Shown: in pieces, positions 1 to 53,338 of the stretch
How the letters are laid out: each line of letters begins with the position of its first letter
How positions within the stretch are numbered: the stretch's first letter is position 1
NCBI GenBank assembly: GCA_000310025.1
Contig: FN649749.1
Coordinates: forward strand, 1,401,984 to 1,455,321
Reading direction: 5' to 3'
DNA length: 53,338 nt
Source: Ectocarpus siliculosus
Lineage: Eukaryota > Sar > Phaeophyceae > Ectocarpales > Ectocarpaceae
Program-made: the position numbers and the translations under genes
Notes under the pieces: model-generated
Database searches by the model: none
What the model saw: only the letters and a program-made list of their open reading frames with translations
What the model was told of the DNA's origin: nothing

Positions 1-250
1 CATTAGACTGTAGGCAGCGTAATGGTCTGATTTCGGCTCCTATACATAGCCCCCACCCCCGGATCACAACGAGAAGCTGTCGAACTACGTAAGGAAGTTT
101 GGATGGAGGGTTTGCGTCGCGAACATGATAGAAACAGAGAAGGTAAGGTGACAAGAGGCGAGGGCGATAGAGGCGAAGAAGGGACCGGGAGGGGGAGGCG
201 AGCAGGCAAATCAGAAGAACGCCGAGAAGAAGCGGAAGGCGAACGATAGA
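1..250. other. 5' flank of LINE, no gene seen
   Basis: Purine-rich stretch directly upstream of the endonuclease reading frame. It may be the 5' untranslated part of the LINE, but no first ORF, promoter motif or element boundary can be recognised, and the window edge cuts it. Confidence 0.4.
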
Positions 251-1154
251 GTGCGCAAAATGTCCAATAGGGAAAAGCACAAGCTGAGAGTGGGGTCGTG
301 GAACGTGTGCGGGTTCGCAAGGAGTGAGCGCAAGCGGTTGGAAATAGTGGACCAAGTAGAACAAAGCGATCTAGATGTAGTGGGGATCCAAGAGACGTGG
401 GAACTGAAGGATGGGGACGTGGTATGGGGACGTGGTAAGCAAACTAGGGAAATACCGGTGGGTAGGGAAGGCAAGAAAGGGCTTAGACCCGAAGAAAAGG
501 GGGGAGGGGGGAGTCGGAGTCCTGGTCAAGGAACACTTGTTTGACGTGGTGGAAGTAGTGGTGAAAACGGAGTTCGAGGAAAGCCCATGGCTTAAGATAC
601 CTGGGGAGCGGGGTGAGAAAGATTTGTTTCTAGGGAACGTATATGTCTTACGGTCGTCGAAGAAAGTCGCAAGCAAGGCGCAGGAGAACTTCGGACAAAT
701 TGGGGAAGATGCCCAGAGGTTCATGGTGGGCGATTTCAACTCCAGAGTAGGGAAAGCTTCCAGTAGAGGACAGGCGATCGGGCAGCACGGAGAAGACAAA
801 GTGAATGACAACGGAGTGAGGATGCTTGAATTCTTGGGAAGCAACGAGCTGATGGTGTTGAACGGTAGGAGGGAATGCGATAAGCCGGAGTTCACCAGGC
901 AAAGGGCAGTTTGCAATGAATACTCGATCCTCGACTACATCCTGGTAGATAGGGGGAGCACACAGGTCCCGGAGCTGCACGTAAGTGCGATAGATATAGG
1001 TTCGACCGACCATTTCCTCATATGGGCAAATATCGACCGATCTAGAAAGACGGAGAGTAAGAAACAGAGGAAAGTGTTCCGGTGGAAAGTAGAGCGTTTG
1101 GGAGACGAGGGGACACGGGATGAATTCCAGAAAAGACTGGGTAGAACCCTTTAG
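251..1154 (+). pseudogene. LINE endonuclease domain (APE type), frameshifted
   Basis: This encodes the nicking endonuclease that would start target-primed reverse transcription. Visible landmarks of the exonuclease-endonuclease-phosphatase fold are the WNVCG segment with the early Asn (about 297-314), IQETW with the metal-binding Glu (about 388-402), GDFNSRVG near 729-752, and a late S-T-D-H segment with the catalytic His near 1003-1014. The domain is split between two frames: one runs from 251 into a tandem duplication at 412-437, and the next is open from there to 1154. The 13-bp duplication explains the shift exactly. Order and spacing of the motifs are normal for LINE endonucleases. Confidence 0.88.
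412..437 (+). repeat. 13-bp exact tandem duplication breaking the LINE frame
   Basis: The unit tggggacgtggta occurs twice without a mismatch. Thirteen extra bases move the downstream endonuclease into the next frame, which matches the frame used from here to 1154. Removing one copy would restore continuity, so this is a single identifiable inactivating lesion. Confidence 0.9.
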
Positions 1155-2530
1155 GAAACTGCTGAGAAGCGTCGAAGACGGACAGGTAGACGTACAAGCA
1201 GCAGGGGACAGGGTGATTGAAGGATGGGAGTCCATAGTGAACATAACGGCAGAGAGAGTAGTGGGAAAGAAGGTGGTACGATGTGGGGTATCGGTTAAGT
1301 GGTGGGATGACGAGCTGAAAGAAGAAATAGGGGAACGCAGAGAAGTCTTCAAGCAGTACTTGAGTGAGGGGTCTGAGGAGAGTTGGGAAAAGTACAGGGC
1401 CAAGAGGAAACAGGTGAAGGGACTAGTGAAAAAGAAGAAAAAGTGCATTTGGGACGAAGTAGTGCAGAAGGCCAACGGAGGCCTGGAGGGGAACGCCAAG
1501 CAGATGTGGGAAGGGATTAGTGGGATGGTAAAAAAGACCGCGCAAGGGGGTGATACAAGGGGTAGCAACTTTGCGAGGTGTGAACGGTGGACTAGTCAGC
1601 AGTGGGAAGAAAAAGGGAAGTTCTAGCAGGACACTACAAGAGACTTGGAATGCCTTCGGAGAATGAAGCTTTTGACCAAGTGTTTAAGAAGGAGGTGGAT
1701 GCATGGGCCCAGAAAGAAGAAGAGACATCGAAGGCAGACGTTGGGAACGTAGAACTAGAAAACGAGATCACTGAGGACGAGGTTGAGGCGTGTGTGAACA
1801 AGTTGAAGTGCAACAAAGCAGCAGGGGCGGATGGGATAGTCAACGAGTTCATGAAGTTTGGGGGGAAACGGATGATCCAGCTGATGGTACTGCTGTACAA
1901 CTGGGTGTGGAAAAAGGAGTATGCGCCTAGTAGATGGAGGGAAGGAGTGGTTGTGAACTTGTTTAAGAAAGGAGACAAGACTGACCCAGGAAACTACAGG
2001 GGTATCACACTGTTGAACACAGTAGGAAAAGTGTTGTGTAAGTTGCTGAACGATAGGATAGTGGGAGTATTGGAGAAGGAATGTAGCATTAGTGAGGGCC
2101 AGGCAGGTTTCCGACAGAAGAGGGGGTGCGTAGACCACGCATTCACGGTAGGGAGAATCATCCAAGGTAGAAAGAGGGCGGGAAAGCCGACGTACTGCTT
2201 ATTCCTGGACGTGCAAAAGGCATACGATACAGTATGGAGAAATGGGCTGTGGCGACATTTGTCCAAGTACGGGATCAAGGGAAAAATGTGGAGGTTGCTG
2301 AAGAAGATGACAGAGCCTACGAAAAGCGCGGTCATGCTAGACGGAGAACAGTCTAAATTCTTCAACATTGAACAGGGAGTCCCACACGGTTGCACTTTCC
2401 CCCCAACATTGTTCCAGGTGTTCATCAACGATCTGTTGAAAGTCGTATAAGCAGTCGAGAAGGGAGTAGAGGTAGGGGAAAGCACGGTGTCGGGAATGCT
2501 GTTTGCAGATGACTTTGTTGGGGTCTGAGG
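1120..2530 (+). pseudogene. LINE linker and reverse transcriptase, broken
   Basis: 1120-1626 encodes a Lys/Glu-rich linker typical between endonuclease and polymerase. 1602-2450 encodes fingers and palm of a reverse transcriptase: a GADGI segment, the GNYRGITLLNTVGK segment near 2000, the SEGQAGFR segment near 2090-2115, the FLDVQKAYDTV segment with the first catalytic Asp near 2200-2235, and QGVPHGC near 2375-2395. An in-frame TAA at 2448-2450 precedes the catalytic box, read as FADD at 2502-2513 in the same frame; a TGA at 2526-2528 follows. F-A-D-D for Y-A-D-D is normal for LINEs. The stops rule out an active polymerase. Confidence 0.92.
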
Positions 2531-2539
2531 GGACTCCAA

Positions 2540-3725
2540 ATGCAGATTGATGCGACGAAGGAGTTTGCTGATGATACGTGGAGATTGTCTGCCAACGACA
2601 AGAAGAGTGCCGTCATGGAATGCAACGAGGACTGGCAGGAACCAGTAGAACATAGATGGAAGTGGGGGGTCGAGGAGCTTGCAGTAGTGGACCAGTACAC
2701 ATACCTCGGAGTAGAGATCGCAAGAGACTGCTCGTGGAATGCACACATGTGCAATGTAGCGGAAAAGGGCAACGCACGAGCAGGGAAGAGCTGCACCCAA
2801 TACTCGCAAACCGGCACCTCGATACACGCATCAAATTGACGGTTTTGAAGAGCGTCATCGTACCGCCGCTAAAGTATGCCGGAGAAGTTTGGGAAGGAAC
2901 TAAAAAGGTAGTCAAAGAACTCGAGGTGGAGCAGATGAAAGCAGCGAAAGTCATTCTAGGATGCTCCAAGCGGACAAGTAATGCAGCCGTCAGGGCAGAA
3001 CTGGGGATCCGATCCCTACGATCGCGACGAGACGCAAGGAAGCTGACATGGTAATATCGCATCTGTGGTATGGGAGAGGAGAGGTTGCCGAGAATAGCCT
3101 GGGAGGCGAAGAGGGGAAACAAGAAGAGGGGTAGACAACCCACGGAGTGGGCCAAGGTTGTAGGTGACGTACGGAAAGGGTTCGAAATTGACGACGATGA
3201 TACGCTGGATACGAAGGGTCTAAAAGGGTTCAAGGAGAAGATATCTGTTGGTGTTGCCGAGAGAGAAGAAGAAAAGAACCAAGGATAAGGAGGGTCTAGA
3301 AGTGTACGGAATGTTGGAAAGAAGGAATAGGTACCTACTACATGGACCAATGGATGCAGGGACAAAGTAAGGTCAAATGCAGGACCGGGGACATAGGCCT
3401 TCAAGAACATCGACGAAAACATAGGAAGGTAGACGATGACGACGCCAAGTTCAAATGTGATTGCGGCTTCGAATGCGAAGACCGTGTTCATGTAGTCGCG
3501 GAATGCCGGCTGTACAAGGAGAGGGGAAAAAGTGTATATGAATGAGCTGGGAAAAGCAGAAGACAAGTACAGGGAGATGTTTCAGGCATGGGATAGCCAG
3601 GAGAAGACGTTAACTTTACTGGGCGTAGGAAGTGGGTTGAAAAGGCAGGAAGTGATATCCGAAGGATAGATAGACTAGGGAAGACATTTTTGAGCCACCT
3701 TTGTCGAAGTAGGAAGGAAAAATTG
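2540..3725 (+). pseudogene. LINE C-terminal domain with Cys/His cluster, broken
   Basis: Continuation of the polymerase thumb and C-terminal region, scattered over three frames. A YLGVEIARD segment near 2702-2730 is the usual post-palm motif. The stretch around 2830-3050 matches the thumb-proximal region, with LKSVIVPPLKYAGEVW. A lone TAA near 3052 separates it from an in-frame piece up to 3288. 3342-3545 ends with a C-x-C, H, C arrangement (Cys codons near 3459-3465, His near 3490, Cys near 3505), the usual LINE C-terminal zinc-binding module. Protein-like sequence resumes in another frame to about 3725. Confidence 0.8.
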
Positions 3726-5927
3726 ACCATCGGTGATCGGTCCTATGGGAACAATGCTCCGTCCTCTCGAGGACGCGTGGTCAATGGTGTAACCACTAAG
3801 GCATGCAAAACATAAGAGTACGCTCCCCCCCCAGGGACCCTGGTTTCGATTAGTGGGCCAATGTGTCTTGAATTTTTGTTCACGTTGACCCTTGGTTTGT
3901 TTTTGTCTTTATACGCGGGCGGCCGCCAACTGTAAGGCTTTTCTTCCCAGCACGCCATCAGCTCCTTGTTCTCTGGTCGATATAAAACTATTGTCGTGAG
4001 CTGTCGTGAGCCTCAAGTTCTTGGTTGAGTGTGGCACGAAACATATCCACCCAACAAAATTTCATGCATCATATGACACCAACACAGAGCCCCAGATGCC
4101 GTAGTTACCAAATGTCTTGCCGTCAAGAGACGGTGCACTTGTGAGAAACATCGTACACGAACACCACCGACAATGTTCAACTCATCTCCTAGCACGAGCA
4201 CACAGAGTAGTATCAGACGTTGCGCTCGCGTGTAAATGAGTGACAAGCAGTGCCGGGGCAAGTCGGTTGACTGACCGTGCCTGCTATGCTTGTATATATC
4301 CACCATCCATTCCATGTCAAGGACACACATCCGCCGCGGACTCACTCCTAGACGTACACGGTGCCTTAAACATGCACCAAATGTTTTTGCCGAAGCCTGA
4401 CTCAGAATACACATACATACAATACATAGCTGCCTCTTGGCACCCCCCGCCACACACGTCAGGAAAGACCGTCGTCATACGAACAAACATCCTGTCTGTG
4501 CTTCTTTCTCCCTCACCCGAGACGGTCCGCCTCGCTCGACGTTCGTTTGGAGGTAGATGAATGTGACGAGGGAGCACGCCTTTCTTTCCCCACCTCGGCT
4601 CTGTCGAGTGTCACTTGAAGTTCGCCCACAATCAATTGCGGAGGAGGTTGTTGGTTGGGATGTATGTCCTGCCGGAACGAGTAGCCCGATCGCAACGAAC
4701 GTACGTGCGTATTTCACAGCAAGGGCGGAGGAAAGAAGGAAGGCGAAAAATACCACAAACAGCAGTCCCCGCGTGAGGGCGTGAACGGCACACTTCGGGG
4801 CTGGCTTCGCTGGCCACACATACATACATATTCCACTGCCCAAAATCTGTCACAGATGATTCTGAGCGCAAAGGGGCACAGTGAACGCACCGTTAGTCTT
4901 ATGTATGTCTACTTGTAGAAGTGAAGCCTCAGAGAATTTTCATCCCGCGCGCTATGCACATAATACGCATAATATAAAAAATTGCGGTGCATGTGTGTCC
5001 CGAACCAACGAACCCACCCCCAACCTTCTGCTTCCAGAAAAGTCTCTCACTTACTTTCATGGTGTTGCCGTTTCGTTATGGAAGGGCGCTCAACGAATGA
5101 ATGGATGCCATCATCATCGTGTTTCGAGCAAGCTAGCGCCGCATGCATGCTCAGAATCGCGCCCGCCCGTCATTAGCTGGTGAGGGGCGGGAGACGTGCG
5201 GAGTGCGTGCCTCCGTTCCTGTTCTACACCCAAGAGTCAAAGCTTTGGCGACATGGTTCTGATACTGTATCTTTACAACGGTTGGTTGAGGTTGTATGGT
5301 TGGTTATGTTGTTGTGGTCGTTCCATCGGATGTTCGGTGCTCGAAATTTGAAATGGCGTTGTTGTACTAAATAGTCTCAAACAACTTTGAAAAACACTAA
5401 CAGCAGCGAATATTCGACCTGGCTACTACGCCGAACGCAGAAGAGAATCATCGATCATGAATGAAGCAAATACGCGTGCCTTTGTCACTGCTGTATATAT
5501 GTATGTACTGCTGTAGCTCACCCAAACGTTGAGACAAGTCTCATCCATATCCACCGCACCTATCATCGCTGGTTATTTTCCGGGCGGTGTCTTCCCTGAT
5601 GACTCTGGTGTGGCTGCAAATCTGCTCATCAGCAGCAGCGTGGTATTGTAACCATGCGCCATGTAACCACGACCGGTACCGGTGGGATCACCGTATTTCC
5701 CTTCGATCTATGACGTCGTTGCTCTTGACGGGACGACTGCTAAAATAATTCAACAATCATTCAATTCTGCAGTATTGAAATGTTTGTTTTACATGAATGT
5801 GTGGACTATACCACGCAGCGCGTTGAGCAGTAGGCCACCCTCCGATCGACGTTCACTGCAAGACTTGCTGCCTCGGCTACGTCAGCTGACAAGAGAACAC
5901 ACTGCACTACCGCACCTTTTCCGAGTA
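3726..5927. other. Intergenic, nothing recognised
   Basis: Short open frames on both strands lack any recognisable domain, splice-site support or codon pattern. There are scattered (CATA)n-like stretches near 4415-4430 and 4819-4830. No repeat shared with the rest of the window was noticed. Confidence 0.5.
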
Positions 5928-6004
5928 TGCGTGGTGGCAAAGTGGGCTTGTTGAGACGCACAAAAAAAGCTGATGCCCGGGGTTCGAATCTCCCCTCGAG
6001 CATA
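5928..6004 (+). other. tRNA-like Pol III A-box/B-box pair (possible SINE head)
   Basis: tggcaaagtggg at 5935-5946 resembles a Pol III A box, and ggttcgaatct at 5981-5991 is a near-perfect B box with a T-loop TTCGAAT and a T-stem pairing at four of five positions. The flanking seven-base segments do not pair into an acceptor stem, so a functional tRNA is unlikely. A tRNA-derived SINE head or a decayed tRNA is the best reading. A 14-bp segment inside it (5948-5961) recurs at 6205-6218. Confidence 0.3.
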
Positions 6005-6206
6005 AATTTCTTTGCGCCCGAATTTATGAGGAAGAAAAAGTCTGGGGAAATATTGTAGGCTTCGAAAAAATAGCCGATTAACTTCTTTTGTTGTACCGAT
6101 AGCGATTTCCGGGCAAGACAACGCTCATCACAGGGAGGGATGGCAACCCTGGGGGGACGTGTTTGTCGCTGCAGAGCCAGACCAGACACACACGGGGATA
6201 ACTTTT

Positions 6207-6282
6207 GTTGAGACGCACGATGGCCACTAGACCACAAGTCGGCGCTGACTGTGGTGTAGTAGTGGTCATCGTGCTTCTCAAC
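6207..6282. repeat. 76-bp hairpin (23-bp inverted repeat)
   Basis: Arms 6207-6229 and 6260-6282 are inverted copies with 21 of 23 positions matching. The 30-bp loop is itself nearly palindromic around GGCGCTGAC. This is a MITE-like palindrome or the stem of a structured RNA; there is no evidence of transcription. The centre resembles the palindrome at 20948-20982. Confidence 0.7.
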
Positions 6283-8951
6283 AGGGCCTTCACGCGGCGT
6301 CCTGTCGCACCCAGCCATCACGATCCCCTACAGATACACGCTCAAGAGCAACATCACCCCCCAGCCCCCCAGTATGGTATGAGTGCTACCACTTGTTGTT
6401 GGTTGAGTCTCCACGATGGTTTCCATAGTGGTCTCCACGGTGGTCTCCGTATCAGAATTACGTATTTATGTTGTATGTACCACCTACTACCGTGCCCTGA
6501 GCCCGATAAGTGCCACGCCAACCTACCATGCTACGTACATGAAACAACGGGAACACATTTTTTCTGCGGGCAGGAGCTGGGAGAAAAAGCAGAAGAACTC
6601 GGTCTTTCTAGAAAGTACACAAAATCTCACAGAAAGACCACCCGTTCGAGACAATACCACAGTCGAAGGGGATGTGTTGAAGTCTTTACAGTGAGTGAGT
6701 GAAAAGAAACCGGCTGGATACTGGGCTTATTTAGGGTCTGTTTTAGCCTAGACTATACACTGAAATTTTATCAGTGATGCCAGCAAGTCTTTCTGTTTGC
6801 TGTCCTCAAGAGGTCCCATGTTATGCATGGTAGTGGACACATCTCCGAGCAATCTCTCTCCTCTTCTAACATGGAGCGTGTTGGATACAGAACTCCGCCT
6901 TCTCAGCGCCTCTTCTTCGCGGCATCAGAAGTGCTGCCGTCGCCATCTTTCTATTGTTTCTACAGACATGGGACATTTCCGCGCTGACCGTTCGAAGTAA
7001 CCAGGGTAGCTGAACCTTTTTGGCATACACGCTGCCCTATGCACGCCGCTAGCAACACAACACGATTCATCGCAAACTTCTTCTGCCAGCAGTGGTCTCT
7101 GCGTCTATGCGGTAGGTGATGGTATCATATGCTTACGTACTTCGAAGTACATAGCACCCGTTCAAATATCAGCTTCCCTCTCCCCCATCTTGTTTCTTTA
7201 ACTGATTCATATTCGTACGTGCTCATGTATATGGTGTGTCTATGGCACGTGTTTGGTGAGCTCTCTCTTTGCTCTCTGCAGCAACTACACACGCCATCAC
7301 ACGTCATGTGTCTGACAAAAGGGCGGCACCGCCGGCGCGCCAGCGCGTCCTCGATGGTTCCGCGAGATACTACAACCCCTATACCCATCCACGGAGCCCC
7401 TCCGGGAGACGTGCTCAGAGTGCACCGAGCACCACACAGCACACAGCAGTAGCTGCTCTGGCCTTCTACCAGTCTATGCATACTCACAGAAGTCTGATCC
7501 TGCTACCAGCTGAGCTTTACGAGACATCTAGCCCAAGCAGTCTCCTGGTGGCTGCCGTGAAGAGATTTTAGGTGGGTTGCAGGTTCGGACCATTTTCGTG
7601 TCGCTTGTGTTGCGGAGGCCCGGAGCAGCAACTGCCTGCTGTACATACCAGCCTGCAGAGGCTCACACCAAACACATGTCGCCGTAGCACAAACCCTAAT
7701 GGATGCAGTGGGTTTGTGGAAGTCTGACACTCTCCCTTTTTTGTAAACGATGCCATTTATGCATAGATAGATGGCCAAGGCCCGTAGATGGTTGCGATCA
7801 TGAGCGCAATGCATGCATTCGAAACAAGCGGCGGAATCATGCGCACAAGGCCTCCCGCTGCTTGTTCCAACGGTGCGGTTCTAAGAGACTTTTCTATCAT
7901 ACCTCCAGGTACGACTGCTGTTGGCAACCAGCTACTTTTAGGAAACGTCCCATGGTTGCAAGTACACCACACGGTCCATTGCTGCTACAGCAGTGAGTGG
8001 CGGCTCCGATATAAGCGGGTGGTGAGACGAAAAGGCCCTCGACTCTCTCACACTGGCCGAACTTACTCACAGCGGGTCAATCCGTGAAAACACCTTATGT
8101 CGGAGCCCCCCTCTTGATACGTACCCTCTTATACATGGGAGCCATGACTGTAAGTAGTTTCGCGCATCTGTTCCGGTCTCTTCTCCGCTCGGCGGGACTG
8201 CCTTCCCTTTCAGATTGGTTGCTCGAGCCTCGTTCTGTACCACACGCAGCAGGACTTGTACATTCATGCTAGGCAGCATGGGTTCTACTGGTGCTAACGC
8301 TCTTGCGCCGATTGCTCCGTCATCATGGGCATTGATCAGTTTCCTCTTATCACCATGTAGGGCTGGCACCAAACGCCTTCGCAGCCGGAGCCCTTTCGCC
8401 AAGTGTGGCCTACCATTGTTTTCACAGGTGTATCCTGTTTGCGCCCGTTCCTAGCAGCCAGCAGACCATGCCAAGAGCAATGCGTGAAACAGTCTGTACG
8501 ATGCCGATTATGCTGTCCAAGAGTTCCCTCATCAGTTCTAGGGATGGAACCAAGTCATTTTGTACGGGGGAGGGTTGTATGTATGTAGTATAAAATATTT
8601 CACCAGCTTGGAAGTCCTGCAGCTATCACGTCTAGCAGATATTGTGTTCGTCCGTCCTGTAGCAGGCTCTACACGCGGCAACTTGACTGACCTAATTTTA
8701 GTTTGCCTAGTTTGATTGCTTGATTAGTAATGAGAGAACACAACATTTCCCAACCATGCAGGCAACCCACGCCTTGCACAGCAGTGTTTTGTACCAGAGG
8801 GAGATAGAATGGCGGAGATGTTGCGTCGAACGGTTGCGGTAGACGAACATCAGCGGCATCTTTTCGGTTGGGAGACATAACGGCGTTTGTTCTTCCTGCG
8901 TTTCGAATCACTAATCTTCGACCGACCCTCTCTGCGATACTGTGCAACAGG
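6283..8951. other. Intergenic, no supportable gene
   Basis: Several open frames of 60-165 codons occur on both strands, but none shows a domain, a conserved motif or convincing exon borders. The only recognisable item is the dispersed repeat piece at 6604-6688. The 3' end may contain the promoter of the gene starting at 8952, but no clear TATA box was seen. Confidence 0.5.
6604..6688 (+). repeat. Dispersed repeat piece, copy 1
   Basis: Matches 43184-43260 in the same orientation, sharing tttctagaa, aatctcacagaaa and cccgttcgaga in the same order and spacing. It is probably a fragment of an old dispersed element; no coding potential is seen. Confidence 0.6.
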
Positions 8952-11900
8952 ATGAAAAATCATGCCTTCGGGACCGCCTTGGTCTCACTGCTGGCAGCTG
9001 CGGTAACCAAGGGCGACGCGGCTAGACGCTCCTCGCGCCTTGCTTTCACCTTCACGGCACCGGCGCCCACGCCGCGTTGCTTGAGCAACAGCATTAGCAG
9101 CAACCGCCTCGGGTGCAGACCTTGCTCGAAATCGCAACCGGCGACGAGACCTGGAGGATGGCCCCGTGTGGGTACCCGCAGACGAGTGGCAAATGTTGCT
9201 GTCCTAGGCTTGGCTGATGATGGAGCGACGGGGCCAGGCTTAGGTGAGACTTCGCTACCAGACGGCACAAGCCGGGGGCGGCGGCAGAGGCACAGACCGC
9301 GACCGAGCGGGGGCGGGAAGCGAGGAGGTTGGTTCAATAGGGCGGCCGGTGTAGGCGGGGCAGGACAAGCGGTTCGATGTGCAAAGCTTGGTGCCGCTTC
9401 GGTACCGTCGGATTTCGGCGGGACGGAAGAGGCGGAGGATAGATGCATCAGGCGACTCGATTTGGCGGTGAGGGAAATCGTGGGAGAGATGAGTTTGGTG
9501 AAGGAAATACAGGAATGGACGTTGTGTGAGCACGCTTGGGGGGGCGTACCTAGTACCAAGGGCTAAAGCGATGCACGGGCGAGCAAAAGACGTTTGGAAA
9601 CGTAACTTATTTTGGAATCGGTATCAAGTTCGAGTGATGTTGCGGTAAGCGGTCGTGAGCGAAAGGCACTGGCTGTAAGCGCGAGCATTTGGAATTATAA
9701 TCACGTACACATAGGAATACGATAGTACCAGGTGTATATCTGGTGTTACTGCTGCTTGCTGTTGTTGTTGTTGTCGCTATGGCTGTCCCCGCTTGTTATT
9801 TGAAACCTCGATCTATGCTGCCTCCGTGCTTTTCAGAAGTTTTTCTGTTAACAGCTCTGTGCCCACGCATAACACTCGCAGGTCCGAAGAGTTTTTGCCG
9901 ATTACTATTCCTGCACTGACGTGCGGGAGACGACAGAATCACTGGGCGTGTTTCTGAAGGAGGCTACTGCTGCTCTGGAGCTAGACTGCTCCACCTCCCG
10001 CTCCGGAAGCGTATTCCCCGCCCACCTCGCCTCCCGACTGAAGGCCCGGCTGCTACAGACTGCGGACCGGCTGAACTACCACCTGGACGGGGACAAGCCG
10101 ATGGTCCTCTACCGTCTTTGGAACAGGTTTGTCCTACATAGTGGTTGACTCGGGCGACGTGGGAGAGCGCGGCGACTGAGGAATAAAACCTGGAAAAACA
10201 AAGCCAGGGTCACACGTTCCTTTCTGTTTTGTTTGTTTGGTGCGACACCCGGCCTCGTCTTGTGTCCTGGTACCAGGGTGCGTGGCTGACGTTTTTTTTT
10301 GCATTGTGCCTTTGTCATCATGTTGCATGGTCGGCTCCGCTGTCTGCGTTGTTTCCCGATCTTCTTACCCTCACATATACGATCCGTTATAGACCCTCGA
10401 GACTTCACGCCCTTTTTCGTCCCTACGGCCATCTATCTTGGCCATACAACCACGCTATCCCTGCCTCTGCTTGACGCCAATGATATGCCATCCCAGCTGA
10501 CCCGTGACGTGCTCGTGTTTCGTCGCGTCGTTCTTCGGTGCGTGGCTTCAGGGGCCGGCCGATCGACGTGTACGACCGAGATCTGCTAAACTGTCCTCGC
10601 TGGATAGAGCTTGTGGCTGAGACGAAGAGACAGGTGTGTCCCAAGACATGGTTTGATTCGTTTCATCCTCTTTTCGCACGAGTCTCTTTTCTGGTGTTTG
10701 CTGCAGTTTGCCTCCCTGCAACTTTCCCCGCTCCTGCTTTGCGCTTCTGCTGTTGATCGCCCGTGTCGTGCAGATGGACAATCCTCCGGTGGTGGTGGAG
10801 GGGGAAATTGGCACCATCTGCTACCCGAGCGGCGACATTTTCGAGGGACATGTGAGCAGAGGCTGCATACCCGAGTACGCATTACGCACCATCTGCAGAA
10901 TGCTCTTTTCAGAAACAACCCGGAACGCCGTTGTACGAAGGCCTTGGGTAGGCTAGCCTCGCAGACTGCTGTATGCAACGTTAACCTTAAACTAGACATC
11001 ATTGTCATTACCTTGATGTTTTGAACCTCTGCCCCCTATTCCAATCCGATTCAACGGCGTACCCACTTGTGGCGGCCTTTTTCATTTGTTCCCCAACCCT
11101 CCTTCACGATGTGTCTTTTGCCGTCGATGAACCCTGTTGGTCACCCAGGTCGATTCTCTTATCCGAACCGCAAAAGCGGGAGAAGTCCCCTTGGCGGCGG
11201 CGTCTTACCCACCGCAGAACGCGAGACCCTTCGTAGATGCTGAGTTGTCTTCTTCCGCCGACGCTACCGCATCCTCTCGGGGATTAGAGGGCAGCAGTAG
11301 CGGCGGTGACGGCGGAGGGGCCGTGACCCAAGACGTGCGTACGGTCTCGGGGCTGGTGTCCCTGACGATAGCTTGCTTGGAGGAAGGGATGTCCGACGAG
11401 GCGACCATCCTGCAGCGGCACCTCCAAAGCCCTGACTTCGGGCACCCCCTCCTGAGGCTGGCCTCGCCGTCTGGCAACGAACCAGACCACCCGCACCTTC
11501 CCGACGATCCCGAGGTGCGTGGTGGTGCTCATGTTTCTTTTTTGTGATCTGGAGCGTGGGGTTTCCACACGAAACGCCAATCGAACGTCCGTAGCAGATG
11601 CATTCACCGGAACAATCGTTATTGTGAGAGCATGAGTGTTGATTGAGTCTTTCCATCCTCTTTGTTCTCGAAACCTTGATCTATGAGCGGTGAGAGCGAA
11701 GTATGTTCTCTGTTGGCCGGGAATAGGGAGAACGGATCGTCACACGCTCTCAAGGCCTGTTTTGTAACCCCTAGCTCCCGATTTGCCTCACCATGTCTCG
11801 CTGCTCGCACCGCACCGATTTTTGGGGTATTCGCGGCGTCCTAATTTTACCTAAAATAGTCCGCGAACGTACATTGCTGCAGGCTTTGTCCGAGGGAGAC

Positions 11901-12291
11901 GTAGCGCAACTGCCATCGATGTCGCGCTGAAGGCAGTAGGAAGTCTTTTTTGCTGGCGTACTCTCTGAACTGAACTGACCTCCAAGCGTAAGAACCCGCC
12001 TCTCTGTCGCTCCCATGGCTGGCTTCGCAGATGAACCCGGAGTTGCTTCGAGCAGAAGAAGAGCTGACCGAGGAGCACTTAGCCCTCGGAGAGAGAGGAG
12101 CCAAGGAGCTCATGCACGACAGGCGTCGGGCCCAGCTAGACGTATACCTCATTTGCGCCGCTTATCGACGCAACCTGCCCGAAGTAGATGACGCTGCCAG
12201 CAGAGGCGGCTGGCATCTCAATGAGGAGGACGGTCGGATTCTGGACGAGATGATCAGAGAGGCGGCGGCGATGGACTCGCGGTGGTCTTGA
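8952..12291 (+). CDS. Six-exon gene, unknown protein of about 525 aa, possibly plastid-targeted
   Basis: Exons proposed at 8952-9497, 9882-10126, 10552-10633, 10774-10851, 11149-11514 and 12031-12291 (TGA at 12289-12291). Every intron is GT-AG and every phase joins: exon 2 ends with two bases of a codon completed by exon 3, and the other joins fall between codons. The ATG at 8952 follows no good upstream ATG. Residues 1-25 are a hydrophobic signal-like segment followed by Arg/Ser/Ala-rich sequence, resembling the bipartite leader of plastid proteins in algae with secondary plastids. Residues 90-150 are Gly/Arg-rich and low complexity. The rest is acidic and helical, with a YPSGDIFEG stretch in exon 4 resembling half a MORN repeat and a Ser/Gly-rich linker in exon 5. 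No family is recognised. The exon structure is convincing; localisation is inferred. Confidence 0.75.
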
Positions 12292-12766
12292 TGTCATGCA
12301 CCAGTTTGATGCGGGTTCCTCCCCTCGGTGGAGCTTGATGAGAAAAGGATAAAACAGCGGCCTAAACGGTAATGCTATTTGCGACACAGCATAGAGTGCT
12401 TTGAAACCATATTTTCTGTGTCCCTAGGGCTCTCAGCTGTCGCGCAAGCTCTCGTTCGTCCCATAGTGACCGGTGGTTGCCGAGACCTGGGCCTCTTGAC
12501 TTGCTGTACACCATCTCCCAACCCGCGTGCCCCCTAGGTCGTAAAACTATGCATCACCTGGTACTGGAAAATTGCTGACTTGGCGTCAGTATGTCCCCAC
12601 GGTTTTGGGGGCACTTTTATATTCTGAAGCCAAGTCACCCTTTGTGTGGCAAGGAGCTCAGATTCTTTGGAGGGACTGTAGCCCCTCGACCAATGTCTGG
12701 AAAAGGCATGTGCGATTTTGTTTTTTGCGGAGGGACTGGGTACTAGGAGGGTTAACAACAAACGTT
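12292..12766. other. 3' flank of the six-exon gene
   Basis: Probably contains the 3' untranslated region, but no AATAAA signal was found. 12429-12460 (ctgtcgcgcaag and ctcgttcgtccca) matches 33195-33230, so it carries a small piece of a dispersed repeat. Confidence 0.45.
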
Positions 12767-12972
12767 GCATAACATACTACACCCCCTGGACCGGTTTTCG
12801 AAGCTCGATTACTGCACGACCAAGAGAATGCCGAAGGCAAACGATACGTGTTTGGAAAGCTCTCGACGGGACGCTTCTAGCTCGGCCATTTTCGAGGCCG
12901 TCACTGCGTTGCCAGCCGAGTAATCAAGCTTTGAAAATCTGTCCAGCGGGCGGTATCTTCTGCAACCTGGGG
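12767..12972. repeat. Small inverted-repeat (MITE-like) element, copy A
   Basis: The left end (12767-12815) and right end (12916-12965) are imperfect inverted copies, reading roughly as a CCCTGGAC-type terminus, then a TTTCRAAGCT-type segment, then GATTAC. The interior includes ggaaagctctcgacgggac at 12853-12871, which recurs in copies at 21209-21408 (opposite orientation) and 42864-43064. There is no coding capacity. This fits a non-autonomous DNA transposon; no target-site duplication could be fixed. Confidence 0.65.
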
Positions 12973-13555
12973 TATGTACGACACCGTAAATATCTTCCGA
13001 AAAGACCTCCATTAGACACGGAAACAATTGAGTAGAGTTCTCCCGGCCCCCGGCTGTCGCACAAGCCATCATTTGGCCGAAATCAAAATGTGGTTCCCGA
13101 GATACGCCCCAAGCAGGTGACCGTAGCACCACCTCGGCGGTGTCGTAAATTTGCCCTTGTTTTCGACACCGCGCAAAACTTCCCGAACAAATCTCCAACG
13201 AGCACAGAACCAATTTTGCTGTGTTTCCACGGCCCCCAGCTGTCACGCCATGCATCATTTGGCCCAAACCAACATGCGGTTGCCGCTTACGTGTAGTCCT
13301 ATGTACATGTTGCCTTCTTATGACGACCGAATGAGGGCCCAGAGTGGATAGGCTACATAATCCACGGAGTAGACTAGTCCATCCCGATCGCTACATACAA
13401 ACGAGTGGGAAACCTGGTCACGTTGGCAAGCATTTTCGTGAGCACCTTGGCCAGCGCACAACACCCAAAGGTCCGTAGGCGTCGTTGAACGGCCCCAACT
13501 ACCAAGACGAAACATACACATCGGTGGCGGAAGGAGTGGGGAGGGAACCCCATGT
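12973..13555. repeat. Left arm of foldback-like inverted repeat
   Basis: Diverged inverted copy of 14530-15145. The arm has its own internal tandem structure: the segment around 13030-13095 is repeated around 13205-13285, giving a unit of about 180-190 bp with a core ctgtcgcacaagccatcattt. Parts also occur at 24370-24600 in the same orientation. Non-coding. Confidence 0.7.
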
Positions 13556-13729
13556 TTCGTGCACCAACGTCAGCAATCGCGTTCAGCAATCGCGTTCGGG
13601 TCGGAACCTGCTTCGGACGGTTCATAGGTTTCGGAGTAGGGAGATTGTGCGGGAGCGGGAGATAGGATGACAGATGTTATTTTCCTCCCCTGTCACAGTT
13701 GGTGTAAGATAGTTCTCCGAATCCCGCCG

Positions 13730-14490
13730 GATCTGCTGCGAATTCCATGGACGGAAAGAGCGAAAGTAGTCAAGCCCGTTTCCATTTCCATGGAGTCGAT
13801 TTTTTGACCGACATGGTACCATTTTGCCTTTGATTGTCATGTTGGTTTCGCAATATTGTTCCATCCATTTCTTCTCAACAGTGTCGTGACACTGAAGTAC
13901 TGAAAAGGCAGATTTTGGCTTGAGATATATATCGGTTCACTCGACGAGGAAGACTTCTCGAAGCAGGCGCCGAAACATATATTTGTGACTTCCTGCGAAT
14001 GCTTCTGATTCGATCAAACCAGCGAGATATGCGTGTCGGAGTCAGGACTCGGCTTCACACTGGGGCTTCGGGCACAGACAGAATGAATGAGTGGAGTTGT
14101 CACCTAGGGTTACATGGTTCGAAGGAGTCAGTGCCCTGTTTCACAGCGGGACTTTGGGTACAGATATAGCCCTCGAAAGGAATATCATGGACCGCAGGAG
14201 TGAAGCTCCAACGTAGGGTTACTACTGTGAGAGAGCTTGAAGAAGTCGGAACTCGGTTTCACACCGGAAATTGGGACACCGAGAGCCCTGCCAATGAATG
14301 TCGTGGGAACAAACATGGTGAAGACCGCGTTTCCGTGGAGCTTAATTTCTTCAACGACCCGTACCATTCTCCTTTGGGGTGTCACAGCATTATTTTCACA
14401 ACTTTCACTCCCAATTCGACGACCGTGCCGTCCTACTGAGAACGCAGAGTTTAGTTTCAGATGCATATCGGTTCCCTCGACAAGTAAGTC
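13730..14490. repeat. Foldback spacer: copies of the 475-bp repeat family
   Basis: The stretch between the two arms carries about one and a half units of the family arrayed at 26440-28465. Shared landmarks are tccatggacggaaagagcga near 13744, the tcggttcactcgacgag type segment near 13932, and the ggactcggcttcacac type segment near 14046 and 14254. The short open frames here are shared with other copies only through DNA similarity. Confidence 0.65.
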
Positions 14491-14529
14491 TCCTGGCGAA
14501 AGAAACGTGGGGTACCCTCGCTTGCGCCC

Positions 14530-15145
14530 GTCACTCCTTCCGCCACCGAGGGTTATTACGCTTACGTCTTTGTAGTCGGGACCGTTCCACAATCCCTATG
14601 GACCTCCGGGTGTTGTGCGCTGGCCGAAGTGCTGACTAAAATGACGCCAACGTGACCAGGTTTCCCATTCGTTTGTATGGAGCGATGGGGATGGGCTTCT
14701 TTGTGGATAATGTACCTGCACCCTCGTTCGGTCGTCATAAGAAAGACAAAATGTAGGACTACATGTACAACGGCAACCGCATATATATTGGTTTCGGCCG
14801 AATGACGACTTGCGCGACAGCCGGTGGCCGTGGGGATACAGCAGAAAAATGGTTTTGAGGCCGCTAGAGGTGAATTCGGAAAGTTTCGCGCGGTGGGCTT
14901 TATGACACCGGCCGAGGTGGTGCTGCGGCCGTATTCTTGGGCGTATCTCGCGAACAACATTTTTCATTTCGGCGAAATGATGGCTTGTGCGACAACCCAG
15001 GGCCGCGGGAACACAGCTCAATTGGTTTCGTGCCGATTGGACGTGTTTTCGGAAGGGTACTTACGGTGTCCTACATCTGCAAATTTTTCGACATCGCCGA
15101 GGTGGTGCCGGGGCATAATTTTGCGCCGTATCTCGGAAACCACCG
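14530..15145. repeat. Right arm of foldback-like inverted repeat
   Basis: The reverse complement of this arm aligns with 12973-13555 from the catcggtggcggaaggagtg region inward to outward, including the ttatgacgaccga and acatgtagtccta segments. Divergence looks like roughly a quarter of positions plus small indels. The arm continues with a further partial unit to about 15145. The two arms and spacer span about 2.2 kb. Confidence 0.7.
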
Positions 15146-16130
15146 GTCACTATGGGACGAGCGGGAGCTTTCACGGCCGCTGAGAGCCCTAGGGACACAG
15201 AGGGTGTGGTTTCGAAGCATTTCGTGCGGTGTCGTGAATAGTTTAACGGTTTTATTACGTTGAGACAAAGCGAGGCATTTTTCATTGTTGATATGCCAAG
15301 ATGTACACAATTCCCGGGGAATCGCGTTTAGAAATCCTTCGCCGTCCTCGTTCTATGTACTGGCTCTACCTGTTTCGGGTAATATGGATTCTCCGATTCG
15401 CCTCGCCCTCCGCACTTCCGCAACATTGACGGAGTTTGAGGTGCGATGTTGCACCCTGTTTTCCTTTTGATGATGCAGAACCTACTACAGACCCAATCAA
15501 TACTGCTGTCCACATTTGCATGCTGCACCTTCACGAGTATAGTGGCTAGATGCTATTTCAACATCTACGTCAAAGTCAGGGTTACTCGAAGTCTACACTG
15601 CAGTCTGCATGTCCAGGGAATGAATGTCGAAGAGCGGAAAGAGTGAACATAGTAAGCATCGGCGCGACAAAGAGTAGCCACAAATTTACCAGCCCCAACC
15701 TTCTTGGGTTGCTGTACAAAGTTGATAACCCTTCACAGGTTCCGTGCTTGCAATGTTCGCTGGCGGTCAAAACATTTTAATTTGTCTTACATCTCTGACG
15801 ATACAAATATTGCACAAGACCGACAAATAATTTCACCACTCCCGAAGCGATAATAGTTAAACCTCGAGCAAGCTCCGAAAACAACCAGCAGGGGATTGCA
15901 AACCCCCCCGAAACCAAAAGAAGCGCGCACCTCAATCAATGTTGGACGCCGAGTCGAAAAACCTCATCACGTACAGTCCCTGTAACGCATCAATTTGGCC
16001 ACATCAAAAAGAACAACCAAACACTTCCTACGCTGAAACACCGCAACAGGTATTCCCGACAAAAAAAAAAGAAATCTTGTCCGTCCCGATCCGCCAAGGG
16101 ATTCGGGTTTGCAGCAAATAATGTCCGTTT
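15146..16130. other. Intergenic, nothing recognised
   Basis: AT-richer than its neighbours after 15440. No gene, domain or repeat shared with the rest of the window was noticed beyond the edge of the foldback arm. Confidence 0.5.
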
Positions 16131-16305
16131 CACCCGTCAAGTCACGCGATATAGCCGCGCTTGTACCGTCACGCGATACAAATGCACCTGTACCGACCAC
16201 TTCCCGCTGGCTACAACATCTTGTGGCTTAGCCCACGCGAGCTGGCGACCACGCTTGAAACCCTGAGAAGAAAGCCATGTTCGTGCGGACAGTTTTCGTC
16301 GCTTG
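16131..16305. repeat. Downstream flank shared by both FNIP genes, copy 1
   Basis: Aligns with 33820-33970 at the same position relative to the FNIP gene ends. Shared are gtcacgcgata, ctgtaccgac, acttcccgc, acaacatcttg, acgcgagctgg and gaccacgctt. The similarity shows that the duplication that produced the two genes included at least 150 bp of 3' flank. Confidence 0.8.
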
Positions 16306-16308
16306 CCC

Positions 16309-17748
16309 TCACTCACCGCGCATTTCGGCTGATCGGCTCGCTCGAACGATAGGTCGGTCACGCCTTCCGCAGGTCAGTCTGACCAGGGAATCTGGCCACA
16401 CGACTTCGCCGAGAGGTTGATCGAAGTCGTTGCCAAACCGTAGATGTCGGAGCGTCGCCGGCCACACAACTTGGGCGATGGGCTGATTGAACTTGTTTCC
16501 AAAACTCAGGGATTGAAGGGTGGCCGGCCAAACGGCTCCGGCAACCGGCTGGTTGAAAGCATCCCCGATCTTTAGTCTCTGCAGGGACGCCGGCCACACG
16601 GCTCCGGCAATAGGCTCGTTGAAAACATCTCCGAGCGATAGCTGCTGCAGGGAGGCCGGCCACACGACTTCTTCGATGGGTTGATTGAAGGCCGGGCTCA
16701 AATTCAGCTTAGAAAGGGAAGCTGGCCACACGGCTTCCACGACGGGGTGATTGAACACTAAGCCGAGATGTAGCTCTTCAAGGGAGGCCGGCCACATCGC
16801 TCCGGCAACCGGCTGGTTGAAAGCATCCCCCATCCATAGTCGCTGCAGGGACGCTGGCCACACGGTTCCGACAATAGGCTGGTTGAACGCATCTCCGAGC
16901 GATAGCTGCAGCAGGCAGGTCGGCCACACGGCTCCGGTGATGGGCTGATTAAACCCGCTCTCGCTGGAAAACCATGCCATGAACGATATTTCTTTCAAGG
17001 ACTCTGGCCAAACGACTCTGTCTATGGGCTGGTTGAATCCACTACCGAATTGCAGCATTTGAAGCGATGCCGGCCACACGACCTCAGCGATAGGCTGGTT
17101 GAAGTGTTCGCCAAACCAAAGCTGCTCCAGGGCAACCGGCCACACGACTCCGGCGATGGGCTGATTGAATGTATACCCCAACGCCAGCTGCTTCAGAGAA
17201 CCCGGCCACACAACCCCAACAATCGGCCGGTTAAATGCGTATCCAAACGATAACCGCCGCAGGGAGGCGGGCCACACTACCCCGGCGATGGGCTGGTCAA
17301 ATGTGGATCCGAGCGACAGCTGCTGCAGGGACACTGGCCACACAACTCCAACAATTGGCTGGTTAAACGAGTACCCGAAGGATAGCTCCTGCAGGGAGGA
17401 AGGCCACGAGACTGCGGCGATCGGTTGGTCGAATGTGGGTCCAACAGACAGCTGCTGCAGGGACGCTGGCCACACGACTTCTTCGATGGGTTGATTAAAG
17501 TTGTGGGCAAAAATCAGCCTCTCGAGGGAAGCTGGCCACACTACTTCGGCGATGGGATGGTTGAAGCCACCTTCACCAAAAGGTTTCCTCGTTTCAAACC
17601 GTATCTCTTTCAGGGACTCGGGCCACGTGATGCCGTCAAGGGGCTCATCAAAGAATTCACCCAACGTTAGCTTTTCCAGGGATTCCGGCAACTTGACTTC
17701 TGAACGGGGTTGGCGAACCTCGCTCGAGTAGCTGGCACCCAGGGTCAT
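16309..17748 (-). CDS. FNIP-type repeat protein 1 (19 repeats)
   Basis: Single open frame of 479 codons made almost wholly of 22-residue repeats with consensus F-N-Q-P-I-x-x-V-x-W-P-x-S-L-x-x-L-x-F-G-x-x. This matches the FNIP family (known from Dictyostelium and some giant viruses), a leucine-rich-repeat-like solenoid used for protein binding. An N-terminal cap of about 32 residues precedes 19 repeats. Repeats 1 and 10 carry loop insertions after the Leu/Phe strand, and a divergent tail of about 20 residues ends the protein. No signal peptide, membrane segment or other domain is visible. The chosen start is the first Met in frame; an in-frame stop lies about 75 bp upstream, though a short homologous stretch before the Met suggests an upstream exon or a lost start. 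Function unknown; ligand recognition is inferred from the fold. Confidence 0.88.
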   Translation of the reverse strand: MTLGASYSSEVRQPRSEVKLPESLEKLTLGEFFDEPLDGITWPESLKEIRFETRKPFGEGGFNHPIAEVVWPASLERLIFAHNFNQPIEEVVWPASLQQLSVGPTFDQPIAAVSWPSSLQELSFGYSFNQPIVGVVWPVSLQQLSLGSTFDQPIAGVVWPASLRRLSFGYAFNRPIVGVVWPGSLKQLALGYTFNQPIAGVVWPVALEQLWFGEHFNQPIAEVVWPASLQMLQFGSGFNQPIDRVVWPESLKEISFMAWFSSESGFNQPITGAVWPTCLLQLSLGDAFNQPIVGTVWPASLQRLWMGDAFNQPVAGAMWPASLEELHLGLVFNHPVVEAVWPASLSKLNLSPAFNQPIEEVVWPASLQQLSLGDVFNEPIAGAVWPASLQRLKIGDAFNQPVAGAVWPATLQSLSFGNKFNQPIAQVVWPATLRHLRFGNDFDQPLGEVVWPDSLVRLTCGRRDRPIVRASRSAEMRGE

Positions 17749-18224
17749 GTCTCGAACGGAGTCTTTTCCACAGAACGAAAGACAGGCGATAGAAAACGGT
17801 GGCGATATTTGGAGTTAGTGTCAACATCATAGAACATGTCATAGTGAACAGGAGGCTGGCGACGTGTCAATCGTGAATAGGGCATGTCGAGGGATGGGCT
17901 TCCTAAGGTGGATAGCCTGCTGTGAGGGTAGATATAGCTGAACGGCCGGCAGGGACAGGGCCGAAGCGGAGATTTAGTCGGGGCGAAATGTAAATGCCCT
18001 GCAGGGGGATGGTGTGCCTCAATGTCAACACTGCCGGCTCCGAACGGGTGTGTCTATGGCGGTTGCTGCTTGCAATAAACAGGATGTAGCCTGCATGAGC
18101 TAACCATATTATTGTCGTCAAGTGGAACAATGTTCCCGAGTGCTGAAGTAAGGAGTGCTTTGCCAACTGACCCGGCTAGTACCTGCCGTCGACGGTGAAG
18201 AGCCGCAAGCGTCAGCACGGCCAA
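17749..18224. other. Upstream region of FNIP gene 1
   Basis: The first 45 bp still align with the N-terminal coding part of FNIP gene 2 (the C-I-A-F region and the D-S-V-R segment). Beyond that the two upstream regions are unrelated. No TATA box or other promoter element is clear. Confidence 0.45.
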
Positions 18225-18480
18225 CAGCATACGAAGCACCCCCACGATCCCAACGGCATATTCCGTTTGTGCATGACCGGACGATACTGGCCTCTGTTCG
18301 GGGAGCAGACGGCATAGTTCTTCGTTCTGGCATGATCGGCTTGTGACCCCTCCAATTTTCTCAGCGAAAGTATCAGCCGATCCAGTCAAAATGGGCCCCT
18401 TTTTCTCACTCGCCGACCGGAATCTTTGGAAACGTTCGGGCTGTAAAATTTGGCATTTTCCTCCGCGCAAGTAGCCCAAA
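18225..18480. repeat. Long direct repeat, copy 1
   Basis: Matches 19556-19830 in the same orientation: tttgtgcatgacc, gatactggcctctgtt, gcagacgg and gttctggcacgatcgg type segments in order, then a more diverged part with aatgggcc and gccggaat type blocks. Together the two copies bracket the inverted-repeat element at 18675-19925. Confidence 0.65.
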
Positions 18481-18870
18481 CATCTCTTGAGCCAAGAAAA
18501 TGACTCCCCCCTTACCTAACAAAACAGTAAAAACTCGGCGTGAGAAATCCCCGGAGAGATGCCCAATTAAAAATATCCTCCCAAAAGTCAGGATTCGTCC
18601 ATAAGGCCGGACGTTCTGACGATATTTCCACGGCATCCCGGATTCCAATGCGGAACAGCTTTCATAAGGGTCACGCTGAGTCTTACGGCGTGATTATTTC
18701 GGAGATTTGTTTTTCTCTCGGTCGGGGGGGGGGTGGCCTGCACGGAAAAAATTATCAAGATCCAAACGATCGTCTTACGTTTCCTCGAGGTATATTTTTT
18801 CTGAAGGGAAAAAAGAGGCTGATTCATGTTCTTCTGAGTTACAACGTGCTTCACTACACGGTTTTGGCTC

Positions 18871-19553
18871 GTGTGTGACCAACAAGACACCGAGCGCCCT
18901 ATGTATGGGTCGCCTGCAGAGGGCATGTGTATCATCGCACGCCATTGGCTGCGGTTTCTGGATGTCGTCGGCCAAAGGCCTCTTTCTGATGGCATGCGTT
19001 GTACACTGATCACACTCGACTCGGAGCAAGCGGCAGAAAAAAAAGCAACGTCCAAAAAAGGCAACACCGAACCACACCTCGATTCACGTTTGCAGGCCGT
19101 GTGCAATCAAAACCGGACAATACGCTCTGTTTCTGGGACGCGAGCAGAGGGTATGTGCATTACCACACGCCACTGGCTGCTGTTTGTGGATGTCGTCGGC
19201 CAAAGGCCTCTCTCTGGCATGCGTTTTTGACTGGTCGAGGGTGACACACGGAGCAAACACGCGGCGGAACAAGAACAAAGGCCAAAAAGTCAACACCGCA
19301 ACACACTTTGGTGCACATTTGCAGGCCGTGTGCAATCAAAACTGGACAATACGCTCTGTTTCTGGGACGCGAGCAGAGGGTATGAGTATGACCACACGCC
19401 ATTGGCTGCAGTTTGTGGATGTCGACGGCTTAACGTCTCTCTCTGGCATGCGTTTTGAAGTGGTCACACATGCAGCAGGCGCAAAAACGGCTCTTTTCGG
19501 CCCAAAGACAAGAACGTCAGCAGAGCAATGACCAGGGTTGACGTTTTCGGCCC
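18871..19553. repeat. Tandem repeat, period about 228 bp, three copies
   Basis: Copies begin at 18871, 19099 and 19328, with a partial fourth from 19554. Shared blocks include cgtgtgcaatcaaaac, cgctctgtttctgggacgcg, gcagagggtatg, cacgccattggctgc and ggcatgcgtt. Short frames across copies encode similar peptides, but frames differ between copies and stops interrupt, so coding is unlikely. Confidence 0.85.
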
Positions 19554-19555
19554 TT

Positions 19556-19830
19556 GTGCGGCCAACACGACGCACAACACACCGAATTTTATATGCCTGC
19601 AGAGGGTTTGTGCATGACCTCATGATACTGGCCTCTGTTTGACCAGCAGACGGTGTAGTTCCTCGTTCTGGCACGATCGGGGTGTGACCAGGGGGTACCC
19701 CCCCCCATTTCTAACAGCGATATTCCAACAGGATCGCTGTTGGAAAATGGGCCAATTTTCTAACAGGCCGGCCGGAATCGCTGTTGGAAACTGCGCTGTA
19801 GGATTTTGGGCTGTTGGAAACTGCCATTTT
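19556..19830. repeat. Long direct repeat, copy 2
   Basis: Second copy of 18225-18480, lying inside the right part of the inverted-repeat element. It also carries a local repetition of the word ctgttggaaa (about 19738, 19789 and 19815). Confidence 0.6.
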
Positions 19831-19925
19831 TCTACCCGTAAGACGCCCACATTATTTTTTCGGCTCAGAAATGGACCCCCCCCCCCCAAATCCAATTCGG
19901 AAATAATCACGCCGTAAGACTCAGC

Positions 19926-20947
19926 CTCATTCCAAACAAAGTATTACCTTTCGAATAAATTTCGAAATTTCCCGCTCCCCAAACCGGACAATATGGCATG
20001 GTAATTCGCGTAAGGGCAAATCCCGATAAACGTTTTGGCGCCAACCGTCAGATTCAATTTTCAAATCGAATGAGTGCGGGATGGAGACCCGTCTGGGCTC
20101 GTATCATCGCCGGCATTGGCGGTTTTATGGACAGGATCGCTCTCTAACGCAGGTTCATTCACCGCTAGTAGGATGGGCAGACGGGAGGTTCAAACCGAAT
20201 CACGATACGTTTCACCCACTGCGAACAACAACTGTTACACGATATTTGTTAGCTTCAAAGAGCTGTAAGTCACCCGAGCTGCTACAAGGTAGCGTAAAAA
20301 CTGAAAGTTTCCCTGTGATACTAGTCGATAGCTCCGCCACTATTCGATAACTATTGTTGGGGGTTTGCTTGAAACATCGCGGCGTCGAAGATAGTTTGTG
20401 GAATCAAGGCGAAAATAGTCCGCTCCCTTTCGGCCTGGACACGACCAGGGAACAACCAACCCTTGAAATTTAGGGCATGCGAGCTGACGAAAAGTGTATG
20501 CAAAAGTAGCCCTGTGCTTCAGGATCACACTACCATACAGTTGTTGCTTTCTAGGGAGTTCATCGTCGCGTGCATGCACCGCCGTAGGTAGGTGATTATG
20601 CATCTGCTGAACATTCTGCCACATTTTGGGCATATCGCGACCGAAATTCACGATATCGTGTACCACAATCTATGGGCTGAAATTCAAGAGGTGGTGCACA
20701 AAGGATCCTCAGGTTTTCCTTTCCGGGGGAAAGGCTCCATGCACCTTGGGCGGCGGCGTACGAAACTGCCTAATTAACGGAGGCGCGTTCCTAACCTGCG
20801 CACACATATTTTTAAATACAACGACAGAATCTCGATCCACAGATAAGAATCCGAGATATGTGGGAAACGATTTCAAAGCGTGAGCGCACACTGTTGAGCA
20901 GCATATCGCGACAGTACTAGATGTATAGCATATCTATTATGTATGCT
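19926..20947. other. Intergenic, nothing recognised
   Basis: No gene or shared repeat found. Short frames only. Confidence 0.45.
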
Positions 20948-20982
20948 ACAAGTCAGCGCTGACTTAATCAGCGCTGACTTGT
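20948..20982. repeat. Perfect 15-bp inverted repeat with 5-bp spacer
   Basis: acaagtcagcgctga, spacer cttaa, then the exact reverse complement. Each arm also contains a self-complementary tcagcgctga core, so the site holds two nested palindromes. It may be a protein-binding site, a hairpin or a MITE remnant. Confidence 0.85.
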
Positions 20983-21034
20983 AACATGGTGGATATGGAT
21001 AAGCTGTACATCGAACAGATATCTCCTGTGTGAT

Positions 21035-21167
21035 TAACAGGCTCAACACGACAGTTTGGTGGCCGTCTTGTGCATTTGACTACATGTTATGCGAGGGAGG
21101 TGTAGAAGGAAGGTGTCCGGACGAGGATGCACTTTCGGGTGTGTTTTTTATTAGTTGTTGCACCCTG
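21035..21167 (+). repeat. Dispersed repeat Z, copy 1
   Basis: Matches 38590-38713 in the same orientation: the ggctcaaca type block, the gctgtcttg type block, ggtgtagaag with aaggtgt, and the gcaccctg end. It lies just before copy B of the small inverted-repeat family, so the two may belong to one larger element. Confidence 0.65.
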
Positions 21168-21208
21168 TCGAACAGGCCACAGAAAGCAAATATGTCGTTG
21201 ATGGTAAT

Positions 21209-21408
21209 GATATGGTATCACACACCCTGGACGGATTTCAAAGCACTAGACTACAGCATTACCCCTCAGCAGAAAGAGTGGTGTGGCAAATACGACGATG
21301 TTGGAGCCGTTTCGTCGAGGGCTTTCCGAAAACTCCTCTTCTTGATTGGGGTATCCTCTTCATCGTGGAGTGAGCATTGAAAATCGGGGGTGTGGTATCT
21401 TGTGTCAC
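21209..21408. repeat. Small inverted-repeat (MITE-like) element, copy B
   Basis: Left terminus ggtatcacacaccctgga (from 21214) and right terminus ending with ggtgtggtatcttgtgtcac are inverted copies. The interior, read on the minus strand, contains ggaaagccctcgacgaaacg, matching the interiors of copies A and C. No coding capacity. Confidence 0.7.
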
Positions 21409-24369
21409 CTAATGTGTCACCAGTTTGCTGGCATTGTTGAAGGTAGACGTACGCTGATGGGACAAATACTACACACGTCTGTGGCAGGTATCGCGGTAAG
21501 TGTTGCATCCAGTTGACGGTGCGTATATGCAGGATGGGTGAGGATACACTGTAGGTGGTGCATGCATCTGATCGGCAGATATGGAGCTACACATTCAAAT
21601 CAGACGTACAAACTGTGGGTGTGGCACCGTGCAACATTGGCAAGGTAGTCTAAGGGTAAAGAAGAAAATAAGTAACGTTTGCTCCTCAGCTGGTGGCGCA
21701 TGGCGGTATCGTCACGATGGTGACATCTGGCATGAGTGCGCCGACAGGTGATCGGTGGCAGTTGTAGGCGGACAATTGGCAGTGTGCGCATGTTGGTCGA
21801 GGTAAAACACTTGGTTGTGTAGGAGTCACCAGCTTGCCGGTTTCTCCAAATCCAAGAGGTCGCAGCTGCTACATATATGCATACGAATAAATAATTCCGA
21901 AAAATATGTTTCGGTTGAGATTACCTAACAGCGGGGGCCTAACCGGCTTATCAATGATAACATGTGTTTCGTCCCACCCAATGGTCCCATATGCGCACAT
22001 TTTGGGTGCCACAGCTTACACCGTTCGGAACAAGGCGGGAGACATAGTCTACATTGATTGGTCTGCAGCAAAAGGAAGGTGTAACGGAAAAATCATGTTT
22101 TGCTTCACCCCCGCTTGGAAGTGCGTGTACAACAACAGCAGTCGTTGTTTCTCCCCTCGCCGTGTGCATTTCACGAAACACACACGCGATGTCCGCGACC
22201 AAGTTGCGCGTCTATCACCGTGAAAGGGGATATTCGAAACCACAGACCAGTGTCGAAAGGATGGCGAGGTTTGCAACTGAAACGCCGGGGCGCTGGTTGC
22301 ATGCGGCGTGGCAGCGTCCCGCGAATGTTGCTGTAAGCGTACACACGTTCTCCCCCGCTGTCTTACCTTCAGCGCCTCTGCCTAGCTGGAACAGGAGAGA
22401 GAGCAGCGAAAGCCATGCCGAGGAAACCATTGCCCCCCTCGCCTGGCTGGGCTTGCACTGTGACCTCCTCGGAGAGAGAGAGCGGTGTGGTGGTGGTCGT
22501 AATAAAAAGCCAAGCCAGCAAGCTGCGCAGTGCGGCAAAAGCAAAAGTGGTCGGCGAAAAGCGGTTCCGCGGGGGTCCTGTGGATGAAACTGCTATACAC
22601 CTGTAGACTAGTCTACACACTGTCGAGAACCCGAGAACCGGTTCGCAACAGATGTTACTGCTGTGGAGCTGTAGGATATAGAGCTGAGGAGCGGTACAGT
22701 AGACCGGTGGTACTGTAGAGCTGTGGAGCTGTAGAGCGCCAGAGCAGCAGCCTGGACCATGTTCACGTCCTCACCCCTGGTAGATGTTGCAAACGTTGGG
22801 AATACACGCCCTGTTACCCTGCTGGCGTGCCGCGAACTTTGTCATAACGGTCGATCGGCTCCTTGCTACATGTACTCTGTACTACGGCTACGCTCGTCTG
22901 TCTCCACTGGATGCATCACGTATCATATAGAGGCAAGCTCATGCTGAGGGAGCTTGGGAGTATCAACACCAAGCGGTGTTCGTATACATGTGGTTGTGTC
23001 GAGGCAACTGCACTGTCACTGCAGTCGCTGTACAGCTATCCTCTCAGGTGTAGCTGGCATGTGATGCGAGGTGTAATGTAGGTACATTATGTAGGCACAC
23101 ACGCAGAGTGATTTTATGATCCACACAGACGCCCAACCTATCTTCTTCACCTGACGGTTACAGACTTGGCATCTCCTTCACAGTACTGCATAAACCCATG
23201 CAGTAGAATGGAGTCGTCCTTGTACTGCAAATACTCCAACATGTCCTCTCAAGAACTACGTCATTCTAGTTCAGATACATATTGTAAGGCCTGCAAGTAA
23301 TTCTCTCTCAATGTCCTCTCGAAACAATATCCATGTCCTCTCGAAACAATGCTATCTAAAAGAATTTCCGACCCAATATCGATTACTTCGTAATTGTTTT
23401 ACCTTTCTCAGCTGCATTGCATCAGCAGCGAGTGTTTTCCTTCAACACAAATCTCCCAAATGCTGTTTCAACATGTACACACACATACACCATCTAACCC
23501 TCAAGATATGACGTCTGACTACGAAGAGGGGAGGTAATAAACTCGATTTGTTTCCCTTCGGCAGCGTCTTGACATCTTCACGCCTTCTTGTTCTCGCGCT
23601 GCGATTGCCACCACAGAATTACCATCCATTTTCGACTGCATCATCATGATTCTGTCGACTCCTTCGTCTTGGTCACCTGTTTGTTGTAGTTCAATATTAG
23701 TATTCGCTCAACAGGAATGTTCGGGCAAGTTGGTTGCTGTTAAGAATATTAGCTCGCTCCTTCCGGCGGCAGTCGGCTCCTTCTCCGGCTCCAGAATAAT
23801 ATCAGCTGCAACCCCCCCGTGGTAGTCTTGCTCCCCCCAAGTAATACCCGTGACGCTTGCTACAGCCTCGTCGTTGCAGCGTCCGGGCTCCCATGGCTGG
23901 TACGGATCCTTACTCGGGTTATTCGAGGCTGCCGCTGAATAGAACACTCTGTACCGCTCGAGTGAAGGTCTTCTTGGTCTCTAGGGTCATACTGTAGCCG
24001 TCCTAGGAGATTCTTCGCCGTACGGTATCTCGTACAAGCCAAACTGTGACAGGCGAGGACAATATCATCGGTCAACACCCTGCCCTCCCCCCAATCGCAT
24101 TTATTTCTCCACAACAAACACAGTCCGAAGCAGTTTCCGACCCGCACGCTGTTGCTGACGTTCCTCCGCTGCGATGTTTCCGTCGCTGATGCCCTCCGAC
24201 GCGCTCGGCGAACGATGTTTGACTTTCCACCCCCCACCCTCCTTCTACGCTTTGCTCGTGGAAACTGAGGGTTACGCGCTTCGCCCAACCCCGTGGGCAA
24301 GTGAGGCTTATCCCTTGCGGCCCGTACACCAACTTCCTGCAGATATACCACTCCTTCTCTTTTGAACAT
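21409..24369. other. Intergenic, low-complexity patches only
   Basis: No gene is supportable. 22655-22745 is a degenerate run of gctgtagag and gctgtggag words. The minus-strand frame at 22215-22544 begins with a hydrophobic stretch but has no homology signal or splice support. Near 23318 and 23335 the phrase atgtcctctcgaaacaat is repeated after 17 bp. Confidence 0.45.
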
Positions 24370-24600
24370 GTGTCCCCGTCTGCAGACGTCCCCCCTAGTA
24401 TGTCTTGTCGCGCAGAACTTTCCGAAACACATCCAATGGGCACAAAAACCAAGTTTGCTGTGTTTCCACGCCTACCAGCTATGGCGCAAGCCGGTATTCG
24501 ACCGAAACAAGCATGCAGTTGCCGTTTTTATGTATACCAACATGTTGCCAATTTAGACGGCCTTACGACGGCCGAGAACGAGGGCGTATGTGGATGGGAG
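24370..24600. repeat. Fragment of the foldback-arm family
   Basis: Same orientation as the left arm at 13160-13340: ttgctgtgtttccacg, the cagctatggcgcaagcc type block, cgaccgaaac, tgcagttgccg, acatgttgcc and cgagggc recur in order. It is a solo copy of one arm unit. Confidence 0.65.
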
Positions 24601-25084
24601 AAATAAAGGGAGAATAAAATAGAGAAGAAATGGGGGGGAACAATGAGACAGCGGGGTTGGCAAGGTGGACGAGGAAGATTTCGGCGTGGACAACTATGAA
24701 GGGTTGGCGTATCGTCGGACTCGTGTCTTTTTGAAGAGCTGAAGTCGTAACAGTAGCACAACAAGTTGACGTGCATGTTGTGTCTAGCACGGTTGGGTTG
24801 CTGTGCAACTAATGCTTTGGCAATGGGTGCAAAAAATAATCAAATCAGTCTCAGTTATGTGCAGTTGAACTTAAACATGAATTGTCTCCGATGGAGGAAG
24901 ATGTACCGGCACGTGAAGTATGGTACCGGACACACACATGAGAAAAATATGAGATTTCAAGAGAAATTACCGGAAAGGGAAACAGGGGCACGCACGAAAA
25001 GTACGAAAACGCACTAGAAACGGCAAAGACGCAAGGTAGGGGGAGCGTACGGCGCAAGAGTCTCTTTTTCGCCTTGTGGGGTGA
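24601..25084. other. Intergenic, nothing recognised
   Basis: Short open frames only; may hold a decayed first unit of the tandem repeat that follows. Confidence 0.4.
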
Positions 25085-25840
25085 GCAGTCTAACGTTCGA
25101 GAAGAATATGCCACATTCCATAGTACATGTACAAAATGAAACCTTTGGATGTAGATTTGTAAGTCGGTTCCGACGGAGATGATGTGGGTGGATACCGTAG
25201 GACGGCTGAAGACACAACGGGTGGAGTAAGCGCGGGTTGCTGAAGTTGCTGTAGTGCCGACACCGGTGTTTCAAATGTTCATCACAATTAGAATAGAATG
25301 ATTACAGCAGCGGGTGGGACAGATAGATGTGTTTTTCGTGAAGATAGATGTCGAAGGTTCTGATGCAAAATAATTCAGGGGATGTCTGTCTATCGAAGGG
25401 TGGGGTGCTGTGCTTAGAGCCAATAGCAGTGGATGTCAACGCGGTTGAAGGTGGAAATTTCAGACAGGTGGACACATACGTGTTGTAGTGTTAACAATTT
25501 TTGTGGTGTTTCATGGGAAGATATTTGCTAGCATTCGACGAGCGTGTTCACCTGGGTATGAACGAGCCAACCACAACCTTGGGATGCAGTTATAAACGTC
25601 GGTCCCGATGTGGATGTGCTTGGATTTGTAGGACGGCTGAGAAACAACGGGTGGAGTAGGCGGGTGTCGCGGAAAGTGTTGAAGTGCCGGCATTGGCGCA
25701 CCCAAATATTACGCTTGTGACGATTAGCCTACATATGTAGAAGGCATGATTACCGTTCTAGGTGTGGACAGATGACGAGGGATTTGATACAAATTAACCC
25801 AAACGAAGCCGATTGAAGGCCGGCGTGCGGTGCTCCCATT
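25085..25840. repeat. Tandem repeat, period about 431 bp, two copies
   Basis: ggacggctga is at 25200 and 25631, each followed by acaacgggtggagta, then a gaagtgccg type block, gatta and gacagat segments in the same order. The copies are clearly diverged and non-coding. Confidence 0.65.
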
Positions 25841-25865
25841 CTCCCACACTACTGACAGTTTTCCC

Positions 25866-26345
25866 AAATGACCCATGGCTGCCCCATCACCCATGGGCCG
25901 CCCATGGGCACTTCATGGGCCGCCATGGGTTGCCCATGGGCTACCCATAGGTGACCCATGGGCTGCCCATGGCGCCCATCATGGGCTTAGCATGAGCATG
26001 CTCATCATGGGCTGCCCATGGGCTGCCCATGGGGCCGCCCATGGGCAATGGGCCGCCCATGGGCAGCGCATGGTGAGCACTCACGCGACCTCCCACCGTG
26101 GGCAGCCCATGGGCAGCCCATGGTGGGCACTTACGCAACTGCCCATCATGGGTTTACCCATGGGCTGTCTATGGGCACCCATTGGCACCTTCGCAATCCA
26201 CGGGCAGTGCCCAGTGCCCCGTATTGGGCACTGCCGTGGGCAGCCCATAGGCAACCCATGACGGTCACTCGCGCCCTGAAGCACCCGGCGATCATGGGTA
26301 AATAAAATGTCCATGATGATGGGCTGCCCACGGTCTGGCTGGCGT
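25866..26345. repeat. Array of the palindrome GCCCATGGGC
   Basis: At least six perfect GCCCATGGGC palindromes and several CCCATGGG cores lie within about 300 bp, joined by short degenerate spacers such as tg, ag and cc. Variants (cccatcatggg, cccaccgtggg) continue to about 26345. Peptides read through it (His-Gly-Leu-Pro-Met-like strings on both strands) are by-products of the palindrome. Confidence 0.9.
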
Positions 26346-26439
26346 CGTGGGCACCCACGCACATGCCCCGCAAGGGGTGTCCGCAGGGGCGGCCATGGTG
26401 TAGGGGATTTTCCCCGAATACCGCCGAAACTGCTGCGAA

Positions 26440-28465
26440 TTTCATGGACGGAAGGAGCGAAATTTGTCAGGTCCATTTCCATGTATTGTAGTCCACATCT
26501 TTCACCGACATAGTTTGACCTTGGGCTATCGTGTTGGTTTCGTAGTATTTCCACATTCAGTTATTGAGAATGTTGTGCTACTGAAGTACTCAAAAGGTGG
26601 AGTTTTGGCTCCAGCTGCAAATTTGTTCCCGCGACAAGGAAGCCTCATCGAAGCTGACAGTGAAACATGGTTTGGGCAATGACACCCTGCGACGTATTGT
26701 CTTTGATTCCGTGAACCAAAGGAGACATGCGTGTCGTTGGGACTCGGTGTCGCACCCGAAGTTCCAGGTGTGGGTGCTGGCGGTTTGAGGACAGCACCCA
26801 CGGGGTTAGCGTCGACCGAAGCCGGCGAGGCGAACCTCTCCCGAATGCGTTGAGCGCGAAGCTCTGACAAACGAGCGGCATCGGCAACAGGGTCAGCGGC
26901 ACGAGCACCGTCCGAAGACAGCAGCAGCTGTGTGGCCTGACGGCCAGCTGCCGGGGACCCGAAGGTCGCTACGCGAGGCGATGACACTGGCGAACGCGAA
27001 CGTTCAGAATGCTCAGGGCTCGCCGAAGCGGAGTCCGATGAGCCGACGCTAGATTGAGACATACCGATAAGCGAGGCAAAGCTAAACTGTGGTTGGGACG
27101 AAAGCGCAAAAAACTGCAGCAGCAGCCTAAAGCACCAAACCGCGCCAAAACACAACCAAGCCAGACAACACCGTACGAATAAGCCGACAACGCCAAGTGT
27201 GGTGGTATGCACGCGTGATGAAGTCTGGTTGACCCGTGAAGAAGAACTCACTTGTTGTTACTCTTGTAGAACAGCAGCAGCAGTAGCTGTTGCCTTGGGT
27301 ATCGGTAGGAATGACACCAAGGGGCACAGGATCCTCTGCACAAGCAGGGGCTACTAGATCCTGTCCCCTGCTTTTTATCCTTCCGCGGAGAGTTACATCT
27401 CTCCGCGTCTTCTAGAAGGAACCAAGCTCTTCTATGTTCCGTCTACACATCTGAATCCTATAACACGCACCGTGACTTCGGGAACAGACAGACCTCATTC
27501 TGAATGTCATGGACAAGAAGGAAGGAGTGAAATTCTCACGTTTAGGATTACGACAGTGAAACAGCATGGATTGAGCGAAGTCGGGACCCCGTTTTACACT
27601 ACGACGTGGAACACCGAAAGCCCTGCCTATGAAGGTCGCGGGAGAGAGTACATGAGTGAAATACGATAAGACTGTGTTTGCGTTGGGCTCTCTTCCGTCA
27701 CCTAAACTATACGGTAACATATTGTTTGGGATATCACAGATTTTGACGAAATTTCTCTGTCAGTTCGACCGCGCTATCGCACTACGGAACAATTAGAGTT
27801 TTGTTTCAGGTGCATATTGGTTCTCTCAACGAGTACCCCTTCATGAAGCTGACAGTAAAACATGATTTGGGCAATGAGACCCTGCGATATTATTTCTTTG
27901 ATTCGATCAAACAAGGGATATACGTGTGTCGGAGTCGGAACTCGGTTTCACACCAGAACCTCTGGCGCAGACGGCCCTCGATGTGAATGTCACGGACAAG
28001 AATGAAGGAGTGGAATTCTCAGAGTTTCGACAGTGAAAATTCATGTTCGGGAGGACTCGGGATCCGGCTTCACACCGCAATGTGGCATGCCTATGATGTC
28101 ATCGGCAAGAATTAATGAGTGAATTTCGTCAACGCCGTGTTTCCGTGGAGCTCTCTTCTTGAAAGTCATGATCCTGTTTTCTTGGGGATGTCGCAGAATG
28201 CATCCAACATGTTTACTCTGACTTTGACCACCGTGTGGTGATGCTTCTGAAAACGTAGATTTCAGTTTCAGATGCATATCGGTTCCCTCGACGAGCGACC
28301 CTCCTCGATGCTGACAGTGAAGCAGGTGTTTGGCAACGACGCCCGCGAAACAATGCCTCTGATTCGCTCAAACATAGGCGGGTCGGAGTCGGACCTCAGG
28401 TTCACACCCGGACGTGGGACACCGGAAAGCTTGGCTTTGGAACCATTTACAGGGTCACGGGGATG
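26440..28465. repeat. Tandem array of the 475-bp repeat family
   Basis: Two and a half to three diverged units. Landmarks recur at about 26660, 27850 and 28310 (gaagctgacagtgaaacatg type), at about 26740, 27930 and 28385 (cggagtcggaactcggtttc type), and at about 27805 and 28275 (gcatatcggttccctcgacg type). Allowing for the 709-bp insertion at 26757-27465, spacing is about 450-475 bp. The same family fills the foldback spacer at 13730-14490. No consistent reading frame. Confidence 0.75.
26757..27465 (-). mobile_element. 709-bp insertion with 6-bp target duplication, LTR-like 5' end
   Basis: Inserted into a repeat unit: cgcacc at 26751-26756 and again at 27466-27471, and joining the outer sequences restores the unit at its normal length. 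Read on the minus strand it starts TGTTATAGG, as LTRs start with TG, and has an A/T box ggataaaaag near 27378 overlapping a GC-rich hairpin. It then opens a Ser/Ala/Pro-rich frame with a Met at 27062, running to the insertion end. It ends GGAACTTCG, not CA, and has no terminal inverted repeats or poly(A). Best guess: a 5' fragment of an LTR element (leader plus start of gag) or a non-autonomous derivative. Confidence 0.6.
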
Positions 28466-29029
28466 ACAACCTCGAACCCGCCTCGTCGGGTGTGGTGATG
28501 CAATAGAAGCTCTGGCGGCACGTCGAACCAAAAAATCGCAAAGCAGACCATGGGCGTGAAGTTAACGGCGCACACATGGGGATGTATGAACAAACGTAGG
28601 TTGGAGCGAACACGATCAGCAACGGACCGGCATGTGACAAACGGCGGCGGAAAAGTAATCACATAAAATAGAATGCATAAAATCTGATGTATGTAGTCTA
28701 CCTGGAGCTGCGGTATCCCCGCGCGTGCGGAATATTGACCATATTGCAGCGAAGGAACGGTTCAACTATTCAGGCGTTCAACATTTACGTCGGTGCACGA
28801 ATAATTGTGAATGGGATCTTGTATTTTTCTGTCGAACGGAGGGGGAATGAACGGTGATCGTGGCATTTTCTGTCCGTTCCGTGGTGTGAACAAGGTTGGT
28901 TCGCATGTTCGTTTGGAGGGGGACCTCGCTTGTAAGAGTTGCGGTCGTCATGATTCCTTCGGAGGAATTTCCCGCAAACAGCGACGCTTGTTTGCCATGC
29001 TTCCTCACTGTTGGCACCTGCTCGGGCAG
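28466..29029. other. Region between repeat array and GTPase-like exons
   Basis: Should hold the P-loop exon if the gene were complete, but no GxxxxGK[ST] is encoded on the plus strand. A short plus frame at 28811-29032 contains C-P-F-R-G and C-K-S-C and slightly resembles the small Cys/His frame at 48512-48733. Confidence 0.4.
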
Positions 29030-30560
29030 TAGCGAGGCCGTCAAGCTGGAGTTCATCGACACCATGGGGTTCGACGACGGGGCGAGAGGAGCTTACAGTG
29101 ACGGTGACGAGTTGTGTAGGTATTACGCCCGTAGCGTCCACGCGCCTTACACCTCACTCCCGAGCTTTGTGGAGTCTGGTTATATACATATGGGGAGCAT
29201 TCGTTACCGTCGACAATAACTATGAGCAAAGGTGACGACGGTCCTTGTTGTTTGGTGTGACCATATCAATTCGAACCAAAGGACTGCTGATATTGTTTTG
29301 ATACTGTCCTCCCTCATTACTTCATCCCGTTGAGCGTGTTCAGCTGTCCGAGGAGGGAAGCGTGGCACCGGCCCTGCGCTCACGAAAGAGGACCAATGTT
29401 CTGTAAAGGTTGTGATCGCCCCCGATCACCAGAGAATGACCCATCCTGATAGTGCCAACCAAATTCGATCATGGATGAGACTCGATGTCTCAAGGCTGCC
29501 GTCACTGTCCCGTTGCAGCGATACCGCCTCCAGGAAATTGATGAAGCTTCTGCGTGCGACTTCTAAGCTCGATCTCATCATCTACGCCATGAAAAAGGGC
29601 CGCTGGTCAACCGCGGAGACGGCGTGCTATAAGCTACTCGTGAAGAAGATCGCGAACAGCCTTCGTCACTCCGACGGAGTAGTAGGTACGGAGAAGGGGT
29701 CATTTCGATTGGCCGTGTTTGTCTGTGCCGATCGTGCTTGGAGGATGGTACGCTCGAACTACCTCTGTTGCCTTCTGTCGGAGAAAGAAAGGCTACGCAG
29801 TGAAAACAGGCAGTTTTGCTATACCGTCGCTTGCTTGGCACTGGTTATACTGGCTTGGGAAGAGCGCTATGTCCGTTTTCCACTGGAATAGAGTGAGCGT
29901 GGATTGACGCAATCTCAGCAATCTGTGGAACAAAGATATGGTTATTTCAAACGCTTGCTTAAAATGGAAGTCAGCGCTACCACACGGACTTGCATTTGCC
30001 CCTGCGGCCCCCACAGTAAGCCATGCAGGCATGGGCATATGGCGATTAAATATCCAGACTGACCACGCTTGTATTGTATCCTTCATCACCAGATAAGAAG
30101 ATCCCAGTCTTGCTGGTGATCACGCACTGCGAGAATCCCCCGGAACACCTTCAACATTGGCTACAAGAGCGGGCGGGGGACGCTCACATTCCCGGCAAGA
30201 AGTTCGTCCCAAATGGCAGTAACCATCAGGTTCGACCGGATGCTATACGCTGCTTAAGAATGTTATGTACAGTGGTATATTCAGGATTCCTTGATTTGCT
30301 ACTCCCACCTGGATAGTCGTATTTTGACCTTGGCGGTGTTCCTTGCTATTTTGCCGCCCCTATCTCTGAACCAGGCCCTTAGCAGCGCGGGCTTGGACAA
30401 CGCGCACACGATCTGCACGTCGTTTTTCGTTAAAAACTGTCCACTCAGCCGGCTCCAAGAGTACGTGGACTGCCGAAACATCTCCGTCCAAATCTTACTC
30501 GACTGCTTTGTGGCGCACGCTGTGATGGGATATTTACATAGTACTTCCTCTGTAGCATAA
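29030..30560 (+). CDS. 3' part of a P-loop GTPase-like gene (four exons seen, start missing)
   Basis: Exons 29030-29119, 29519-29685, 30093-30229 and, less surely, 30285-30560 (TAA at the end). Introns are GT-AG and phases match at each join. Exon 1 gives the G3 switch-like FIDTMGFDDGARG (D-x-x-G). Exon 2 gives LDLIIYAMKKG, the usual strand and helix after G3. Exon 3 gives KKIPVLLVITHCEN followed by a tryptophan-containing segment, the G4 position of AIG1/GIMAP-like and related G domains (T-H-C-E in place of T/N-K-x-D). Exon 4 contains a Cys/Leu-rich tail. The P-loop (GxxxxGKS) is not found downstream of the repeat array ending at 28465, so the 5' end is either lost or behind a repeat-filled intron. 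The last intron would be only 55 bp. It would bind and hydrolyse GTP if intact; status as gene or pseudogene is open. Confidence 0.55.
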
Positions 30561-30842
30561 GTCTGGTCCGTTATGTGCGCGTAGTCGTAAGGGTACTTAC
30601 ACGTTGACGTTTAGCCTTTAGTCGGATGCGTTAGAAAGGCAAAGCACATACCAAACCGATTAAAAAAAAAAGAAAAACTCGAAGACTGTGTTAGGCACTA
30701 AATTTAGATCAAAACATGCCCATTTTGGCCCGTTTTGAGAATTTTTCCGAGAACGTTTTTGAGATTTATTTTTATAATTCTTTGAGAATTAATGAGATAA
30801 GTCGTGATTTCCACCCCCCACAAACTATACAAACGATGAATG
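30561..30842. other. Intergenic
   Basis: AT-rich downstream flank of the GTPase-like gene, with an A-run at 30662-30672. Nothing else seen. Confidence 0.4.
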
Positions 30843-30860
30843 ACCCTAACCCTAACCCTT
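30843..30860. repeat. Interstitial telomere-like motif
   Basis: accctaaccctaaccctt, about two and a half units of CCCTAA (TTAGGG on the other strand). Too short to be a telomere; it may mark an old break repair or former subtelomeric DNA. A weak gggttagctttagggtt echo lies near 31278. Confidence 0.7.
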
Positions 30861-30975
30861 ATACGACAAAGAGGCTTTCGCGAGGGCTCACGCCTGGATG
30901 GCAACGAGTCCCAGCGACGGCGAGGACGACTAGTCGACATTTTCCCCCCCGTCACCAACAGACACTTTTTTTTAC

Positions 30976-31330
30976 CCGCAAGTGTCTTGGGCTTTAGTGT
31001 GGCCTCCTCAAGTATCTTGGTTTTAATGTGGAACCCCAAATGTCTTAGTTTTGGTGTGGGGTCACTACTATACTGGTTTGAGTATAGGGGGACGCGACGT
31101 AGGTCGTTGAGTAGAGGGGGGGGGTTTGGGCCCTACTCTGTTGTTTTTTTGCCCCGCAAGTGTATTGGATTTAGTGTGGGACCCCAAAGTGTCTTGAATT
31201 TAGTGTGTGGGTCACTATTATTATGGTTTTAGAATTGGGGACGTGTTATGGATGGTTGAGTCTAGGCGGGGTTAGCTTTAGGGTTGGGGATAATTCTTGT
31301 TTTTGGGGTGGGGTTTAGGCTAGTGCCCCA
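30976..31330. repeat. G/T-rich nested tandem repeat
   Basis: cgcaagtgt at 30976 and 31155 marks a unit of about 179 bp. Each unit contains two or three smaller copies of an aagtgtcttggnttttagtg type module spaced about 20-45 bp, followed by gtgggtcacta and a G-rich tail. It lies next to the telomere-like motif, as telomere-associated repeats often do. Confidence 0.75.
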
Positions 31331-31533
31331 CCTCCCCCTCCCCCTGGAAGTGGGCAAAATATGGCCGTTTTTGGGCCGACTCAATGTTTTCCGGCCGTTC
31401 AGCCGCATGGTTCAAGGACCATCTTTTTCTTGCTAAAAAAACGCCGGAGAACTCAACAAAAAAACGAAAAACAGATCGGACACCGTCAAGGGGGCGCATA
31501 AACCTAACGGACCAGAGTTATGATACAGAGGAA

Positions 31534-31622
31534 GTATGATATCTAACCGTCGGACCACGCACTATCCACTTGTTCCGAGTGGATAGGGTACAATCTTGGC
31601 TTCGTGCGTAGGACTGCTATAC
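31534..31622 (+). repeat. 89-bp direct repeat, copy 1
   Basis: Aligns without length change with 32416-32504: tatgatatct, then gcactatccacttgttccg, ggtacaatcttggcttcgt and taggactgctatac, with only scattered mismatches. The two copies start 882 bp apart and bracket the tandem array at 31626-32245. Confidence 0.85.
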
Positions 31623-31625
31623 CAT

Positions 31626-32245
31626 CCCAGCCTGCATCGACAAGAGTCTCGAACCCATCGTTGTCTCGGCTTGGCTACTCCTTGCATATGTTTTTGTGTT
31701 CGTCTCTCTCCTGAGACTCTCCTTTCTTCTGACTCCGGCCCGCCTACACCAACCTCGGTTTAAGCAAGAATACCGCATCCGTTGTTTCGGCTTGGCCTCT
31801 GCTTCTATTTTTTTTGTGGTTTCCCCCATTTTCCTGTCCTGTGTGTCCTCCAGCGTCAGTTTCGGCACCTTAGTCAGCTCGGCCTGGTTTCTGTTTTATT
31901 TTCTTGTTCTTTTCTTCGATTGGAATTCCTCTTCCTTTGAGTAGAGTCAGGGCCTTAGCCTGCACCCACCTAGGTTCCGATAAGAATACCGAACCCTTCG
32001 TCGTGTCGGCCTGGCTTTTGATTTCGCTTGTACGTCCTTTTCCTTCGATCTTTGACTTTTCAATCATTGTCTCCCCTGCACTAACCCCGGTTTCGGCAAG
32101 AATACCACATCCACTGTTTCGGCTGGGCTTCTGATTTTCTTCGTTATCGTTCCTTCGACCTCTCTTTTAGATTCGTAGCCTCCCCTGCATCAACCCCGGT
32201 TTAGGCAACAATACCGCTTCCGTTGTTTTTTCGGCTTGGCTCATG
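31626..32245 (+). repeat. Degenerate tandem repeat, 107-129 bp period, about six copies
   Basis: The core aaccccggtttaggcaagaa, then taccgcatccgttgtttcgg and cttggcttctg recurs near 31638, 31767, 31870, 31982, 32098 and 32207 in various states of decay, separated by T/C-rich sequence. No consistent frame. Confidence 0.8.
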
Positions 32246-32415
32246 CATTCTTTCGTGCGATTATTAGAGGTTTGGAAGGGGTTTGAAGAGCCGTATCTTC
32301 GACTCACTTTGAGAAATCCCTCTGATGGATCAGAGCCCCGTCGAGGGCTTCCGTGTATCTGCAGCTACGGCCGTCAAGGGTGGTCTACTACTGTACAGTA
32401 GTGGTTTGGGATTTG

Positions 32416-32504
32416 GTATGATATCTGGCTGTTGGAAGACGCACTATCCACTTGTTCCGCGTGGATATGGTACAATCTTGGCTTCGTATGTAGGACTGCT
32501 ATAC
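32416..32504 (+). repeat. 89-bp direct repeat, copy 2
   Basis: Partner of 31534-31622. Just upstream, at 32387-32402, is the 16-bp palindrome actactgtacagtagt, which copy 1 lacks. Confidence 0.85.
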
Positions 32505-33119
32505 GGCCGTTACCGGCGTGTTCCGTCTCATACGCTTTCGTGGCGGTTACATCCACAGTTGCAAGAGTTGGATTTCGCCGTAGAACTTCGGTGAAAGAGG
32601 TAATTGGAGAGAGAACTGTTCTCTCTATGTGCCCCCCCTCCGCCACCCTCTCCTAGATCACCGTGGCAGAGGGGAAAAGCAAAAAGAGGCTACCAAAGAC
32701 GTCAACAATCGTGATCATTTTACACGAGCAGCTGGACCTGCATCCTCTACTTTATACATCAAAACGCTCTCAAAGCTAAAAGCCTTGCCGTCGGTCGTGG
32801 AAGCGTGATGATGGACCTCGATTAATGAATAAATTAAAGTTCGATAGCTTTTGTGCACGGGAGTCATCTGCTGACCACGACGGAAGGCGAGCACTTCTGG
32901 GAAATAGAAATTGTTCGATCCTACGTCCCTCACGATACCGTAACCGTCCTGCCTAGTGCACTCTCTGCAACAGAAGCAAATTGTTTCCGAACTGTTCGGT
33001 GTTAGATCTGAATATCTTGGGGCTCAATTTCTTGCGGCGCCTACTGCATCGTGAGTTGAGGCCAACAACCAGACGTTTAGCTGGTGACACTGGAGGAAGG
33101 TTTTAGTATATCATTTTTC
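32505..33119. other. Intergenic, nothing recognised
   Basis: No gene or shared repeat seen on either strand. Confidence 0.45.
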
Positions 33120-33362
33120 TGTAATGATATTTACGACACCGGTGTAGTTTACCATACCGCACAAAATGCTTGGAAACTATGTACATTACCGGCTCTCCGC
33201 TGTCGCGCAAGCCCTCGTTCGTCCCACGTATGGACCTATTTTGCACCACGGAGCGTTGAGATTTTGGCACCGCCGAGGGTTCGGGTGTCGGACAAGTACA
33301 ACAATCCCTGAAAACAGAGATGTTGGACTAATACAACAATCCGTGAAAATACAGAATTTCCT
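33120..33362. repeat. Fragment related to the foldback-arm family with a 35-bp tandem
   Basis: 33195-33230 (ctgtcgcgcaag, ctcgttcgtccca) matches 12429-12460, and tatttacgacaccg near 33130 echoes the arm sequence at 12975. 33286-33318 and 33321-33353 are two diverged tandem copies sharing tacaacaatcc and tgaaaa. Confidence 0.5.
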
Positions 33363-33819
33363 CGCGTCGCACCCGGGAGGTACTTCACCCGATCCCCACA
33401 AGGCAGCCTGGTGAACATGTCTATACCATGGTATATGTATCCTCGTGGCGAGGCGACAGAGAAGTTAGTCGATTATGGCAGGATACCTCACACCCCACGC
33501 ATCCGTCGGGATGATCGCCCGCAAAATACGGCCCGCAACAAGCGTTCACTTTCCTACAGATCGGCCAAACCAAAACGTCACGAACCTGCCAGAAGTAATC
33601 AACTAAACTGACCAACCAAGCCGGTGCCACCTGCTGCGTACGAGGGGGCAATTTGACCCACGTCGAGAAAACGGCGACTGTCCCACAGAAACATCTACAG
33701 TAAGGTTGACTCACGACAAGAGTCACGCTGCGTGCTCCTCTAATCACGCTGCAGCCTGTTCTCTGACCACCAGCACAACTTCCCTGTCCGCTGTGTGGCT
33801 TAACATACGGCCACTTATA
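33363..33819. other. Intergenic
   Basis: Nothing recognised except short open frames. Confidence 0.4.
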
Positions 33820-33970
33820 CTTCCCGTGTCACCCTGCGAGTCACGCGATACAGCGACGCCTGTCTACCGACAACTTCCCGCCAGTGACAACATCTTGACG
33901 CTTAGCTCACGCGAGCTGGTGACCACGCTTAGAATAAGCAATTTGCGTCGGATAGCTTCCGTCCCTCGCA
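33820..33970. repeat. Downstream flank shared by both FNIP genes, copy 2
   Basis: Counterpart of 16131-16305, placed immediately 3' of FNIP gene 2 just as the other copy sits 3' of gene 1. Confidence 0.8.
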
Positions 33971-33971
33971 C

Positions 33972-36258
33972 TCACTCAACTTTCAGTACCATGGATGGGC
34001 CTTCTAGAACGAAAGGTTGGGGAAATGTCCCCCAAGTTAGACTGACCAGCGAGTCTGGCCACACGACTTCGCCGAGAGGTAGATCAATGTCGCTCCCAAA
34101 ATGCAGCTTTCGAAGGGTCCCCGGCCATACAACTTCGATGATGGGCTGATTGAAGTTGGCTCCCATACTCAGGGTTTCAAGGTAGGACGGCCACACGACT
34201 TCGGTGATGGGCTGATTGAAGTTGCTTCCGAAAGTCAGGGTTTGAAGGGACGTCGGCCACACAACTTCGGTGATAGGTTGGTTGAAGTCTCTCCCAAAAC
34301 GAAGCTCTTGAAGTGACGTCGGCCACACAGTTCCCGCGATGGCCTGGTTAAATAACGGCCCTAACGATAGCTGCTGCAGCGAGGCTGGCCAAACGACCCC
34401 GGCGATGGGTTGGTTAAAGGCGGGGCTCAAATTCAACGTGGTAAGGGAGGCTGGCCAATCGACCCCGGCGATAGGCTGGTTGAATGTAGACCCGAAGAAT
34501 AGCTGCTGCAGCGAGGACGGCCAGATGACCTCGGCGATAGGCTGGTTGAATGTAAACCCTAAAGATAGCTGCTGCAGCGAGGCCGGCCAAATGACGTCAG
34601 CGATAGGCTGGTTGAATTGCGTCCCGAACGATAACTGTCGCAGCGATGTTGGCCACGCGACCTCAGCGATAGGCTGGTTGAAGTCAGCACCATACGGCCC
34701 AAACGACAGCTGCTGCAGCGAGGCTGGCCAATCAACCCCTTCAATGGGTTGATTGAATGTGCCCCCGAAGGACAGTTGTTGCAGGGAGACCGGCCAAGCG
34801 ACTCCAACAATAGGTTGGTTGAATTTCGTCCCGAACCATAGCTGCTGCAGGGAGGCCGGCCATGCGACCTTGGCGATGGGCTGGTTGAATTCAGACCCAA
34901 GCACCTCAAATGATTGCTGTCGAGAAGCTTCGGGGGTGACCTTGTCGAATCCGAACGATAGCTGAGTTAGGGAGGCCGGCCAGACGACCTCTTCGATGGG
35001 CTGATTGAATGTGCTCCCGAAGGCCAGTTGTTGCAAGAAGACCGGCCACACGACTCCGGCGATGGGCTGGTTGCATGAGTACCCTAACGACAGCTGCTGC
35101 AAGGAGGCCGGCCACTCGACTCCGATGATGGGTTGGTTGAACTCCATAGCGAACGACAGCTGTTCCAGGGAGGCCGGCCACGAAACTTTAAGGACGGGCT
35201 GATTTAAAGCGTATTCCGAAGCTCAGCTGCCGCAGTGACGCTGGCCACACAACCTCTTCGATGGGTTGATTGAATGTGCTCCCGAAGGACAGTTGTTGCA
35301 AGGAAACCGGCCAAGTGACTCCACCAATGGGGTGGTTGAATGAGTACCCCAACGACAGCTGCTTCAGGGAGGCCGGCCACACGACTTCTTCGATGGGCTG
35401 GTGAAATGCTCCGAAGGACAGATGCTGCAGCGAGGCTGGCCAAACGACGCGGTCGATGGGCTGGCTGAATGTCCCGAAGGATAGCTGTTGCAGCGAGGCT
35501 GGCCAAACAACGTCGGAGATAGGCTGGTTGAATCTTACCAACTTTAGCTTTTCAAGAGACGCTGGCCACTCGACTCCTTCGATGGGCTGGTTGAACTGAT
35601 GCCCGAACGACAGCTGCTGCAGCGACGCTGGCCACTTGACTCCGATGATGGGCTGGTTGAATGAGTACCCCAACGACAGTTGCTGTAGCAAAGCCGGCCA
35701 AACGACTTCAGCGATGGGCTCATTGAAATCGGTTCCCAACGAAAGCCGGTGCAGCGAGGCTGGCAACATGACCTCGGCGATTGGCTGGTTGAATCTCGTT
35801 CCGAACGACAGCTGTTGCAGGGAGGCCGGCCACACGACTTCTTCGACGCACTTGTTAAATGAATTACCGAACGACAGCTGCCGCAAGGAGGTCGGCCACG
35901 TGACATCCACGATGGGTTGGTTAAAACCATCGCCAAAAGCCAGAACTTCAAGGGAGGCAGGCCACGTGACACCAGCGATGGGTTGGTTGAAACCACGTCT
36001 TGTCTGAGAATAGTAGGTGTCGAGTTCGTCGATGTTGTTGAACCGTATCTCCTTCAAGGACTCGGGCCATAAGATGCCGTCCATGGGTTGGTTGAAGAAT
36101 TTGCCAAAAGTCAGCTGTTCCAGGGAATCCGGCAGCTTGACTTCGGAGATGGGCTGGTCAACCTCGCTCAGATAGCTGGGACCCAGGGTCATCTCTCGAA
36201 CCGAGTCTGTTGCGCGGAACGCAATACAAGCGGGCATACTTAGATCTTTTTCAGTCAT
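33972..36258 (-). pseudogene. FNIP-type repeat protein 2 (about 30 repeats), split by a one-base frameshift
   Basis: Two frames, 36258-35188 (356 codons) and 35205-33972, read as one repeat protein of about 760 residues. The N-terminal cap extends 22 residues beyond that of gene 1 and starts at a good ATG (36258). The first part holds 13 whole 22-residue F-N-Q-P-I...W-P repeats, the break falls inside repeat 14, and the second part holds 16 more. Three repeats in part one are 21 residues and a few carry loop insertions, including 18 extra residues after repeat 3 of part two. The break is one additional A in the A-run at 35206-35208 (minus-strand reading), giving TAA at 35190-35188. Fold and inferred role are as for gene 1. 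Because every other codon is intact, the frameshift is either very young or an assembly error. Confidence 0.88.
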
Positions 36259-36808
36259 CAGTAACGTATCAGATAATGTGTTCCACGTGAGTCAGCAAGC
36301 GGTGGTTACAACGCCATAGAAATACCACCAACCAAGACAAAAAAGCCTACAATTCCATGCTTGAGCCCCCACTGAGCCGGGGTGTTTTCACCGCAGCGTT
36401 GTCAACGGCCTTGCCATTCGCCGTACATACCTTCTTACACGTGTTTACGCGCCTCAAGATCAAGTAACAGTTGACACCTGTGAGCTCCATTCGAAACCAA
36501 GCACCAAGACCTATTCCATACCAGCGTTTCCGCCTGCAAGGCTCTCGTCTCTTGTGGCATAGACAACAAACAGCAATCAAGCCATTGGGCAAAGCATATG
36601 CACCCACATGCGTAAGAATACGCTCAAGGTAGGCATGTTGTGCGAGGCGTTGCTGTCGGGATAACGCTCAATATCAGTCAACCACTTGGGGCGGTGCCGA
36701 CCTGTCTTTCGTTATTCTCATGTTTGAATAAAGCATGCCGCCCAGCGCTTCTTCCTTCTCTCTTCATTGTAACGAAATGGGTTGCCGTGATCACAGGCTA
36801 ACAAAAGC
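36259..36808. other. Upstream region of FNIP gene 2
   Basis: No similarity to the upstream region of FNIP gene 1 beyond the coding part. No TATA box seen. Confidence 0.4.
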
Positions 36809-37000
36809 ATGGTGAAGAGAAAAAATCAAGGAAATAATACGCCCCCAGGCCTTGCGAAGAAAGCGGACGTCCTCCTCATCGGAACTAATGTGGGTCGACA
36901 AAGACCAATAGTACGGCGAGACGAAATTATCGATAGGAAAGCGGAGGCCATGGCTAAGATATTGGACCGCCGCGAACGAAACAAACGTTTGGCGGTGTGA
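36809..37000 (+). CDS. Small basic ORF, 63 aa, unknown
   Basis: ATG-initiated frame rich in Lys/Arg with a C-terminal half predicted helical (repeated Ala, Lys, Ile, Arg). No motif or family is recognised, and there is no cysteine or membrane segment. It could be a short nuclear protein, a first exon or a chance frame. It is divergent from FNIP gene 2 (minus), with about 550 bp between starts. Confidence 0.25.
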   Translation: MVKRKNQGNNTPPGLAKKADVLLIGTNVGRQRPIVRRDEIIDRKAEAMAKILDRRERNKRLAV

Positions 37001-38340
37001 AAGGACATATTTTCACTCGTATCCCTGATGTTGCAAATGTCGTGCCAGAGAGGACGCTACATTCTAGACAGAACCTCATTTCACCGCCTGCCACACCATA
37101 GGAGGCTTTGTTGTTCGACCAGGCGAAGATCTCTGCTCGTTCAAACTCTGAAGCCGCGGGGTGTGTAGGTCGAACAACATCTCTGTTGCATTGTGGGTCT
37201 CCTTCAATGTGCCCGTGAGGTATTTCCATGTTGTGGCTTCATTTGCGAGTCGGGTCGATGCTGCGCTCTTTAAAGAAGCAACCATCGGTTGCTGTCAACC
37301 TTCTGGGCTTTGAAAGTGAGCGCGAACCTGAGCGAGTCACACTGGTTAGAGCACTTCTTACGTCATGTCCAACTTAACGTGGGAAACGAGTACATTGCGA
37401 ATATTCACAACTCCACTTCACGGAGGGCAAGGGAAGGGAAGGCGAAATTAGTCGTGCGTTGAAACCTGGACGGGAATTACAGCAAAACGAAGATGGAGGA
37501 ATACGCTTACAATCCTTTGTGGCCTTACTTGTATGAGCCTGGCTGGTACGTCCGAACTTAAAGGCCTCAACCTATGCTGAACGCCACAACGGACCTGTCA
37601 CTGTACGCGGACACCAGGCGGGGCTACACGGGAGAAATGTCAAGCGGAGATGATATTGTTTGGCAGGACGACTGGCAGCTCTTCGGGGTCTAAATTCTCT
37701 AGCGATGTTCAAGAGACAGGAAAATTCCATGATAGCCTGGCGGCATCCACACTCCCAGCACCACGTATGGTGCCGCATGTACTTCCTTGGGAGAGCTAAA
37801 ACCAGACCTATATGCGACTGGCGACCGCTTGTTTGAGCATGTACAGCTTCCTCGTTGGCATTGGAACATAAAAAGAAAACTAGGACTCGTTGTTACCCCG
37901 GGGTCCCACGCTCCGGCGGTCCCGGGTGTTGACCCTTCGGAGTATTCAGGCAGTCTGACTAATTATTTATTGATCATTTGCAAAGTCTGTTTCGGTATCG
38001 AGCCTTGGAGTTGCCGCGGTCTAGCCCTCCACGTCGAGTGTTCGTAAGTCCATAGGTGTGTACTGGTGTGCTTGTGGGGAAAACAGGAGCTCTACCATTG
38101 CAGAGAGCCAGCAGGGCTCACATTGCGGAGTGGCAAAGATCTACCAAGGTAAGGTACAGACTCTGGTTTCCCACCATGATCAGTGGAATATACGAAAATA
38201 CTGAAAAGAGAATGATTTGAGGACTCTCATTTCAGGTCTGTAACCCTACTTCGCATTGCCAGCCCACCGCGACCCCAACAACCCAATTACGACCCCATGG
38301 CCTATGGGTGGAGATCAGAAGTACGCCTTTCTCTTTTTCT
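37001..38340. other. Intergenic, nothing firm
   Basis: 37787-38047 is an open plus-strand frame of 86 codons without motif. No other structure noticed before the microsatellite. Confidence 0.4.
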
Positions 38341-38344
38341 GCAC

Positions 38345-38345
<1 letters not shown>

Positions 38346-38397
<52 letters not shown>

Positions 38398-38402
38398 TCT
38401 CT
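38346..38402. repeat. (CT)n microsatellite
   Basis: About 23 uninterrupted CT dinucleotides and a few imperfect ones (cc interruption near 38393). Poly-Arg/Glu or poly-Ser/Leu peptides read through it are artefacts. Confidence 0.97.
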
Positions 38403-38589
38403 TTCTTGCCCTCTCTCTCCGGTACGCTTTCCCCACTTCTTTTTTTTACTTTTCTTAATATGACACAACGAATCCATCTCTATCATAGAAAAGAGTCAGA
38501 GACAGATTAGCAATGAATTCATAGCGTCAGAAAGTACCTGTATGTCTATGATTTCCCAGACAGCATGTAGGGACATCTCCCCTGCGGGT

Positions 38590-38713
38590 AACGGGCTCAA
38601 CAAAGCAGTTTAGTAGCTGTCTTGCGTGTGTCATGTATGATATGTTGGGAAGGTGTAGAAGAAAGGTGTTGGGTACTGTTGGGTAGTCGGGCGTTTTGTG
38701 TGTGGCACCCTGC
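38590..38713 (+). repeat. Dispersed repeat Z, copy 2
   Basis: Partner of 21035-21167. Upstream, cacaacgaatccat at 38463-38476 recurs as cacaacgaatccac at 43149-43162 beside copy C of the small inverted-repeat family, another sign that these pieces once formed a composite element. Confidence 0.6.
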
Positions 38714-38974
38714 ATGCTATTTCTTTTCTGTGGTGAAAAACAAACGTAAACGCCGAACCGGAACCTGGGACTCACAGTCCAGCTTTCCGGCCAGCGAGTA
38801 TCCTTGACATCTAGACCGAAAAGGGACAACGCGCTCGTAGAAGGCAGTTGTTTGATAGACTGCGCCCATGATCATGTTATATATATACTTACAGGATGGT
38901 CGTCGTGACGTGATACCTTTCTTGTTATTAGTATGGAAAAAAATAAAAAAAAAGATGGCTCGATTTTTGAATTT

Positions 38975-39595
38975 CTACAGCAGTATGGACCAGACGCCGA
39001 CTTCACATGGAAGTCGTACGAGTGTCGACTTAGTTGTGCTGTCACAGCATCTTGCACGCACTTCTGCCAGTGCTGGTTCGTTGATTGGAGTCTTCTAGGT
39101 CGAGATACAGCAGTGGGATTCTCGGGTTGTGGAGGCAAAAGTGAACCAGAGCAAAATTTTCATGCACAGCTCGATTACTGCTGCTGTGTTTTTGCTACAG
39201 CAGTATGGACTAGACACCGAACGACGTCCGCGTGCTACAAGTACCGCAACGACCTAACGGGATGGGATACTTCCTGCCACGGCGAAGCATAGTACAATGC
39301 GATGCAAACGTCCGTTCGTGTGTCGCGCGGCTGCCACATGTGTCGACGACAGGTACACGTAGAGCTCTCGCCATGTTGTCGTTATCGCGCAGGAGGACCC
39401 CTCGGAGATGTTCCACATGGTGCTTCAACGACAGCAGCTACTGTACATAGATGTCGTAAGAGAGTGGAGTTGTGCTGTCACGGCATCTCCCACGCACTCT
39501 CCTACCGGTGCTTGTGTCGATTGGAGTCTTGTAGGCCGAACACAAGAGTGTGTTGGACTCCCGGGTTGTGGAAGCAAACCTGCCTGCAACAACAG
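38975..39595 (+). repeat. Tandem/direct repeat, period about 220-235 bp
   Basis: cagcagtatggac recurs at 38979 and 39199. The block from gttgtgctgtcac to gggttgtgg is at 39033-39133 and again at 39469-39570. The second occurrence shares tgattggagtctt and tgtaggccga type segments. Both encode a Cys-rich peptide, but in different frames, with indels. Confidence 0.6.
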
Positions 39596-42500
39596 AGAAG
39601 GCGGTGTTCTATTTACTATAATAGAGTATCCCGCTCAACTTTTTTTTTTTGTCGCGGCATGTGGTCGCATATTTCTTTGCCCCTGCCGAAAAAGACCGCT
39701 GGATCTTTACGCAGTCCACCTTTTGCATTTATCATTTTACACTGAACGACGCAGGACGGGTCGACCTTCATCGTTGTTGTTGTTGCTGTTGTCTCCACAT
39801 TAAAAACCGTTCCGACGTCCGTCCTAATCGATATACTTGTGGACTACCTGTTGGAAATTGTGGGAATCCCTTCATTCTGAGAGAGAGAGCCATAGGTCGC
39901 CATCTGGCCTTTTCTTTTTTTGTATGCACTTTTTTTTCTTCTTGTGAAGTTTTGACGTTGCGCTTGCCATCGTCGCCGCATAAGTGTTTGTGTCTTCAAA
40001 CCTTCTCAGCCGGCCTTCAAACTTCTTGTTGATAAGTCTCCGTGTGGTAACTTCTCCGCGCATGAGTCATATGCAGCTATGACCTGTGCTTTGACTTTTC
40101 ACGATGGGCATTTTACCTCCCCGTCTTGCGTTGGTGAGTACCTGAGATATACAGAAGGATCGCTCCACGACGCAAACAAACGTCGACGTCTCCGTGTTTT
40201 TTTTTGTTCCCTTCGCACTCCATCCTTGCGGCGGTTTTCACACGGACTTCGAACGTGGGGTGCAATTTCCTCTCTTCGTACCTTCCTCGTCGGCCTTCTC
40301 CGTCGTTGTGTACATAATGTTACCTCGATTTTTCGGCTTTTCGATTCCGATAGACAAGACTACGGACTGACATGTTCCTTTCACCCCCGACGGGACCGCG
40401 CGCTCGTCGAGTGCCGAAATTCTTCATCACTTCCTTGCCTCTCCCAACACCCTTCTTCCCGCCCTTACAAATCCTCTCCCCTTCTTCTTCTTCTTTCCTT
40501 CCTCCCGGTCACTCACCACCATCTGTCCTGGATGTTGGCCCCCAGCCCCATTGGGGGGCGGGGGGCCAATCCTTAACCCTAGTATACATATTTAAGCCAG
40601 AGGCTGAGGTTGTGTTTGTCGAAAATGGGCCCACAAAGCCCTGCTGTTTCAGGATAAGAATCGCAGGTGAGGCATGAAAAAGTGTCGTTCTATTGGCGAG
40701 AACAAACAGAAAGATGGTTCCACCAGGATCACGAACACATGCTTCATCACCACAACTCGAGACCTAGGTATGAAGAGGAGCTTGAAACCGAAGATTAAGC
40801 ACGTACTCTGGTGGAGGTACCACTCCAATGTCCGGCGTTGATGATTCCACCGCATTTTCAAGCCAGCTCTTCAGCTTGGTGTGGAGATTCGATTCGTTCG
40901 CTATTTACTCTCTCACACAAACTACGAACTCCCCCGACATCGAATAGACCGCTACATTGAAGAAGAAGATTTTGGTTTCCAAAATAATGCTGCTGTGTTG
41001 TGACGTCATCACCGTGTTTTTTCATACGTCGGAGCTAGTGTGTGTGCGTATCTTTCATATTACCATCGACCTTGCAAACCGACCTGACCATCAGATAGAC
41101 GTCAGTGCCAGCGGGAAAATCAAGGTGTGTGTGTGCTTTCCCACATGTGTTCGTGTCACTAGTAAAATATTGTTCGTGCTTCGGCACAACTTTCTTCCGC
41201 GCCAGGAAATATTTTCTCAGTGTAGCTTCTCGGGGGCAAGCAGAAGGCCCGTCGGTACATTACCGTGCATACCGGAGGACAGCTAGCCAGCCCTGGCACG
41301 CGCAATCGACGCCCAAAGTCTCCCGACCGGTTCTGTTTCCGCTGGGAGGCACTCCGCACGAAAGGAAAATGAAACACTTGTCGGCATCAACAGGAGGAAC
41401 ACTTGCGATTGATGCGCAACGCGCACACGTGTCCATACACCTTACGTGAGGTGCATAAGAGAGAGGCATCAGGCGCCGCAAAAGAGCGAGGTATCAAGCG
41501 CAGCGAGGCGTCCCAATGCGCCGCTACACTAGCCCACTACCACACACTCACGCACGCGTAAAAAAGTCAGGGTGAGAGCAAAACCAATATCCTGCACATG
41601 ACGTAAATCTGAAATGTGTAGATGCTGCATTAGGAAAACCAGCCTCACTAACGTTCAGATGCAGGGAGGCAACAGCGTGGCGTTGGTCGTGCCCTCTTGC
41701 GTCGCCCCCGACAGGCAAGTCACCAAACTCCTGAAGCGGGGCTCTGCACATTTTACGAACGCCAGTTCGGAGAGGTATGCCATTATAAGGCTTATGTGTC
41801 AGCCGGGGGTCCTACACCGGAGTGAGGTCATGCAGCTATCTAAACAATAGAGCCAGGAGGGAAAAAACAGGCTGTTAAGTATCGGCCTGTTCCACCGCAC
41901 GGTGCAGGGGCCCAAAAATTTATTTCCGGCAAGCCTAAACAACCCACCTTCGGGACCAGAACGAGATCTACAGGTCACCGATTTTCTCGATCTGTTGGGT
42001 TGTGAGGAAGAAAAAATGCGCACTCTTCACCACACAGGTTTGGTCGTGCTCCGACAGCAGATGGCCGTGCTTCACCGGAATATATGCCCAAAAACCATAC
42101 ACTTCATAGGAGATACTCACCCCCACCCCCGGCAATTCCCAAAGGAACGGAGGAAAAAACCGGAGATCTCCCACACCCACACGCGCGGTTGGTTCACACC
42201 AGGAGAAACAGACGAAGCACTCAGCTAAACATGCAACACCGCCGGCAGTGGTAAGACAGCACTGCTGGGGGAAGGGAGCCACAGACAGAGCTAGTGGCGG
42301 ATGCCATTGTCATTGTTGTTTCTTCGATGTGTGGAGAGGGATCATCGCTATATGTAAACCAAACCTTGGCCTGGGGAAAAAACAATGAAGTACTCTACAA
42401 ACTGATCCCAGCAGACGGTGTGTATTTTTCAGGCTGTCCCAGACTCTCGGCCTCGCAACTTCTGAGCGTCCTACATCCTCCTGGTCTGTATCAGTGACCA

Positions 42501-42863
42501 CACAAGACGGAACATGGACACAGGTCGTAGCGGATACCTTTGTCATCGCTATTGCTTCGGTGTGTGGGGAGGGGTCAGCTTGAAACAAAACTGCGCCACG
42601 GGGACGAAGTATACAAGAAGACAAGGGCCTTTTTCTTTTGGCGAGGTGTTTGTTCTCGCATGCATGCAACTGCCTACTCTCGTCACCTCAGCTTCCGTGG
42701 GTCACTTAGCCCCCAAGCCTTCGTCAGCCGCCACCCAAGACCCGGCATACACATAGCTCGCGGGGAATAGCTATGCAATTGCTCCTGCGTCACTCTGCGC
42801 AGAGAAACCAAGGTAAAACCAAATCGGTATGGAACGTACATATGACGTACACAGGGCTACCGT
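39596..42863. other. Intergenic, no supportable gene
   Basis: Pyrimidine-rich stretches between 39640 and 40500. 40537-40567 is a G/C-rich imperfect hairpin (ggcccccagcccc against ggggggcggggggcc). Frames at 41614-41850 and 41902-42228 show no domain. Nothing else seen. Confidence 0.4.
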
Positions 42864-43064
42864 CGGTGACATAAGATATCACACGCCCTGTATCGAAATT
42901 AAAGCTCGAGCATTCCAGGAAGAGGATGCGCAAACCCAGCGGGGCGTTGCCGGAAAGCTTCGACGAGACAGTTCCCACACCACCATTTTCGGCACCACTA
43001 CTCTTTGTCGTGCGGAGCAACAGAGCTTTAGAGATTCGTCCAGGGTGTGGTATCTTGTGTCGCC
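42864..43064. repeat. Small inverted-repeat (MITE-like) element, copy C
   Basis: Left terminus ggtgacataagatatcacac and right terminus gtgtggtatcttgtgtcgcc are inverted copies with few mismatches. Interior ggaaagcttcgacgagacag matches copies A and B. This is the best-preserved pair of termini among the three. Confidence 0.75.
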
Positions 43065-43183
43065 TACGATACTGCTGTATGCTCCACGAATCCAAACGGC
43101 CTCGTTGCAGAAGTAGGGGCCTTTATGGTATATATTTTTTGAACACGACACAACGAATCCACTTCTATTTCTTTGATCGTTGA

Positions 43184-43260
43184 TGTTTCTAGAAGCAAAC
43201 ATAATCTCACAGAAAAACTACCCGTTCGAGAAATAACCGTCCTAAGGGATGTGATGGTGT
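43184..43260 (+). repeat. Dispersed repeat piece, copy 2
   Basis: Partner of 6604-6688, lying about 120 bp after copy C of the small inverted-repeat family. Confidence 0.6.
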
Positions 43261-44818
43261 CGTTGATGACTCGGATTCAGAATTCAAAATGATCGGCTGC
43301 CCCTTCGCTACCGCGAAAACCATCGCAGATAGACTTTGTACCGCATGGTATTGAAACGGCTACCTCCCGGCTCACTTCCCCACCCTACCTAGTACGAAGT
43401 GGTTTGTTTCATTCCTCACGTTCCCTCTTGCGGTGCTTGCCTTAACACAAGAAAAGTGTTCAGCCGCGGCGACCGCGACGTCGAGGTTCGTGTCGACTCA
43501 GTGTCACGAAAATATCCATCTTCCACTGCATATAGTCCCTTGCTGTACCCTGCATAGAGAGATTGTACCAGCTGCAGTGTAGTAGATTTACGAGGATAAC
43601 CGCTGGACCACCGGGGAGATCGTTTTGTGGTGGGAGCTAGAAATAGTCCGCCACCACTAGACTTGCATACGCCACATGGCCTGTTGGAGGGCCCTCGTTG
43701 GAACCTCTACTATCTCCCTTGGGCTTTTCCCCTGTCCCGAAATACCACCCCATGTTCCGCCTTCAGGCAATCACGATGAGATCATCGCACATACAGAGGC
43801 GCGGATCGATTTCCAAGGTGGACGTGCGCAGGCGCCGGCGGGTTTGGTTGGCGCTTCAGCAGTGTTTTCAATAACACTCGCGCGTTTGATCCGTTTTTCA
43901 GCAACAGAGCGTCCTACGCCACCAATACTCTGATTTTCTTCAGCTACAAGCGGCTTGTTACTGGACCGAGTACGCGTTACTTCGATGTAGAATGATAGTC
44001 AAGTGCTGAAACAGGCCTTATTCTGGAATGTTTGCCAATGAGAAACGATGCCTCCACCGCTGTGTCTGGTCGCTGTATCTCCGTATCCGCTCAGTCATAG
44101 ACTACTGCTGTCTTGTAGATCTACGTTTAGGAAGCTTTACTTCTCAACAGGCAGCAAGCATACAGCTACCGTACGGAATCCTGCCCATCTTGAGCCACCA
44201 GCGCTTCATACATTCTTCCTCCTGCTATGATATCATGTGTCAATGTTTTCGCTCTCTCTCTCTCTCGGTCGTAATGGTAAGACCCACGCCCGCGGTGGGC
44301 GTTGTCAATGCGTGCCTTGCCTACTGTATTGGACGTCAACCGGAAGCGGTTTTGCCCGCTGTGTACGACGTGGATGGCATGCAAGTAAATCACTTGTACT
44401 CTCCTGTTCAAGGCGTGTGACAGATCTGAGACCAACCTCTTCCAGTATGCGGTGAGGTAATCAAGGATTTCGGTCAGGATGTGGGTATCAGCAGCGTGTA
44501 CGCGCCGCTGTGCGCAATCTGGCCGTTGAAACAATTTCTGGGAAAAAAAGGGTACACACAGCTTGCACGATATTCCATCGACCTACAGTACTACAGTACA
44601 TATGTACACGCCCGGCAGAGGCCTACTTGCCTACTGCCATCGAGGTTGAGAAGAGTGTGGCTCTATCCAAGAACACGATGTCAAACAAGAGGTTTTGATT
44701 TACACCCCAATGAAGGTGCGTGCATGTACTGCTGTGCGCGCAAACTCTGTGTGCTGTCCGAAAAGGTCGCCGATGCATGTTTGTGCCCTGCTGTGTACTT
44801 TGCTCACCTTCGGCACCC
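43261..44818. other. Intergenic, nothing recognised
   Basis: A short (CT)n run at 44251-44264. Open frames lack motifs. Confidence 0.4.
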
Positions 44819-44964
44819 ATGCCGCCCTGGACCAAGAGCAAGAGCGGTGAAAGCCAAACTTTGAACATCATTCTGCGCGCCGCCTCCACGCAGCGTGTTC
44901 GGAGAGAAGCGAAGCAAGAGCAGCTAGCAGGACAGGCAGGCGTCGATCCAACGGGACTTCACGG
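44819..44964 (+). CDS. Candidate first exon, unknown gene
   Basis: ATG at 44819 followed by 48 codons and two bases, ending at a strong donor GG|gtaagt (44965). The peptide is basic and Gln/Ala-rich with no cysteines, resembling a hydrophilic N-terminus. The next exon could not be fixed: the candidate at 46175 has an in-frame stop just before it and cannot be joined in phase. Could be part of an unrecognised gene or coincidence. Confidence 0.3.
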
Positions 44965-45257
44965 GTAAGTAAAGGGTGAAGGGTCGTGCTACCGTGGCAG
45001 ACGGAAATGGAACAAGAACTGGTTCGCAGGTTCTTCGTTCGCTGAACCGGCAGAACGGGGTCGGGTGCAGTTATGGGCTAGACTACAGTACTGTGTGTGT
45101 GGCAGTTGTTTTATTGTATTGTTGCTATTTGTTATTGCTGTTATTGCCGTCGTCACAATTTTAAACCGTTCCCGTCTCTGCCCAGTTTGCTCCGTCATAC
45201 TGGTCCAAGTGATGCTGACGCGTTCCGTGGTCACAGGCTAAAAGTACCGTAATAGGC

Positions 45258-45333
45258 GGAGAGTTGGCGCAGCTCGGGGAGTTGGCACAGATCGGGGAGA
45301 TGGCACCGCGGTCGGGGAGATGGCTCCGGGGTG
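45258..45333 (+). repeat. Minisatellite, four units of 18-21 bp
   Basis: Units of the form ggggagttggcacagatc and ggggagatggcaccgcggtc, degenerate, in direct order. Confidence 0.85.
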
Positions 45334-46174
45334 CCCGAAAAACAAGACACATCAAAATGAATTCGATTGCCGAATCGGGGACTGTGAGATCGCACCGGGC
45401 GCGATCTCGCCGACCCCCAAATCCAACGACGGCGAATCCAAAATTAGCTATTACTCAATTTTGTAGCTGCCGGAACCAGCCGGAATGAGGTACGTGTACG
45501 GGCGTACCTTTCTTGTTGGAATGGAAGTTGGCAACCGCACTAGTCTAATATATAAACCAAGCACACAACGAAATCTAAAATGTACCTGCTGCGTGCGTAC
45601 CGGTGTTCACAGACGAAGACCGAAACGAAAGCGGGAGACAAGCTGCTACCGTGTGTATACGGGTACCCCAGATGGAAACCACATCGTATACTTTCCTGTC
45701 ACGCCATAACTCGCGTTCAAATCCATGACCACTAATGCATGGTATAAGGTACTTCGTGCGTACCAGCCTACGGTTGCCGCTTCTGGTGTTCTCCCTGCCA
45801 GTAGTACGTACCGAGTGTGGTGCGCCCTACGTACATACAAAATAGTATGGCTCTTTTGTACTGATCGGCACCTGTCGGGGAGGAAAAAACTACTGTATGT
45901 ACAGGCAACACGATCGCACCCGATGCCATCTATCCGCCTTGAGTTATTCGGTATCCGAAATAGAGTTGTTGTTGGCGTCATCGTCACATTAATACCGGTC
46001 TGGTCTCTGCTCAGTACCTGTGGTACCTTTCAACACCCGTCTTTTTTCCTGGGCCTCGCGCCTTAGACTTTTGGCTGCCCGAAATCGGGTAGGACCTGCG
46101 GTCTTCTTACCGTGTTGAGTTGTTTCTTGGCCCGGCGGCCAGTAATAATGATTTATCTGCAAGCTCTTCGATGA
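45334..46174. other. Intergenic, nothing recognised
   Basis: Short frames on both strands without motif or splice support. Confidence 0.4.
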
Positions 46175-46261
46175 ATGTCGTACTTCTATATCGATCCCAA
46201 CAGCGAGGGCAAGGTACTCAAATCGTTGGAAGAATTTCGGCTAAGACTCCAGCACGCGCAG
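46175..46261 (+). CDS. Candidate exon with weak MBD-like segment
   Basis: ATG-initiated 29 codons ending at CAG|gtgtgg. The start, S-Y-F-Y-I-D-P-N, followed by G-K-V-L-K-S-L-E-E-F, resembles the Y-Y-x-x-P-x-G-K...S-x-x-E pattern of methyl-CpG-binding-like domains. An in-frame TGA lies directly upstream, so it would have to be a first exon. No downstream exon was identified. Weak. Confidence 0.22.
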
Positions 46262-46861
46262 GTGTGGAGTATTCGCTCGTGTCACCGCACGCTCGAGACG
46301 GAATTTATTCCTACAGTAGGTCAAACGCTAACTCTAGCTTCCGCGACCAGCCTAACAATCATCAAAGTCATGAGGAGAAGCTCTTCTTCTTGATCGGCAA
46401 GGGTGACGTTGAGTGATACCCATCACCGATGTATGTAGCTCTCCATCCATATCGTGTTGAACTCAAGAAAACCGCACGAGCCGATCACGGGCCTCTGGCT
46501 CTCGACGACTGTACGTTTCTGGTGGCAGTTTCGAAACTGCTTGTGGGCACGTTGCTGAAACTGCGGAGTGATTGACCGAGACCAACTATCAAGAACAGCT
46601 GGCAGCAGGCATTCGAAGATCCGGGATCTCAATGCCCTGTATCTCGTCCTCCACGTCCATGGCAATATTGACTTCGCCCAGAAGGCCCAGCTCGTCGTTC
46701 TTACCGTGGAGCGTATCTGCGGAGACAAGCGCAGCGAAACAAGCCCAGATTTTTCTTTCGCCGCCGCTACCAAACAGATGCCGGCATTCGGCAGCATACG
46801 AGAAACGATCGTGAGCGCAAAACAACAGCGATGGCGACGATGATGACAGCGCAAGCAAAGA

Positions 46862-48511
46862 ATAAACATCTGATCGAAACTAGCCTTACCTCCATCATCT
46901 TCGTTGCTGGAACAAGTCGCCCCTCATGCCCTCCCAGTTCTCAAATGTTGTCCTGTGTCCTGTTCGCCCCCACCCCGCAAGCCCGTCAACCCGCCCCACC
47001 CCTCCAGTCATTCCTCCTCCAGCACCCTTCATGGAGTCTTCCGTATGCATGAAGGCGTATGGCTTGTCGTGTTCCTCCAACGTGGTTCGATCTTCACCTG
47101 AACCGTCCACGGCCATCACCATGCCACGTGTTTCGGAGGAGGCGAAACAGGTACGCTTGGAGATTTCCGGTAATTTTCATGGCCAACGCCCCGCACACAT
47201 TGCATGTGAACAACACACGGTCGGTCAGACACAGTATATTCACATTACAACGAAAGTTTGCCAAGCTCCTTTAACGTCTCCAGCGGCGAAGGCATGATCC
47301 GACCCCTTTGCAAAGAGCTCGTGGCACGGACCCATCATGCGCCAAGGGGCTGACACGGTCTTTCAGCTGGCAACCTTGCCCCCCCGTTCAAGAGTTCTTG
47401 AAAGCACCCCCCAAGGCTGGACCCATATTTCTTGGGAATCAACCCCCCCCAACGTTATTTATTTCAGTGCGCCGCGTTTGAGGCTATGTTCTTCCTTAAC
47501 CCCACCGTTTGCATCTCTTGTTCTTGTTGGTTCCTCCCAACTGAGCACATGCTCTTGTGGTCAACTTTGTTTTTGCGGGGGTCAGAAATGCCTAGATAAA
47601 TAGATCGAGAGAAAACGCGCGGTCGATGTCATGTGTGTGGTCCGAACGAGTTACAAGTCGACACGTCGCGTCCTGAGGAGGAGACTGTACGGGCGACAAT
47701 AATCACGAGGACGTACATGCGTAAAGCCCGACACGGAAAGGACAAAGGACTTCCGGTCGGTGAAATAGACGAATGTGGACGATGCTGCTGGTGATGCGGG
47801 AATCTCACGCAGACACGACAAAACAACTAAACGGTAGGCCATCGTCAGCGGGCCGAGAGAGTTGTCATCCCGTCGAAGGAAATTCCACATGTGAGAAGGG
47901 CCGGAACGTGCCATATACGCTACCGTAGAGATACGACCGGTCTTGCGTGGGTGGGCGTGTTGATGCATTACCGCTCATACCCGAGGAACGCCAGCCACCC
48001 GTTCTGGCACACGGCCTCAACCCCTTCAGTCGTTAACCACTCCGGCTCTGTGTTTTGTTGGGAAGTGTTCCGAAAACTACTATTTACGGTAAGTCATTGG
48101 CCGCATGAAACACGAAGAGATAACGGTGCACAACAGGAAAGCTTTTGACTCCCACGCAACACACACGCCGCGAGCGACAAAGTACAAACCCAAGAGAGAA
48201 ACCATACCACCCGAAGACATCAGAATGGAAGCGTCCTAGCGGCTATGGCACTATTCGCACCATACGTTTACGAAACGACAGCCACACATTGTCGTGCGAA
48301 AAAAGTGTACGATACACTGTATGATACAAATCCAAATACATGCTGCCTAATTACACTTCATGGGGCACCCTTCGCGCGTCTAGTGTCATCTGCATCATAT
48401 TAGCCCGATAAAATGCGCGGGGTGGACAAGGGGGGGAGGAAGCACAAACGTCGCCCACCTCATGGTCGCCGCGCCTTGCTGGACGGGGTTAGTTAGTGGT
48501 CGGGGGGACCC
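46862..48511. other. Intergenic, nothing firm
   Basis: A plus-strand frame at 46926-47297 is Pro/Ser-rich and contains a possible donor (aaacag|gtacgc near 47150), but no partner exon was found. No repeats were noticed. Confidence 0.35.
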
Positions 48512-48733
48512 ATGGGTGTTTTCATCACATGCGACCGCCACAAATTGCCCATGCGATTCGATAGTGCTCGTTATGCTCTCGGGGATGGATACATGTGGCC
48601 ATTTCGTGGGGCGCCTGGTGGCACAAGTGGTCGTTTTCAGTGCTCTAAATGCGCACGGTGGATCACCATGGCCGAATACCATTGGCGCACACATTCTGAT
48701 AGATATACTTGTAGCAATGCCAAGTGGTTGTAG
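48512..48733 (+). CDS. Small Cys/His-rich ORF, 73 aa, unknown
   Basis: Contains C-x-x-H near residues 7-10, C-x-x-C near residues 43-46, H-x-x-x-H near residues 56-60 and a late Cys, plus W-P-F-R-G before the C-x-x-C. This could form a zinc-binding fold of the FLYWCH or MULE-transposase type, but no family is certain. It lies about 330 bp upstream of the copia gag start on the same strand, so it might be a captured or flanking gene. The frame at 28811-29032 shows a faintly similar P-F-R-G and C-x-x-C layout. Confidence 0.35.
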   Translation: MGVFITCDRHKLPMRFDSARYALGDGYMWPFRGAPGGTSGRFQCSKCARWITMAEYHWRTHSDRYTCSNAKWL

Positions 48734-48989
48734 GATTGTGTGGTACGTGGAATGTATTTCCAGGGTGTGCAAGGTACCCCTGTTGTATACTGCGTCGCCC
48801 CCTTATTGATGGTGCGTGCGCGTATGCGTTCAGTTCATGTGTTCATGTGAGTCCATGTTTTTCATGTGAAGAAGAAGTCTATACAACAAACCCAGCGCAT
48901 CTTTCCTCCTTGGCGCGAGTTCGCCGAGTTGCCGACACCCTATTCAACACACGTCTTGCGACAAGCTACCCCCAGTTCGGATCATCCTA

Positions 48990-49022
48990 ACACGCTAGCG
49001 TGTGATATCACACGGGATCCCG
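48990..49022. promoter_or_regulatory. Three adjoining perfect palindromes
   Basis: acacgctagcgtgt (48990-49003), tgtgatatcaca (49001-49012) and cgggatcccg (49013-49022) follow each other without a gap, the first two sharing three bases. They end 14 bp before a TATA box on the plus strand. Likely binding sites for dimeric regulators of the downstream element, by position only. Confidence 0.6.
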
Positions 49023-49035
49023 AGGTGAGGTTAGC

Positions 49036-49044
49036 TATAAAAGG
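49036..49044 (+). promoter_or_regulatory. TATA box upstream of copia gag
   Basis: tataaaagg is a near-consensus TATA box. Its first base lies 30 bp before the ATG at 49066, so the usual spacing would put the transcription start at about that ATG. Either the 5' leader is almost absent or translation begins at a later Met (for example the one at 49201). Confidence 0.6.
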
Positions 49045-49065
49045 GTTCGGCTAGAGAAGTAGATC

Positions 49066-49833
49066 ATGGAAGCCCTCGACCTCAGCAGCTTAACTGAAGA
49101 GGACCGCCAAGCATTATCGGCGCACATCAAAGAGGAAGTGGAGAAGGGAGTACAAGAAAAAATCAAGTTTACCGAAGAGAAGCGTCCCGCATCAGAGAGC
49201 ATGGACAAGCCCCCCGATGGAGGCGATCCCCGGCATGCTCGGCCGGCTGGAACAGCGTTAGACCCGCAACCTGAAGACCAGCCACGATCGTTGGAGGACC
49301 GTCTCGTTGAGTCCTTCGCGCGGGCAATGCGAAGGACCAACACCCCGGGGGAGGAAACCAGGGAAGTCTTACCCCCTAAGGACACCATCCGTGTCAGTCC
49401 TGTAATACATGTAGCCCCATTTACGGGTGTGTTCGATTCGAGTGTCGTTGTCCAGGTTAGAGTACAGGTTTTTGAGAGCCAATTTCGGATGTTGTTGCAA
49501 CAAGAAGACTGCCTGAGCGCGATACAATCAGAAGAGACGATCAAGGTGGGGAAACCAGATGCAGACATTCCCAAACTGAAGGAAGAGTATGGTAGGAAGG
49601 CCGTAGAGAAGGCCATGAAGGCCTGGCAGCTAATACTGGCGAAGATTCAGGTTGCATCGATCGTTCCAGCCAATATCTCTAGTGGTTGCCCCACGGAATC
49701 ATGGAGGATATTCCGAAACTACTTTGAAGTGCACGCACACACAGAAAAGACTAGCCTCCAACTAGAGTGGCAACAATTGACGCAGAAGGGAGACCAACAC
49801 CCCAAAGAGTACAATTGTCGTCATGCGGCGTGA
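49066..49833 (+). CDS. gag: copia Gag, N-terminal part
   Basis: 255 codons. Residues 1-100 are acidic and Pro-rich. Residues from about 180 to the end (W-Q-L-I-L-A-K-I, then E-S-W-R-I-F-R-N-Y-F and L-Q-L-E-W-Q-Q-L) match the copia gag polypeptide region that forms the capsid. The frame ends at TGA (49831-49833), while the matching continuation (a DED-like segment, then L-V-R-S-L-L-P-D-Y) is in the -1 frame of the next ORF. Since the break falls inside the capsid domain, a mutation is more likely than programmed frameshifting; no aligned X-XXY-YYZ slippery heptamer was found. Confidence 0.85.
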   Translation: MEALDLSSLTEEDRQALSAHIKEEVEKGVQEKIKFTEEKRPASESMDKPPDGGDPRHARPAGTALDPQPEDQPRSLEDRLVESFARAMRRTNTPGEETREVLPPKDTIRVSPVIHVAPFTGVFDSSVVVQVRVQVFESQFRMLLQQEDCLSAIQSEETIKVGKPDADIPKLKEEYGRKAVEKAMKAWQLILAKIQVASIVPANISSGCPTESWRIFRNYFEVHAHTEKTSLQLEWQQLTQKGDQHPKEYNCRHAA

Positions 49834-52469
49834 TGATAACAGAAGATGATGCAAACAGACACCTCGTGCGCAGCCTCCTCCCGGATTATGATGTATACAC
49901 AGGTTTTCTCATGTCCGAGAATGGTCTGGAGAGGGAGAGGGTAGAAAGAATCATAGTGAATGCTTGGGCGGAGATGGAGGCGAGAAGGAAGAAGAAGCAG
50001 GAGAGCGTGGGGGCTTACGCCCTCGTCACTGGCGGTGAGAACCGTAGTGGCGGGGGAGGGAACACGGGGGGACCAGGGCAGTCGAGAGGACAACGGAGGA
50101 CGGGAGCGCGACAACAGCAGCAACAACCGCAGCAGCCACAGCAACAGGCGTACCCGCCGCCGTACCCGCCTGAGATAAGATATTGTGACCTCCACAACAC
50201 CTCGTCCCACAGCAACGAGGAGTGTCGCTGGCAGCGAGGTTGGGGAGGTCCCTCGGGCAGCCAAGATGCGAGATACGGCGGAAGGCACGGGCCCCAGCAT
50301 GGGGGCCGGGGCTTTTCTGGAGGAGGACGTCATCAGCAGCAGCTGGCAGGAGGAAGACACGGTGGACGTGGCGCCACTCCCGGTGGATGGGGCAGAGGCC
50401 CTTCTCACCAGGGAGCACCAGGCAGCAACCTTCCCGCCTACCCCGTGCCTCAGCAGGGGTACGACTACAGCGCGTACCCTCCGAACATCTACCGCCCCCA
50501 AGGAAACGAGCCACCTATCCACGCAGCAGATCCGAGGAAGCGGTGCGAAAACTGCGGTGAGATGGGCCACAACCACATCTTCTGCCCTTCACGGGTGGAT
50601 GTAGGCAGACCAGCCGGCCAGCCCGCAGCGCCCGCACCGCCCCGACCCCCGGCCGCGGGATACAACACCCAGCGGCCCCCGTGGGCGCACTCCTACGGCC
50701 AGGCTAACGCCGCACAGCAGTACGGCGGGGGGGCGCACGAGACAGGAGCGGCAGCAGACGCGTCAGCAGGAGCGGCGGCAGAAGCACAACAGCATCCGGT
50801 GACGCACGCGAGCGGCGTTTACCAGTACCCGCCCCAACAGCAGCAGCCGGAGTACCTTCCCCCCCCCGTGCAACAGCAGCAGCAGTCCATCCCCAGCCCG
50901 TACGCTCCTCCGGCGCCTTCGACCGGAACGTCTCCATCGGCTGGTGGGGATTTGCATGCGTGTGTGGTGTGGGCTTTTCCACGTGAGTCAGAGAATGGTG
51001 TGCTGGTAGAGCGTAGGGTCGAAGGGTATGCCATGATGAACATGATAGATGAGAGTGTAGGAGACGAAACTTGGCTTGCAGACTCTGGCGCAACGAACCA
51101 CACCACAGGAGACCCTAGGTGCATGTACGATGTGGTGATTCCTCCCCCTGGTAGCGAGCGAGTGGTGATTGGAGATGGTAGGATTATGCCTGTACTTGGT
51201 ATCGGGAGCCTGAACGTAAAGTTCCATAACGGTAGGAGCGAGTTTTGCGTGAAGCTCACCAACGTACGCCACATTGAGGGAATGGATTTTAATTTATTTT
51301 CGCTTCACAAGGCCATGGGGGGGCAACGCATTGTAATGGATCCTGTAGGCATTCACCTATTTGACGGAAATTTAACTTTTCCCCGTGGCGAGCGTGGTTC
51401 AACGTTGAGAGCCACTCGCCTGCCGCCGAATTACGCGACGCCCATTGCTGTGCCCGTGGTAACGCCGTTTCCCCCGCCCGCCCCTCGCTCTGCCGATTAC
51501 GTTAGTGTAACTGGTGTTGAATCTATGCATGCAATCCCCCGCATGCAGCCTTCCCCACAAGGTGTAGCGTACGTGCCCCCTCCCTCGGTGTCTAGTGTAC
51601 CGCCCACTGTCGCCAGCGCCGGCAGTGTAGTACCTCCAACGGTGTCTAGGTTCCCGCCCACTGCAAGCAGTGTCGTGCATTCATCTGCTCCGAGGAGCAT
51701 AGTGCCGTCCCCTGTCTCTGGTTTCCCACCCGCTGCCAGCAGCGTAGTACATCATGGTGACCCCACCGCCCACAGGAATATTTTTCATGCACCCGTGTCG
51801 AATTTTCCGCCCGCTACTGCCGGCGTAGTACCTTCCACGGTATATGGTTTCCCTCCCGCTGCAAACAGCGTCGTACCCTCTGCTGTGTCCGGTGTCCCGC
51901 CCGCTGCGAACAGCGTCGTTCCTCCGGCAATGTATGCCCCCTCCCCCGCTGACAGGAGTGTGGTTTTTTCTTCCGCTTCTCAAGTGCCGCATGGAATGGA
52001 GTTGGTAGGTGTTCCCGGGCTGCCCTCGCCCGACGTCTCCGTTTTTCAAGAGAGTATTGATGATGATGACCGTGGGTGCATTCCGTTCACGGAGCAGGGA
52101 GATTACGAGTGGGCTGTGTACCTCTTGGAACGACGAGAAGAATCAGACGACCCCCATGAATTTTTGGATTTGATGCTTGAGTCTGGCTTTGCGAATGTCT
52201 TCGATGATGTTGCCTTTGCCGTCCCAGTCATGGCCCCGGGCAAGCGACCTTTTTCGGTGGGGAAACCCACCACCATTGTTGACATTAATCTTCTCCACGT
52301 CTCGTGTTCGCATGCGAATGAGTTTTTGTTGCGTGAACTTTCGAAGCAGCACGGCCTCCGCCTGACCGGTGTTCTGCAGCCTTGTGGTGGTTGCCTACAG
52401 GCGAAGGGGAAGAAGGCGGGGCGAGCGGGCCGCACGATCTTTGGCACATCGATCTGTGTGGGCCCATGA
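49767..52469 (+). CDS. copia Gag C-terminus, zinc knuckle, protease and pre-integrase
   Basis: About 900 codons. It opens with the end of the capsid domain, then a Gly/Gln/Pro-rich stretch, a CCHC zinc knuckle C-x2-C-x4-H-x4-C at about 50544-50585 (RNA binding), and another Gln/Pro-rich stretch. The aspartic protease active site L-A-D-S-G-A-T (Asp-Ser-Gly at 51081-51089) follows. After a long Pro/Val/Ser repeat region at about 51575-51965 comes the pre-integrase module with two His near 52294-52315 and C-G-G-C near 52383-52394. The frame runs out at TGA (52467-52469) just after a one-base shift, beyond which integrase continues in the -1 frame. Confidence 0.9.
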   Translation: MATIDAEGRPTPQRVQLSSCGVMITEDDANRHLVRSLLPDYDVYTGFLMSENGLERERVERIIVNAWAEMEARRKKKQESVGAYALVTGGENRSGGGGNTGGPGQSRGQRRTGARQQQQQPQQPQQQAYPPPYPPEIRYCDLHNTSSHSNEECRWQRGWGGPSGSQDARYGGRHGPQHGGRGFSGGGRHQQQLAGGRHGGRGATPGGWGRGPSHQGAPGSNLPAYPVPQQGYDYSAYPPNIYRPQGNEPPIHAADPRKRCENCGEMGHNHIFCPSRVDVGRPAGQPAAPAPPRPPAAGYNTQRPPWAHSYGQANAAQQYGGGAHETGAAADASAGAAAEAQQHPVTHASGVYQYPPQQQQPEYLPPPVQQQQQSIPSPYAPPAPSTGTSPSAGGDLHACVVWAFPRESENGVLVERRVEGYAMMNMIDESVGDETWLADSGATNHTTGDPRCMYDVVIPPPGSERVVIGDGRIMPVLGIGSLNVKFHNGRSEFCVKLTNVRHIEGMDFNLFSLHKAMGGQRIVMDPVGIHLFDGNLTFPRGERGSTLRATRLPPNYATPIAVPVVTPFPPPAPRSADYVSVTGVESMHAIPRMQPSPQGVAYVPPPSVSSVPPTVASAGSVVPPTVSRFPPTASSVVHSSAPRSIVPSPVSGFPPAASSVVHHGDPTAHRNIFHAPVSNFPPATAGVVPSTVYGFPPAANSVVPSAVSGVPPAANSVVPPAMYAPSPADRSVVFSSASQVPHGMELVGVPGLPSPDVSVFQESIDDDDRGCIPFTEQGDYEWAVYLLERREESDDPHEFLDLMLESGFANVFDDVAFAVPVMAPGKRPFSVGKPTTIVDINLLHVSCSHANEFLLRELSKQHGLRLTGVLQPCGGCLQAKGKKAGRAGRTIFGTSICVGP
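51575..51965 (+). repeat. Coding tandem repeat between protease and integrase
   Basis: About seven diverged copies of a 14-15 residue unit of the form S-V-V-P-x-x-V-S-G-F-P-P-A-A-N. It is an unusual low-complexity insertion in the polyprotein between protease and pre-integrase, likely a flexible spacer. Confidence 0.8.
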
Positions 52470-53338
52470 CGGCGTCGCTGGGGGGATCATTTTTCATGAT
52501 CATGTTCGTGGACAGTTTCTCGCGGTGGATGAAGCTGTACGGGATGAGGCGCAAGTCGGACACCCTCGCCTTCGTCAAGAAGTTCCTCGCCGACATGAGT
52601 GGCACCGGTGTTCCTCGTTCTTTCCGGATGGACAACGGGGGGGAGTTCCTCAGCCACGACTTCATCGCCTTTTGCGACAACGCCGGCATCCGCCGTACGT
52701 ACACGGCGCCGGGCACTCCGCAACAAAATGGCCCGGCGGAGAGCGCGATCTGGCGCGTGAACAAGGCCGGCCACGCCGCTCGTCTCGAGGCCTACCGCCT
52801 GTTCCCCAAGATCGACTTCACCCGCATCCCTGGCTACGGGCGCGATGGCGAGCGACTTTGGCTTGAGTCGTGTCACTGGGCTGCCGGCGGCTTCAACCGT
52901 TCCCCGACCAAGGCAAACGTCGGGTACGAGTCGCCGCACGAGCTCTTCACCGGTCGCCCGCCCCCGCTCCAAATCGTCCCGTTCTTGCAGCCGGGGTATA
53001 TGCGTGTGACGCGTACGCGGAAGATGGACCCCCAGGCAGTACTGTGTTGCTACCTCGACAACGGCGACAACCACCACGAATCGGCGGTCAAGGTCCTCAA
53101 GTTTGCGACGGGGCGCGTGTGCATGACGAATAACATTGTATGGGTCTCCGACCGCGCGCCGTTGCTGACCCCGCCGCTGGAGCTGCCGGCCGAGGGGGGG
53201 GATTCAGATATCGCCGCCGCACCGACGTTTTTAATTGAGTACATTGCACCGCCTCTCTTACCCCCCTCACCGTTCGCCCGAACCCCCACTTCACCCGCTG
53301 CCATACCCTCACAGGCGCCGCCGGCAACTTCCACACCA
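52419..53338 (+). CDS. copia integrase, frameshifted start, open to window end
   Basis: Continues the polyprotein in the -1 frame. The catalytic triad is visible: Asp in W-H-I-D-L-C-G (codon 52451-52453), Asp in M-D-N-G-G-E-F (52631-52633) and Glu in G-P-A-E-S (52739-52741), with exactly 35 residues between the second Asp and Glu (DD35E). Downstream are the Y-E-S-P-H-E-L-F-T-G-R segment and a W-V-S-D segment typical of copia integrase C-termini, then a Pro-rich linker. It would insert the cDNA copy into the genome. No stop codon is seen up to 53338. Confidence 0.92.

Follow-up and report, generated by a model that had tools for sequence, protein, structure and literature searches.

The window analysed here, a 53,338-nucleotide stretch of the Ectocarpus siliculosus genome, encodes two FNIP-repeat genes, both of which are read on the minus strand and lie at the coordinates given in the initial annotation. 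The repeat exon of FNIP gene 1 (16309..17762) comprises an N-terminal cap, 19 complete repeats, as counted previously, and a terminal repeat with tail. It contains an intact single reading frame of 479 aa from the ATG (16309-17748) and, judging from the sequence, probably starts upstream of this ATG at an AG|ACTC acceptor (17762). FNIP gene 2 is distributed over two ORFs, an N-terminal piece of 356 aa (35188..36258) with an N-terminal cap and 13 whole repeats followed by one that leaves the frame, and a C-terminal piece of 391 aa (33972..35147) with 16 whole repeats, an NLSPA landmark and a terminal WPDSLV repeat. The repeat exon of gene 2 probably begins at 36206, which would leave the first 17 codons of the N-terminal ORF within an intron.

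The two gene 2 reading frames overlap on the minus strand (35188..35222), where a one-base frame change falls within one repeat; the downstream frame is open as far as 35222 and the stop of the upstream frame is located at 35188. The earlier estimate of about 30 repeats is close to the approximately 31 units found over both ORFs, but no single frame contains them, and the frame change near 35.2 kb had been overlooked when gene 2 was taken as one gene frame. Programmed frameshifting was rejected, as inspection by eye revealed no canonical slippery site in phase at the break. The sequenced form of gene 2 would represent a pseudogene of recent origin, a gene that has been truncated, or an error in the sequence. 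Neither gene shows signs of long decay, because dN/dS amounts to 0.23 in gene 1 and 0.24 in gene 2. A serious possibility, somewhat short of an even chance, is that the organism carries an unbroken gene 2 and that sequencing or assembly introduced the frame change: the array contains a single lesion across ~31 repeats and lacks relaxed constraint, although the sequence itself gives no sign of an error.

In agreement with the earlier assignment to the FNIP family, all three frames scored far above the curated Pfam cut-off of 21 bits in a search with the family profile (PF05725), gene 1 with 265 bits (E 2e-80) and the two gene 2 pieces with 259 and 215 bits, covering 13, 11 and 8 repeat stretches, respectively; the E values of the N-terminal and C-terminal pieces were 7.3e-65 and 1.5e-78. 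Two additional Pfam matches on the repeat sequence, DUF7182 (27.9, cut-off 27) and Toxin_GhoT_OrtT (22.4, cut-off 22.1), were dismissed as spurious, with 0 stretches passing. All 26 occurrences of the degenerate DNA pattern for FNQPIxxVxWP in the window fall within the two genes, while 100 shuffles that kept dinucleotide composition gave 0.00 on average, and no further FNIP repeats were identified in the window, the next profile matches having E values of 0.27 and 0.79.

Across both genes, 40 of 48 non-terminal repeat units are 22 aa long. These full-length units share P20 (40/40), F10 (38/40) and N11 (35/40), as well as W19 (39/40) and P13 (38/40), the pairing described for the Trp (Crov539) class of FNIP proteins (PMC9525666). 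The conserved Trp-Pro highlighted in the initial annotation is thus present in both genes, but it is not unusual, having been described as typical of both the Crov539 class and the members from brown algae (Huyton et al., 2022; PMC9525666). FNIP families are large in brown algae, with 121 proteins in Saccharina japonica (PMC4421812) and 104 sequences, mostly with WP, in Ectocarpus (PMC9525666). Genes 1 and 2, which resemble these proteins in domain and WP sub-motif, as likened by description and not by sequence, very probably belong to the same family.

The paralogy of the two genes is evident from conserved end anchors, homologous 3' flanks and a shared candidate first exon. Over the N-terminal cap (MTLG...KEIRF), 39 of 51 aa are identical, and the early long-loop repeat noted previously is found in both genes as repeat 2, with 29 and 35 aa. 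Likewise, the NLSPA and WPDSLV landmarks are common to both, with five units following NLSPA in one gene and six in the other. For the end anchors, dS between the genes is 0.76 and dN 0.15. The 3' flank of gene 1 (16168..16308) matches that of gene 2 (33840..33971), both on the minus strand, over 141 columns with 74.5% identity (blastn, E 1.5e-22). At the other end, similarity between the genes starts within the gene 2 ORF, 26 bases past its ATG, but in gene 1 already 40 bases ahead of the ATG. Furthermore, the presumed introns share an element on the minus strand (21018..21116 in gene 1 and 38572..38669 in gene 2; 99 columns, 72.7% identity, E 8.6e-12) of which the window holds two copies. 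This 99-base element was rejected as an exon, since stop codons interrupt the frame of the gene 1 copy over the part that was read. Each gene has a donor-like GTGAG at its stop codon, and further 3' exons are possible.

With gene 1 as query, phmmer matched only two proteins of Cafeteria roenbergensis virus (CroV), Crov588 (6nyr, E 1.2e-146) and Crov539 (7zal, E 1.7e-76). A structure model of gene 1 (pLDDT 84.9) contains 20 evenly spaced strands, and the C-terminal piece of gene 2 was modelled with a pLDDT of 76.1. For both models, 6nyr and 7zal occupied the top rows in Foldseek. Both are thus predicted to adopt an LRR-like solenoid fold nearest to Crov588 and Crov539, in line with the solenoid proposed from the sequence earlier. 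Crov588 forms a closed ring of 25 repeats and shares the 22-residue turn and the FGxxFN motif, and the model resembles it in shape (rmsd 3.7 across 471 columns); it has LP in place of the WP of genes 1 and 2, which also lack its His/Tyr ladder (22 of the 40 full-length units carry Q at position 3). The Crov539/Crov527 class (7zal) has in common with the two genes the LxxLxFGxxFNQPIxxVxWPxx consensus, Pro13 together with Trp19, and no visible enzymatic domain. In contrast to the 12 repeats of this class, genes 1 and 2 hold 20 and ~31, and they further differ in length variants at positions 8-9, a probable signal-peptide exon with intron, and a retroelement-rich setting.

Both genes probably begin outside the coordinates assigned to them previously. 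A candidate 64-base first exon, newly recognised here as a probable conserved feature, was identified upstream of gene 1 (22367..22430) and gene 2 (44808..44871), each on the minus strand and each, from sequence features only, running from an ATG to a phase 1 donor (GAAG|GTAAG and GAAG|GTGAG, respectively) and resembling a signal peptide. The introns that follow from this arrangement, 4604 bases in gene 1 and 8601 in gene 2, far exceed the mean intron length of 1,057 bases reported for S. japonica (PMC4421812). The DNA match lies on the same strand (22362-22444 / 44803-44885, E 6.5e-5), and none of 30 shuffled pairs yielded any match at E <=0.01; dispersed repeats are, however, common in the window. 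Across the 64 exon bases the two genes are 67% identical, and identity drops to 40% over the 20 bases that follow and to 14% farther on. The donor GAAG|GTRAG occupies the equivalent place in both, and its phase 1 suits the shared AG|ACTC acceptor, with predicted spliced junctions of ...GRGAE-DSVRDMTLG in gene 1 and ...GMGAE-DSVREMTLG in gene 2. In a scan for hydrophobic ATG exons in phase 1 with a GTRAG end, the pair scored 50, which was reached by 0 of 300 shuffles (highest 4); the scan criteria were chosen after the pair had been seen, so that this control is not independent. Hydropathy peaks at moderate values (1.85 and 1.87), a value of 1.9 being reached by 3 of 70 and 5 of 63 upstream open ATGs. 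Upstream matches at the protein level did not exceed chance expectation (8 of 40 shuffles equalled the best E and 5 of 40 the third best), and the first exon exhibits no synonymous bias (6, 7 and 9 differences by codon position). Both genes probably possess an overlooked first exon that resembles a signal peptide, in which case their products would be secreted, unlike the viral proteins.

Variation among repeats is focused on positions 8-9, which have the highest entropy (3.53 and 3.48 bits); the 8 of 48 off-length units all differ in the loop at these positions, with turns ranging from 21 to 40 residues. The earlier proposal that variation concentrates at few positions therefore stands for both residue and length, while diversifying selection on the surface is not evident from the overall dN/dS (~0.2). 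Among the 40 full-length units (8 off-length and 3 terminal or broken units were left out), mean identity is 0.639 within gene 1, 0.658 within gene 2 and 0.640 between genes, and hardly drops with spacing along the array. Repeat homogenisation was rejected, the within-gene identities being close to the between-gene value. A conserved order of middle repeats between the genes is unsupported, the best blocks of 2, 3 and 4 units being reached by 80, 183 and 99 of 200 shuffles. Within gene 1 the corresponding blocks were reached by 2, 6 and 21, and within gene 2 by 4, 28 and 8 of 200 shuffles. As such blocks are reached by few to 28 of 200 shuffles, there is moderate evidence for block duplication within the arrays.

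Taken as a whole, we consider it probable that the locus, most likely part of the nuclear genome of a brown alga, encodes two diverged Trp-Pro (Crov539-like) FNIP/FGxxFN LRR paralogues that are secreted and bind outside the cell. Each gene would consist of a short signal-peptide exon, a long phase 1 intron and one large exon with the entire solenoid. As a secreted protein, the intact product would form an open LRR-like arc of 22-residue turns, with a core built from conserved residues (L, F, I, V and W) and a variable binding face formed by the concave strand and the loop at positions 8-9. Outside the cell it would most likely bind a ligand or a component of the matrix and have no enzymatic activity of its own. 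Duplication of short blocks may have altered repeat number while the ends stayed fixed.

Alternatively, the repeat ORFs could be translated from their own ATGs (17748 and 36258), yielding intracellular scaffolds that act in the cytosol, as has been supposed for the CroV proteins. The repeat ORFs do open with ATG and lack a hydrophobic start by eye, and the viral relatives are cytoplasmic (PMC9525666), but the two ATGs do not correspond and the shared candidate first exon fits both genes in phase, and we regard this alternative as unlikely. A special case of the preferred explanation, in which diversifying selection acts on the 8-9 loops and on the number of repeats as part of algal defence or self-recognition, appears rather unlikely. 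The high entropy at 8-9, the confinement of length differences to that loop in all off-length units, the pN/pS of 0.81 in the youngest gene 1 block pair and the large ligand repertoire suggested by Huyton et al. (PMC9525666) are consistent with it. However, overall dN/dS is low, positions 8-9 reach only 1.05 and 1.08 of a mean pS that is itself near saturation (0.64), and the other six young comparisons range from 0.21 to 0.56.

The arrays could also be endogenous genes of a CroV-like giant virus that are now decaying relics, since the best solved relatives are CroV proteins, CroV FNIP sequences have been reported to be closest to those of Saccharina (PMC4421812), a clone from Ectocarpus has an FNIP pseudogene amid viral fragments (PMC2373305) and gene 2 contains a frame change. 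Against this, no relatives of the genes were found in IMG/VR (three scans, one with an exact DNA pattern) or in a phage collection. The Pfam scan of window frames, which on the minus strand covered the stretch between 3500 and 49500, identified retroelements but no viral domain. Furthermore, gene 1 is intact and constrained, and both genes have probable long introns. We consider a viral relic very unlikely. One scan of prokaryotes also found no relatives of the genes, and searches of the window for tRNA genes and Rfam families found none.

Brown algae, slime moulds and giant viruses all have many FNIP proteins, and those with solved structures are viral and cytoplasmic. Should the candidate first exons be real, the algal branch would be secreted, which would direct the search for ligands to the wall, the matrix or surface microbes and allow a recognition role to be tested with data on secretomes and populations. 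Without them, the locus adds two more members, one broken, to a family published since 2008-2015. We further hypothesize, as a doubtful extension, that in a brown alga a family shared with giant viruses became a repertoire of secreted, variable recognition proteins, characterised by a phase 1 signal-peptide exon, a single repeat exon with fixed end caps and a middle in which block duplication alters the number and order of repeats, and an 8-9 loop that varies in residue and length. Such a repertoire would be analogous to lamprey VLRs or to the apoplastic LRR proteins of plants, although built on a different repeat, and would be the counterpart of the exon-shuffled LRR-ROCO proteins. The latter, candidate immune receptors of brown algae (PMC11378527), likewise feature leucine-rich repeats with turnover and have a separate exon for each LRR and a ROC-COR domain after the repeats. 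No ROC-COR domain was identified in the window frames scanned. In contrast to LRR-ROCO genes, the repeats of gene 1 all lie in one frame, and in both genes the repeats share one exon.

Both FNIP-repeat arrays lie on the minus strand of the window. Gene 1 (16309-17748) is a single open frame of 479 amino acids, while its paralogue, gene 2, is split into an N-terminal open frame of 356 amino acids (35188-36258) and a C-terminal one of 391 amino acids (33972-35147). The downstream frame of gene 2 stays open to 35222 and thus overlaps the upstream frame within one repeat, which places a one-base frame change there. Gene 1 contains 19 complete units and one terminal unit, and gene 2 contains 13 whole, one broken, 16 whole and one terminal unit (31 in all). 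The initial annotation had the repeat counts and landmarks right and overlooked the frame change. Three consecutive units of the N-terminal piece of gene 2 (9-11) have 21 residues, all of them lacking one residue in the same loop.

The FNIP arrays are not due to chance: all 26 matches to the DNA pattern FNQPIxxVxWP fall within the two genes (0 expected), and a profile built from the 40 full-length units matches only the three ORF segments (next best E-values 0.27 and 0.79). The three ORFs match Pfam FNIP with E-values of 2e-80, 7.3e-65 and 1.5e-78, and a PDB sequence search with gene 1 returned two relatives at E ≤0.001, the giant-virus proteins Crov588 and Crov539. Trp at unit position 19 (39/40 full-length units) is accompanied by Pro at position 13 (38/40), a pairing that available excerpts of Huyton et al. 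(2022; PMC9525666) describe as a trait of the Crov539 class; the same excerpts list 104 brown-algal sequences (genus printed 'Endocarpus'), mostly with the Trp-Pro (WP) sub-motif. Partial texts further report 121 FNIP proteins in Saccharina (PMC4421812) and an FNIP pseudogene in an Ectocarpus clone (PMC2373305). Genes 1 and 2 genuinely belong to an already described family, gene 2 being broken. Among the literature matches listed for FNIP or FGxxFN and brown algae, none was a functional study of FNIP proteins in algae.

The model of gene 1, built from an alignment of three sequences all from the window, has a pLDDT of 84.9, a pTM of 0.82 and 20 evenly spaced short strands, which begin at unit position 3. 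The C-terminal piece of gene 2, modelled alone, reached a pLDDT of 76.1 and a pTM of 0.77, with a long loop (residues 68-84) below 50. For both models the top three PDB matches were 6nyr_B, 6nyr_A and 7zal. At the curvature of 12 degrees per repeat given in published excerpts, gene 1 would curve through about 240 degrees, and gene 2, were it unbroken, through slightly more than a full turn.

Positions 8-9, the most variable repeat positions in the excerpted text of Huyton et al. (2022; PMC9525666), have unit entropies of 3.53 and 3.48 bits here, against 2.22 at position 3 and 2.51 at position 5; the mean is 1.75 bits over positions 12, 15, 16, 18, 21 and 22, and 0.57 over the core. We adopted from the same partial source (PMC9525666) the placement of positions 3 and 5 on the concave side and of 8-9 at its edge. 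Eight of the 48 units are off-length (21, 21, 21, 25, 28, 29, 35 and 40 amino acids), and in all eight the difference falls between the strand and F10. Across 780 pairs from the 40 full-length units, pS was 0.641, pN 0.264 and dN/dS 0.22. Values at positions 8 and 9 were 1.05 and 1.08 of mean pS in these units, ratios that are compatible with diversifying selection or its absence since synonymous sites are near saturation. Among seven young comparisons, pN/pS was 0.81 in one and 0.21-0.56 in the other six. A recognition role for the two genes is a possibility that the evidence permits.

The paralogues have the N-cap, the NLSPA landmark, the units of the C-terminus and the 3' flank in common, and over the 127 codons of the end anchors dS was 0.76 and dN 0.15. 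No conservation of middle-repeat order was found between them; within each gene, two-unit blocks exceeded order shuffles, being matched by 2 of 200 shuffles in gene 1 and 4 of 200 in gene 2. Gene 2 equals gene 1 in dN/dS and carries one lesion only, indicating that the break is recent or an error.

An ORF-only view of the two genes probably hides a secretory first exon. The 5' similarity of the repeat exons starts at 17788 (gene 1) and 36232 (gene 2), and both sequences contain AG|ACTCxGTTCGAGA. When the upstream regions (17790-30000 versus 36234-49000) were compared in a sensitive DNA search, four matches reached E ≤0.01, two of them same-strand and co-ordered and two inverted (near 21.2-21.4 / 42.9-43.1 kb); none of 30 shuffled pairs gave any. 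In one same-strand match (22362-22444 / 44803-44885, E 6.5e-5), each gene has an ATG, a hydrophobic segment and the donor GAAG|GTRAG, with 64 bases from ATG to donor, ending in phase 1, the phase required by both repeat-exon acceptors. From ATG to donor the two genes are 67% identical, compared with 57% over the preceding 14 bases, 40% over the following 20 and 14% beyond. The predicted spliced products would begin MVSSAWLSLLSLLFQLGRGAE-DSVRDMTLG... (gene 1) and MMFKVWLSPLLLLVQGGMGAE-DSVREMTLG... (gene 2). A scan for such exons found two candidates per side, those of gene 2 being two starts with a common donor, and the pair scored 50 versus a shuffle maximum of 4 (n=300; criteria set after the pair was known).

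Against this splice model, the implied introns of 4604 (gene 1) and 8601 bases (gene 2) are long compared with the Saccharina average of 1,057 bases given in the partial text of PMC4421812. No synonymous bias was found between the two first exons, upstream protein-level matches on their own showed no excess over chance, and numerous dispersed repeats lie nearby. On balance, we consider it quite likely from the sequence that the first exon is joined to the repeat exon in both genes. No hydrophobic anchor was seen by eye in the C-terminal tails, so, barring additional exons, the predicted product would be a soluble secreted protein. Among the 10 papers listed, of 26,095, on FNIP, signal peptides or secretion, the one containing FNIP was a fungal secretome paper, which in its available part mentions an F-box and FNIP protein (PMC3948071).

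The two genes also share, within their presumed first introns and on the same (minus) strand, a conserved element, the other same-strand match of the upstream comparison (21018-21116 / 38572-38669; 99 columns, 72.7% identity, E 8.6e-12), with two copies only in the window, for which an intronic regulator, a lost exon or a repeat are candidates. It includes a pyrimidine-rich stretch and CAG.

Six-frame Pfam searches found no domain in 3500-16000 (minus strand to 16202), 18000-32999 and 36300-49500. The window ends carry a LINE-like reverse transcriptase and a copia-like Pol; combined with the WP class, these findings suggest the nuclear genome of a brown alga. The LINE-like relic (293-2519, plus strand) has its reverse transcriptase at ~1977-2519 (83 bits); endonuclease matches at ~293-424 and ~495-965 are in two frames, both under the Pfam cut-off. 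The copia-like element (49767-53338, plus strand) extends to the window end and encodes Pol_BBD (~51072-51314) and, in a different frame, an integrase core (~52427-52720). Further repeats comprise an inverted pair (12974-13538 / 14532-15076; ~565 bases, 76% identity), a dispersed family with several copies of 65-73% identity at 12.4-15.1 kb and 24.0-28.4 kb, a 229-base unit in 2.4 tandem copies (18916-19456) and a palindromic CCCATGGG-like unit arrayed with a period of 11-12 or 22 (25888-26123).
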